Below are positions 1 through 64,000 of a stretch of DNA of 64,000 nt, in pieces. The notes beneath the pieces are model-generated. The model was not told the origin of the DNA. It ran no database searches and saw only the letters and a program-made list of their open reading frames with translations. How positions within the stretch are numbered: the first letter of the stretch is position 1; every line of letters starts with the position of its first letter. Where the stretch lies: NCBI GenBank assembly GCA_032358255.1, contig JAULBX010025209.1, positions 1-64,000 of the forward strand. The letters are read 5' to 3'. The position numbers and the translations under genes were made by a program. Source of the DNA: Heterotrichella gracilis. Taxonomy: Eukaryota; Sar; Xanthophyceae; Tribonematales; Xanthonemataceae.

Positions 1-129
1 CCCCTTGCTTAGTTGAACTCAAGACTCAACTCAAACTCAGGTGCTGAGCCAACGGCTGGGTCGACCGTTGGAGGGAATCAATATACGACGTGATATATGT
101 AAGTCCTCCTGTTCTTGCTCTGCTATTGA

Positions 130-3100
130 CATGCATGTATCTGAATCGCAGGGGGCGCACTGTGGCAGTGGGATTGGCCACCTCTCCAAATGTGGCAAAA
201 GGGCACATTTCCCTCCACCCCATTGTGCAATCAGCATTGGGGGCCAAATGCCACAGCCACATCACCCTGCACACAATTCACCCCCAGCCACCCCAGCCAG
301 GAGTGTGCGTCATTTTGCATCCCCGCCACCAGGGCACAAATGCAGCCGCCAGCAATGTACAGCGGCTGATCGACGTGGTTTCGGATCTGGCACCTAGGGT
401 TTTCACGTCATGGTTGGAAACCCTAACACCGGGCTCTGACACTGAGCCCACCATCAGTGGCCAAAACCCCAAAGCAGGGTTTTCCAGCAATCCCAAGGGT
501 GTGGTTCTGCACACCGGCTCGGTGCTTTTGTTGCAAGGGAGGGATAAATCAGGGGTGCAGGGGGTGCAGCCCGTGGTGGAATTTGTGCTGGAATTCAAGG
601 TCCCGTCCACAGCCAGCCGCAGCGGGTCCAAAACATTCCGGGACCCCGTTCTTTTCACCCCGTCCCACATTTCCACCTGCAAATGTGAGATTCAGGTGGG
701 CACTGCCATGCAGCGGGCAGCCAATGAGGTGGTTCCACCTCAGCAAGGGAGGGGCCTAAATCAGAGGGGGGCTCAGGGGGTGCCTGAAATGCCGGAATTT
801 CTGCATGTCATGGAGCAATGCCTGCGGCGGGTGGTGCCCAAGATGGCATTTGATTTGAGGGCCATGCTACAGGTGTGTGTAGAGGGATTGGGGGTTGGGA
901 GGGGGGAGCAATGTAGGTACAAGGGGAGTGATGCAATCAAATGTGATTAATTGACATCTGGCTGACAATCAAAATGATCACCTTTGATTGTGCGGGTCGA
1001 CCACTACACAATTAATAGCCCTACCAATATTGGCCCCATTCAACTCCATTTTCCCCACCCCCCGCACCCATGTACCTTCTCCAAGAATTTTCCACACCAT
1101 TGAACCCTTGGCCATATCTCCCGTTGACCATGCAGCAGAACTTAGGTTATGGTTTCCAATCCTGTCGTTTCCCCCCTTACCTCACAGGCATCTGGCGCAC
1201 CTCCCCTTGGGGGGCTGTTATTGATAGGCCCCCATGGGAGTGGCAAATCCAGGATGGTGCAGCAAGTGCGGGGTGCGCTGGAGTCCCACCCCCAGTGCCT
1301 GACCCATGTGGTGGTGGTGGGGTGTCGGGAGGTGGGGGGGGAGGGGGGGGATGCGGCCAGGGCAGCCATCATTCCTGCGGTGCGTGCGCTGGAAACCCTA
1401 AAACCCTTGTTGGGGAGGAACATTGAAGCTCAAAAGCCTTGTTTGGTTAAAAGAAATGTTGCAGGCTAGATCATTACAAGAAAGTATAACTGGGGCAGGA
1501 AAGGGCTCAATGTGAAAGTTTCTCTGTATGAATGTTAGTGTCAGTGTGTATGCGTGGTCAGCGCTGTGCTTACATATGTGCAATCTGGGGACACATCCAC
1601 CTCAACTGGAGAAGTCAAATACACCACCCCCGGGCGTCCTGTTTCCAAGCAGCAACTCTGATGCGTCTCCTCAGAACTGTGAACCTTGTACCATAATGCC
1701 TACTCTAATAGCAGGGAAAATAAGGACGCCCTTGCCCCACAGATCCAGGAAGCCCTGGCATGCGCCCCTTCCCTCCTAGTTTTTGATGACCTTGATGCTC
1801 TCGCCCCTGCGCTGGAGGGCGGGGAAGAGGGGGGGGTGGATGCCGGGGGGGCTGCAGGCCTGGTGCAGTGGCTGTGTGAGATAATACAGGGGCTGCAGGA
1901 GGGGAGGGACCGGCCAGGTACATATCGTAAACCCTTGACACATAGAGTCATACCTTTTTACATAAACACCATGCCATGCTAAGCCATGCTATTCTATGCC
2001 ACAGCCTATGTTAGGGTTTAGGCCTATGCTCTTCATGGAGATTGCCTCTGGAAATTGCCTCATATGCACAGCAATGTTTCCTGCTGTTGATTGTGTTCAT
2101 CGAGCATAAATCATGTTCAGGCACCAGCGGGTGCCAGTGCGCATATGCGCCACAGCATGCTGGATGCCACCTTGCAAAAACACCACACTTCTCCTTTACA
2201 ACCCCTCCAACCCCCCATCACCCCCTTTGCACCTTCTCCCCTTGGTGCAGTTGCTGTTGCAGCCACATGCGCAGACGCAGCAGCGGTGGCGGCACCCCTG
2301 CGTGCACGCAATCCCCTCACCATTGACCCCCTTCACCCATCTCCCCCCATCCCCTCTCCTCTCACCCCTCACTTTCTAGGGGAGGGAGGACATCACTCCC
2401 CACCCCAAAACCCCTACCCAACCCCCACTCCCCCCCGGTGCAGTTGCTGTTGCAGCCACATGCGCAGACGCAGCTGCGGTGGCGGCACCGCTGCGTGCAC
2501 CCGGGCGGCTGGATGGGCATGTGGTGTTACCACCCCCTGGCGCCCAGGGGAGGGCGGGCATGCTGGCTGCGGGGCTCGCGGCAAGGGGGGCGATGGCACA
2601 ATCTTCGCATGTGGAGGTGGGTGAAGGGCGTCTCCTTTGTTTTGTGTGGATGGTTTGCGGGGGTGTTGGGGAGGGTATGGTGCATTTTTTGCGGGATGTT
2701 TGGGAAGGTTTTGGTATTCAACCAGGTGCGATGAACTCCACTGCCCACTGCCACATGACCATCACCCAGACTCGTACCCTTCTGATAGGCCAGCCGAGCC
2801 TAGAGCTGCGACGCAGCAGAAACCCTAAACCCTAACCTAACCGCAAGAAAACCCTAAACCCGCAGGGCGTCGAGGGCTACGATGCTGCTGACATGTCAGT
2901 GCTGGTGGACCGGGCCATGCACTCGGCTGCCCGCCGCTTCATGTTTGAAAACCCTAAATGGTACAATCAACCAAGGTGCCCAACAACTGCATCCACACAT
3001 GCACATACCGCCAGCGCCGTCGCAGCAGAAACTACAAACCCTAAACTAATCGCAAGAAACCCTAAATCCGCAGGGCGTTGCCAGCCGCGCCGAGGGCTAC

Positions 3101-6100
3101 GATGCTGCTGACATGGCAGTGCTGGTGGACCGGGCCATGCACTCGGCTGCCCGCCGCCACATGGCGCGACGACAGGCGCCGGCTGTGGCGGGGGCGCTGA
3201 CCCGCACACCCATGGGTGGGTTCTGGTTGTTTGAAGCGTATTTGGCTGTCTGCATCACAGACGGCTTGTGGATGCGCGTGTGTGTGCCCTCAGGCATGAT
3301 TAGAGGGGCGTAGTTTTTTATTTTCTAGTATTGTGAGTCTTTATTTATATATCACGTGTTTGAGTGATGGTGTGTGGGCGCAGGTGTGTGACAATGGGTG
3401 GATGGGTGGCTGGGACGGTGTAGAGGAGTGGGGGGGTGTACTAGTATGCATGTGGTTGTCAGCAGACTGAGAATACCACCCACAACCCTTGTAGTACCCT
3501 GCCATGGTTGACATCCTCAGTAAGGGTTGTGCACCTTGGCTTGCAGGCACGATTCGGGTGGAGGAAATCGACCTGGCGGCTGCGCAGCGCAATTTCACCC
3601 CCGCGGCATTTTGGGGGGTGGGCCAAATGTCGGGGGCAGGGGGCGGCGGGGGGCCTCGGGGGTGGGAGGATGTGGGGGGCCTGCCAGACGCGTGCGCCGC
3701 ATTGCGGGAAATTTTGGAGATGCCGGTGAAATACGCGGGACTCATGGCGGGTGCCCCTCTTCGGCTGAGGACAGGTGCGTGGTGTGTGTGTACAGGCAGG
3801 ACAACATATAATTCAATCATTTTTTTTAATTATTTATTAAATCTATATTTTGCAGCTGCGCACTGGTGGGTGCGGGGACAGGCTGCATCACGTTTAATTT
3901 TCACATATTCTCCTGAATCTGTACCTATAATGTGTCCTCTAAGCTCTACATTCCATTCCCCATCCGTTCCCTCCCCGTTTCTCCCCCAGGCTTACTTCTG
4001 TATGGCCCCCCTGGCTGCGGCAAGACACACATAGTGGCTGCGGCGCTGGCTGGTGCGGGGGTGCGCTGCGTGAGCGTCAAGGGGCCAGAGGTAAGCGAAT
4101 GGAACCCTATCAAAACCCTGCCAGAAAGCGAGGCACTATGCAGTTCTATGGAGGTCCAATGTATGCCTCATGAAAGTCCTGCTAAAACCCTGACGAAACC
4201 CCTACCTCAAGAACTGCGCTCGGACAACCTCTCAACTGCTCTTATGCAACCTCTCAGATACCTACACAAGCTTCACAAACACCCTGTAAAAACCCTCCCC
4301 CCTGCAGGTCCTCAACAAGTATATCGGTGCCAGCGAGGCGGCTGTGCGCGACCTGTTCCGCCGCGCATCCTCCGCCGCCCCCTGCGCCCTTTTCTTCGAT
4401 GAGTTTGACTCCCTTGCCCCCCAGCGCGGCCACGATTCCACTGGTGTGACTGATCGGGTGGTGAATCAGCTGCTGACCGAGCTGGATGGGGTGGAGGGGC
4501 TGGCAGGTGGGGTGTGGGTGTTTATGTGGTGGTGGTGGTGGTTGGAAATAAAACGTAAAATTAAACAGCTCCCTTGCGTCCCTGCGGGCTTAGGGTTTAG
4601 AGGGTAGGGATTAGGGCAGCTCTGCTGGTGTGACTGACCGTGTGGTGAACCAGCTGCTGACTGAGCTGGATGGGGTGGAGGGGCTGGCAGGTGGGTGGTG
4701 GTGGTGGTGGTGGATGGCAGTGGTGTGCTGGGTGGGGTGTGAAAGAAAACATAAAAAAACAGGTCTCTTGTGGGCCTGCGGGTTTAGGGTTAGGGTTTAG
4801 GGCGGCTTTACTTATGCGACTGACCATGTGGTGAACCTGGCAGGTCAGGTGAGGGGTGGTGTGTGCCCGGTGGTGGTGGTGGTAGTGGTGGCATGAAAGT
4901 GAATAAAAGACGCAGTTTCCTTGGCCCCTTTCCGCTCCTGGCAAGGCCACGACTCCACTGGTCTTGAAAATTTTTTTTAGTTGTTTTGCCCTACTGTGAA
5001 CAGTGTCCATGCAGTTGAAGTTTAAATGCTCCAATTTCTGTGCAGGCGTGGTGGTCATTGCAGCCACATCCCGCCCCGGCATGCTTGATGCTGCGCCCTG
5101 GGAGGATGGATCGGCTTGTGTACTGCGGTTTCCTCTAACAACCCCATGCAACCTGCAAAGATTATCCAAAACCATACCCAAAAACCTGCTGTAAAGGCTC
5201 ATGCAGCTAGAAATTTCAATTGATTGATTTCATGTGCAGGCGTGGTGGTCATTGCGGCCACCTCACGCCCCGACATGCTGGATGCCGCCCTGCTGCGCCC
5301 GGGCAGGATGGACCGACTGGTGTACTGCGGCTTTCCAGATGCACATGAGCGCTGCCAAGTGCTGCGGGCGGCTGCAAGGGGGCTGAAGATGGAGGAGGGG
5401 GTGGACCTGGACGCCATCGCAGAGGTTCGAACCTGTTCTTTCCCATTGTGCATATCTTACTGGGGGCTCGCCTTGAATCATATTGTGTTCCCTGCGCATC
5501 AGGACTTTCCCATCCGGGAAAGTCCTCAAAGAGATTATATGTCTATTATTTGCATTGCTTGCGGGGGGTTTCGCTCACCTTCACGTTGCAAAGGGTTTAG
5601 GGTTTAGGGTTTCCTGGATGCCGGCCTGTGCACAGTGCTCCCAATATACCCTTTGTCGTGGCGTGCACTATCTGACAGTACCCTTGATTGGGGTTTGGTT
5701 CAGGTTGCGGAGGGCTTCACTGGTGCCGACCTGCGCGCACTGCTGTCTGAGGCGCAACTGGCAGCTGTGCACCAGAGGTTGGACCAAGAACAGGTGGGGA
5801 AAACCATCAGGGGAGGGTAACCAAGAACCCTAGGGTAGGGTAACCAAGAATTCTAGGATACGGCAACCAGAATCCAGAAAGCCTGAACTGGCAGCGGTGC
5901 ACCAGCAGGGGAGCAAGAACAGGTAGGGAAAACCCTTAGGATAGGGCAACCAACAACGCTAGGATAGGGCACCCAGAAAGCAGAAACCCTAAACTGATGG
6001 CAGTGCACCAGCCGTGGGACCGAGAACAGGTACAAGAAGCCTAGGTAGACCCCTAGCTTACGACTTGTAGGAGCCCTAGGCAAAGCAACGCTAGTCGTCT

Positions 6101-6563
6101 GATGTTCAGCCAGCGGCTGGAACAAGGATACGCGGTGGGCCCAAAGCACTTTAGGGCAATGAGGGACACTATGATAGGTTACCCAGCACTCCAAGGTAGG
6201 GTTCCCTAACTGGCAACCTAGGGTAAGAGCTGTACACTTCAGCTACGATTGCTTTTGGAATTTCTTGTGGACATTTTCATTTTGATATGTTATATACCCC
6301 TGTGCCTACAGGCCACGCATTCGCCACCCACCACCACCACAGCCGCCGGCGCTGACCGGCGACCCACCATCTCCATGCACCACCTGCGCCTGGCACTGGA
6401 TGCCGCCCGCCCCTCAGTGGGACCCTTGGAGCGGGCCAGATTGGAGCGCATCTACGCCACATTCAGGGGGAACCGCGCGGCGGGTCCTATTGGCGGCGGG
6501 CTGCATGTGGGGGCGGAGGAGGGGGGCAGAGGGGGGAGGGGCATGCGCGCCACGCTGGCGTGA
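130..6563 (+). CDS. PEX1: Peroxisome biogenesis AAA ATPase PEX1 (5' partial)
   Basis: Type II AAA+ ATPase that, with PEX6, pulls ubiquitinated PEX5 out of the peroxisome membrane. Exons read: about 150-872 (N-terminal part; the start lies outside or cannot be placed), 1188-about 1379 (D1 Walker A GPHGSGKS), about 1716-1917 (D1 Walker [11 protein letters not shown]), 2444-2616, 3074-3215, 3547-3774, 3990-4090 (D2 Walker A GPPGCGKT), 4308-4506 (KYIGASE, Walker [27 protein letters not shown]), 5240-5424 ([20 protein letters not shown] with the arginine finger), 5704-5793 ([14 protein letters not shown]), 6312-6563 (C-terminal RPSV...ERIYATF, stop TGA). From 2444 onward all phases join. The D2 block is highly typical of PEX1 rather than PEX6 or CDC48. 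The join between the second and third listed exons is not phase-resolved. Five exon borders are duplicated in the introns (listed separately). Confidence 0.93.
2251..2501 (+). repeat. Duplicated exon 5' end in PEX1 ([13 protein letters not shown])
   Basis: The acceptor plus about 55 bp of exon occurs at 2251-2310 and again at 2439-2501. The second copy continues into the complete exon (2444-2616) and joins in phase to the exon ending at 1917. The first copy loses its reading into C-rich intron sequence, so it is probably a relic. Confidence 0.85.
2864..3165 (+). repeat. Duplicated exon in PEX1 ([22 protein letters not shown])
   Basis: About 75 bp coding [19 protein letters not shown] is present at 2864-2941 and at 3074-3165. 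Only the downstream copy is full length, phase-compatible on both sides and intact. The copies are separated by sequence holding several CCCTAAA-like words. Confidence 0.87.
4435..4850 (+). repeat. Triplicated 3' end of the PEX1 D2 Walker B exon
   Basis: The functional exon ends at 4506 ([20 protein letters not shown] then GT). A near-identical copy with its own donor lies at 4620-4690. A third, shortened and mutated copy lies at 4806-4846. Each is followed by a TGGTGG-rich stretch and AAAACATAAAA-type sequence, so the duplicated unit included the start of the intron. The spacing is about 180 bp. Confidence 0.88.
5046..5332 (+). repeat. Duplicated PEX1 exon 5' end ([10 protein letters not shown] block)
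   Basis: 5046-5136 copies 5240-5332, including the acceptor. The upstream copy has a deletion that removes the ALLRPG segment around the arginine finger and shifts the frame. It cannot encode a working second region of homology and is a relic. Confidence 0.87.
5704..6035 (+). repeat. Triplicated 3' end of a PEX1 exon ([12 protein letters not shown])
   Basis: The exon 3' end with its donor (to 5793) recurs at about 5885-5925 and 5993-6032 with substitutions. A GTAACCAAGAA-type unit is also repeated between 5815 and 5960. Only the first copy keeps the reading frame of the ATPase lid. Confidence 0.8.
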
Positions 6564-6733
6564 TGTGCGCAAGCACAGGCCTCGGGGGTGTGCAGGCGTG
6601 GGTGGGCCATGCCACGTGGCTCATGACATGAGGTTGTTGCGCTTGGTGCAGTTGCGGCCTGCCAGGGATATTTTTATGGGCAGTAACATGCGCTGCCGCC
6701 CAGTCAATTGAACCCCTTGCAAGGTTGCTTCCT

Positions 6734-6739
6734 TGTAAA
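6734..6739 (+). terminator. Candidate TGTAA polyadenylation signal of PEX1
   Basis: TGTAA, the usual green-algal polyadenylation word, occurs about 170 bp after the PEX1 stop codon. It is only a short motif match with no transcript evidence. Confidence 0.4.
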
Positions 6740-6744
6740 TTTTA

Positions 6745-9700
6745 CTTTGAGACATATGGTACCAGTAGGATGATGCTCATGATATGAGCGTGTGTACATG
6801 TGGGGTCGTTTTCTTTCTCTTTCTTTCTTTCATGATATGTTGTTTCACCTTCAATTTGACTATGTGTGCCCTAACGGGTACAGGAAAGCTGGTCTTGCCT
6901 TTGATAAATGCAATTCATGCCACGTTGCTTCTGAAATGACTGTACTACATCTGAGATTGGAGACTCTTGATGTTGCCTTTAAGTTAGCGCCAATAAGGAA
7001 ATCATGGACAATGTCATAAAGTGGCTTGTAACAGCCTACAGTGACGGCACGGGTGAAAAAAAGTGCAATTTGCTGCTTGAAGAATGGTTTATGCAGTAGA
7101 AATCATGGATAATGTCAACTTGATGCGGAAATAAAGCCCACTGGTTAAAAACTGACAAGTTTGAAATGGAAACGAACGTGCGCACTCTGCGTGAAACTCC
7201 TAGGGCCTGAAGCCGCATTGCTAAAGCTTACAATAAATCAATAAATAACTAAGTTGGTAGTGAAGAGGGACTGCTTTAATACAAAAATGGTGGACTCTTG
7301 TCAGTTCTGCAGTATCATGCAATGATATGACCTCTCATTGTGGGCCCAATTAGTCTAGGATATACAGCGCTGTTTGCAAGCATTCTCCAGCCATATTAAC
7401 GCCAAGACCAAGCTTGTACAAACCCGGGCGGCTGGCAAGGATGACATCACATTGTGGGCAAGGTGGCGAAGTGATCCCCAGGGCTCAACTGCATGGTGCA
7501 ATGAGCGCTTTCAGTGCATGTGAGGGAGGATCTTGCTTTTCAAAGTGACAACTGCATGAAACAGGCAATCGGTACTACTGGTTCTATGTGCATTATCTGT
7601 GCAACAGGAATTCTGCAAAGATGGCAGTCGATACTTTTGCGAGGGATAAAAAAGGGCAATGCTTTCCCAAGGCTTCACTAAAACCTCGCTAATCAATGGG
7701 CACGTCAATGGACAGGCTGCGTGGTGGTGTTTGGTTTGTTCACTGCCAGAGAAAGGCTTTGGTATGGCATACAGCACGCGTCCTACCATGGGAGTGGTTG
7801 GACACTAGTGATCCTCCATCCAACATTGGAACCCCCAGGCAGGGTTGTGAACATAATCATTTCAAAAAAATGACGAGGTGGATTAGAAAACAAAGCATAA
7901 AACCTTTATAACATGAGTTTGTGTCATCATGAAAATCATCACCACCCCACGTGGTGCAGGGTTCAGCATGACGTGGTTGCGGTGATTAGCAAGCCATGCT
8001 TCACCGTGATGTAATGTAGGGTTCAGCTTTATTCTGTTGCAGGTTCCCTTAACCTAAAACGATAGGACTAAAACAGGACTTTTACCAGGCACAAATTCAT
8101 GTGCGGTAGTTAGGGTTTTGTGTAGGGTTTTAACATTAAAAGCATCATCACCCTGCACAGGGTTCAGCATGACGGTGCCGCAGATACCCCAAATATGAGG
8201 ATAACAATGGGCATGCACCGTCCAGCATGCAAATGGACTGGTCAGGTTTTAGTTTAGGGTTGGCGGTGGCATGTGTTTTTAAATTTCTAAAGTTGCATGG
8301 CCCCTTGTGAGGGCTGCCTACACTACAATGGCTATACCTAGCGACTACACTGTACTTCATAAATTCACGTATGGCAGGCTGCTAGTGTGGCTGAGCGCAT
8401 AGACCTATCTGTTAATGAACATTGTGCGCACGAATCGGTTTGGGTCAATTTAGGGATTAGGCGGGTATTGGTGTGAATATACAAGGGTTGCGTGCAAGCA
8501 TGGGCTTTGTGATACTCCTTAAGTCAAGTTGGCGTTGCCTAATGACTGCACTGTATGTACCCTCTGAATCATGTGGGGCAGGCGGCTAAACTTGCTGCAG
8601 TGCTGCAAAGGATGTAACTATCCTATTTCACTAACCAGTCTGAATGTGGGGCAGGGTTTCAATCTTGGGTGTGGCACTGTTAATGGTACGGGTCATTAGA
8701 GCCTTGCATTTAGGGTACGGGTACGGTGCCACCTGGCAATGGCAAGGACTAAATTTTAGGGTTGGGTTCTGCAATGGCATCTGCATTGGCAAGTTTTAAA
8801 TTTTGGGGTTGGGTATACAAACATCGTGATAATTTAGGGGTTCAACAGCCTGCTTTGACCTGTGGTATGTGACGTTATATGTGAGGGTTCTCCTGAGTGT
8901 AGTTGTAACAGTTTATGCATATATGACTTTAACAGTCATAACAAGAACCGTGGTCATAGCTTTATAGTTGCGGCGCAGTACATGTTCTGGGTTTGGCACA
9001 GGAAAACTGTATTAGTGTTTAGGGTATATGTGGGTGCCACAGGGTTGCATGTGAAAGGACATGTTTAATAGTTTAGGGTTTGATGCTTCAGGATTGAGTG
9101 ACAGGAAGAAACAACCTAGCATACATAGGACGGACCCTAAACAGCACTGCGGGCAACAGACAGTGTGGTATGAGGGGGAAAATCACAGAAAGTACAGTAT
9201 GGGGAAATGCCTGACGGTGGTCTGGGATCAAGTGCTTTCAAATGAGGCATTTGATATTTATTTCTAATAGGAATAGGCAGCATGCAGGGCACTGTGAGCA
9301 AGGAGGGTGGTCATGGGGAGGAACAGGGTGCATCAGAGATAAGGGTGAATGCTCAACGCGCTGACTGGTAAATTGCAAAAATGGGGTTCCAGCACATGCA
9401 GATTACACGCAAAACGCATGTGCTGGGCATAGTGCAGAAAGGTAGATGCATGACATAATGACACACAGGGTAGAAGGTGCAGTAAGGTCAAAGCAGACAC
9501 CGAAGGTAAGTGAAAAAAGCAAGCACGGTAATAGCACATGTGAAAAACGTGCACACAGGTGCCTGGTAATGCTACAAAAGCTCAATGGTCAGGGAAAAAA
9601 TGGTAACATACAAAACGCATGTATGTGCAAAAGGAACGGTTGATACAAGAGGCGCTAGGCAGATGCATACATGCAAAAGCCTAAACCCTAAACCCTAAAC

Positions 9701-10015
9701 TCGGACTATCAACGTGTGCAACCAGAGCAGATGCACATAGTCTACGCCGCACAAAACGCAGTGCACAGCACACTACCAACCAATACAGTCAGATGATGAC
9801 AATGGTCCATCGCAAGACCTACCTGACCGCCACAGCACCTTACCTACATGCAGGAATTTTCCTGCATACCACGCCCTACCCCATCTACTGACAGGGCGAT
9901 GATCTCAGCCATGTAGAAGTACTTCACTTGCAAATAAACATAATTGTATAAAGCTGCTCTTATCGATTCCCATCCAGCGTGCTGTAAGCAAACCCCATGC
10001 TTCAGCCTGCCACCA
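6745..10015. other. Spacer without a recognisable gene
   Basis: Only short, unconvincing reading frames occur here on both strands. There are two diverged copies of a block containing GGGTTCAGCATGACG (about 7935-7975 and 8140-8175) and a shorter third near 8018. Several TTTAGGG-like words lie between 8100 and 9080, and a (CCCTAAA)n run at 9681-9700. The 3' UTR of the CAP gene probably reaches into the right end. Confidence 0.6.
9681..9700. repeat. Interstitial telomere-like CCCTAAA run
   Basis: Two and a half units of CCTAAAC stand in a spacer, the plant-type telomere sequence read on the C-rich strand. It is too short to be a telomere. Confidence 0.75.
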
Positions 10016-10019
10016 ACCC

Positions 10020-10135
10020 CTTTATTGGTGGGAGGTAATGGGGACAAAAATGTGCTGCCAACCCCCCTCATTGGTGGCAGGTAATGGACCCAAATGTGCC
10101 CCCGCACCCCTCATTGGTGGCAGGTAATGGATCCA
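10020..10135 (-). repeat. Tandem copies of the CAP-gene 3' end beyond its stop
   Basis: On the minus strand the last coding bases of the CAP gene (coding GSITCHQ and the stop) are repeated two more times downstream at about 45 bp spacing (around 10070 and 10028), with increasing divergence. Each copy would carry the stop codon, so the coding product is unchanged and the 3' UTR has grown. Confidence 0.85.
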
Positions 10136-13100
10136 TATGTGGTGCACCCGCTGCTGCAAATGGCACCTCCATCCAGCGCAGACGTGCCAGAAACCCCATC
10201 CTGCACGCTGTAATCTGCTCGGGAACCCTCTGCAAAGCCCTTGGCTGCGCAATATTTGTTGGCCACCTGCAAAGGGGAAAGAGGGTCAGTAAGGTTAAAT
10301 AAAGGCACATGGGGTGATCTGATTTAGCAAGACCTTGGATTGCACAAAACAAACATGTGGCAGAACAGTGTCAGGGCAGACCTGCTTGGCGCCGCATGTG
10401 CAATGCTGATTGCTGACCTGTCTAGTCATTAAGACTAGACTCGAATGTGCAGCGCTGATTGCTCATTGGCAGGGAATGCATGTAGTCTGGAGATGGAATT
10501 TTAAACCTACCTCCTGGGGGCTGCATCCCTGGGAGGCGATGGACGGTGAGCAGGCATCCAGTGGGGATCCTGAGGTGGCCAGGGGCCCGTCAAATGCGAT
10601 GGAATTGGTGAAGAGGGCTGGGGTGGTGGGGTGGGTGCCAGGGGTGGAATCTGGCGATGGGGATGATGTGGAGGAGATGCCAAAGCCCAGGAGGTTGTTG
10701 ATGATTTGGGAGATGGGGGTGGTGGGAGGTGCGGCGGCGGGGGGGGAATGCTCCACGGGTGGTGGTGGGGAGGGGTTGGTGGGTGGTGGCGGGGAAGGTT
10801 GCTGGGGTGGTGGTGGGGATGGGGCGACGGGTGGTGGTGGGGAAGATTGTTGGGGTTGGGGAGGGGAGGGGTTGGTGGGTGGTGGTGGGGAGGTTTCCTG
10901 CAGTATTTGAAGGGGAATATTAGAATGATACGCTGGAGAATGTCTCGCTGGCAAGGAAGCAAGGACATTTGAGCAGGGATGCCATTTCAGCACTGCCACA
11001 CAAAATGGAGTGGAGCATTCTGGTTCAAGGCTGCCTGCTCATCTGGCATTTTTGCAGGAATGTTTTATGCATGGCAGGATACTGATATGGCATCAACATC
11101 TATGGAAACATAATTGTGGCTGAGGAATGATACGCACCTGTGGTGGTGGCGGGGAGGGTGTGGTGGGTGGCGGAGGCGAGGTGGTAGGGGGTGGAGGTGA
11201 GGCGGCGGTGGGTGGAGGTGGTGAGGGGTCCTGGAAGACTGGTGGTGACTGTGCTTCTTGTGGGGGCGAGGTTTGCTGCTGTGGGGATGGCTTGGGTGAA
11301 TTTTGCTGCTGTGGGGATGGCTTGGGTAAGCTTTGCTGCTGTGGGGATGGCGATGGCTGGGAATGCTGAGTAGGTGGTGGTGGTGAGGTGGCCTCCTGCG
11401 GTGGTGGTGGCTGTGTGGTGGTGGGGGGTGGGGACTCCACCACGGCTGGTGGTGGGGATCCTAGGGTGAAAGCTGGGGGTGGGGATTGTCCCAGGGGCTG
11501 CAGGGATGGCGCAATGGTTGGAACCTCGATAGGGTTTATCAGTGGAGGGTGGGCCACCGGAGGAAGGGGGATGTGGCTGAGTTGGGGTGGTGATGCAGCA
11601 GGGGATGGAGTGGGTGCTGCCTCTGGGATTGCAATTTCCGGTGCGGGGGCTGAGGCGGGTTGTGCCGCATGCAGGGCTGGTGCTGGCGCAAGGGTGGGGA
11701 TTATCACTCCTTGCTCGGGTCCCGGGGTGGGTGCAGACACTGGCGCCGGTGTGGGGGTTTGGCCCACGGATGGTGCTGGTGCGGCTGTTGGTGCGGTGGT
11801 GGGTGCCCCCAGCCCCTCCGGTGCTGGCGCTGGTGTGGCGGTGGGGGGTGGCGTGGGGGTCAAGCAGGAGGGGAGGGGAGTGGCGGTGGTGGGCTTGGAT
11901 GGGCAGCTGCATGTATGGTCTGGCTTGGAGCATGCGTAGGATTGGGTGAAGTAGAGGAGGGGGGATGTGCCGCGTGCTGAGCTGGCGACGGTGTCATAGT
12001 GGCAGCTGAGGAGGTTGGTGCGCTGAGCTGGGGAGCTGCAGGGTGGGGAAGGTGGTTAGGGTGGAAAGATTTAGGCACGCCATGCACCAGGTCTAAACCC
12101 TAAACCCTAAGCTGGTGTGGTGGGGACTGTGGACATAAGGGGCTGCAGCGTTTGGGATGAGAAGGCGTGGTTGAAAACTGGTGTGGTGGACATTGTGGAG
12201 GTGGTGGGCGGGGAGGGATGAAAAGGCTAGTGGGTTGTGTTGATAGGCAAGGGAATAGCCAGAACGTTTCACTGGAACGCATGTACTACTCCTGTGTCTG
12301 GGTGGGTGGCTAGCTAAGACATTGACAGTTGAGCTTATGCAATGGCTATTGCGCTTGCGCAATAGGGTTGCAGGGGAGAGCACGTACCACATCCAGCCCA
12401 GCATCAGGTCCCTCACTGACTTGAACCCCGCGCCCTGGTTCTCCCCATATGGGTAGGTGGTCACCCCGAAGGACTGCAACCTGCCTTGCAGCTCCAGTGC
12501 GTCAAAGGACGAGTATCCCACCGCCTTGAGCTGGGCCATGGTGCTGCTGCTGTTTGTTGCTGACCTGTGCAATCACGCAGGTGACAGTCAACAGCTGGCG
12601 GGGTTTGGAAAGGTCTAAGCGCAGTTAGTAGCTGACTTCTACCTGTGTTAGCCTACTAGCTGGCACACAGGTGGCGGTAAGCAGCTGGTGGGGTTGGAAA
12701 GAGACATGGGTGGAGGACCAGGGTTGGGAAAGAGGCATGGGTCCTTCATCCTGCAGACTTCTGAGCAAAGATGCGAAACTTGGCAGTTGGGTACAGACCT
12801 GGGACCAGATCTAGGGTACCCAGTTGTTAGGTAGTTGCGTGCGCAGGGTGTATTAGTTGCAAGCATTTAACTTGCTTGCAACTGACCCACCCTAGCCTCA
12901 GCCTGAAGTGGGCACCCATTGGAACACACCTGTACAGAGTCTGGGCCACTACTCCGGTGGTTGCCAGAGGCGTGAGGCTGTTTTTTACTGCCTCTTGGCG
13001 CCAGGAAGTGTAGTCACAAGGGTATTCGCAGGCGAAGGCGTCTGGGTTCTGCCTAACGGCATTGGCACAGGCAGTCATCTGCGCACCACCCACATATGCG

Positions 13101-13483
13101 ACAGTGAGTTACGCTTCCGTTCGCGACGCAAGTTAAAGGGCGGGGATGTAGAAACCATACGACTATGTTTTGAAGTTCAGGAGTCGTGAAGATGGTTAAA
13201 CGGTCTTTCTATAACGGATGGCCAAAACGGTTAGGCACGGCCATCCGGATGCAAAACCATATACCACGATGAAGTCAATGCAGGGCCGTACCAGAGAGGG
13301 AAGTTGCTCTGGTTTGATGCTTTTTATTGGAGCAACCGAGCACGACTGCACAATTTGCCTCTTGTGTTGGGCTGCCTTATTGGCACTGCTGTACGAAGCG
13401 ACCAAACTGTCGCCCAGATTGATGTTACGGCCATCTGTGAATGCTGCGGTTAGCACAACCACAAACAACACTGCTTTCAACAT
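10111..13483 (-). CDS. Secreted CAP/SCP-domain protein with proline-rich stalk and Cys-rich tail
   Basis: Predicted 652-residue extracellular protein. Exons (5' to 3' on the minus strand): 13483-13292, 13078-12930, 12564-12388, 12035-11138, 10897-10511, 10266-10111; every join keeps phase. Residues 1-18 are a signal peptide (MLKAVLFVVVLTAAF). Residues about 60-220 fit a CAP domain (PR-1/SCP family): LTPLATTGVVAQ, YPYGENQ, then LGWMCSPAQRTNLLS, VASSA and LLYFTQSYAC, matching the GEN, W-S-HR-NIL and YxTQ motifs; the usual HR histidine is Gln. Residues about 235-560 are Pro/Ala/Thr/Ser-rich with many SPPPP blocks, a likely hydroxyproline-glycosylated stalk as in extensins and pherophorins. The last 60 residues hold at least five Cys (QGCSPQE...KYCAAKGF...CSSGCTTYGSITC). 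Likely cell-wall or matrix associated. The CAP assignment is from motif spacing only. Confidence 0.78.
12093..12110. repeat. Telomere-like motif in a CAP-gene intron
   Basis: CTAAACCCTAAACCCTAA lies in the intron between 12036 and 12387. Next to it are two diverged copies of a GCTGGTGTGGTGG-containing block (about 12111-12150 and 12175-12215). Confidence 0.75.
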
Positions 13484-13499
13484 GTTGCTACTCTAGGTT

Positions 13500-14420
13500 C
13501 GACAGTTGGCATTATCAGGTATGGCAGCTAGTTGCAAGGCGGCCTTATGCTCGTTGCTTCTCAGCAAATGTGGGTGTTATAACCGTGGTTGATGGCGTCG
13601 ATGTGCAACGCAGGGGGTGTTTAATGTTGATAACAGTCCAAGCCAAATGGATTGAACAGTTGGACACCAGAAACGGCTTGCATGTTGATATAGCTCGCAA
13701 TTAGCTGTGGCAACGAGAAATCTGTTTGGCGCCCTCGCGGTGACTCACTTTTCAGTTATGGACCCTAAAGTGGGGTTTTTGCACGAGCTGAAACCCTTGC
13801 TTCTTTGACAGGCTATGCCCAAACAACCCCGGCGTCGACAGTTAATCGTAATGCTTAGCTAAGCATTAGTGACAGATTAAGGCTTGCGTTTGGTGACAGG
13901 ATCAAGAGGGCCTGACCCTTTAAAAACCACAACCCAAACTTTTTGGTCAGAAACAGACATAAGAAAGAATGTCCGCCGCACTTGGGTGTGGCAAAAAACC
14001 CATCGAATCCTCCACCTAAGTAAATGCCACACTAGTGAACCACCAACAGATTCGATGCACAAAAGGAGGCAAATCCAATGCGTACAAGAGACCATTCCAG
14101 CGCTACAGGCTCCCTTGCCGGTTGAGCCCCCCCCCCACCCCCCTACCGACACACACACACACGTTCAAAGCCACAATTCGAGGAACCACTGTACCACTGA
14201 ACATAATGGACCGCCGTAAAGAAAGCTGCCAGCAGTCCCCCACCACAACAACCATGGGCTGAACCATCGTTGATACAAAAGATAAAGCGCGTTCAACCTG
14301 CAGCTAGCTAGCCAACGGTCCCTACACCTGGGTAAAAACCACCATAAGGGTTTGCGTCCCAACCCACTCCTCCACACCGTCACCACCCTCGCCAGTAACA
14401 TACCCTAACTGGGTTTCCTC
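13500..14420. other. Spacer between the CAP gene and NAA10
   Basis: It must contain the promoter of the minus-strand CAP gene (left end) and the 3' flank of NAA10 (right end). I see no convincing coding sequence. A short C-run followed by a (CA)n stretch lies near 14126-14162. Confidence 0.5.
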
Positions 14421-14424
14421 CCTC

Positions 14425-17134
14425 CTAGTCCACCTCCCCTGGTTCCGACCCATCATTCGACCGCGCATCAGCCGGCGTATCCTCCACCTCTGCCACCGGT
14501 GCCACCTCAGGCTTGTCCTGTATCGCTGCCACCTTGCCCTTCTTCCCCTTGCCCTCCCCGTCTTTCTTCCCCTTGCCCTCCTTGAGCTGCTTGCGCATGT
14601 CGTATGCGTCCTCCCCGTCGGCGTAATATTTCTTCTCCACATCCTGAACAAGCGAAAACCATTGGTTTAGGTTGGCCAGATACATAAGTTTAGGCTTAGA
14701 CATGTCATAGGCGTCCTCCCCACCAGCGTAATATTTCTTCTCCACAACCTGCACGGCCAGGCAGGAAACCCTTGGTCAGGCACCACCGTTCATCAACACC
14801 ACCCACCCGCAGGTTCTGCTCCCCTCCATATCCCGACCCGTCACGCTTTCACACCCATTTCCATCACCACCACCCACCCCTATCTTGTACCCCACGTTTG
14901 CGTGTAAAGGTGGAAGGCAACCTTATTGGTCACACGCACGTGTAGCCACACATGCATCGCGCCAATCTCCACCACCCACTTGCACCCACCCGTACATGCT
15001 ACCCACACCCACTCACCCACCCACCAGCTCCTCACCACCCAATTGTAATTTGTACCCCCGCATCTGCGTGTACAGCTGGACAGCGCCGTTATGGGTCACA
15101 CGCACCCCACGCCCACCCACCCACCGGCTCCCCACCACCCACCTGTATCTTGTACCCCAGCGTCTGCGTGTACAGGTGGAAGGCGCCCTTGTTTGTCACC
15201 CGCACATGCAGAGACACATACTCCGCATCAAACACATCCCTCATGCCTCGGTCTGCACAACCAAGGGGGGAGGGGGGTGTTAGGGTACAGAACGGAGGAG
15301 GGGGGGAGGAGGCGGCAGGGGCAGGGGCAGGCAGAAATTGATGTCAATGTCAATATTTCTCTTGGCAACTACTAATTACTCTTGCACGGGGGGAAATGCA
15401 TACATTGTCTATTTATGTACATCCCATGTGGCATGGGGAGGCAGGCAGGGATGCGCCCCCCGCATAAAAACCATTCCCGCATGCGAAAATGGCGGGACGG
15501 CGTGTACCAGTGATACATCACATAGAGGTGCTGAGGTGAATTGGAACCCTTCAAAATTATGGATGGTGTGTACTACACAGCCAGCTGGCCACATAGCACG
15601 GGTTGTGCACAAGGCAGAATGGGGGGGTGATAAGGGGGCAGTCATGCAGCTGCAGAAGAAATTCGCAGCACGGAGAGTTCAATTAACCCTAAGGGTTTCA
15701 GGGTGTTTATATCAGTTGCTGTTGTATGTGGCAAGTTAATTCCCGCTCCACTGTCCAGGGTACAAGGCGACAGGTTCAAGGGTTTGGTTTGGACCGAGGG
15801 TTTTACAACCAGGCATTTAGGGTTTAGGGCCGAGGGTTTTAGGGTTTGGTTGCGCACGTGCTGCTGACATGAGCTTGGTTGCCAGCCCCAGCTTGCGGTG
15901 CGTGCGCGCCACTGCCAGCGAGGTGATGTGCCCATGGATCTCGGGAGAGTCTTCCTCCCTGGGATGGCAGGAAATTTTAAGAAAACATAGTTACAAGATT
16001 TATTTGACAGTCACATTAACTGAGTACACCTGTAGAAAACCATTGAATTTCTAGTAATGAGTGGCTGGGTATGTGCCCATAGACCTCGGGTTTATGGGGA
16101 GAGTCCTCCTCCCTGGGAAGGCAAAAATAAACTGAATGGAAAATTTGTTGAACACGCCCGATGCGTGAAGGTGCTAGGGTCAGGGTCCACTTAGGGTTTT
16201 GTGCGGCACGCACTCAGCCAGTACACAGCCCCGGCATTGAGCGGGGGTTTTGGGGTTTCTCTTGCGTATTCAAGGGTTTCATGCTGCGAGCCCTTTGACC
16301 AGCGAGCAGCCCCCAACCCTGGCGAGGGATTTGTGAGGCGTTGTGCTTTAGGGTATTCAGGCTTCAGGTGCGCGTTCCAGGGTTGCATCGTGCATGGTCA
16401 AGGGTTTCAGAAGTTGCGTGCAACGTACATCGTTGCCAGCACGTATCCCACACCCTTGGCGAGGGTTTGTAGCTGCAAGGTCAAGGCTACCCCAAAGGGT
16501 TTTAGGGTTTAGGGTGCGTACATCTTTGCCAGCACGTATCCCACGATCTTGCCGTCATAGTCCTCCGCAACATACAGTAGTTGGGGCCACGACAGCGTAT
16601 GGTAGAAGTAGTACTGCAGGCACAATGGGAAAGTTTAGGGTTTAGGGTTTTGACGCCTATGTGCCAGGTCAGCGAGTGGACGGTGGTGCAACCAAAGCTA
16701 GCATGGGCTTCCCACCGCTCCCTCCTATGAAAGCTTTGGTTGTACCACAATGCATGCGTGTACACTGTGGGTGGGCCACCGATGGAAGTTCACCCACAGT
16801 GCACATGCATGCACACGCCAATGCAAAGTAACCAAGAATGACAAACGACCATTCTTGGCACGCAACGGATGAGGTATGATATAGGTCAGTGTAGAGAAGG
16901 GCATCGCCACCCTTCCTGTCCCCCTGACATCGTGATGCATGCATATAGTGCACAGCCCCAAAAACTGCTCCCAATTGCCCATAACGTGCGCCCAACTTTG
17001 CAACATAAACCACTCGGAAACTTCCAATTCCTGCTTCTGCGCACCTTTAATTGGTAGTTCTCTGGTAAGCACATGAGGTTGCATCGTTGCATGGACAGGA
17101 GGTCATCGACCGTGGCCTGCCGAATGCACACCAT
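14425..17134 (-). CDS. NAA10: N-alpha-acetyltransferase 10, catalytic subunit of NatA
   Basis: GNAT-fold enzyme that acetylates N-termini of nascent proteins (Ser, Ala, Thr, Gly, Val, Cys after Met removal) in complex with NAA15 at the ribosome. Five exons: 17134-17045 ([27 protein letters not shown]), 16613-16522 ([28 protein letters not shown]), 15958-15858 ([19 protein letters not shown], the acetyl-CoA-binding R-x-x-G-x-A motif), 15252-15143 ([19 protein letters not shown]) and 14643-14425 ([19 protein letters not shown] then a Lys/Glu/Asp-rich tail). All phases join, giving 203 residues, the usual length. The start is the Met of MVCIRQA, conserved in the family, not the in-frame ATG three codons upstream. 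Four of its exon borders are copied into its introns. Confidence 0.96.
14697..14752 (-). repeat. Relic copy of the 5' end of NAA10 exon 5
   Basis: Encodes [15 protein letters not shown] with its own AG acceptor, about 110 bp upstream (on the minus strand) of the functional copy [15 protein letters not shown]. It lacks the continuation RKQL and runs into intron sequence. Confidence 0.88.
14880..15112 (-). repeat. Two relic copies of the 3' end of NAA10 exon 4
   Basis: The segment coding the end of exon 4 (THKGAF-like, [12 protein letters not shown]) with its donor is repeated downstream in intron 4 at about 15056-15112 and 14880-14945. Copies diverge further with distance; frame changes and substitutions accumulate. 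Confidence 0.85.
15816..15850. repeat. TTTAGGG-like motif cluster in NAA10 intron 3
   Basis: TTTAGGGTTTAGGGC and a further TTTTAGGGTTTGG sit directly after the donor of exon 3 on the minus strand (exon ends at 15858). The telomere-like DNA therefore abuts a functional splice site. Confidence 0.75.
16060..16470 (-). repeat. Relic copies of NAA10 exon 3 start and exon 2 end
   Basis: 16063-16125 repeats the acceptor and first bases of exon 3 (GGAGGA..., CCGAGGTC..., CATGGGC-like). 16425-16470 repeats the 3' end of exon 2 (GGATACGTGCTGGCAA with changes). Both lie in the introns adjoining the exon border they copy. Confidence 0.75.
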
Positions 17135-17139
17135 TGGAA

Positions 17140-18190
17140 ACAAGGCCTCAATAGGCCCAAGATGCAGCAGCTCTCAACGTGGAAAGCACTGGCAGGGTGG
17201 GTACGCCTGGTAGGGTGGGTACGCTGACTGGCAGGGTTGATGTGGGTTGAGTGCTTATTTGTGGGTGCAAAGCTGGCGTGATGGGTATTCCAAACGAGGC
17301 TTTGATGCCTGCAGGAGGGTGCAGAGGTCTCGTGTCACAACTCGGCAGCAGTGAAAGGGTGAGAGGATAACTCTGCAACGTCCAAACAAATATGCCATGC
17401 CCATCCCTGCGGCGCACTCTAAAGAGGGTGCCACGTCAGCAGCAGGCACTGGAACCACTTGTGGCACATGCAAACATGCGACCAATACCAGTATTTTGGG
17501 CGAACATGTATGCTTTCTTGAATGTTTGCACTGACGCCAACTGTGTTTTGCGAAAGTATAGACACTTGTGCGGCCTGCGGACGATAACAGCCGGCCTAAG
17601 GTCTCGTTGGCATGGCATGCATGCATATATGTGCATGCATGTGCACTTCCACTTCGCTTTTGTCGTTTTTTCAAGATTGCCTCCTATATCAGCATTGTGG
17701 AGCTGTAGATAAACACGTTGCATACAACCGAGCTGCTTTGCCGGTGCTAATAGCGTGCTTCGCCCCACTCCCACCTTGTCAAAACGAGCGGGCATATAGT
17801 GTCGCCAACAGTCTTGAAGGTGAGCGTGGGCAGGGTTCGCTTGCTCTCGTGCGTCAGAAAGCACACACCTACCTTGCAGGCTGGCTAACAAGCATGCATG
17901 CATATATCCTAGCCTAGACTGGGGTGTGCTCACAACCTCTGTAGACCAGCTTAGAGCTAGGTTAGCATGCCTGGGTATGCCTCACCCCGTTCCAAGAGCC
18001 AAGGCTTTGTCTAGAATTGTTTCCAGTTGTGCACCGACATTGCTCGCTCTTTATTAACGGAGCACGGTGACCCAGAGGACTTCAAACGCCAACGTGATAC
18101 ACAGTGGCTTGAATAAAGTCTTCCTGACTCAGGAGTCCTGACCCTGGCCCATATATTGTTCTACAGCAGTGCCAGATACTGATTTTGTCT
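17140..18190. other. Spacer between NAA10 and the F-box/LRR gene (divergent)
   Basis: NAA10 is read leftward and the F-box/LRR gene rightward, so this about 1.05 kb stretch should hold two promoters and the unseen first exon of the F-box gene. A palindrome-rich CATGCATG/ATATATG patch lies at 17608-17645 and a related one at 17890-17905. No coding region is convincing. Confidence 0.45.
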
Positions 18191-18197
18191 ATTACAG

Positions 18198-21100
18198 GTA
18201 CAACATGATGGCCACTGTGGGCTCCTCCCCGCTGCTCCACTACAGAACATACTCGCCAGGCTCGACCACACCGAGCAAGCCCAGGCACAAACGGTCTGCA
18301 AGGCATGGCGGGAGGCATTGGAGGCAACGTCCACGGTGTGGGAGACAGTATCGCTCAATTTCCAAATGGATGACGTTATGTGGCGCAGGGACACTGAGAA
18401 GTGGGACGGTTTTGCAGCCTGGATGGGGCCCCGCCTTGCGGCAGGTATCCCACTTGTTCTGCTGGTGTTGTTTATCTGTTATCTGTTAATTTTGTTGGTT
18501 GTTTGTTGTTTGTTTGTGTCGTCTGTTGTTTATTTGTATAGTTTGTCTGTTTGTGTTATTTGTTTGTTTGAGGGCAGGTGGTACCCCTGTGCTCCGTAGC
18601 TTTTGAGAATACCCTAAACCCTAAGTCCTTTGGTTAATTTAGCCTTCTGTGCCCCACTGACACCTATGTTGCCCCCATCTGACAGCAAGGAGGGTGGCGA
18701 TGGACGTTCCCGACCTGGGGCTGGTTCTCAATGGGCCAGACCAGTGGGAGGGGGCATTGGGTACTGGACTCTTTCGCGAGTGGGGCCAGAAGATAGTGTG
18801 GTGGTCCCTGGCCTGCCTCAACCCCCTGCGCTGGGAGCGGCTGCAGCTGTTTGGTGCCCACCACTGGTTCGCCACACCTCAATTCCAGTTTCTGGGGCGC
18901 TTCACTCACCTGACTGACCTTGAGATGGACCATTCCGAAGTATGCAATTTCAGCTTCCTGGCAGCGCTCACCCAGCTGACAAACCTCCGCCTGGGCCTGT
19001 ACGCGGATGAAGGGCTCGCAGTGCCGCTGCCCCTCTCACTGCGGGAGCTGCAGCTGGAAGCGGTGAGTGGCGAAAGGGAGGCAAACAGGCTTGCAGCGCT
19101 GCTCCCGGGGATTAACCACCCCACTGCTCTCACCCATCTTGCTCTGTACTTGCCAGCCAATGACCTTCAGCAGTGTGTGGACCTCTCCGGGTGCCAAGCA
19201 CTGCAAATTCTCACCATCAGGTAAATATTGCCACTTTCATCAGAGTCCTGATTGGCTCCTTTGATGCGCCTTTTTTGGTGGTGCTTGTCATCCGGCTGTG
19301 CTGTTAAATTGAACGCTCACTACCATAGCCTTGTTGTCTGGCTTTGGGTTGTAAAATGAGGCATGGTTTATATGATTGCAAAAGAATTGCAAATGGGGTT
19401 AGCACTTTCTTTTGAAATCTAATTAGCCCCTTTACATATATTTCTCCTGAGGGCATGGGCTGTTCCATCAGGTATGATGGACATGTGGTAGAGCACATGT
19501 GGAAAATTTATCTTAAATGCCAATTCCATCCTGTTCCCCAGGTATGATGGGCAATTGATACTGCCGCGTGGTGGGCTGCCTGCATCCCTTCGGGATTTGC
19601 AACTGGACCTGGAGAGCGAGAGAAGGGATGGCCACACCACAGCCGCAACCCTTCAGGAAGTCAACCGCCTCACAGCTCTCACCCGCCTGGTGCTGTACAT
19701 ACCAGCTGCCCAGCATCCGACACAGCTGCTGAACCTCTCCGGGTGCACCGCATTGCAGACAGCCACATTCAGGTGCGCCCTCGACCAATTCGCAGTTGCT
19801 TACTCTGACTAGACTAGAATCGGTGTTTGGCTTGGAAGCATCTCCTGCACTTATGTAATAGCTGCTTTCCCAGTAGGATGCTAGTGCAAAGTAAAGCAAG
19901 CATGTGCCAGATTTAGCTCTGAAGCATTGTTGACCTAGTGCAAAAGCACTGCCGGTGTCTGGCTGTGCTTCTGAAATGAGCATAAACCACTCCCACAATC
20001 GCACTTCGGTTTTCAGTTGCGTGTCTAAGAATGTTTCCAGCCGATCACGGGGTGATGGCGTACCATATGTGATGGAATACATCAGAAAATAAGGTTGGTT
20101 AGCAACATGGGGGATACTGTCTGGGTGATTGATAGTGACAGAGTGCTTGACTCACTACGTTCTTTCCTTCCATTAACTCATCCTGGGGCCTGTCCACCTA
20201 GGTGTGGCGATGTGGTACTGCCACGTGGCGGACTGCCACCATCCCTGCAGCGCCTCTTGTTCTTTATCGGCAGCGTCATGCTTGAGGATGGGTGCCTTCC
20301 AAATGCACTCTACACCTTGATGGCACGCAGTGTTACCTTTTCTGGCGCGATGCCGTGGAATTGTGGGCCCCCACAGCTGCAGGTATGCAATCCTGCTTTA
20401 CTCCTTCACTCATTTCTGCCTTGACTCAGTTGTGGACTTTCAGGTAAAGGCATTTTGGCTTGTACTGATGGCTTTCTGCCATCCTGGATATATTGCTGGG
20501 TTGCCGCCCAAGCATTAGCTGTACTGCTATGGCATAAGCCTGTGCTGGGTTTGGAAGCTTTTGTTGTGATTGTGGCACTGGGATAATCGCCTGGAAAGTC
20601 ATTTCCAACCTTGTGGGTAATTGCTGGCCTGGCTTAGTAAAACCTCCCCATGATTTCTCAATTATCTGGCAGAATATTTTCATTTGGGGAAGAACCACTG
20701 AAGCCTGGATTGGCTCCCTCTTGACTATCACAACATTCCTGTAGTTTAAATTCCCGTAATTAAAAACCATGTAATCACTGGATTACCGCAGGTGCTGAGC
20801 ATTGGTCTGCAGCTCGGAGAGCAGTGTTCTCTGCTGATGGCATGGCTGACGCAGTTGCCCCAATTGAAGCAGCTGTGCATGTACTTCAGACCGCCCATAA
20901 CGGGTGAGTTGGGCCCGCGCCTCGAGCCAGTGGTTGTGCCCTGGCTGCCTAGCCTCCGTGAGCTGACGTGGCAGTCAGAGCATCTGATGACGCTGCGCCT
21001 GCACAACACCCCAGATACATGGCTGGACATCGATGTTGCAAAGCGGGAGAGGGCTGCGGGGGCCAACTCGCAGGATAGGGACGGGGGTGCACACGGTGGT

Positions 21101-21247
21101 GTGTGGTACCTGTGGAAACGTCAGCCCTGGGGAAGCTACAGGCTTGCGGTGCGGAATGCAAGCCAGGGCGAAGAAGAAGCGTTTGGGGTGCCGATTGCAG
21201 AGGAGGTGTGGTACTTGCCCCTCATGCGTGACATGTTTTTGCCATGA
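18198..21247 (+). CDS. F-box / leucine-rich-repeat protein (first exon not placed)
   Basis: Likely substrate adaptor of an SCF ubiquitin ligase. Exons: 18198-18444, 18686-19220, 19542-19772, 20202-20382, 20792-21247, all phase-consistent (about 549 residues). The first listed exon encodes an F-box-like helix set (LLPAAPLQNILARLDHTEQA, TVCKAWREALE); no in-frame Met precedes it after the upstream stop, so a short 5' exon is missing. The remainder is irregular LRRs (HLTDLEMD, QLTNLRLGLY, SLRELQLE, ALTHLALYLP, SLRDLQLDLE). Exons 3 and 4 both begin after a split Arg codon and encode an LPRGGLPxSLxxL block, suggesting internal exon duplication. It resembles the gene at 50346-51628. Specific substrate unknown. 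Confidence 0.72.
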
Positions 21248-21576
21248 GGCATTTCCCAACAGTGATGTCTTACCCAGTTCCCACACCCACAAAGAAGTTG
21301 GCATGGGCGGACACCATGCATCATTGGCCCCACTGTGTGCCACATCGCATGTGCGTCCCAATTTTCCTGCTTAAATATTCACTCTGTTATGGTGCTGGCT
21401 TGCAAGAGTTGAGTACTCTGAGTATTCACGAAATTTGTGATTTTCCCAATTATTGTGGACTTCAGAGGCAATCCTTGTGAAGTATTCAATTTACAGTTAT
21501 AGGGCAAGGCGCCGGCTGGTCCAGAAAACACCTTCCGAAGGTAGTACCGTGAGTAGTAGTACTGCAAAGTGTATTA

Positions 21577-21582
21577 CCATTG
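21577..21582 (+). terminator. Candidate TGTAA poly(A) signal
   Basis: TGTAA about 330 bp after the F-box/LRR stop. Other TGTAA words lie at about 21953-21965, so the true site cannot be chosen from sequence. Confidence 0.25.
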
Positions 21583-21716
21583 TAACAACAGTTGGCTTCG
21601 AACGCTTTTATTGTAATATGCAGCTTAGCAGTCAATATACTATGGATGCGTAGTACTATTGGATAAACTACCTAGGCAGTGTACCATACTGGGTGCACGC
21701 TGGCATGCTGTGAATC

Positions 21717-21965
21717 ATGACTGTTAAGTCCCGGGCCTTTTGCCTCAATTGGAGAATCTGGCTGGCAGCTCTTGGTAAATTCCCATGTCCACTGAATAAG
21801 ATCCAAGTGAGGCAATGGTATCAGCATTGCACTAAGGGGGACCTTATTGCTAGAGGTCTCTTTGGGGCTGGCACCTGGCAGCGTATTGTGTTGGACAGGA
21901 GTGCATGGCGTTTGGCTATTTCAATGGATGCATCCCTCTGGGGTCAAGCATGTAATGTAATGTAA
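21717..21965 (+). other. Short reading frame of 82 codons, possible retroelement relic
   Basis: Encodes a Trp/Arg-rich peptide with WQRIVLDRSAWRLAI. The order W-x-x-(I/L)-x-x-DR-x-x-W-R-x-(L/A) is reminiscent of the tail of LINE-type reverse transcriptase polyproteins. There is no supporting catalytic domain nearby. It could equally be chance coding. Confidence 0.2.
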
Positions 21966-22422
21966 TGAGGCAATGGTGCCGCCTCTTCAAGGGCATGACA
22001 GGTGTGCACATGTAAACCACCAAAAATGGTGTACACGATACCCTGACACTTTTAACAGTGTGTCACAGATAAATGGAGAGATGAAAGGAAAACTTGGCAA
22101 CAAGGAAAACACACCGGCTTGAAACAGAAATCAATATGTGACAGCGCTGCCTGCGCAGCAGCAGCCTCTCGCAAACGCTCAAACGTCCTATAGGATAGAT
22201 CCTAACCCTGCTGCACAGGACATGCACTGACCCGCACCTGCACTGTCATAATATATTATATTTCATTATCTACTGTCTGTGGCATGAGCTGGTGGTCGGC
22301 TTGCAAGTATCCACACGTGTGCCCAACATCTAAAGCAATCAGGGCCTGCCACCTCTCAATGTCGCCAGACTTCCAGCTGGCTCCCCTCTCCCCACCTAGA
22401 TGTGCCTGGCTGTCACCTCACT

Positions 22423-25400
22423 TTATGTGATCACACAGGCTGAGCTATATAGCCATAATGGTTGAGCAGATCCTGGATCGGGCGCTGCTTCGCACCGCAG
22501 CAACCAAGCGAGCCACTCTTCAACCCTGTAGCTACCCATGTGGTTGATCACCTGGAGCAAATGGTAGCGGTGGGGTGCGCCAGGTGTGCCCCCAGCACAT
22601 CGCCCTCGCCCCCCCCCAGCTCGGCCCAGTCCATGGCGCCCTCGCCAACCACCTCCACCTCCACGCGCGGTAGCCGGTACTCACTGGCGATGGCGGAGGC
22701 CTGCGGGGGGGATGGCGGGGGTGGGAGATAGGGAAAAGGGTGGTTGGAGTCTCAAATGCAGCAGCCTGAGTCTTGATGCACCTCACTGTAAGCCACAGAG
22801 TAGGGACTATGGACAAGACAATTCACATGTGGTCAGATTCCAGGTTTGCCCCTGCCAACTACGTTTTGGAGCAATGGCATTCATCCATGCTGTTCTTTCG
22901 CGCACATACATAATTAGATTTGAGGTAGGCAATTTGCAATTGGATTGGCTGGAAATGCATTCCCAATTACTACACATCTGGCACCGCAATGCCTTCCTGT
23001 ATATGCACATGACACACATTTGAATTTAAATCAATTGACTTTCCAGAGACACCACCATGCGCCAGCAACTCCCTGGCCACCCACCTGGCGCCTGAGTCCC
23101 GCCAGCAGCTCCCCTTCCTCGGCCACTTTCCGCCCCCTGATGACCGTCTTGCACGCCCCACTGGCCGCGTCAGTCACCCGCAGCAGCACATAGGGCACCG
23201 CAGAGCCTGCCTCGAGCTCAACATCCGACAGGAATTGGCCCACCCACCGGCGGGGGCCGGTCATCTGGGAAACCCTGCAAAGTGGTAGGTTGGTATGGGT
23301 AAAGATGGGGAGATGACCCATGTAGGAGGCATGTGTAGAAATAGTGTTACAGCTGCACCTTAGCAATTACCAGCAGCATGTATGGCACTGCAGAGCCAGC
23401 TCACCATCTGACCAACACTAATCAATCAGGGAGCAATCCATTCGAGCAACCCTCCGGCGTTTCACAGCCATGCAATGAGGCTTGGCTAGAAACACTCTGT
23501 ACTTGGAGTATATACAGAGTTGGGCATCGCGTCCATTGGCATGGTTCAGGGGCTTGTGCACATGATGTGGGCCACCGCCACCCACCCACCTGAGCTTCGC
23601 CTGCCTGTCCAGCACATCTTGCTGCTGTGCCAGGTGGCGCGTGGCTGTGGCCAGGGGTGCCAGCTCACGTGTGGCGGCCACATTCGCGTCGCAATGGAGG
23701 TGGGTGCTCTGTGGGAGTGACACGAAGTTAAAATCAGATGGGGAGGATGCTTTTACATGGTACAATCCGCTGCGCACGTGCAATGTGTGGCCAATGGTGC
23801 AGGGCAGCAATCACAGCCAAGAAGAGCAGGGTGCTGTCAGAGACAGGGGAAATGCAGGTACACAACACAATTGCCACATTGCACAGACCCTCTCCTGCTG
23901 CCCCCCACATGATGCAATCCCTCCGCACACCCTGACCACCTAAACCACCCCGGCAGCCCCCACCCCACTACCCCAAAGATATCCCCACAGATTCCTCACC
24001 AACCTTAGGGGGTGCTATGAGCAGCAGTCCCTCGGTACCCTATACCCTAAACCCTAAACCCTAAATCCTTAACACATTTCCCACCCACCTGTGCGGGTGT
24101 GTTGTGTGCGGTGAGCAGCAGCCCCTCGGTGCCCCCCAGGCTGGTGAGCTTGCTGCTGCTGGAGCATGTGCTGACACCGCTGCCCCCCGTGGCGGCAGCG
24201 AGGGCGGCAATCTGGAGGTTCATGCCTGCATGGGAAATCACAAAAGAGGATGAGAATGCTTCACGATCAGTGGTGATGTGTTCAGAGCAACTTAGTTGGC
24301 ATGCATGCTTGGCCTTAACCTTACACCCTCTGGTATCCTAAGCAGGCACTAACACCCAACCCTAACCAGCTCGCAATACAGACATTTCAGCGGAGTTCCC
24401 AACTGACCATCATCAAGTGCAATCCAACCCATCACACATCACTTACCTGCCCCCGCAGCCTGCAAATACTCCAGCGCCACATCCCACGTATCCCTCCCCT
24501 GAGGATTGACCACAGTCTCCTCCCTGGTAGCCTCAGCGGCCTCCCTCTGCCACTTGCGCTGGAAGCGCCACCGCCACGCCGCCTCCATGCCGCCATCCGG
24601 GCCATCCACCAGTGGGTCCACATGGGCCCCATGCGCCCCCAGCCCAGGCCTGTCAGCATCCGCCGCATGGGATCCCTGTGCCCTTGCCCCATCGGCATTT
24701 GCCACAAGCGCTGCATGGGGCCCCGCCTTACCAGCATGCGCAGCGTCAGTGTGCACGTGTGTAATCTGACCCAAATCCGACCCAAAACCACCCTTTGGGT
24801 CAAAAGCCACAGGGGTGTGGGATCGCTGCTCACGCTCCTCCGCTGCCTGGCACGCAACAGGGGACCCTGTAGGGTCCTGGGCAGTGTGCACTAGGTGCAC
24901 GGCGACGGGGGGGTGGAGGGTCAGGCTGGTGCGGCGCTTGCCACCGTGGTGGGTGCCCTCGCCAGCTCTCGGGGAGGTGGTGGAGGTTGGGAAATCCATC
25001 CAAGCGCTGTCATTCCGGCGGTACATGGGGTTGCCGGAGATGGCGCTGCATGCCGCCGCGGCAGCTGAACCATGGCTTGCTGAGCCTGTGCGGGAGTTGT
25101 GCAGGGCCCCGACCTCCACACCGAACAGCTTCTGGCGGGTTGCCCAGCTGCCCAGCGGTAGCGAGTGTCCTCCCTTGTTGGGCTCAGGGATGAGGATGGG
25201 CTGGTGGTGGGTGTCGGTGGCGGCGGCGGTGGCTGTGGCCGGCAGTGGTGGGGGTGGTGGGTGGTGGTGTGGTTCCTCTTCCTCGGCGCTGGCCAGGGAG
25301 GGTGTGGTGGGGGATGTGGATGCTAGCGGGCTGTGGAGGGTGGTGTTCAGGTCCTCTGGGGGAATCATGCTGGCCACTGGCTCGCACAGGAGCGCCCACT

Positions 25401-26264
25401 GGCGGGCGGTGAGGGGCGGATGGGCATCGTGGGAGCCTCCGGACCCAGGGTGGGCATCTACAGGGATGGCTGGTGCCCCTGGCTTGACCTCAAACTTGGG
25501 GCTGGCGATGCGCAGCGGCGGGGAGGTGATGGGTCCTGGAGTGAGAAGCAGGCGTGGGTTGTCAGGGAAAGGGCAGTGCACAGTTGGGTTGGGCTAGGAT
25601 TGAGGGTTTAAACTTGGTATTAGGGTTTAGCAACAGTGGCCTAGCCGATGCTCCATCCGCAGGAGCCCTGAGAAGTAGTGAGCCCCCACGCAGGTGTAAC
25701 ATGTTTAGGGTTTGAGATGTAGGATTTAGCGCTTGGGATTGGGGTTTAGTCAGCCTCAGAAGTAAGAAGCTCCCACTCAGGAGGTAAGATAAAAAAGTCC
25801 ATCCCTGGAGCAAAGTCACCTGCCTTGGCTTTGCACTCTCGCTGTCTCTTTATTGAGACAAAAGGTATTTCATAGGAAAAAACCATAGCTTGATTCGGTT
25901 TGGCGTGCAAGACCCTTACCTGGCGTAGACTTGGCGCGGTGGATGGGGTTGGGCGGGGCGGCTGCTCTGGAGAGGGACCCCGACAGCCTTGCCTCCCACT
26001 CGGTGATGAGGTTCTCAGGGCTGTACAGGGGCCTGGCGGTGGGGGCGGGGCGAGTTGAAGGGCAGGGTGGCCTGGGTGGCGAGGCGGATGCGGTTGAGGA
26101 TGAGGCGTTGGACGCCAGGCGGGTGAGGGTTGGCACAAGCTTTGCGAGCCACGACTTGGCGGTGTCGAGGGGGCGCTTGGGGGAGGAGGGGGAGGTGGAG
26201 GTGCGGGAGAAGGCCCGACTGGTGCTGACCTGGCTGCCTGTGGTGCCCCATCCCAGCCTGCAGC
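22423..26264 (-). CDS. Unrecognised multi-exon protein
   Basis: A well-supported gene of unknown function, about 710 residues. Exons on the minus strand: about 26264-25920, 25535-24447, 24225-24089, 23708-23590, 23274-23085, 22700-22552, 22525-22423; every join from the first listed exon keeps phase and the last ends in TAA. The 5' part is low-complexity (Ser/Thr/Pro, then His/Pro) with blocks SWLAKLVPTLTRLAS, LYSPENLITEWEARL and PLRIASPKFEVKPGAPAIP. A basic segment (MEAAWRWRFQRKWQREAAE) precedes a helical region. The C-terminal 250 residues look folded (WVGQFLSDVELEAG, PYVLLRVTDAASG, IRGRKVAEEGELLAGL, EYRLPRVEVEVVGEG, VEEWLAWLL). The true start is probably upstream of 26264. I recognise no family. 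Confidence 0.65.
24006..24138 (-). repeat. Exon-border copy plus CCCTAAA run
   Basis: Bases 24006-24038 copy part of the 24089-24225 exon (GTGAGCAGCAGCCCCTCGGT, at about 24108-24138). Between the two copies lies TACCCTAAACCCTAAACCCT at 24042-24066. This is a clear example of a duplicated exon fragment with telomere-like filler between copies. Confidence 0.8.
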
Positions 26265-27604
26265 ATGGTGGCAGTCTAGGGTTCAGGATGTAGGGTTTAG
26301 GGTGTCATTTGTGGTGCCCCATCCCAGCGTGCAGCATGGCGGCATGATAGCGTGCATATTGTCAGGAGGCAAACACTGGAAATCCCATGGACGCAGCTGC
26401 ATCACTGGCTATAGCTATGGCTGACCGTAAATTGTGGCAAACAGTGGTAGGTTTGGCCATTAGAATTTTATGGGTGGTGGGTTTTAGGGTTCGTGATTGT
26501 TGTTCCATCAATGCTTTGTGGGTTAACGAGTGGAGTTAAAACTTTACTGGTTTCGAGGTGGGTGTAGAGCTACAGCGTTTACCTGCACAGTCAAGGCGAG
26601 AGCAGGATGGCGTGGGTACAGAATGCACGACGCAATGCCACAACATGGCCAGGAAGGCAATCGTAGCAACTGCACGCATTGCCCATCTGATGAGCCACAG
26701 CAAGCATGTGAAAAACTGGCATCAAGTCCGTTGTGCATCGCTGGTGCCCTTTCACCGTCATACTGCGGGTCCCATGTGTGCATGGCCCACTCACCATGCC
26801 AACCAGCCCATAATCGATCAGGAATAAAACTAGGACTGTATTCTCGCAGCACTGTACCGACACACAGGCAAATAGTAGACGAATACTACCAGATGCGTTG
26901 CGCAGTTGCCTAGCTAGGTGGCCCAATGGGTGTCCCGACAGACGACGTGGCGAAGTCAACAACGCAGTGGCATGGTGAACATGGGCAACCGAACAGGCTC
27001 TTTCCAAGGGATTGAAGGCTCACCAGTGGTCCTCCATGAGCAAGAGCACGTCAGTGTTGAACGTGCTGCTCCTCCGGAAGCTCAACACGCTGTCTGCGTC
27101 GTAGTCGGAACCACGCCCGTCCTCCATCGCAGTAGTCATCTCAGATCACCGTGACTGCAAACCTGCCCGAGCCAAGATTGCCTGTCTCAGCCTACTGCGT
27201 TGACTATTCCAGAGCTTTCCGGAACAGTGGGGAGACTGTTGCTGCGAACTTGGGCGGCGGTTGGCAGCAGGCTATGCGATGGTGCTCGCCGTGCCCGAGT
27301 GAGAATGAGGCCTGGGACCTAGGTAAAGACTGTCCACGACTCCCCCCAATAGCCTTGCAGTGCAAATACAGACGATGAACACTGCAAAGCGCTGTGCTAA
27401 GGGCGACAACAGCCAAGCTCGGTGGTTCACGTTGTTGTGACGTGGACAACCTTTCAGAAAGCAAAGTCTGTTCACAATCTCGAAACGGGGGTCATCGGCA
27501 CCGCACCCATACGCGTGATGCAAGCAGTTGAGACCCGTAGCATGTATCAGATAGCAACCAGGATAGCCGGCTTCGTGACGCTTCTAGACTGCTTTGTATG
27601 GCGT

Positions 27605-27765
27605 TTGCAAGCACGTTTTGCACTTCCAAGAAATGGCACCGAAGCTGCAATCGAACCCTTGCCGGATCCAAATGCCCACCCCCCAAGCACAAATGCTGGA
27701 CAAAATGAGCCCAAAACACTGGGGCAGAATACCTGGGACCCCATACAATGTCCAGCACACTCCCA
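27605..27765 (+). repeat. Dispersed repeat, copy 1
   Basis: A block starting TTTTGCACTTCCAAGAAATG and running through a GCTGGATCCAAAT-like word matches 28797-28887 at roughly four bases in five. Flanks differ, so this is a dispersed element rather than a simple tandem duplication. Confidence 0.7.
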
Positions 27766-27959
27766 CCCCCAATAATGCGCCCCGCATCACAGCGCATCAA
27801 AAATCACACCAGGGAGGGCGTTACATGACGCGCAAAACACGAGCAGGGCACACGCACTGCAACCAGGGGCGACTGGTCAACCACCACCTCTTGCCCACAC
27901 AAGCACCTCCGACGCACTCAAACTCATCCCTTAATCTGCAGAGATCAAGCACTGTGCCC

Positions 27960-28260
27960 CACATGTGTGCATGCAGATGCATGGCATTGCGCAGCTGCAT
28001 GCTTTACAGCACAACCCAGGCACTCTAGGCAGTGGTGGTGCTTTTGAATTGCTACAAGAAAATCAAGTGGCCAAAATATGCTCTATACCTCCATCTAGGG
28101 TCTGTACTCCTAGAGATCCACATTGTGTGGATGACATGCACGCATGGTGCAACGTGCAGCTGCATGCTATACAGCACAACCAGGCACTCTAGGCAGTGGT
28201 ACCATGGTGGTGCGTGTAGAGAAATAACAGGTGGGCCACATACCTCCACCTAGGGTCTGT
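27960..28260 (+). repeat. Tandem repeat of about 175 bp
   Basis: CAGCTGCATGCT-TACAGCACAACC-AGGCACTCTAGGCAGTGGT appears at about 27990-28035 and again at 28157-28202. CTCCA-CTAGGGTCTGTACT also appears twice (28089-28108 and 28245-28264), giving two units of about 160-175 bp. Confidence 0.75.
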
Positions 28261-28796
28261 ACTTCTGGAGGAGAATACACCACATGCACACATGCGATGG
28301 CGGAGACCAAGCAAACGGGATTACCAGCTGTGCGCTCGCACCCTATAGAGAAAACCATGCACCCTTTCTACCCACAAAGCCCACAGCAGCTCAGAACCTG
28401 GAAAAAATTGGCACCAGTGACAGCTAGCCCTCTGGCACTAATGCCAATTTTGTCAGTCCCTGAGCTGCTGTGGGCGTTGTGGGTGAAAACGAACGCATGC
28501 TGGCGCACCGCTCACACGCCCCACCACTTACTACACAGCTACAACCCTAATTGTTTGAATCGAGTGAAACCCGTGGGCTACTACACTGCGAGCAACCAGC
28601 CAAGTGGCTAGCCCCCATCGGCTAGAAAATACTAAAGAGCTCGTCCAAAAGGGCGCACCCGCGTCGGTCCCTGGGGGCGTTGGTCCCTGAGGTCTGTACG
28701 TTTGCCCATGCCACAGAAAAATCCCTCGCGCTCCTCACCCAACCCAACAGCTTGTAGTGTACATCCAAGTGGGTCTCATGCCACCACAAGACCCAC

Positions 28797-28887
28797 CAAC
28801 ACCCCATTTTGCACTTTCAAAATAATGGCACCGAAACTGCAATTGAATCCTTGCTGGATCCAAATTCCCATCCCCCAGGCTGAAAAT
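28797..28887 (+). repeat. Dispersed repeat, copy 2
   Basis: Second copy of the block at 27605-27765 (TTTTGCACTTTCAAAATAATG...). It ends just outside the formyltransferase stop codon, so its end may lie in that gene's 3' UTR. Confidence 0.7.
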
Positions 28888-28889
28888 GC

Positions 28890-31800
28890 TCACGCCACCA
28901 CCTGCCCCACGGGTACCTCCGCCCCCACCGCCTGCCACTCCACTCCCCTCCCCCGCAGTCCATTCAAAAACGCCTGCGCTGCCATGGCGCGCTTGCCAGG
29001 GGGTTGAACCTCCAGCACCTGAACAGGGGGTGGGAAAAGGGGGGTGAAATGCCAGGATGACAACGCCCGCGAGTGTACTGTTCTGTAATGCCAGGGGTGT
29101 AATGCCATGTATGCCACGGCGCGCGTGTCAGGGGGCAGGGCCTCCAGACCCTGAAAAAGGGAGGGAAAACGGGCGCAATTGCCAGGGAAAATTCCCGAGA
29201 GTGTATGTAGGACACTGTGAGTGTACCCATAAGAGCTATGCAAGCATGCAATGCCATGGCAATACGCCTCTGGCGATGGCGGCCTTGCCAGGGGATGTCC
29301 CTCGAGCACCATGCATGGACAACGGGGGGCTGAATCCATTATGCCTATGCCCTAGGGCACCACATATGACATAGGATTGCCCATAGCAACTGGACTCCCA
29401 TTTAAATTTCAGGTATGTCAGGCATGGATGCATTATCCCAGCCAAATGGGCAGGAGGGCAAATGGTACCTCCTCCCAGAAGCAGCATCCCCACCTGCAAC
29501 GGTGCTCCATCCCCACACACCACATACAGTCCTTCCTTGCGGCACAGCACCTCGTGCGGGTGGGCGGGGGTCCAATCCAGGCCTTGGGGCAGGGCTGTGC
29601 GGACCACCTACCAGCAAACAACTTCAGATATTGATAACAGAAATATCGATTAATGGGAATCATGAAAACTACCCCCCAGATGAGCGTTGCACAACTCTAA
29701 TGTAATCAATCATCTCAACTGATACCCTGACTTGATTCCCCACCAGGGCCCATTCCTATCCGCACAGCATCCAATACCCCGCTTGCGTGCTAGTTGTTAC
29801 CTTCAGATCTATCGTCTCCCCCTGCCCATCGCCCCCAGTCAGCCTGAATGTGTGGGATGTGCCTGGCCAGGGGGTGAATGCCCTCACCCGGTTGTGGAGC
29901 ACGCGTGCGGGAAGGGAGAAGTCTAGTATCGCTTCCTCCTTGGACAGCTGCAGTGATTCAAAATGGGCAGTCATTCGATATGGGCAGGCTGTGATGCACC
30001 ATTGGCTTGATAGCGTGCAAATGGCACAGTGCAATCATCTGCAGTGATTTGCATAATGAGGTGCACTGATAAGCGTATAATACATGGACTGATGGGACCC
30101 GGATGTGCACCAGGGGCAGGCAATCTGGGTAGTTCCAGGGCCCACCTTTGCGGCATGCGTTGCTAGGCTGCTGTCCTGCGGCTGAGCTCTGCGCATCGCC
30201 TCCCCCGTCCACACATCATCTATAGACCCCAGGAGTAACCTGCAGGGAGTGGTGTGGGGTTGGAGAGTCAGGTTATTGGCATGGGGTTGTGAGGGAGGAG
30301 GGTTGGGAAGCGGTGCCATGACCAGCTCGGGTGCAGTGGCAATCATCTCCCAGATAACCTTCCTCATCTACCTACTCCAATCATAGAAACCCCACCACAA
30401 ACCATACTGCGTGCCCCGCTGGAACAGATCCACATGCAGGGCTGGTGCTGAGACATCATCCCCATAAATCCACCTCAAACCTTAAGCCTAAACGCTATCA
30501 ACATCCCACCAGCGCTAAAAAACACCCTACCATGCGCCCCGCTGGATCATGAGTAGATCCGACGTGGTGGTACCATCCCCCTCCACCATTTGCTCCTGCG
30601 CCACTCAAAGCCAGCATCCATGGCCAGTACAGTAAAAGCAACACTTTAATTACCTTTCAAAACCAAACAATTTCCAGCAACCAACACCCCACCCCAAAAA
30701 GCCTACCGTGTGCCCCGTTGAAACAGGTCCATGAGCAGCTCCGGTGCTGTGATGTCATCCCCCACCACCACCCGCTCCTGCGCCACAATCGGGCCAGCAT
30801 CCATCGCCAGCACAGTGAAAGCCACGCTCACACCCGTCTCAGGCACTCCCTCCTGCAGACACAGTAAGCCATTTATATGAAGAATAAGAGACAGAAAAGG
30901 AAATCAAGAACAAATGATGTTCACGGATAAGTTGACGGTCCCACTGCAATCTACAATCACATTTACAATTCCTCATAATGAATATCTCATATTTGCATTA
31001 TATGCATGTGAGCACGTAATGTGCTGGTAGATTACATATACATTTTTCACGTTTTTAAGTCCAAAACAATGCCAATATATCTGCCCACCTGGATTGCGCG
31101 CTGCACCGGCGCCGCCCCCCGGTACCTCGGCAGCAGCGAGGGGTGGATGTTGAGGGTGCCAAAGGTGGGTATGGACAGGAATGAGGAGGGGAGGAAGTTG
31201 CCATACGCCGCAGTGACGCACAGGTCGGGTGCCAGCTGGCGCAGCCGCTCTAGGAACTGGGGCTGTGGGAATGGAAGAAAAAAGACCGGGTTCAATAAAT
31301 GAGGCATGTGAATGTATGTACGTTTTTCCTTGCATTTCCCTACTTGCTCCTTTTCTGAAGTTTTTGGGAGGCCTTTTCTGTTTTTGGGATCAAGGGGGAC
31401 AGGGAAGCATGCTTCTCCACAAACCCTACATCGCCATGCTTGCGCGCACCCAACCCCCGTCAAAAACCCTCGCCACCTACATCCTTCGCTGTGTCTGGGC
31501 ACCAGATCTGTTCCTCCCCCAGCCCCGCACCCCTTGCGGCCTGCTCCACTGGGGAGGGAACCAGCTTCTTCCCCCTGCCCTGGCGCTTGCCTGGCTGGCT
31601 CACCACCGCAGCGACATGAAACGAGGCGCCTGGTAGGTGGCTGGCGACTAGGAGGGATTGGAGAGAGGCCGCGGCAACCTGGGGGGGCGAGGGGGGATGC
31701 TCTGGCGGTGAAAATTGTAGGGTAGATTATTGTAGGTTATTTAATGCTTTCTAGGAGTAGTTCTAGGCGACACTTGTTTGTGTTTGGTGTGGGGCGCTAC

Positions 31801-32505
31801 GTGGAAGAAGGGTGGGTGGTGGGTACCCACCTTTGAGGGAGTGCTGGGTACACACTTTTGAGGGTGTGGTGGGTATACACGTTGGCGGGTGGTATCATGG
31901 ACATGCCAGCTTGCAACAATGGCACATGGCCTAGCTCAGTAAAAGGTGTGCAGTGGCCCTAAGGGGCGTTGTAGCTCGAAATGTGGTGCAAGCATTGGTA
32001 GGCTGGGCGCTGAGAGTTTCCCCAGCTGACAGGCAACGTGCACCATTTCAATTCTATGGTACTAAGACGTTTCAGTACGGCTGCGACAAAGCCTGTGTGT
32101 GGGTGTGTTCGGCGGTGTGGTACAATATTGCACATGGCCCCATCGGCATGCCTTGCCATGGCATGCCATGCTTTCTGATTTCCTGCAGGTCTTGCCAAGA
32201 ACGTGGCACGTAACTTGCGATTTAAATCTGAAGGTGTCAGGGCTCCAGGATGGCGCATGCATGCATACACTTTCCCTTACCTCTGGCGTCCCCAGAAACA
32301 CAACCTTCTTGCTCCCACTGCCATCGCCAGCAGCGGAGCAGTAACACCGGCGGTGGGAGGCCGCCTGCCAACTGCGGCTGCTCCACAGCCCACGTAAACA
32401 CGTCTTGTTTGGTGACGCTTGGCTGGCTGTGAACGGTGTGGGGCTGACGTAGAGCAATCTGGTGAGGTGGGCTGTTTCAGGGAGCAGTGCCATGCGGTGC
32501 GCCAT
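28890..32505 (-). CDS. MTFMT: Methionyl-tRNA formyltransferase, organelle-targeted
   Basis: Transfers the formyl group of 10-formyl-THF to initiator Met-tRNA for organellar translation. Eight exons on the minus strand: 32505-32281, 31678-31481, 31262-31089, 30852-30707, 30239-30146, 29947-29801, 29607-29494, 29018-28890; all joins keep phase and give 408 residues. Residues about 1-62 are an Arg/Ser/Ala-rich presequence, then the Rossmann start [11 protein letters not shown], the AGRGKK-like loop ([16 protein letters not shown]), [16 protein letters not shown], the formyl-transfer core [20 protein letters not shown] (catalytic Asn-His-Asp set; the Asp is expected in exon 4, where MDAGPIVAQ lies), and a C-terminal tRNA-binding domain starting [14 protein letters not shown] with [10 protein letters not shown]. 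Longer than bacterial Fmt because of the presequence. Mitochondrial versus plastid targeting cannot be decided. Confidence 0.93.
29093..29313 (-). repeat. Two relic copies of the last MTFMT exon 5' end
   Basis: The segment coding [15 protein letters not shown] with its CAG acceptor is copied at 29093-29157 (reads [15 protein letters not shown]) and at about 29246-29313 ([10 protein letters not shown]...-like). Both lie in the preceding intron and are progressively diverged. Confidence 0.82.
30405..30635 (-). repeat. Two relic copies of the MTFMT exon 4 3' end
   Basis: The exon 4 tail ([18 protein letters not shown] plus donor) recurs downstream in intron 4 at about 30533-30635 and 30405-30462. 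Reading frames and donor are damaged in both. Confidence 0.8.
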
Positions 32506-32509
32506 GGTG

Positions 32510-33458
32510 GGGCTTTGTCACATCGAAGACGAACGTTTTGCTCACTATCCTTTGAACGTCAATATGGTGAAATATCTCTAGCACAGCTTGCAAGGCGTGA
32601 AGTGCAATAAATGGTTTACACATACGTACCAGTGTTACATCCACTATTTGTTTCAGAAAAGCGTTTTATTTTTACAGTAATCGCAGTTTGCAGCATCTAG
32701 TACTAGGCCTGTTGGCTTCCACTGCGGTCCCAAACTGGCTTGACCCAGCCTATGCAGGGTCCAACTCAAGGACCACAGTGCGCGTTGACAAGGTGCCAAC
32801 TTTATTCGAGGCGCTGGGCCTTCAGCAGTATGAGCTTGCACGCAGAGTAACTTTGGCTGCACAGGTTTTCAAGTTACAGATGCTGCCAAGTAAATGTGCG
32901 TATCGCACATTTATTTAGCTTGAGAAACCCTTCATCCACAAGCTCCCTGGAGTCGAAATTGCCCCATATAGCTCTCCACAACCTGTCGTGTGCTTAGACC
33001 CATCAAGCTAGGGCCAGCACCAACAGCCAGTGGCAGTCTTTTACTGCTCTCTGGATAGCTTCAAAGATAGTTTGGCAGTTGTAACCAAGCAACAATGCCC
33101 ATAGCCCACTTAGCGTGTTGCCGAGTCTGGCTAGTAGGAGCATTCCATAGGCCATAGGCCATTGAAATCTGCCTTAATGGAACGCTCCTCCTTGCCACGA
33201 CCAAGCAACAGTTGTTCCTCCTTGCTTGCAAGCTAAGTGGGATAGTATGCTTTGGGCGCTATTGCTTGGTCACCCTTGCCATGATGTCCGATGAAGCTCT
33301 ATAGGTATACGTAGTAGTAAAAGGTTGCACAGCGCATGTCATGCGCTAGAGCTAGCCTGATGAGCCTGACTAGAAGGAGCGCTTTATGAAGGCCATAGAA
33401 ACCAGACCGAGGCCCAAATCCACAACCTATTGGCCCCAAATTCCAGCAAGACACCCCG
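32510..33458. other. Spacer upstream of MTFMT
   Basis: Contains the presumed MTFMT promoter at its left end and the 3' flank of the 33462-34559 gene at its right end. No coding region or notable repeat is seen beyond a short duplicated AGC-ACTC/GCATTCC word pair near 33135-33190. Confidence 0.5.
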
Positions 33459-33461
33459 GCC

Positions 33462-34559
33462 CTACCCGGAGGTAACATGCACATAAATCGCCCTGACCTC
33501 CCTCAGACTCCTACCCAGCTCTGCTTGATGCCAATCGTTGACATCGACGGGGAAGCCAGGTGCTCTTGACAGCTCCAGCTTGAGGCTTTCCAGCCTCCGA
33601 TTGCGCTTCACATCCTCCGGCGCCTCCCTCCAGACGTAGCCTGGCAGTTCCTGGGTGATGCCGTGGGCTCCCTCCTCCAGCTGCCTAACTGTCATGGTGA
33701 TCCATGTGATGGTGTGCTTGTCCTCACGCACGTCCACCTGCCAGCAACGTGTCAACACCAGCACCTCTTCACAACTCTGGTCCTGCCAGACTGGGGCCCC
33801 ACAAGCATCATACAGCGTGCACCAGAAGAAAACACCCACCCAAACAGTTTGCCATGAGGAACATGCACTGACGATGCAGGACAGTTTGCCAAGTGAAGCG
33901 CCACTGGACCAGCGCCATGCATGCACAAGGGTGCCAACGGTATTTGTGAACATACACAGCAGGCAACAAGTCACAGGACTTACCACAATCTGCCTTTCGG
34001 TGGCTGCGGTCTCTTTAAGTTCCCTGCACTCCTTCTCGTGCTGTCTGTTTCCAAAACTCTCTGCAGCGACCAGCAGACACCCCAATGCAACCCCTGCTAC
34101 ACCACTGGTTGCATCCTGTAGCACATTGAGGCGGTAAACTGTCAACCTGGCAGGGGGACTGTACACCATATGGGCAATGTGGGGCAGGTCAAAGAGGCGG
34201 AGCAGAGCGTACCTGCTCCCAAGTGGGTGAGTTGCCCAGGTTTGTGAACGCTGCCCGGGACATGAAATATACAAAGCCACCGGTGAAAGATGCTGCCAGG
34301 GTGCTGGGTGTGACAAGTGGAGGAGGAGGAGGAGTGTTGTTAACAGTGCTAGACAGTGCGTGCGAGGTCACCTGCGCAGTTGGCACGGTGAACAACAACC
34401 TACAACCATGCATGTAATGCACGTCAGCTTAGCAGGACCGGTGGCGGCGCGGAGCACACTTGCCTGTGTGCCGGTGGTAGCTGGTGCCAGCCGCTTTGCA
34501 AATTGCTGCTTGGACTTCCCCGCCTTGGGTTTTTCCTCAGGACCAGGGCTTGGACCCAT
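33462..34559 (-). CDS. Unrecognised small protein, probably membrane-associated
   Basis: Candidate four-exon gene, about 240 residues: 34559-34464 (MGPSPGPEEKPKAGKSKQQF), 34371-34213 (TLAASFTGGFVYFMSRAAF, TNLGNSPTWEQ), 34146-33984 (LTVYRLNVLQDATSGVAGVA, LGCLLVAA, then Lys/Glu-rich) and 33737-33462 (DKHTITWITMTVRQLEEGAH ... REVRAIYVHVTSG, stop TAG). A hydrophobic stretch (GVAGVALGCLLVAA) could be a membrane helix. The first intron would use a GC donor (CAG|GCAAGT). The join of the second and third exons is out of phase by my reading, so a small exon or a different boundary is missed. Family not recognised. A C-terminal exon of 92 codons open to its stop is the best evidence that it is real. 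Confidence 0.5.
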
Positions 34560-34564
34560 GTGAG

Positions 34565-35640
34565 GTTGGCACAGTGCATTCCTATACCTTGCTGAGGCAG
34601 TGCATTGCAGGCTGGTGCGGTGCACCGTTGGCAGCTGACAGCCGAACATTGTTATCCCAGAGCTCTGCACAGTGGCAAGGGCTATGGTACTCAGCAATCA
34701 GAGTAAACCTGGTGTATAAAGCTGACAACAGAGAAAGCGGAATGGTACAAGCATAAGATAGCCGTCCAGGAAACGCGGGTTCCCAACAGGCAAACAGACA
34801 AGGACGGATTCCCAACAAGCAAATAGGCAAACAGCTGTATCGATAGGCAAGAACAAGTACAGCAGCACAAGCTACCGAAGGCAAGGCAAAGGAGGCAAAA
34901 AGCAAAGGAGGTCCCAGGGCGCGCAAATAACAAGCACAGGTGTAAGACATCCAACGAAATAGAGGTATCGACAGTAAGTAGGTGGGAAATCACCCGGTGT
35001 ACCTGCGACCCAGTGTCAGTTAAGCCTTGGCTCTAGGACTGGGGTGAGGCATACCCAGACATGCTAACCTGGCTTTACAGCTGGAAAGCAAATACTTACT
35101 TACTTACTTACTTACCTGCGACCCAGGCTCCTAGGAACCTAAGTGGGATGTTAGCAACAGAGTTGAGTCAGGTACAGACGGTGACCCACGAAGCAGAGTT
35201 AAGAGACTTCTGCAGGCAAAGTCGACAAGCAGCTGCGAAGTAGTGATGGCGTGTCACAAAAGCGTTGTCATACGAGCCCTTTCGAGAAACATGTGTGAGG
35301 ATGCATGCATGCATCACTGATTTCGGTGCTGGTAGTTTTGACGCAATTGTTGCAGCGTTTGGGCAGCATGTCGATAGCAGTGTTTGCTGTCGTTTTTACT
35401 GGTCTACCAGCTTGTGGATAGGTGCGGGAAGAGAACAGCGAAACCAGTGTCGCCGGGGGTCGATGTTGGGGATAGGGGATGCGACAAAGGTGGGTTTTGA
35501 GGAAATGGAGCCAACCCATGTTGCAATGCATTGGGGTGGACACCTACTCTGAACAAGTCACCTCTGCAAAGCTCAGAACGGCACACGCATTACCTAGTGG
35601 AACTGGAAGGTAGTTTAGAACAGCTGGTTCCAGCTATACT
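34565..35640. other. Spacer between the small protein and formate-THF ligase (divergent)
   Basis: Should carry both promoters. It includes a tetranucleotide run (CTTA)n at 35093-35116 and an imperfect repeat around CAACAGGCAAACAG/CAACAAGCAAATAG (34784-34835). No coding region is supported. Confidence 0.5.
35093..35116. repeat. Microsatellite (CTTA)n
   Basis: About six perfect TTAC/CTTA units in the spacer upstream of the formate-THF ligase gene. Confidence 0.9.
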
Positions 35641-35648
35641 TTGGTCGC

Positions 35649-38600
35649 TTGGCTGCAGATCACATTTGGGGCTTGGCATGCCATTGCTGTGGGGTCTCGC
35701 TGTGCATCAGCTGTAAGCGGGTAGCCATTTCGCTCCGCCGCACCACAAAGTTATTGCTTGCAGCGACAGCTGGCTGGCAGCGCCATTGCAGCCAAGCCAC
35801 CGGCTGTGTCCTGCCTTCGCAACCCCTCACATTGGCCTCTGGCATTCGTGCATTGCACAGCTTGCGGACCATGGCAGCAACACTAGAGCGGCCAGCTGCA
35901 TCGCCAGCCAACGCCTTCCAGCACCGAAAGCTGAGCATTTTGTCACCTGTTCCATCGGATATTGACATTGCCCAGGCTGCTAAGCCTCGACCCATTGCCG
36001 AGATCGCATCCCAGTTGGGTCTCACAGAGGACGACTACGATCTGTATGGGAAGCTGAAAGCCAAGGTATTGAGCCGTTGCCAATGATATAAAACTCAAGT
36101 GTCCCAATGGGGCTTGTATTGCTTCTAGTGTATCGAAAGATATTGGTTTTGAGGCCAGCTAGGCTCGACGCCACACGCATGGCGTTCGAAAAGTGTTAAT
36201 GTCACAATAGCTTTGCACACCAACTGCTACCGTATAAGCAACTGTGAAGAGTGAAATGCACACGTTGTGCGGTAATGCTTGCTTCCGAAACCCCAGCATT
36301 GCCCTGCGACACACCCAGACCCTGGTGGTAACAATCCTACTATGTTCATGCCACACACACACCCCACACGTGCCTCTCATTGTCTCTCCAGGTGAAGCTG
36401 TCAGTGGGTGAGAGGCTGAAGGACGGCCCCAGTGGAAAGTATGGTACGTATGCTCCAGCCGTACTGCCCCCAGGGTAGGCACACACGCTCAAGGGACCAG
36501 CTTTCATGACACACCACACATTGGGTCCTGTGTACGCATACTGTGATGTTATTTTTCGGGGCGCTGGTCTTTGCTGGCAAATCTCCAGTGCCACAGCTAA
36601 AGAGCACACAATGCACACCTGCTGCTCCACGTTTGCGGTTCACCACTCACTTCCCGAATACTGCACCAGTGCCGACCAACCCTGAGTACCCACCTCACCC
36701 ACTCCACCACCCCACCACCACCACCACCACCACCCACCCACCGCACGCCGCCGTTCCCTCCCCTGCAGTCGTGGTTGCCGGCATCACCCCCACCCCCCTT
36801 GGCGAGGGCAAGTCCACCACCACAGTAGGGCTGTGCCAGGCCCTGGGTGCACACCTGGGCCAAAAGGTGCTGACCTGCGTGCGCCAGCCCAGCCAGGGAC
36901 CCACCTTTGGCATCAAGGGGGGCGCAGCAGGCGGAGGGTACAGCCAGGTGAGCGGCCCTCGATTTGGGTTTTGTGTGGGCAACTGGTAGGGTTTTCTGTG
37001 GTCATGGTAGCTAGCTTTGCACAGGGCTGTATAAATACATTGTAAAACCCTACTGCCAAACCCTAACGTGGTTGCATCTCCCCACCCCAAGGTAGTGCCT
37101 TTTGAAGGGCTTAACCTGCCCATGACGGGGGAGAACCCTAAACCCTAAATCTAAGCCCTACTGCTAAACCCTAATACATAAACCCTGATGTGGTTCCATC
37201 CCAGGTGGTGCCCATGGAGGAGTTCAACCTGCACATGACGGGGGATATCCACGCCATCACCGCGGCTAACAACCTGCTGGCCGCAGCAATCGATGCGCGC
37301 ATGTTCCACGAGGCCACGCAGGTGGGTGGTGGGGGTCAGCAGCCAGCTGGGTGCCTGGGATAAAATACCGTACTTGGCAGGGAGTGAGTTTAAAGCGGCA
37401 ATTTTTCATTTGTTTCCAATTCCATCTTGTTTCCGTCCATTCTATCTTACTTGCACAGCGATGGCGCCCTATTCAACCGACTGTGGCCTGCTGACAAGGA
37501 TATAAACTTGAAGGATGATTGGCCAAGCTCAGAAATATGGTCTATACCAAGTCCCAAACCCTAAACATAATCCCTTGCACCCCAGACCTAAAACCCTAAT
37601 GCCAACTCCGCGCATTCGATGCTATATGCAGAGCGATGGCGCCTTGTTCAACCGCCTGTGCCCCGCCGACAAGGACGGCAAGCGCTCCTTTGCACCAGTC
37701 ATGCGTACCCGATTGGCCAAGCTGGGGATCGACAAGACCGACCCTGATGAGCTGACAGATGAGGAGAAGGGTAAATTTGCACGATTGGACATCGATCCCG
37801 AGTCGATCACCTGGCGCCGGGTGATGGACACCAACGATCGCTTTCTGCGGGTGATCACTGTTGGCCAGGTGGGTGTAAAAAAAATCATATGCACGATTAC
37901 ACATACAATCAGGAGTGTTGGATTACAAGATATACAGGGGGCATTTTATGGTGATTATAATTGGCCAAGTGGGGGGGAATGCATGAGTAACATGCTGCAT
38001 GGGCAACTCAAAACCCCGCACCATACACCTACCCCTAAAATACATAATCCTTACGCAGGGTGTCCCGGGGGCAGGGTTTGAAAAAGCTGTGGTTGGTGCT
38101 GCCATGGCCATACTAGCCCCTGCACACCACCACACACCCACATGCACATGCAGACGGCGTCAAGTATTACTTCCTCGCTTGAATTTGACTTCCCCACTGG
38201 TAAATCCAATTTAAATATAAACTCATCTAAACTAACCTATCTACTTTAAATCATCCATTTAAATCGAATTTTATCTGATTTGATTCCATGTATCCATTTT
38301 GCAGGGTCCCCAGGAGAAGGGCATGACCCGGGAGACTGGGTTTGACATTGCTGTTGCCAGTGAGGTCATGGCCATCCTGGCGCTGACCACCAGCCTGAGG
38401 GACATGCGGGACAGGCTGGGGCGCATCGTGGTGGGGAACAGCAAAGCAGGTGGGAGTGGTTTGGATAGGGTTTGTGAGCAGGATCCTAAGTCCACAGACA
38501 CAGGGGATGGGGTGGAGATGAGGGAGTGAGTGCCTGTGCAGATGGGATATGGGGTGTGTGTGTTGGTGGGGAGCAGCAGAGCATGTTGGGAATGCGGGCG

Positions 38601-41600
38601 GAGATGTGGACCTTAAAATATACCCCTGTGGTGCACATAGACACCTTTCACATCTCTAACACCAAACCTGATACAAACCCTAATGCTAACCCCAACTCCT
38701 TGTCCTGTTAGGCGACCCTGTCACCGCTGATGACCTCGGGATTGGTGGAGCTCTGACTGTTCTCATGAAGGATGGCATCGAGCCAACCCTAATGCAAACC
38801 CTAGAGGATACTAGCATGTCCGCCTTGCACAAAACAGCGTCCGTGAGTGCACACAACGAACCCTCCCTAAATATCTTTTCATTAACATTTTCAGGAGACC
38901 CCGTCACTGCTGATGACCTCGGCATTGGTGGAGCTCTGACAGTCCTCATGAAGGATGCCATCGAGCCAACCCTAATGCAGACCCTAGAGGACACCCCAGT
39001 GCTGGTGCATGCGGGCCCCTTTGCCAACATCGCGCATGGCAACTCCTCCATCGTGGCTGACCAGATTGGGCTGAAGCTGGTGGGGCAGGAGGGCTACGTG
39101 GTGACCGAGGTAGGGTTTTGGTAGAGGGTTTTGGTATAGGGTTTTGGTGTAGGGTTTTGCCTGAGATGTTGCGGACCAGATTGGGCTGAAGCTGGTGGGG
39201 CAGGAGGGCTACGTGGTGACCGAGGTAGGGTTTTGGTATAGGGTTTTGGTGTAGGGTTTTGCCTGAGATGTTGCGGACCAGATTGGGCTGAAGCTGGAGG
39301 GCCCACATGTGGTGACCGGGGCGGGTGGGTGGGATCAGGGGTAAGGATTCAGGTGTATTGACAGGTGATGGTTGGTCATTGGAATCTGTCGTTGTTGTGC
39401 AACACCTTGAAGCCTCACGCCCCCTTTCTGTTTGTCCCAGGCTGGATTTGGCGCAGACATTGGGCTGGAGAAATTCATGAACATCAAGTGCCGGACCAGC
39501 GGACTCACACCGGACTGTGCAGTCATCGTGGCAACAGGTGAGGAAAGGGCTTAGGGTTTGCGTGTCCAGTGTAGGTCCAGTGTAGGTGTACAAACGTGAG
39601 GGAGGTGTCGGGCTGATGGGAAACCCTATGAGAAATCCCGCGCGGAAAGAGGCTGGAATCAAACTTGTTGCAAATATGGAATCTCTTGGAAATCTCCTCA
39701 GTTGTCATCCATGTTTACTGCATGCGGTGATGGAGAGGTTTTTCTGAAGCTGAGCCATCTGCACAGTCATCATAAAGCTGTACAATGGAAACCCTAATAA
39801 TGACAGGAGAAGTGACACATTAATTAAGCAATTATCCTATCAACTGTTTGCCTGCAGTTCGAGCGCTCAAGATGCATGGGGGCGGCCCTGCCGTGGTGGC
39901 CGGCAAGCCCCTGGACCACGCCTACAAGACCGAGAACCTGGACCTGGTTGCCCAGGGGTGCGCCAACCTGTCCCGCCACATCGCCAACACGCGCCAATAC
40001 GGGGTGCCGGTGGTGGTTGCAATCAACCGCTTTGCATCGGACACGGATGCTGAGCTGGAGGTGGTGCGGGAGCAGGCAATGGCGGCAGGTGGGTAGCTAG
40101 TGGGGTGGGGGGAGTCAATGTACCCTGAGATACTACTTTTTGGATGCAAACTCCCAACCAAAACCCTAATTAAAGCCCTGGGCAAAATCCACATGCAGTA
40201 GGCGCCGCTGTTGCTGGTGTGAGGGAGCATTATAGTCATGGGGGCGCAGGGACGGTGAACCTGGGGAGGGCAGTCGTCAGTTTGCCTAAAACCCTGGCAC
40301 ATCCCTGGGCAATCTCTGGCAAAATACTCAAGCCTGTGGGACACAAACCCTACCAGAACCCTTAGCAACACCATGCGCTACGCAGGCGCCACCGACGCCG
40401 TTGTGTGTGCGCATCACGGCCAGGGGGGCGCAGGGGCGGTGGACCTGGGGAGGGCGGTGGTCAAGGCCTGCGCCACCCCCTCACAATTCAAGTTCCTCTA
40501 CCCCCTGGACATCCCAATCAAGGTGGGTGTGAGGTTTGGGGTTCAAGGATTGGATGCCCCTTGGTTGCAACCCTACATCATGAACATTATAAATACATGA
40601 GGATATTAATCTCTGCTTTTCTACCTCCTCCTCTGTAGCAGTGTCTGTAACCAGCGCCAGTCGAAGGGCAGGTTGGGAACGCATCTGCTTTTGTGTTGTG
40701 ACTTTCCACATGAGTTCACAGTTGGTGGCGGCGGTGATCACGAGCAGGGTTATGCGCACCAAAGGGATACTGGGCCTCCATCTTTTACGGCTGGATAAGC
40801 AAAATATCTGGGAAACCTGGGGAATTTACAAATCCTGGGGACCCTCCCGACAAAGATCAAGTTGTACATTCTGCCTTGCATCTGACATGGTGCGGCAACT
40901 CCTACCATTTCGAAATCATATTGGCACCCAAACAAAACCCCAACCCCTCGAACCACCGCAGGCCAAAATTGAGGCGATCGCCAAGCTGATGTACCGCGCC
41001 GACGCAGTGGAGTACCTGCCCCAAGCAGAGGCCAAGATCGAGCTCTACACGCGCCTGGGATATACCACGCTGCCCATCTGCATGGCCAAGACGCAGTACT
41101 CCTTCACGCACAACCCGGCCCTCAAGGGTGCACCTGAGGGCTTTGTGCTGCCCATCCGGGATGTGCGGGCCAGCGTTGGGGCGGGGTTTTTGTACCCGCT
41201 GGTTGGCGATATGAACACCATGCCGGGGCTGCCCACGCGGCCGTGCTTCTACGAGGTGCGTGGGGAAACCCTTGGGTAGGGATTGGAGGTTTAGACTTTG
41301 GGGTACAGGGTGCAGCAGTCCATAATCTGGCTCTGAAGGGGGTGCATGAGGATTTGTGCTGCCCATCCGGGATACGCATGCCAGCGTTGGGGCAGGATTT
41401 ATGTACCCGCTGGTCCAACGCGCCTGTTCAAGGACAGCCTGCGTAGATATTTATTATTTATTTATTTATTTATTTTTGTGCCCGCTGGTTGGGGTGTAGG
41501 ACATCTTGTAAGAATGACATGTGTTCCAGCAATCAGCCAGAGATATGCAATGGCCATGCATGTCCTTCTTCATCCTCCCCGGCCCCTCCCTCCCCTGGAG

Positions 41601-41674
41601 TTAACCCATACACCCCTCCTTGCGTGCAGATTGACTTGGATCCCGAAACTGGCAAGGTCCTGGGGCTGTCGTGA
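35649..41674 (+). CDS. FTHFS: Formate-tetrahydrofolate ligase (10-formyl-THF synthetase)
   Basis: ATP-dependent ligase: formate + THF to 10-formyl-THF, feeding purine synthesis and initiator Met-tRNA formylation. Twelve exons: 35649-36065, 36392-36443, 36769-36947, 37205-37321, 37632-37868, 38305-38449, 38895-39109, 39441-39537, 39858-40088, 40386-40522, 40962-41255, 41630-41674; all in phase. Hallmarks: [15 protein letters not shown], the P-loop [106 protein letters not shown]-type [30 protein letters not shown], end GKVLGLS. From the first ATG it is 721 residues with a 74-residue presequence rich in Arg, Cys, Ala and Ser; from the ATG at 35871 it is 647, close to plant cytosolic enzymes. 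Seven of its exon borders have relic copies in introns or the 3' flank. Confidence 0.97.
37088..37130 (+). repeat. Relic copy of the FTHFS exon 4 5' end
   Basis: Acceptor plus [13 protein letters not shown], about 115 bp before the functional [14 protein letters not shown] (37205). The two are separated by CCCTAAACCCTAAA-rich sequence (37132-37190). Confidence 0.85.
37132..37190. repeat. CCCTAAA-rich filler between duplicated FTHFS exon ends
   Basis: Five AACCCTAA/AACCCTGA-type words within 60 bp, lying exactly between the relic and functional 5' ends of exon 4. Confidence 0.8.
37455..37500 (+). repeat. Relic copy of the FTHFS exon 5 5' end
   Basis: GCGATGGCGCCCTATTCAAC and following bases copy the start of the exon at 37632 ([16 protein letters not shown]) with its CAG acceptor. 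The copy stops at the equivalent of DKD. Confidence 0.85.
38709..38994 (+). repeat. Duplicated FTHFS exon 7 5' half
   Basis: 38712-38815 encodes [20 protein letters not shown] and continues [10 protein letters not shown] in frame, nearly identical to 38895-38994. The first copy has its own acceptor (TGTTAG) but no matching donor, and lacks the PVLVHAGPF continuation, so the second is taken as functional. Confidence 0.88.
39160..39320 (+). repeat. Two relic copies of the FTHFS exon 7 3' end
   Basis: The [17 protein letters not shown] segment with donor GTAGGGTTTTGGT recurs at 39167-39231 and, more decayed, at 39270-39317. The functional copy ends at 39109. The unit, about 104 bp, carries GTAGGGTTTTGG words. 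Confidence 0.88.
40199..40280 (+). repeat. Relic copy of the FTHFS exon 10 5' end
   Basis: GGCGCCGC...GTCATGGGGGCGCAGGGACGGTGAACCTGG-type sequence copies the exon at 40386. An in-frame TGA (about 40220) shows that it is non-functional. Confidence 0.82.
41315..41430 (+). repeat. Relic copy of part of FTHFS exon 11
   Basis: Copies the region coding [20 protein letters not shown] and on to FLYPLV, with deletions, about 210 bp downstream of the original in the last intron. Confidence 0.82.
41449..41478. repeat. (TTTA)n microsatellite
   Basis: A near-perfect ATTT run in the last FTHFS intron. Confidence 0.85.
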
Positions 41675-41694
41675 GGGGAGCTGGCGTAAACCCC

Positions 41695-41760
41695 AGCTTG
41701 GGGTTTTCCGGTGGGGATCTCAATACTGGCAAGGTCCTGGGGCTGTGAGGGGTGCTGGCG
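41695..41760 (+). repeat. Copy of the FTHFS 3' coding end beyond the stop
   Basis: CTGGCAAGGTCCTGGGGCTG and its flank recur after the true stop (41674), so the 3' UTR carries a duplicate of the last codons. AAACCCCAGCTTGG-type words are repeated three times to 41830. Confidence 0.8.
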
Positions 41761-41839
41761 ATTTCACAAACCCCAGCTTGGAGTTCCCTGCTTCCTGCAG
41801 GAGATGGCTGCGTCACACACCCTAGCTTAGGGTTTCCGG

Positions 41840-42845
41840 TTAGAGCAAGCTGCGTTGGAGCTTACACAGCGAGGGGAGATGTTTTTGGGCTTGTCTGCAA
41901 GCATAAGGCTGGCGGGTTCACCTTAGTGTGAGGAATTGCGCTAGTGTTGTAGCTTAGTGAAGGGTATTCTGCTGGCGATGTACCCTGGTGTACGGAATTT
42001 TTGGATTTGTACTGTTTTTGCTTTTTCATGGCACAGCCGTGACCCTGATTATGGTCACAAAAGCATTCGATGGGCCTTCAGTTCCACCAAGGAAGAGCAC
42101 TGGTGTGAGCCTTTTGGCTTGTGCCACAAGTAAGGCTCCTAGGATTTTGACTACAACAAACTTTTATTGCCATGCGTCTCTTTTCGCATGCACATGTACG
42201 CCAAGCGATGGACCCCATAGTGCAGTTATCACTTGATCAACACACGAACGAATAATGGTTCGGACATCTCCAGGCACGTTGGATTACATTGAGTGGTGTT
42301 ACTGTAACAGTGAAAGGCCGACAACGGCATATTTTCTAGGGTGGATATACAACAGCAATCATTGAATTTCAAAAAATCATTCGTAATTATGATTATCACC
42401 AGTTGTGAATGTCAAGCACCCTTGTAACCCGGCGGGGCCCGCAGTAGTACATAATATGTGTTAGCAATACATCATAAAATTATGTAGTTTAAAACAGATG
42501 AATTCATCAATAAAGGTATTTACTGACTCAGAGCCATGCCATGTCTGTTGCCAATGAGCTGCTGAAGGTTTCTGGACATCATGAAGATCAGCAATTGTAA
42601 TGCAATTCCTACACTAACAATGAAGTATCATAAATTATTACATTAAATGTTGCTCAAAAAGCCTTTGCGGCGGGTTGGTTGGATCATCCTGGTGCAACAA
42701 CAATGTCACGGTGCATGCACTGCATGGTCCAACTATTATAGGGAATCATGGAGCCTCCAGTGCGCACTGGGAGAATACTTTTTTGCTCATGGGATTCCAC
42801 TTGTGTATGAATATCACTGTGACAGTATAGCATGTGAAACCTTTG
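41840..42845. other. Convergent spacer between FTHFS and the U-box gene
   Basis: Both flanking genes end here, so this holds two 3' UTRs. TGTAA words occur at about 42306, 42424 and 42596. Nothing coding is recognised. Confidence 0.5.
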
Positions 42846-42848
42846 CTT

Positions 42849-45402
42849 TCAGATGACCTTGCAAGGCCTGAGATTGTAGCCACTGCTGCTGCCCGTGGCA
42901 CGGCGCCGCCGCTTGCACGCAGGCTGGAGCTCCTCGAGGGCCCATGCCGCCACCCTCCTGCACCCAATGGATGGCCCGCTTCCGCCGCGCCTCCCGGTTA
43001 TCGATTGCAGCCCAGGCAGTGCGCCTGCATCAATCACTGCGTCTTGGCGCTCAGCACTCCCTGAACACATCGTGCCCAGTGCTTGTGCTGCCAGCCCCTG
43101 CACCAAATCACTGCTGCTGCCCAGCAATGCGACAAGAGCTGGTAGGGCCCCAGCTTCCACAGCAGCATCGCTCCGCGTGCCTGACCCTGTCACAACCTCC
43201 TCCAGTGCAAAAGCAGCATGTGCAAGCAGCCGCTCAGAGCTTGGGTCAGAGTGATTGCCGTTCCTTTCTGTGTCCAGGGTTGTGGACAGCAGGCCCACCA
43301 GCAATGGTACAACCCCTTCAGCCACAGCAGCATCCTTGTGCAGGTTGTGCCAGGCCACAATTTTTGCCAACGCCAGTGCCGCTGCCTCCTGAACGCATGC
43401 GTTGCTACTGCCCAGTGCCTGAACCAGCGCTGGCAGCGCCCCAGCGCCCACCACTGCTTCCCTGCGCCGATTGTTTGGATGGTTGTGAGGGTCTGAAGCG
43501 ATGTTTCCCAATGCAATTGCTGCCTCTTGTGGTGGATGGGGCTCATTGTCTGGACGAGGCCCGTTGTCCAGCACTCCTGCTGAAGGGTCCTGGTTGCTGT
43601 CTTTCAGTAACTGGATCAAAGCAGGCACTGCCCCAGCCGCAACCAAGGCATCCCTGTGCGCATTGCTGCCATTTGAAGTGAAGCGTATGAGCCGTGCTGC
43701 AGGGGCAAGGCAATCCATATCATGGCTGTCATTCAGGAGTCGAACCAGGTATGGTAGGCCTGCACCAGATGTAATGGCATTTGTGATTTGGTCCCTTCGA
43801 TGTGAAGATATCGTTGCGGCAACCGCAATGTAAAACACAATGTTGTCTGCCATATCCTCCATCTGTCCACCAGGAGCTGTTTGTGCCAGTAGCTGCATCC
43901 AGGCATCCAACCCACCGGCAGCCACAAACGCATTGAACCGGTGTTCACCCTGCGCATCATCCTCTGTATCCAGAGTCAACCTCCCCAGCACAGACGCTGC
44001 TGCTACTTGCCAAGCATGGTTGCTGCTGCTGAGCACTGATACCAATGATGTGATTACTGGCACAAACCCAGCAGCCACCAGCTGTTCCATGTAGTGAGGA
44101 CAACCTGCTACTATCTTGGAGACTGCAAAAAGCAGCTGCTCCCTTCACATCTGCTTCATGGGAGTGGAGTAGGGTGGCCAGGATTGGCAGAATCCCCAGA
44201 TCCACTGCAGCATCCCTGTGTCCGGTTGAATGGCTGATACAGCCCAGAATGATGCCCACATTCAATACGCACTGGTCATTGCTGTGTTGAAGTAACTCGA
44301 TTAGGACTGACAGGGCTCCAGCGGCGACCATCTCATCCGCACCAGCAAGCATGGCGTCTGTGTAGCTTGCACTGTCTTCTGTTGCCATGCGCGAGCACAT
44401 CATATGCAGTGTAAAGGCAATCATGTGGCGGAAATGGTCCAAAATGATTCCGCTTGTGTCCAGTAGCTGCACCAGCAGCGCCACCGCACCAGGACATGCT
44501 ATCAACGTGATTCTATTCTGCCCAGGGTCTTCACGCATCCATTCAGCCAGTGCCAGTGCAGCTTCAACCTGATACTCCTCATCTCCATCCTGCATGCTCC
44601 GCCTGATACTGTCCACCACAGTGCCCAAGCTGCCCTCTGCAAGTAGTTGGCGCGGCTGACATGGGGTTTGTGCTGCCAAATCTGCCAGTGGCTTGTCCTG
44701 CACAGGATTGCACATATTGCAGTCAGTGTCACGTTTGTGTAAAAACCGTCCAGTGGCATGTCAGTATGTAGTATAGGATTCAGCGGTGTTGTTTGCTGGC
44801 AAGGCTAGGAGGATTCGCAATGGAATCTTGTACAGATCCTGAACAGTAATCGACATGTGCACATGATCACCCATGGCACTAAGTCACCCACACTGGCTGG
44901 CATTTCACATCTGGCACCTCACACAACCCCAAATACTTTTCTTCACTGAATCATACTTCTTGATGCTATATGTTGCTTTGCTTTGCAGTATGCCTGAGAC
45001 ACATGCGTGCTGTACATGAGTTCAACCGCAGTGCGTGTGACGTGTAGTACCAGGCATGTGGGTAGGAGCATATATCACCTTGTCACTGTTGATAGGCAAC
45101 CCATTGCTAGTCAACCACTGATGGCATATGGAACGCAGCGCCCAGTTGGTGATGAGCACTGCTGGGTTCACTCGGCTTTGAGACAGCGGGCAGGTGGGTG
45201 GTGGGTGGGTGGCAAACCACTCCATGATGGCGCTGCGCTCAAAGGTGTGGCCTGCCTCCAACATGACTGGGTCATGCATGACGGCCATGGTGATGGGGCA
45301 GAGGCAGCAGGAAGGAGGCTCCTGGCTGTCTGCCATCCTCCCAGGAAGGGCCTTCTGGTCTGCTGGGCTTGACCCCTGGCTGGCTTCTCCCTGCAGAAGC
45401 AC
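42849..45402 (-). CDS. U-box / armadillo-repeat E3 ubiquitin ligase, frame-broken as sequenced
   Basis: Plant U-box (PUB-ARM)-like protein. The 5' exon (45402-45078) encodes a complete U-box: CCLCPITMAVMHDPVMLEAG, HTFERSAIMEWF, PTCPLSQSRV, NWALRSICHQWL. The first ATG in this exon is at 45336 (MADSQEPPSCC); an upstream exon may exist. It splices in phase to 44697-42849, which carries about 11-12 armadillo units (VAAGAVPALIQLLKDS, VGAGALPALVQALGSS, VEAGALPALVALLGSS) and a C-terminal basic patch KRRRR. The U-box recruits E2-ubiquitin and the ARM solenoid binds substrates. The reading frame shifts once at a five-base A run (44127-44131): removing one base restores AAAFAVSKIVAGC. This is either a sequencing or assembly slip, or a true break. 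Confidence 0.85.
44127..44131 (-). other. One-base frame shift in an A5 homopolymer
   Basis: On the coding strand GCTGCTTTTTGCAG; with four T rather than five, the armadillo frame upstream (HEADVKGAAAF) continues directly into the frame downstream (AVSKIVAGCPHYMEQLVAAG). Both sides are otherwise open for hundreds of codons. Confidence 0.85.
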
Positions 45403-45409
45403 TGCTGCG

Positions 45410-46700
45410 ATGTAAAATAATTACTGTCACAGTGACACCTGCATGGTCTTTAAGATTCTGACTGCAGTGTTATCCTAGGCTTCTGGCATTGTGCAGCTTG
45501 GCAAGCCCTGTGTTCAGTCATGAGAGACTCCGAGTCCTGGCCCAGTGGGGTCCATTTCATGCATGTTCAACAGGCACTTTTGATAAGTTACACTGCATTG
45601 GGATGATACCCATACAAAGGTCGCAGATATCTGACTCTGCATGGTACTGCTTCAAGCAAGTAAAGAGAAGCCTAAAGAGGCTCTGCATACTATGCTACCA
45701 ACCTACCGAATACTCAAAAGGCTTTATAATTCCGGCCCACTCCAGCCTCCAGACGTCTTAGAACCCGTTGACCATCAAGTAACAGTCGAAGAGGGTGAGT
45801 TGCTGAGGAAAATATCTGTGTACTTGAAGTTTTGATGCTCGTTCAACTGCCAGTGTGACGGTCACCTGAGAGAGTTCCGACAAAATTTTGTCCACTGTGA
45901 CAGTGTGATTAAAGTTGCCCACTTGGCCAGGTGCTGGGTCGTGAAATGAGAGTCTACTGTTCAATCTGATCGGACCAACTTTAAACCAAGCCTTTACTGG
46001 TATGGTAGTATGGTACAGTTGTGGGACTGGGACATTTTGGCCCTGAGGGTCGTAAACTCAAGTGACAGAATTATTATAGTGTCGCATTTTTTTTGAAATT
46101 CTGCAAAATTTCTGAGGGGGTGTTTCTCTCGGAAGGCAGTAAAATGTATTAAGTATATAATTTATCATGATATCTAACAACAAACAGGTCAACTAGATCA
46201 AAGAGTTCCTAGCTGCATCAGGAGTGGGATCTGATTAACATGCATGAATAGGCGTGGCCATCTTGGTTGATACCTATGCCATTTTTGAAGCCATGCAGGT
46301 GCGATAAATCAAACTTTGCTGACTGAAAGTTTTGCGATGAAGCCTTGAGCATCGACAACCACAGTTTGCAATGCAGCTCATTAACAAGTGTACTGAGCAT
46401 CATGATGAACAAACAATCCACGGTGGACCCACTGGGACATAAATTCAAATGCCGGGGGCCCACATTGATGCTGCCAGCAGGCCCCATGAATGCTGGCGTC
46501 CATTACCAATCGGCTCAAAAATGCAACAATTCAGATGCACATGGTCCACGTGTTGATGTAGCCAATGCCCAATGTATAATACATGCATTGCAATAGGGCA
46601 AGCCACACACCGAACCATGAACGCCGTCCAATTGATAATCAGTCTCATCAGGCTGTAGCCTCATGGTATACGTTCATGGGCTGATCGTTCAACGCAGTAC
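45410..46700. other. Spacer upstream of the U-box gene
   Basis: No supported gene. It must contain the U-box gene promoter, on the minus strand near 45410-45600. Confidence 0.45.
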
Positions 46701-46719
46701 TACCTAAGCTAGCTTCTAA

Positions 46720-47020
46720 CCTGCCAGAGGAATATTTCTGATAATCTCCCTCTGGCCATGTGCACAGTCTGCATGATGCACGCCCCTTCTTCCCTGATCA
46801 TCACCCTGTCACCCACCCCTTGCAGCTGCACCGCAGACAAATAAAACATAGCAATCTGGGTGCGCATACAGAAATTGGGTTTGCGGAATAACTCCCCTCC
46901 TCCACCCCCACTCAACACCTATCATCCTCCCTTTCGATCTGCTGTTGTGCTGCCACCTGGCAGCTCGCCACCCACACCCGCAGGGCAGCAGTCATGCGCA
47001 CAGCGATACCATGACTCCCT
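46720..47020 (-). repeat. Two relic copies of the BORCS5-like 3' exon downstream of its stop
   Basis: 46930-47010 repeats the CTGCTG-GTCGCC-CCTGGCAGCTCGCCACAC-CCGCAGGGCAGC block of 47185-47235. About 46785-46830 repeats the AGCTGCA...GGGTGATAGGG part again. They lie beyond the stop codon at 47094. Confidence 0.75.
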
Positions 47021-47093
47021 CCCTTGGTCGCCAGCATATCAACACCCCAGTTGTGCTGCGCCCATAATCAACGAGGCAATGGGTGAATACCCA

Positions 47094-49531
47094 TCAGGAA
47101 ATGTCACTTTCCCTGGTGTCATCGCTGTCCTCCCCTCCTCCTCCTTCACCCCTATCACCCTCCCCCTGCATATGCGCCTGCAGCTGCTGTGTCGCCCCCT
47201 GGCAGCTCGCCACACGCTCCCGCAGGGCAGCCACCGACTGACGCAGGGGGATCACTGCAACACAAACACAGCGAGGAGGTCAGAAGGGCATACACAGGAC
47301 GGGGTTTTCTTACTGCAGGGGGTTTGCATCATTACTCAGCAATCACGTCATTCTTATCCCCCCACTGCACCCGCCAACGTCAGGTTGATGTCAGGATTTC
47401 TCACGTGGGGAGGCGCCAACAGGACTGGCAAAAATGGGACTGTGTGCAGCAGCAACGCAAGCTTACACCAAGTATTTCTGACTCGAAGCTGCATCCACCC
47501 ATGAAGCAGCCATCCCCAGATTGCACATCAGGGTATAGGGTTCAGGGTTTGCGCCAGGGCGCACGGTAGGGTTTACCTGCTCGCAGTAGGCGCGCTGCCT
47601 CCTCTGCCCCCTCCGCCGCCCTACACAAGGACATTGAGGCAGTCAGCAGCTGCCCTACGCAAGGGTTTCAACGCAGAAGTACGGCGACTCTGGGATTGGC
47701 CGGTTCTTGCCCAACACAATATTGAGATGCCGGTGAGACCAGGGTGAACCGGGCATACCATATTGGCCCAAGCGGCACACATCACAAACAAAAAAGGATC
47801 AACTTCCCAACATACTAGCGACAGCAGATTCCTTGGAATCCTTTGAAGGCAGCTTACATCTTGGCCTCTATGGCAAACTCCTCGGCTGCCACCTCAGCTT
47901 CGGAGATGCGCTGGAAAATCTCCTCCTACGCGGTGGGGCCAAGGGGAATGGAGATGAGGGATGGGGAAAGGAGGATAACATGTGAGTACGTGCTCCAGTC
48001 AGCACCCTTTGCCGCACGTGTAAATGCACCAGATGCTTGGGGCACCACAACGCTCTGCACCGCACTGGCCGTCATACATGCACAGACAATGATGCATATT
48101 TGCGCTAATTTATGTATACAGCCACATATATTGTCTTGTACTGAAGTGGCATTCACTGATGTGTACAGACGATGTTGCAGGTCAAATGCGCCACTGGGCT
48201 AGTCTGGAAATAAAAATGATTTGGCACTCTCCATGGCACCAGGCATGCATTTATGCCAAAGGGTGCAACTGTGTTGTAGGTCAAGTGCACCTATGCTCAT
48301 CCGATAGATACCTAACTTTGGCACCAGCATGCAATCACACCAAAAGGTCATGGGCATACTCATTGGTTTCCCAATTAACCCCAGGGACCCCATTTACCAG
48401 GGCCAACCAGGTACCCCCCCACACTGCAATGCCTGGCAGAGTGCTCACCTGCTGGGCCGCCACCTCGCCAGTGTTGGCTCGGCACCATGCCTGCGGGAAG
48501 GGACCGGGGGGGCGAAGGTGACACCTGCTGTTGCATCTTGGGCAGCCAGAGCCCATGTGCATTATACATATCACCAGAAATCCCTTAAGTGGATGACCAT
48601 TGCAATTTGATCAACAGGGTACCTTTGCGTGCACACGGCATTGGATGCACCCACTGACGAATCGAGCACTGGGGGGCTCAAACCTAATGAACCTAAGAAC
48701 CCTTAGGTAGGGTTTTCATCTGGTGCCGGTGCCATCACTCTACACCGGAAGCCCTACGACCTTACCTAAGACCCTTAGGTTGAGGACTCACCTGGTACCT
48801 ATGCACCACCTCCACTGCAGCCTCTGGCCTCAGGAACAGCTCTGCGGGGTGGGGGGTGAGGGGTGAGGGGGTGTTGCTGTGGTCCCCTATATTTTGAGAG
48901 TTACTTGCTCACTAAGGGGTTGGTCTATGCGTGGGTGGCATTGCAGGCAGATGAAGCAGCATAGGGTCAACCCTAATAGCGTTGATATGCAGCGGCCCAT
49001 CACCAGGTTCATCTCAAGTGCAAACCCTAGTGCCTAAACCCTGGTGTGAGGTCTGCAAGTGCCCACCATACCTTCCGAGGGCGCGTCTGCGCTCTTCAAC
49101 TCCGACCATATGCGCTCCTCAGAGTTATTGGTGAGCAAGGGCGGGGGCTGGATGGAAGCAGAGGAATACAGGGAGGGTCAGGTCTACGGTGGTGGCAAGT
49201 CTAAGTCCACTATGGTCATAAGAAGGCCTTCGACAGCCTGCTTAGAGAGTCGATTTTGCAGCAGCCAGTGGTGATGTAGCCGAAGGGTACCACCCCCTAT
49301 ACCTCCATGCTCTGCCTCACATGCCTGGGGCACAGGGCATGCATGCATTTTGTATATGCATGCATTGCGCATGCCAGGATGTGGAGGCCACCTTGCCTGT
49401 CGGGCGAAGTTGAGGTACTCCAGCAGCGGGTCCCTACGCCGTTGCTTCCGCGCCGCTGTTGCCACCGTCACGACGCCCTCCTCGTCGCTGCCTGCTGCCT
49501 CCCTTTCCCCCCTGCTCTCGGCTTGCCCCAT
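47094..49531 (-). CDS. Small, probably N-myristoylated coiled-coil protein; BORC subunit 5-like
   Basis: 181 residues over seven exons: 49531-49397, 49117-49072, 48841-48792, 48490-48449, 47925-47858, 47620-47577, 47254-47094. From the second exon on, all joins are phase-consistent. The first intron would use a GC donor (CAG|GCAAGG), and the exon 2 acceptor is weak. MGQAESR fits the myristoylation consensus (Gly2, Ser6). A charged segment, an LFLRPEAAVEVVHRYQ helix and long helices follow (EEIFQRISEAEVAAEEFAIE, AEEAARLLRAVIPLRQSVAA, LRERVASCQ), then an acidic tail. Length, myristoyl start, the xxRYQ helix and the 'RI-E' helix resemble BORCS5 (myrlysin), which links BORC to lysosomes and ARL8. 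This is inferred by eye; another coiled-coil protein is possible. Confidence 0.55.
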
Positions 49532-49539
49532 GGGGCCAG

Positions 49540-50340
49540 GGGAACAGGGTCAGCCCAGCAATACGAACGGCATGGTGCGCACGAGGTGGTGGATAGAAAT
49601 AGTTGGAGACTAAACCTACAGGAGAAGGAGAGGTGGGGTGGTGCTAAGTGTGCACCAACGTGCTTGCAGCTGCCTTCAAAAATAGCAAGCCCTCACTGGG
49701 TAGCAAGCCCCCAAGTAGAACAGGCAAGCAGGATAGACACGCTCCATTATGCTCCACTGGCTTTGATGCCTCCTAAAAGGTTGAAGTGGCGCATCATAAG
49801 GGCTGTCAGGGACGGTGCCTGTGTTTCACAATAAAGGGTTGCCATTTTTCAAATAAAGTTTATTGTCGGAAAAGAAAAGGAACTCTCTGGTAATGACCTA
49901 TGGCGTGGCCCAAAGAGCTTCCAGCCAATAAACTCTCAAGCTACTGTTACAAGTGTTGGGATGTGTGTGGAACTGTGACTGGAACTGCACAACAGAAACA
50001 ATGGTTGACAGAGGTTACCAATTTCACTGCAATAACCACAACCTTTCTCAACCGTTCACCAAAAGAAAATCCAGAAAACAAATTCTCAACCAACAGCGGC
50101 AAAAGCTGCAAAGCATATTTTACTGTGATAAATTGCCATGGGAACCATTCCTGTAGGGAAAAAGCCACCACTGGTGGGCGCAACATAACAAGCATGGGGC
50201 AGTGTATACTGAATCAGGATATATGCCAGAGGCGTGGAGCTAGGACTCGAGTTGGTGGCCCCAAACAATCCAACTGTCAAGGCAACACATTGTCACTGCA
50301 ACGTTCATCAACGTCATGGCATGATGCGGCAATGGCGCAC
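49540..50340. other. Spacer between the BORCS5-like gene and the second F-box gene
   Basis: No coding region recognised. It probably contains the BORCS5-like promoter on the left and the 3' UTR of the F-box gene on the right. Confidence 0.45.
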
Positions 50341-50345
50341 ATGCA

Positions 50346-51628
50346 CTAGTAGTACGTCGCGGCGGCATGGAGCCACGCGCAGCACACCTCCAACTCTTCC
50401 CTGGCAATGCGCGTCAGGTCAGCGTCCCCGAGAGCCTCCACGGGCAGGTGCTGCGATGCATTCACATCGATTGAACCTTCCTTGTCCTCCCGCATGCTGT
50501 ACTCCCCGTGCTGCCCAGTGAGTTTTACCCCCTCGCCATGGGTCGCTTCATACCACCCCTTCCCTGGAAAGATGCGCAGGCTGGGTTGATCGGCACCTCC
50601 AGCTGCACGCAGTGCCCACGCCACAGCTTTAGGTAAATGAGGTGGGGCATGGCGGGAAGCTCCAGCGGCTCAAACAGGTCAAACACCACAATCTCCTGCA
50701 GGCTGGTGAGGGTGGCTAGGGCGGGGCCCAAGTTGTATACGCACTCACAGTCGAGGTGGAGTGATGTGAGGTGCCCAAGGCCCGGGAGGAGGTCCAGCGC
50801 ATCCACCTCCTCCAACGCTTTGTCATGCAGCTCAAGGCGCCGCAGCTTGGTGGGGAGGCAACCGGGCGGGATGTCCAGCCTATACCCCTTCAAGACCAAG
50901 CTGTGGAGCTGTGTGAGCCGACGCAAGGAGGTGGTGACAGTAGGTCCCAGTGTATCAAAGCCAAGCTCTTCAATTACCAGGCTGATGAGCGCAGGCTGGC
51001 GGGCGAGCATCGGGACATAGTCTGCCCCAATCATCATCACGGCTGCCCAATGCAGCTTGGGAAGGACCGGGAGCTCCGGCCACCAGTTCTGGCCCCCGGG
51101 GTTTGTGCTCCAGCAATCCAGGTTGAGCTGCTCCAAATTGACCAGTGCTGACATGGCATGCATGCTGGGGGCCGCCTGCTCCAGGGTGCAGCGCAGGTAC
51201 ATGCGCAAGGCGGTGAGGGATGTGAGGCGGAGGGTGGCGTCTATCAGCTGGGCTGCACTGTCCCCACCGTACACCCCACCAACCAGGGAAGTGAGGCAGG
51301 CTGGGTTGAGGCTGTTGAGCACCCCCAACTGGTCCTCTGGCGTCTGGTTGTTCAGGCCGCTGATGGCCCTGGTGGCTCCCAGCTTGGGGCGAAGAAAGTT
51401 GAGGACGGGCGGGCCGAGGGGTGGGCAGATAACGGCTTCCCATGCTGCGCTCGGGCCTGCCAGGGCCTGGCGCCAGCGCTTGCGCACCAGCTGCAGCTGT
51501 ACCCGGTGCTTGGTGGTGGGGTCTGACAGTGCCCCGATGATGCGCTGCAGCAGGTCGTCTGGGAGGGAGTGTATAGGGCACCCATCACACTGCTTGGGTG
51601 GCACCGCTGGGGTGCTGCTGCTGGCCAT
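50346..51628 (-). CDS. F-box / leucine-rich-repeat protein
   Basis: Probable SCF substrate adaptor of 408 residues. Starts MASSSTPAVPPKQCDGCPIH, with an F-box at about residues 18-60 (SLPDDLLQRIIGALSD, QLVRKRWRQALAG, AAWEAV). About eight irregular LRRs follow (SLTALRMYLR, NLEQLNLDCW, QLHSLVLKGYRLD, KLRRLELHDKAL, HLTSLHLDCE, SLQEIVVFDL, HLIYLKLWRG). The main exon is 51628-50620. The frame then changes: a 56-base intron (50619-50564, GT-AG) would join in phase to a last exon 50563-50346 (KGWYEATHGEGVKL ... CCAWLHAAATYY, stop). Without it the protein stops 30 codons later. Same architecture as the gene at 18198-21247, including a Cys-x-x-Cys-like lead-in to the F-box. Confidence 0.78.
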
Positions 51629-51639
51629 GGCTTGACAGA

Positions 51640-53560
51640 ATCAAAATGACCAGTTGGGTGTAACAAGGAAGCCCTAAGAACGTGGGCTGCCGACTGGTCC
51701 AGTCTGGGCTCTTGGTGACATCTGCAGGCATATAATAGGGGGAGTCGTTGTATGTGTGACACCAGTACTTTGAGTACACCCGTTCTGAGCCAAAATAGCC
51801 AGATTAAAACAACTGACAACTGCCCACTGTTTACCTCCTATCTTCTGATGTCAACAACACTGTGACCCACCATACCAGGCAAAGTAGCCTCCTTTTTGCA
51901 TGCATGCATCTTGTCAACAAAGTAACTCTAAAATAATAGCGGAATAATAGCCTGTTCCCAAAGTCACGCGAAACAGTGCATGCATGCAAAAGAGGACCCG
52001 TTAACACACCGTTAAAAAGCCGGTTGTGCATGCAGCACTGCCCAGAGCAGCTGCCCACACAATGCATGCACACGCCCAAGCCAAGTAACGCTCGCAGACT
52101 CTGAAGACGTTCACCCAGCTCCTTCCAAACCCCACCAGAAGTCAAACTGAGTCTTTTAATGCTTCTTGGGGCGAAAGTCTTCCTGCTTTCGGACTTCGTT
52201 CACAGGTTGTAATTTTTGGCCAAGACGGTTTTGCCCCTGTCCCGGGGAGCAGAGGGTGTCTGTACGTATGTTGAAACAGGTGGAATTCCCGACGGGTGGG
52301 CTATCACTATGTACCGATAGATAGTCTGGTATATACTCCAGCGTTGATATTCACGTTGCTGTCGTTGTTGCACAGTATCGGCATCCGTTGTGCGGGTAGA
52401 TCCACCGGCTGTCAGAGTGGAAGGTCTTTGACGACAGCTGGGCACACAGTATCAACATCCTATCGAAGAGAGGACAAAGCTTGCCCCGGGCTTTGTTGAA
52501 CTTCGCTGGTGTAACAACTTTCACAAGGCGCACATAACTGTTGAGCGTTTCGGGTGACAGCCATCCCTGTTGGAGCAGTCCTTGGACCAGACAACTTTAA
52601 AGTGGTCTGCAAGGGAATGGACAACAACATGCTGGAACAAAGCTTGTTCATCACCCAAGGTGGTCAGGTAGGGCACTGAAGGCAATTTAAGCTCACCACC
52701 TTCACTTGCACCCTGCATCCTTGGGCTCAACCCAGTAGGTCGGCACTGGTGTGCAAGCCCTAGTCTCAAAGGTACTAGGGCAGCTCCTGTGAAAAAGGGT
52801 GCTTTCTGCACAGTGAAACAAGGCCAGTGACATGTATGCTCTGCGCACAGATACACCCGTGGCCGTGCGGGGTTGATTGGTCACTGTGCATGTGCGCATG
52901 CATATACACCGCATAAGTAGTTACAGCGTATTCAAGGTGGTCAACAGGGTTGTGATGCTGGGGCCGTTGTTCCTATAAGCCAATTTCGGTCTTCGCAAAG
53001 TGGCATCCAAAGTGGAAACCCTTCCATAGCCTATTTGCAACACACCACTCACGCGAGTCCTTCCTGGAGCCAATGTGTCTCGGGTGGTGTTTGTCGGTGT
53101 TGACAAAGCGCCTACCCTGAACCCTCACACACCCCTGTCTGGCATTGTTTTCCAATTTGTGCTGCAAGTGCGCACCCTCTGACTGGGAACCTGTCAGGAA
53201 ACCCTCAATCAACAAACCATGTGCACACCTTACACCAGTCCGCTTGCTTGCAGAGACGTGCGCAGTCCCACCCCATTTCACCTTGGTGGCTCGGTCAACA
53301 GTGACAGGGAGCTGCCATGGCTGAACTGAAACCAGCTGGAGCCAGGTACGACACTAGCCCCCTCTAGTGGGCACCGCAGCTTGTCATACGCCTTAAAAAC
53401 CCAACAACCCTGCACTGGCAGAAAGCCTAACACGGTGCATGGGAGACTCGAATTGGTTCATGGAGACTGGACTGGGGACTGGGTAGCCTTATGAAGGGGT
53501 ATTGGGTATGCAAGGAGGGGCGCACAACCACCAAAGCATATCAGCCAGATTATCACACCC
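51640..53560. other. Spacer, possibly holding a degraded mobile element
   Basis: Minus-strand frames at 52973-53281 (KRTGVRCAHGLLIEGF, KDSREWCVANRLWKGFHFG) and 52351-52533 (KFNKARGKLCPLFDRMLILC) have protein-like composition and follow one another on one strand, as in a decayed transposase. I see no catalytic motif or terminal repeats. The left end carries the F-box promoter. Confidence 0.3.
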
Positions 53561-53574
53561 CAATGAATGGTAAT

Positions 53575-53735
53575 CGGTGCAGGCGGCTTGCCTCTGGCAG
53601 GAAGAACACCCTGCCGAGGGTGGTGACCACCCTAACCCTCAACCCTACATCCTAATGGAGGGTAATTGGTGCAGGCGGCCTGGGTCTGGCAGGAAGAACA
53701 CTTTGTCGAGGGTGCTGAGCGCCCACCCATCATTA
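53575..53735 (+). repeat. Duplicated 5' end of the first LRR-Sfi1 exon
   Basis: GGTAATCGGTGCAGGCGGCT...CTCTGGCAGGAAGAACACCC at 53569-53622 is repeated at 53661-53710 (TGCAGGCGGCCTGGGTCTGG). The copies are separated by AACCCTCAACCCTAC-type sequence. Confidence 0.85.
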
Positions 53736-56700
53736 TTCGACAAAAAGAAAATCACGGCTGTGGACAAGGGGATAGATACCATCGATGAGCTCCCCAGGGC
53801 TTACCAGGCCATCACGGTAGGGTACAAGGCACATGCAAATCATCATGCTTCATCTGGCTATTGCTAATGCAGTTGGGCCAGTGGCATCAAAAACACAAAC
53901 AGTGTTCAACATGTGAAATTGTCCTTTTTGGCGATTAGCCTTGGGTTGATAGTATTTAAAACCTTCCCCATGCCCCCATGCGCCATTCCACAGGTGCTGT
54001 ACGTCAGCAAGAACAACCTCACCTCCCTCAACGGCCTGCACCAGTTCCCCGCCTTTCAAGACTCTGATGCCCTCCCACACCCACCCACACCCACCGCCTC
54101 TTTTGCAACCCCCACCCCCCTTGCAGGTGCTCTACATCAGCAGGAACAACCTGGCCTCCCTGCATGGCCTGCACCAGTTCCCTGCCCTCAAGACCCTGTC
54201 AGCGGCTGACAACCTTCTGTGCGACTTGGATGACGTGGACAGGCTGGCGGGGGCCACCCCTCACCTGGAGGGGCTCATGCTGGAGGGCAACCCACTGGCA
54301 GAGCTGCCAAATTACAGGTGCAGGACTGGAATGTAGGGTTTATGGTTTTAAGTTCCTAAATTCCTTAAAGCATAAATTGCAATAAATCTGAAATGACATA
54401 AAGGCATTATATTTCAAAGGAATTGGAGAACGCAAATCCTTTTTTATTATCATCTATTATTAGCTTGCAACTTGAACAACCTCAACTATGGGACTATTGA
54501 TCACATTTTCATTGATGTATAAGAAACTGAATTCATTTAATTTAATTTAATTCGTGTAGGGCCCACGTGATCCACCGGCTGCTGTGGCTGCGCCAGCTGG
54601 ACAACCGGGCAGTGGAGGAGGGGGAGAGGGTGGCGGCTGCGGGGGCGCTGCGCAGCGAGGGGGCAATGCTGCGGGTCATGGTCAGCACCGCATGCATGGT
54701 GCACAAGCTGGTAGGGCTCAGAACCCTGGCAAGAACCCTACTGACAAACCCTTGCAAAACCTTGATCGCAAATCTGCAACCCCTGGGAGTCGAGATCAAT
54801 AATGCAGCTACTGATGACTGGTGTGATGGAAAGTAAGCAAAAAAGGTTTTGATCATCACCGTTGATGCACCATGTCTCCCCTGACTGCGCAATCATCTCT
54901 GAAAGGCCCCCATTTGAAGCAACAGGGGGATGCAGGTCACGTGAATCCCCCACCCACCCCCCACCCACCGCAGGCACACATTCGTCAGCTGTCTAGGGTG
55001 CACCTGGAGATGGTGGTGGTGGGGGGCGGCGACGGGTGGGGGGTGGGGGGTGGTGGGGGGTGCGACCCCCTGCTGCTGCTGCAGCTGTGGGACTACGAAG
55101 GGGAGCTAGGGGTGGAGGTGCGAGGCGCCGGGGATTGGAAAATCCTTGCTTGTATTTTACCAGCAGTTTTGCTATAGTCATGCGTGTTTTTATCCCGTTT
55201 CAAAAGGTATAGTCAATGCGCCCCTTGGCCTCTCTCAAGGCGGACATCAGGTCATCCCTTGCCAAAGGCAATCACGTTCCACCACCCAAATTTTAGTAAA
55301 TTAGAATATATACAAGAATCTCAAATGTTGAAGTAAACCATGGCAAGGCCAAGTAATATATAATTTATAATCAAGCGTGCAAGAATCCTGATGTGTTTTC
55401 ACATTGCATGCACCCCATCTCCTTGCACAAGATATCTGCAACATTGCAAGGCCAGTAGCGCTAATAGTACACAGACGATAAATAATTCACAAACATTTAC
55501 AAATATGCTCCCTCCCCCCTTCCTACACAGGACCGCAAGTCCATCTGCATGGCCCTGCGCCGAGAGGTGACCCGCCGCTACCGGCGCCTGGCAGCGCTGC
55601 AAGGGGGGCAGCCGCGCACCAAGGGGGGAACCAAGGGAGGTCAGATGTGGTTCACCGCGTTTGCACAGGTGGGATGACGATTTAGTTTAGGTTGATTACT
55701 TTCAATGAATTGCGGCAATATATCCAAATTAGCAGCCATTGTGACCAATCGCTCACCGTTCCCTCCTGTCCGAGCACTGCAGTTGCAAATTTGATGTGGA
55801 GTGCTTTAATGCATTGGGCTTTCCCTGCCCTTTTAGGGTATACCTTGCCCTTTAGGGTATTGACAATACCCGTGCCCCCGCAGGTCATGATGGCGCAGGT
55901 TGAGAGTGTTGCTGCCTGCCTCAGGGGGGTGCAGATTGTCAAGGAGGAGGGGAGGGCACTGGGGTTGTATGGGGGGGTGGGGGCGGCGGCTGCGGTGCAG
56001 GAAAGGTGGGTTTATGCTATTGTGGTATTTCTGAAATGCCTGGGCATTGGATATTTCGCGCCGTTGGGCGTGTGTGAAGTTGTGGTGCGGGTTGAAAGTG
56101 TGCTCTCTTAAACTCGACATCCAACGTCTCCCCCATATTCTAAACTTTACACCTACATGTGTGCGGGGAGGGGTTGCTGAAGTAAGCCCTCCCTTGTGTC
56201 AACCCTACACCCTGAACCCTGTACCCTGATTTGTGCAATAATGCACTGCTTGTTGTCTGCAAGGCAATGGGTGGGCTGGTGGCTGAAGTAAACCCTACAC
56301 CCCAAACCCTAAAACCCTATATGTACGCCCTGATTTGTGCAGGGAATCCCTGCTCGTTGTCTTGCGCGAGGCCATGTGTGGGCTGGTGGCTGAAGTAAAC
56401 CCTACACCCCAAACCCTACACCCCTATGTGTACGCCCTGATTCGTGCAGGGGATCCCTGCTCGTTGTCTTGCGTGAGGCGATGTGTGGGCTGGTGGCTGA
56501 AGTAAACCCTACACCCCAAACCCTAAAACCCTATATGTACGCCCTGATTGGTGCAGGGAATCCCTGCTCGTTGTCTTGCGCGAGGCCATGTGTGGGCTGG
56601 TGGCGGCCTGGCAGGCGGGGGAGGAAGCGGAGGCGGAGCGTGTGGAGCAGGGGGTCAGGGGGTTGCAGGTGGGGTGTGGGGTGGAGGGAGAGGGGACGGG

Positions 56701-59700
56701 ATGCAATATGTGGGGCCACCATGATCCACATTCTGTTTCTATTTTTTTTACAATGATGCCTTGATGTAGAAAATGGTTGCAGAGACGTGACCACATGTGT
56801 CATCAGACCTACTCACCATCACCCCAACTTTTTGGTACCCTGTAAACTATATTGACAGGTTAACGGGTTGGGAAAAGAATGTCATCCTTAAACCCTCCTC
56901 CCCCCTCCACACACACACGTTAAATGCTACACATACTCTCACTCCCTCTATATGTCCTAACATGGTACATCTCCCCCTGTGTGCAGCAACAGCTGGAGAC
57001 CTGCTCAGCCATGCACAGGCGAGTCCCCCTCACCGACCTCCCCACCAACACCCCCATACACCACCCCTCTGGCCCCACAAAACGCATCCAAGCGCACCCC
57101 CCCCCACCGGCCCACATGGACCTCTCCCTGCAGCACATGGGGGGCCGGGCAGGGGGGGCGGAGGGGGGAACCAGCCGCGCCAACAGGCTTCGATCACTCA
57201 GGGCCAGAAATGGTGCAACCCCTGTTCCTGGGAGTGCATGTGACCCCTACAGCCAGACACATGATCCCTTTATCAGCCCCCGTGGCGACCCACATGGCGG
57301 CCCCGCCACCGCCCCTTGTGACCAATCCCAGCGACTGTCACATGACCCCTTCCTCAGCCCACGTGGCGCCCCCCGCGCCGCGCCATGTGATCACCCACCA
57401 CAGCCACCACATGACCCCTTCACCAACCAACATGCTATCCCTGCCACTGCCCCATGTGACCAATCCCAGCAGCTGTCACATGATCCCTTCCTCAGCCCCT
57501 ACAACCAATTCCTTGAACTGGCCCATGACCCGTTCATCAGCCCCACTGACCAATCCCAGCAGCTGCCTGGGGATCCCGACAACTGCCTCGGGATCCCGGC
57601 AAGGTCAAGGCATCAATCCCAGCAACCAGCACATGACCCCTTCATCAGCCCCACTGACCAGTCCCAGCAACTGCCTCGGGATCCCCACGCCAGCCCGAGG
57701 CATCATCAACCCCCGCAACCAGCACAAGACCCTTTCATCAGCCCACATGACGCTGCGCACAGGGGTCTCCAACCGCGGGAGGTCTCGCCTGTGCATGTGC
57801 CTGCGCGGCGGGAGGCTCATCCCATGGCGCCCTACCCACCTACCGAGTCTTGCAGGTGCGTGGTGGCTTGGTGTGGAGGGACTGGGATTAACATGTCTTG
57901 TATGTACAAAATTGCATCTTGTTTCAGTAGCAATATAAAGGATGTGTTGCCAAAAGCATTGTTATAAAAACCTGAAAATGAAAGAAACCTATGTGGCTAA
58001 GACCTGCACATCATCCGCTCTCATGCAAGGGGCGGAGGGATTTCCTTTTGCCGTAAACTCTTCCACATATTCACTTTGAGATGAAAGTGCCATTGCTGGA
58101 TACATGCTGACAACACTTAATCCCCTCAAATCCAGGTCGAGCCTGAGCGCCACATGCAACTGGCAACCGCCCTCGGGGCACCCTTCACCTGCACAGCCAC
58201 CACAGCCACCACACCATCAGCCACACCCACCCACCCTCCTAGATGCGCTACAACGCAAGTGGGGGCCACATGCCGCACAGGGGCCGCCACACCACAGGCA
58301 GGAAAAGCAACCTGGGATGCGCGCAGTGCCTCAGGGTGGGAATAGTGACCTCCCAATGTGGCATGATTTACACCCCTTGGAGGCAGCTTGGGACCCTGAA
58401 ATGGAACCTCCCAGGCACATGGGGTCATGTGATGCCCCACTTATTGACCTGAGCTCGCCGGAGCACGCCAAACCCTCGGCAAGGGTTTTGGACCGGAGCA
58501 AACCCTATGCTGGGGTTTCGGACCGGATTGAACCCTCGGCAAGGGTTTTGGACCAGGGCAGTGTGTTAGAGTTTGACGAGGTGGGGGGAAGCAGCAGCAT
58601 GAGCATGCGAGGAAAGCAGTCTGTGCAGCTGCAGTTGGCTCTGCTGGAGCAGGAGTGGGGGCATGGGGGGTCTGAGGAGGGGTGGGGAGCTGGGGAGGAG
58701 GGGTGCGCCCACACTGTGCGCCACAGCTTGGATGCCACGTCAGCAGGCAGCAGCAACATTATGAGTCACAGCTTGGATGCCACGTCAGCAGCGGGCAGTA
58801 GAGCACAGTCCCAGGCGCATCCCACCCTGGCTGAGCTGGCTTGGGGGGGTGGGGATGTAGGGGGAGTGGGCTATATGGCGGGTGGTGGCCGTGTGGAGGG
58901 GGTGGTGCCCTTCTACAGGGGCCATGTTGATGCCACATCAGCAGCGGGCAGTGGAGTGCAGTCCCAGGATGCCGGGCAGTGGGCGAGGGGGGTGGAGGGG
59001 AGGCACAGCGGGCAGTGCCATCCTGCAGAGGCCATCCTGCGGTGTGTGGCTGGCAGGGACGGTGGCGGAGGTGGCTGCGGGATGGATGCAACGGCGACGC
59101 CAGGTGGCAGCTTGCCTGGGCATGCGCCTGCGCCACAGGCAATGGCAGGTGGCTGTGCGTCAACGTCCATGTCAGCGCCACATGTAATGCCAGGTGGCTG
59201 CATGTCAGCGCACGCCCCCATGCAAGGTGGCTCATCAGCAGCGCACGTCCCCATGCCACACGCAATGCCAGGTGACGGCACGTCAGCGCACGCACCTATC
59301 CCATCCGCAGCGCCAGATGGCAGTGCATTAGCGCCCACGCCTGCGCCAAATTTAGCGCAAGGTGGCGGCCCACCATTCCCCATGCCTATGCCACATGCTG
59401 CTCCAGGTAGCGGTGCCCCGGAGGGTTCCCGAGATGGGCCAATGGGTGGGTGCCAGCTTGCGCTTGTGGGGCCAGCAGAGGTGCGCCAGCTGGCGGATGG
59501 TGGGGGCGCCTTAACGATTGCAGTGGGCAGCTGTGGTGATGATGAAGAGGTGTCGGCGGTGCGGGGTGATGAAGCAGCGATGGCATCAGCGGGGCAAAGC
59601 CGTGACATGGCGATGACATCAGCAGTGCAGGGTGGTGATATGGCGACGAGATCAGCGCCAGGCTTGGCACTTGGATCGGATGCGCATGGGAGGTGGGTGG

Positions 59701-62700
59701 CAAACCTTGCATGCATATGTATAGCAACTATATGGGGCTGGGTGTTGGGTGCAGCATACTGTTGAAGCAGATTGATGGGTCAACATTTGCATCCGCTGTC
59801 AGTCAAATGCTCCTGGGAAAGTGTCGGTGGCTTTGCAGCAATGCATGATTAGACAAATATATGCATGATAGGTGTGGTCCCACACTTCCAACGTGCATGT
59901 GCCTTTCCTCCCCTTGCAGGCCTCCCAAGGCATCTCTTCAGGGCATGGGACACACCCCGCCCCACACCACCCACCCACAAACCACATCCAAACACCTACC
60001 AACCACAGCCGTCTACCCTCCATCATACCACTCCGACCACCAACCACCACACCCCACACACCCACCCACCACAGCCACCTCTATCCACCCACCACCCTAC
60101 ACCACCCATCGAAAGCACCTCTTGGAAGCCGCCGCCCAGTGCCTGTCGAGTCGCCACCTGGCGCGCCGAGTGCTCGCCATGTGGCGGCTGGCCACAGTGC
60201 GCCATGTGGCGATGCGCCAGCTGGCGGCCAGGCGTGATGCGCGCTGCCTGGCTGACACCTGGCATGCGTGGCAGGTGCACACGCATGAGGCCAGGTGGGT
60301 GACGGAGCAGGGTGGATGTGCCGTAGGGATGGGGTTTGGGTATCCTAGGGTGACTAGAAGGATTTGTTTTGGCCGAATTGTCCTTTTGAGCCCAATACCC
60401 AGAACCGTGAACAGACACACTTCACAGTCTGATAAAAAAAAAAATACAACATAAATAAAAAGAGGCCAGCTCGTACCTGTTGGTTTCACATTTCTGGCAA
60501 AGTTCCACCCCCTGCTGACCTCACCTTTCAATCCCTCCCTGCTCCAGGCTCCTGAGATCCAGACCACCACAGCAGGCGCGCATCGAGCCCGCGCCCTCGC
60601 CACCCGGGTTTTCTCCGCCTGGCGAGCCCACGCATCCCAATCCCCATCCGCAACCCCGCCGGATCCCCGGGACTCCCTACTAGCCACCTACCACTGCCAG
60701 ATGGCAGCACTGCGGCGGGCGATGGGGGCGTGGAAAGGGTACATGTGCGCGCATGTGGCACCGCGGGATCGCCAGGTGGCGCTTGCGCAGGGGCATTGGC
60801 GTCGGCGGGTGCTGCGGCGGGTGGTGGCGGGGTGGTGGCGGGCAGCAGCGGTGGGGGGGGCGGAGCGGGCGGTCGTGGCGGCGGCGGGGCGGCGGCGCAT
60901 GGGGCGGATGCTGCGGGGGTGGAAGGGGGAGGTGGGGGGCGAGGCGCGCAGGAGGGAGAGTAAGGTGAGGGGCTGCATTATGCATGTTATCTTGGCCAGT
61001 GCACGGAGATGCCTGTTTGACCCAGCAGGAAACCCTATGCACTCCCACGCTCTGCCACGCTCTACCAGTGTTTCAAGTTGCTACATCATAGCAACTGCAA
61101 TGTGCGCTCCATCCCATGCAGCTTTGGCAATCCCTAGACCCTATAGGAACAAGGTGTTGGCAAACCCTGCACCCACCCTGAACCCAAACCCTCTACCCTG
61201 CAGGCGTTGGCAGCCCGCCATTGGCTGCGCACCCTCCTCTCCTCCTGGCGAAACACCACTCATGCTAAACCCTACTCGTGAAACCATAAACCCTAAACCC
61301 ACTTTGTGCAGGCGTTAGCAGCCCGCCATTGGCTGCACACCCTCCTCCTCCTGGCACCACCGCCACAACTCCCCTTGAACCCTAAATCCCGAACCCAAAC
61401 CATGCAGATGTTGCCAAATCCTAAAACCTAAGCCCTCCCCCTGCAGGCTTTGGCAGCCCGCCATTGGCTGCGCACCCTCCTCACCACCTGGCGCACCACC
61501 ACCACCCACCGCACCACCCACCGCCAAGCCATGCGGCGAGCGGTGGTGGCCCATCAGCTGCGGGTGCTGGGTGCGGCGTGGGAGGGGTGGGTGGCGGCGG
61601 TGGGTGCTGGGCTGCGCAAGCGAGGGGGGGAGGTGGCGGCGGTGACGCACAGGGCGGAGGTGCTGAGGACACAGGTGGGGGGTGGGGGAAATGGCGCAGG
61701 ATGTGTGGGGTGGTGAAAATTGGGTGGGAGGGGATAAATTAAGCAAAGTCTGCTTTTTACGCCTTTCACGTCAGCCTGATCGCAGTATCCGCATCCAACC
61801 AGGGCTTCACAAACCCCCGCGCTGCCACTTCCCCATGCGCATGCTGCACCCCTGGTGGCACCCCTGGCTGCACGACCTGTGGTTTCCAATTCCCTACAAT
61901 GGATTGAAGGGATATTATCTGTTAGTCCCCTTAAACACAAACTGAAATCTTCTCATTTTCCAGGCCTTCCATGCCTGGATGACCGCGGTGAATGAATCAA
62001 GCGCCGCCGCCCACGCCGCGCACCGCCACTTTCTCAAGCACACGCTGCACCTCTGGCGGGAGGCCATGTGGCGGGCCAGGCACAGCCGCCACCTGGCACA
62101 CGTGGCACAGGTGGTGTCGCGTGGCAGGCGGGTGCGGGGGCTGCGGGCGGTGGTGCGGGCGTGGGCGGAGGCGGTGGGTGGGGACTGGCGAGGGGAGCAA
62201 GGGGACGACGGGGATCCCCAGCTTGGCGTGCTGGATTTGGCAATTGCAGCCATTGGTGGGGATCCCGAGCTGCGCACCGAGCCTGGTGTGGATCTTGCAC
62301 AGTCGCCGGCGGCAACAGATTCCCAGCAAGGGATGACGGGCAATGGGAATCCCCAGCTTCATGCCTCGCTGTCCCAGGAAGGGCCATCTGTGGATCCCCA
62401 GCCTGGTGACCGTGCCAGCGATCCCCCCCAGACGGTGGCGGCGGGCGGCGGGGGTCCCCGTGAGGCACGTGGGGACCAGCTTGACGCCGCCCTGTCCCAG
62501 CTTGTTTCCCAGGATGCGCTCATCTGCTCCCTGCAGCAGGAGCTGGTGGGGACTAGCAGGCAGCTGGCACAGGCTCTCAAGGTGGGAGGACTGGTGTTGA
62601 TATTATTAGAAATTTGATGTTTATTACTATTGTATTGTTTTTAAGCCTGCACAGGCACTGAAGGTGGGAGGACTGTGTCTTTGTTGCAGCTGATGATAAC

Positions 62701-64000
62701 TGCTGAAATTTTTATTATGATTATGAGTTTTGTTCTGCATTGATTTGGTTGCGTGCTTATGTTGGGTTTGGTGGCTGGGGTGGTAACTAGGGGTCGCAGA
62801 TGTGTGATGCTTTCAAGCTGCATCGGCAGGCGACCATGCGAATTTGTGCTCTGTTCCACCATTTCCCTTCCCAGCGCATTGTAGCTAGCATATAATTTAC
62901 CCTTGTGCCTCCGCGTTACACAGGCCAATCCTCGACAACAGCAGCAGCCTCAGCCACCAGCGCACCAGCACCCCCCACCCCACCACCCACAACAGCAGCC
63001 CCACTCCCGCCCCCAGCACCCATACCAGCCCTACCCCCCACCACAGCCACAGCCACAGCCACACACCCACGGGTCTCCCTCGGGCATTCGAGTGCGAGAC
63101 TTGCAGCGCCAGCTGGCGGGTGCTGCCACCCTGGCCGATCAGCGGGTGCGGGTGGTGGAGAGGCTACAGGCGGCGCTCACGGAGGCCCAGCGGCGGGGGT
63201 TGGGAGGACGGAGGGGTTCCCCCGTGCCGGCGCAAGCGTCGGGGGGTGGGGCGGCACAGGGGCCCAAGGGCAGCAATCAGGACCGTCTAATGCTGGCGCA
63301 CCCAACGAGGGGGTCTCCCGTGCTCACGCACACACTGGATCGGGGGCCAAATGGCAGCAGCCTGGTCCCTCCAGAGGGTGCTTACAATGGTGCAGGCTGT
63401 GAGCCGCATCCAGTGCAGGGCGCACGCTTGGCGCCGGGTAACAATCAGGCTGACATCCGGGGGAGAGAAGCGCTGGCGCAAGGGGCGCAAGGGCAGGCCC
63501 AGGCCCAGGGGAAGCCATGCAGTGCGCAGCTGCTGCAGGTGGGTGCAGAGGAAAGGGCAGAGCTGGAAGGGATTGTGTACACATACGCACACGATTTTGA
63601 GTGCACACAGCGCCGCCTCCCCGCCTCCATCCCAAAACCCCCCTCAACTTGAACCGAATCTGTGTATCAGATTTCACCAATATTCATTTATTTTTACTAA
63701 ATTTTATAAACAGCGTGGTAATGAATGTTCTATGGTATCCTTGACTGCCAAGCTACCAGCACCAACGTCTGGTGCACGCCATAGAGCGCCAGCTGGACAT
63801 GCCCGTAATATAGATGCAATTGCTATTAGTATTGTAGGTTTACTTGGAATTTTTCCAAAGATGATATGTTTTCACTGAAATTTTTTATGTATTTGCAGTC
63901 CTTGACCGCGGAGCTGGCCCAGCACCAGTCCCTGGTGCACGCCATGGAGCGCCAGCTGGATTTGCACGAGCACATGGGGGCCCACATGGGGGCACTCATT
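53675..64000 (+). CDS. Giant LRR / DPF-repeat / Sfi1-repeat / coiled-coil protein (3' partial)
   Basis: More than 1,900 residues in 15 exons: 53675-53816, 54127-54317, 54560-54710, 54974-55117, 55531-55668, 55884-56005, 56557-56668, 56987-57855, 58136-59692, 59920-60274, 60548-60964, 61447-61674, 61964-62581, 62924-63538, 63899-end. All phases agree. The N-terminal 130 residues form a capped LRR (VLYISRNNLASLHGLHQFPA, LEGLMLEGNPLAELPNYRAH). Next come a Pro-rich region with seven DPF motifs and a Gly/Ala/Met-rich repeat region. Then about ten Sfi1-type repeats follow (RRVLAMWRLA, LADTWHAWQ, ATRVFSAWRAH, LRRAMGAWKGY, LRRVVAGWWRA, LKHTLHLWREAM, LRAVVRAWAEAV), which in Sfi1 bind centrin. Coiled coils are at the end (LQRQLAGAATLADQRVRVVE). 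Likely a centriole, basal-body or fibre protein. The start codon is not resolved; its 3' end lies outside. Confidence 0.82.
53990..54190 (+). repeat. Duplicated LRR exon 5' end (VLYxSxNNLxSLxGLHQFPA)
   Basis: A relic copy at 53995-54060 (VLYVSKNNLTSLNGLHQFPA) and a functional copy at 54127-54190. The first lacks a donor and the TLSAADN continuation. Confidence 0.87.
56222..56600 (+). repeat. Four tandem units (about 110-118 bp) spanning an acceptor and exon start
   Basis: Unit: GTGCAGGGAATCCCTGCTCG, TTGTCTTGCGCGAGGCCATG, TGTGGGCTGGTGGCTGAAGT, then AAACCCTACACCCCAAACCC plus TATGTACGCCCTGATT. Copies start near 56232 (poor), 56340, 56456 and 56557. Only the last continues into coding sequence (VAAWQAGEEAEAERV). 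The telomere-like CCCTAAA words are inside the unit. Confidence 0.92.
57255..57755 (+). repeat. Coding tandem repeats carrying DPF(I/L)SP motifs
   Basis: Seven HDPFISP / HDPFLSP / HDPFTNQ / QDPFISP motifs, spaced 20-40 residues and interspersed with DQSQQL and PRGDPH/PRDPH units. At the DNA level the unit is CACATGACCCCTTCATCAGC with variation. Confidence 0.88.
58465..58562 (+). repeat. In-frame coding repeat with embedded AAACCCT/AGGGTTTT
   Basis: Three 36-39 bp units of AAACCCTCGGCAAGGGTTTT plus GGACCGGA, coding PSARVLDRSK / PYAGVSDRIE / PSARVLDQGS. The CCCT...AGGG halves form short inverted repeats. Confidence 0.85.
58725..59400 (+). repeat. Degenerate coding repeats (DATSAAGS and MPGG-SAHAP types)
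   Basis: (H/R)SLDATSA-GS / HVDATSAAGS occurs three times (58730-58960). From about 59095 a unit of about 20 residues with (M/A)PGGxxSAHAPMP recurs about six times. Expansion is by coding minisatellite. Confidence 0.75.
61200..61485 (+). repeat. Triplicated exon 5' end (ALAARHWLRTLL)
   Basis: CAGGCGTTGGCAGCCCGCCA-TTGGCTGCGCACCCTCCT occurs at 61201, 61312 and (functional) 61444. The intervals are full of AAACCCTAA-type words. Only the last copy continues in frame (TTWRTTTTHRT). Confidence 0.92.
63735..63970 (+). repeat. Duplicated 5' end of the last visible exon
   Basis: 63738-63805 copies 63899-63965 (SLTAELAQHQSLVHAMERQL) with substitutions, including a stop in the equivalent frame (ATAGAG for ATGGAG alters the Met; GCCAAGCTACC for GCGGAGCTGGCC). 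Confidence 0.85.

Follow-up and report, generated by a model that had tools for sequence, protein, structure and literature searches.

How introns lengthen and how alternative splice sites originate is an old question, for which few datable examples exist. Several described systems come close to what we report. The same anatomy occurs in one potato gene, that encoding RdRp, where, as far as the accessible text describes it, one duplication runs across the intron 1/exon 2 boundary, a second, of 83 bp, lies inside the intron, and the outcome is a single case of a newly created intron (PMC4974935). Tandem duplication of AGGT-bearing exon segments has been proposed as a source of introns; in the portion of that account available, splicing hides the extra DNA and both splice sites of the new intron come from the exon copies (PMC3443670). 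Daphnia neointrons attributed to staggered breaks carry direct repeats of 4 to 12 bp common to intron and adjacent exon, introns there are lengthened by repeated breaks, and the available part of the report mentions no telomere motif (PMC4202315). Introners, in the available description, add intronic DNA genome-wide by means of a common element (PMC9860276), and in mammals short interstitial telomeric sequences are inserted at double-strand breaks (accessible parts of PMC2246262 and PMC7215372), the human insertions being reported in the latter as absent from exons and located in introns in 31% of cases.

The DNA analyzed here, a window of 64,000 nt (contig JAULBX010025209.1, positions 1 to 64,000 of the forward strand, assembly GCA_032358255.1), was studied together with a wider sample of 272,406 bp from the same genome. 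It shares with these systems local duplication hidden by splicing, repeats common to intron and exon, genome-wide addition of intronic DNA, and a telomere motif inside the chromosome. In contrast to the single potato case, duplications number dozens, apparently affect existing introns, and usually leave the predicted message unchanged; unlike the AGGT scheme, the extra copy lies inside the intron, with more intron beyond it. Detected copies are at least 27 bp long by our search settings, and direct repeats of the Daphnia size bounding a new intron were not found under these settings. A sequence family common to introns, of the introner type, was sought among the sampled loci, and genome-wide with window positions 1 to 20000, and not found, the spacers between copies sharing a telomere motif and little else. 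Compared with the mammalian insertions, those described here are dense, lie mostly at exon ends, have target copies of 30 to 110 bp, and contain degenerate inserts.

Abundance and orientation of duplicated exon edges

Throughout, the live copy is the one attached to the rest of its exon, a ghost is a decaying extra copy, and D is the start-to-start distance of the copies. Gene models came from an ab initio finder, which split formyltransferase and formate-tetrahydrofolate ligase (FTHFS) into two models each; homology was used as a check for PEX1 and FTHFS. A scan of the window for tRNA and Rfam families returned nothing. Statistics on the wider sample concern direct and inverted copy pairs at most 600 bp apart, with loci under 5 kb (L001-L003 and L024-L027) left out and L009 and L013 dropped for foreign composition; clusters exclude periods below 40 bp and a further 38 direct pairs beyond 600 bp.

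Self-BLAST of the window yielded 38 direct pairs and one inverted pair, with 37 of the direct pairs less than 500 bp apart start to start and no inverted pair within 5 kb. A more sensitive pass gave self-matches that collapse into 31 clusters, of which three (at 57289, 58471, and 58776) are in-frame protein repeats within one exon and four (at 15926, 16424, 27959, and 59177) touch no predicted exon. The remaining 24 bear out the original prediction's count of more than 20 independent cases in 64 kb, and its figure of at least seven spliced genes is matched by exon-touching clusters in seven: PEX1, genes at 14.4-15.2 kb and 22.5-27.1 kb, formyltransferase, FTHFS, and genes at 47.1-49.5 kb and 53.7-64 kb. 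When two FTHFS proteins and one PEX1 protein, all from algae, served as tblastn queries, several residue stretches were matched twice, once by a full exon and once by a truncated extra copy. The features are as follows (strand in parentheses; percentages are identities).

2238..2307 (+), acceptor-side ghost of the PEX1 exon starting at 2444; live block 2431-2500; D 193; 94%
2809..2943 (+), copy of a PEX1 intron end and exon head; live block taken as 3018-3163; D 209; telomere-like stretch in spacer; 84%
4441..4701 (+), PEX1 exon end, live to 4506, with a ghost at 4625-4701 bearing its own donor (self-BLAST, tblastn) and a weaker third copy at about 4809-4901; TTAGGG-like sequence between copies
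5034..5133 (+), ghost of a PEX1 exon start with frameshifting gaps; live exon 5240-5424; 82%; tblastn
5756..6032 (+), PEX1 exon end, live to 5793; ghosts at 5886-5925 and about 5992-6032
14596..14754 (-), exon segment in two copies; D 105; 87%
14864..15219 (-), live exon 15143-15244 with extra copies at 15014-15105 and 14864-14953; 83-84%
15926..16123 (no strand), copy pair outside predicted genes; D 145; 75%
16424..16544 (no strand), copy pair outside predicted genes, telomere-like spacer; D 93; 96%
26239..26344 (-), exon start and extra copy; 36-bp spacer (26274-26309) of degenerate telomere-like repeats; 94%
27959..28200 (no strand), copy pair outside predicted genes; D 159; 83%
28980..29205 (-), duplicated exon edge, C-terminal part of formyltransferase; 76%
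30520..30828 (-), duplicated exon edge, N-terminal part of formyltransferase; 73%
37045..37245 (+), FTHFS ghost 37045-37132 and live block 37166-37245; telomere-like repeat spacer; 72%
37432..37500 (+), FTHFS exon-start ghost; live 37607-37675; 80%; tblastn
38710..38811 (+), FTHFS exon-start ghost; live 38893-38994; 91%; tblastn
39053..39301 (+), FTHFS exon end in three copies, the live one ending at 39109; copies 2 and 3 share 71 identical bp; degenerate TTTAGGG-like repeats between; tblastn
40200..40279 (+), FTHFS exon-start ghost; live 40384-40463; 78%; tblastn
41321..41414 (+), FTHFS exon-end ghost; live 41109-41203; 81%; tblastn
41638..41785 (+), FTHFS last-exon region, adjacent copies; D 77; 80%
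46941..47231 (-), duplicated exon edge; D 242; 86%
53555..53724 (+), duplicated exon edge in an LRR-protein gene; D 92; 82%
53991..54198 (+), ghost 53991-54066 and live block 54124-54198; 84%
56172..56604 (+), array of three to four units (106-107 bp per unit) combining an exon piece with telomere-like intron
59177..59299 (no strand), copy pair within a predicted intron; D 78; 84%
61177..61505 (+), exon start in three copies with telomere-like repeats between; live exon 61447-61674
62567..62675 (+), duplicated exon edge; D 82; 93%
63738..63968 (+), ghost 63738-63805 and live 63899-63968; 80%

Extending the self-alignment proposed with the original prediction from the window to the wider sample gave 177 direct and 2 inverted pairs in 116 clusters, about one recognizable event per 2.3 kb. 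Predicted exons are touched by 99 (23 pairs wholly exonic, 11 without an internal exon edge in the block), and D lies between 60 and 220 bp in 112 of the 116; its remainders of 0, 1, and 2 on division by 3 number 36, 46, and 34, and a 10-bp rotational periodicity of D was looked for and not found. The claim that a mutational process recurs throughout the genome and leaves introns with additional splice sites is thereby supported, but its description as tandem duplication is only half right: copies adjoin or overlap, as tandem units should, in 37 clusters and are at least 25 bp apart in the other 79.

Plain recurrent tandem duplication would be a rival account: units of 60 to 220 bp, arising by slippage or paired-nick repair at random along the genome, with those spanning a boundary skipped by splicing and their exon half remaining visible because one copy is constrained. 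The contiguous clusters agree with it, as do the equivalence of the D range inside and outside exons, a period that is a multiple of 3 in all five repeats lying wholly in exons, and an exon-intron divergence ratio (below) of the predicted kind. Simulation of a simple neutral version, however, led us to expect fractions of 0.55, 0.49, 0.48, and 0.48 of detected pairs to lie outside exons for four choices of indel rates (measured rates and higher, assumed ones), against an observed 17 of 93 (9 in introns, 8 elsewhere; P = 2e-9 versus 0.48), and on this exon bias the model was rejected. Loss of intron homology rejects it only in part: with ghost-measured indel rates, intron homology was expected in 93, 84, and 70% of three exon-identity classes and observed in 61, 42, and 44%, whereas large indels, if assumed to be very frequent, accommodate the two older classes (41 and 29% expected) but not the youngest (87%). 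Spacers that are rich in telomere motif beside outer flanks that are not also count against the account. We regard it as possible but on balance unlikely.

Splice sites and decay of the extra copies

The predicted polarity was recovered without exception where only one copy is predicted to be exonic, acceptor-side copies lying upstream in 29 of 29 cases and donor-side copies downstream in 21 of 21, so that no new intron bounded by two exon copies was encountered; when pairs with both copies called exon are included, the counts become 38 upstream and 5 downstream for acceptors and 31 downstream and 3 upstream for donors. This polarity is largely what any boundary-crossing duplication must give.

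Splice dinucleotides are retained in 26 of 29 acceptor copies and 18 of 20 donor copies (AG or GT in 44 of 49 overall), and donor sites score 5.92 in ghosts and 6.47 in live copies, which would suit working alternative exons held by selection, as would the few ghosts that differ from the live copy mainly at third positions (nine third and one second in the pair at 5034). Against this, differences over 70 pairs fall on the three codon positions as 124:97:261, close to the 1:1:2 ratio that a constrained copy paired with a neutral one should give, and coding selection on ghosts is thus not supported overall. Many ghosts stop mid-exon and carry gaps, homologous proteins contain each such stretch once, and the copies are partial, not the complete and constrained pairs of alternative tandem exons. 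Selected alternative exons are therefore a very improbable explanation; on the whole, ghosts decay as neutral DNA. Over 21 pairs, not all of them from separate arrays, divergence averages 0.114 in the exon part and 0.173 in the intron part (ratio, 1.52). The expectation that divergence would rise with distance failed, the nearer ghost being the more similar at two of six comparable exon edges and the farther at four.

The copies mostly differ by 5 to 30%, with frameshifting gaps, and together with the codon-position pattern of one free copy this argues against an artifact in which haplotypes, strains, or overlapping contig ends were joined in tandem. The source is a single draft assembly of 903 contigs, and 2 of 23 sampled stretches had a foreign composition, but no second haplotype turned up when the first 20 kb of the window served as query, and the PEX1 ghost at 5034..5133 (5046-5133) recurs in the separate C297 paralog. 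An artifact is accordingly the least credible of the explanations, to the point of being hardly tenable. The C297 paralog has a single copy where the PEX1 region at 4441..4701 has three; it has possibly lost copies and, being a paralog, offers no clean empty site.

Telomere-like sequence between the copies

Telomere motif covers 13.4% of spacers, compared with 3.6 and 2.9% of outer flanks and 2.0% of shuffled spacers. Across 82 pairs, coverage of the spacer exceeded that of the less exonic outer flank in 52 and fell below it in 10, the rest being equal or flankless, and the enrichment recurs for the acceptor type alone (19 higher, 4 lower; n = 30) and the donor type alone (14 higher, 1 lower; n = 22). 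Because donor spacers carry the motif too, a branch-point explanation was rejected. Among 20 heptamer classes of the same composition only the telomere class is enriched, and this heptamer is the alga's own telomere repeat, CCCTAAA arrays lying no more than 300 bases from the start of 8 contigs (total matches: forward, 51; reverse, 50; reversed control, 0). Spacer-to-spacer matches were all telomere-like among the 25 of 98 listed, and 3 of 82 spacers overlapped a match in another sampled locus. When window positions 1 to 20000 were compared with the whole genome for filler templated from elsewhere, matches were confined to the C297 paralog, a repeat at a contig end, and a dispersed repeat. At z > 4, the spacer was homologous to a flank in 15 of 78 spaced clusters tested, against 2 of 78 controls; as a rule, the whole-period homology expected of contiguous tandem duplication was not observed.

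Motif-rich spacers beside near-background flanks point to insertions that duplicated a long target site and, in some places, later expanded into arrays. We interpret most spaced cases as two copies separated by telomere-like filler. The order of events might be the reverse, with preexisting telomere-like islands in introns acting as fragile sites, breaks recopying the adjoining exon end, and exchange or conversion between ghost and live copy refreshing the exon half, which therefore outlasts the intron half. Of 168 strong islands in introns, 64 do sit between copies, compared with 11.3% of positions drawn at random from introns, copies outside exons are deficient, and a mosaic at 8768 in locus L005 combines an exon half identical at 42 of 42 positions with an intron half that is 22% different. 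The 3' array of the C297 paralog was reduplicated, and its P2 and P3 units differ at 0 of 36 exon and 13 of 37 following intron positions, although a new duplication would explain this too. The outer flanks of copies are not island rich, however, the mean exon-intron divergence ratio needs no conversion, and the quartet of real and ghost copies in the window (W) and C297 (P) shows no clear sign of homogenization (real W-ghost W, 20/105 differences; real W-real P, 19/112). Fragile islands are thus a doubtful account.

Break repair as a proposed source of intron length

The best explanation, to which we assign a probability of about 0.5, is that a staggered break near an exon end captures telomere-like filler, leaving target copies on either side. 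Such a break would be repaired with a short filler, and once both overhangs are filled in, the 30 to 110 bp separating the nicks would be present on each side of it. Where the duplicated stretch includes a splice site, splicing to the exon-attached copy would restore the message, so that the event survives and the intron gains 60 to 220 bp and a spare splice site; events wholly within an exon would have to be in frame to survive. Arrays (copy-filler-copy-filler-copy) may then arise from unequal exchange, while ghosts erode. Directly oriented copies flanking a motif-bearing spacer are the arrangement of a target duplication. Also in favor of this reading are the intron islands located between copies, the codon-position and exon-intron divergence patterns, the in-frame periods of wholly exonic repeats, and the C297 paralog with its single copy and reduplicated 3' array. 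Counting against filler capture are the 27 of 82 spacers without any telomeric 6-mer; the motifs themselves, which are mostly short, degenerate runs and not clean tandem telomere repeats; the positions of motifs in spacers, which do not fit the polarity that telomerase extension of a broken end would give (C-type from left to right on the plus strand, 51, 60, 41, 29, and 26); the contiguous clusters; and the telomeric motifs of cluster-free introns, which also lie near splice sites (AAACCCT at 1.44/kb in these introns versus 0.35/kb in exons). Breaks alone do not explain the scarcity of copies outside exons or why copy plus spacer stops near 220 bp.

A broader proposal, which we offer tentatively, is that introns here grow mainly by telomere-like capture at breaks beside exon ends, with the C-rich strand giving the adjoining acceptor branch-point- or pyrimidine-like sequence, telomere repair (telomerase or telomere fragments) serving as a standing source of intron length and spare splice sites, and insert plus copy capped near one nucleosome repeat. 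In sense orientation, the motif's C:G count is 17:5 at acceptors and 5:8 at donors. A tie between intron growth and telomere-like sequence, as drawn here, was not found described in the literature searched. A single genome here preserves such events at widely differing ages, each ghost beside its live copy, which makes it possible to measure rates, break positions, and survival. The pattern suggests that introns grow, and acquire spare splice sites, through the patching of DNA breaks; introns holding a cluster have a median length of 336.5 bp (n = 90), compared with 250 bp (n = 245) for the others.

Direct repeats at exon edges

Self-BLAST of the window returned 38 direct repeat pairs and 1 inverted pair, and across 272 kb the pairs lying within 600 bp of each other comprised 177 direct and 2 inverted, in 116 clusters (median block, 76 bp; median identity, 83%), 99 of which touched a predicted exon, with 9 confined to introns and 8 located elsewhere. 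The statistics are based on 272,406 bp, namely, the window, which forms the initial 64 kb of contig C271, and 21 further stretches of the same assembly (903 contigs; 68.5 Mb in total), together containing 78 genes predicted ab initio by a small self-trained gene finder. Twenty-three stretches of at most 10 kb each were sampled; 21 had a tetranucleotide correlation with the window of at least 0.85, and two (L009 and L013) were excluded for their foreign look (GC, 0.35 and 0.38; correlations, 0.36 and 0.45) and are perhaps bacterial or organellar contigs within the assembly. In a protein search, the PEX1 fragment was 77% identical, at 77% query coverage, to a protein whose label we take to be Asterochloris, and the formate-tetrahydrofolate ligase (FTHFS) protein was 80% identical to its Myrmecia bisecta homologue; no identical protein was present among the 120 matches listed. 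The PEX1 and FTHFS matches indicate that the source is a green alga, probably near the Trebouxiophyceae. In both predicted genes, stretches of homologous protein match the full exon and also the truncated extra copy and confirm the duplicated exon edges.

Where only one copy of a pair was exonic, the extra copy of an acceptor lay upstream in 29/29 cases and that of a donor lay downstream in 21/21; adding pairs with both copies called as exon gave 38 upstream to 5 downstream for acceptors and 31 downstream to 3 upstream for donors. This polarity is mostly geometric, because any duplication that crosses a boundary leaves the intact exon joined to the outer copy. The decaying intronic copies (ghosts) kept AG or GT at 44 of 49 aligned splice sites, with scores of 5.04 versus 6.60 for ghost and live acceptors and 5.92 versus 6.47 for donors. 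For 12 spaced pairs that were young and included an internal exon edge, the block extended a median of 51 bp into the exon and 11 bp into the intron. As a trend only, identity in spaced pairs dropped sharply from the junction into the intron and more gradually into the exon. The start-to-start distance over all 116 clusters is distributed in two broad humps, at about 105 and 195 bp, with a sharp stop near 220 bp. Periods of 160 to 219 bp numbered 45 and those of 220 to 279 bp numbered 3, and copy plus spacer exceeded 222 bp in 4 cases versus about 10 expected on shuffling copy lengths against spacers; this limit of approximately 220 bp would be near one nucleosome repeat.

All five repeats with their whole span inside one exon had a period divisible by three; in-frame periods inside exons, together with boundary crossing at exon edges, thus point to events filtered by selection, as expected. 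The large LRR-protein gene of the window contains three in-frame tandem repeats.

In-frame tandem repeats in the large LRR-protein gene
57289-57744, period of 69 bp
58471-58560, period of 60 bp
58776-58968, period of 153 bp

Decay and age of the extra copies

For the 70 pairs in which one copy was predicted to be exon, the counts of differences at the three codon positions were 124:97:261, close to the 1:1:2 expected for one free and one constrained copy, and these counts suggest that the ghosts are mostly dead. For 21 pairs alignable in both halves, some of which share an array, divergence was 17.3% in the intron half and 11.4% in the exon half, a ratio of 1.52 versus 1.5 expected.

A partial PEX1 paralog on contig C297, with introns present and possibly a pseudogene, differs from the window PEX1 exons at 20 of 63 third positions. 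The ghost at 5046-5133 is common to both loci, and the paralog has a single copy where the window has an exon end plus ghosts at 4625 and 4809. From these shared and unshared copies, some ghosts would be about as old as the PEX1 gene duplication, with others having arisen, or been lost, later. The 3' array of the paralog has been reduplicated with a unit of about 106 bp; between units 1 and 2, the intron sequence shows 3 differences in 68 sites, and between units 2 and 3, the exon sequence shows 0 in 36. The same locus (L003) also matches the window formyltransferase region (30548-30915) in inverted order and may be a rearranged copy of the window stretch.

Telomere motif between the copies and its possible origin

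Recurrent duplication of contiguous sequence at random places is not enough to account for these data. When such events were simulated, using for decay both the indel rate measured in ghosts and higher assumed rates, the fraction of detected pairs expected outside exons was 0.55, 0.49, 0.48, and 0.48 under four rate sets, whereas 17 of 93 were observed (P = 2 × 10^-9 against 0.48). Intron homology also fell below expectation: with the measured small-indel rate plus 0.03 large indels per substitution, the three classes of exon identity were expected to show it in 93, 84, and 70% of their pairs and did so in 61, 42, and 44% (n = 18, 24, and 25). Much higher assumed rates, which predict 41 and 29% for the two older classes and 87% for the youngest, fit the older two only.

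The spacers themselves are distinctive. The genome's telomere repeat was taken as (TTTAGGG)n; a telomeric 35-mer had 51 forward and 50 reverse matches, versus 0 for the reversed control, and occurred within the first 300 bases of contigs C70, C140, C526, C609, C712, C717, C770, and C824, matches beyond these eight being internal or possibly at other contig ends. AAACCCT on either strand reached 7.68/kb in the intron sequence of duplication clusters, compared with 1.44 in other intron sequence and 0.35 in exons outside clusters. In the 82 pairs whose spacer was at least 20 bp long, spacer coverage by telomeric 6-mers was 13.4%, compared with 3.6 and 2.9% in outer flanks of equal size and 2.0% after the spacers were shuffled. 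When each spacer was compared with the less exonic flank of its pair, it was higher in 52 cases and lower in 10 (P = 5 × 10^-8). The excess held for acceptor-type (19 higher and 4 lower; n = 30) and donor-type (14 higher and 1 lower; n = 22) spacers, and among 20 heptamer classes with identical composition, the telomere class alone was enriched (13.0%; next, 3.3%). One orientation was nearly always dominant within a spacer (C strand, 30; G strand, 23; equal, 2; none, 27). Only 3 of 82 spacers overlapped a match in another sampled locus, and spacer-to-spacer matches were telomere-like in all of the 25 listed, out of 98; the spacers appear to share little else. Strong intron islands of the motif lay between copies in 64 of 168 cases, versus 11.3% of random intron positions, and islands outside genes did so in 4 of 62 cases, versus 2.4% of random positions.

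On average the motif is absent outside the second copy, where a duplicated unit that already held it would also have left it, and so it apparently arrived together with the copies or between them. The simplest reading would be a staggered break near an exon end, with insertion of telomere-like filler and a long target duplication; direct priming by telomerase does not fit the positions of the motif within spacers. Within cluster introns, motif density peaks some 10 to 40 bp from splice sites, and acceptor spacers favor the C strand (17 versus 5), a bias that may reflect selection for a branch-point-like CTAAAC. In the predicted genes of the window and L004 to L030, AAACCCT is sense biased (195 versus 88 AGGGTTT).

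In mammals, interstitial telomeric insertions carry a target duplication at a minority of loci only: 3 of 66 plus 2 complex loci in horse (PMC7215372) and 6 of 130 in rodents and 4 of 25 in primates (PMC2246262). The closest single precedent found is a potato case with a duplication across an intron-exon boundary (PMC4974935). Intron borders with direct repeats of 4 to 30 bp have been described (PMC11782384), and the portions consulted of that source and of PMC12730881 have no close bearing on the present pattern, which is also not named in the titles and abstract openings listed by open-access searches on telomeric repeats combined with intron gain or with algal introns.

Other repeats and loci

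The contig opens with a repeat of roughly 80 bp (window 1-81) that recurs at 94 to 100% identity on several dozen other contigs, often at their starts, and the assembly probably breaks at this family. A dispersed short repeat occupies 17946-18027 and 35011-35105, mutually inverted, and is also found in L016, L020, and other contigs. L020 has two related arrays of 125- to 126-bp units (3204-4604 and 7416-8317), largely predicted exon and probably repeat-protein genes. Clustered histone matches occur on contigs C147, C160, C365, C524, C608, and C721, and the histone loci L024 to L027 are mutually similar.
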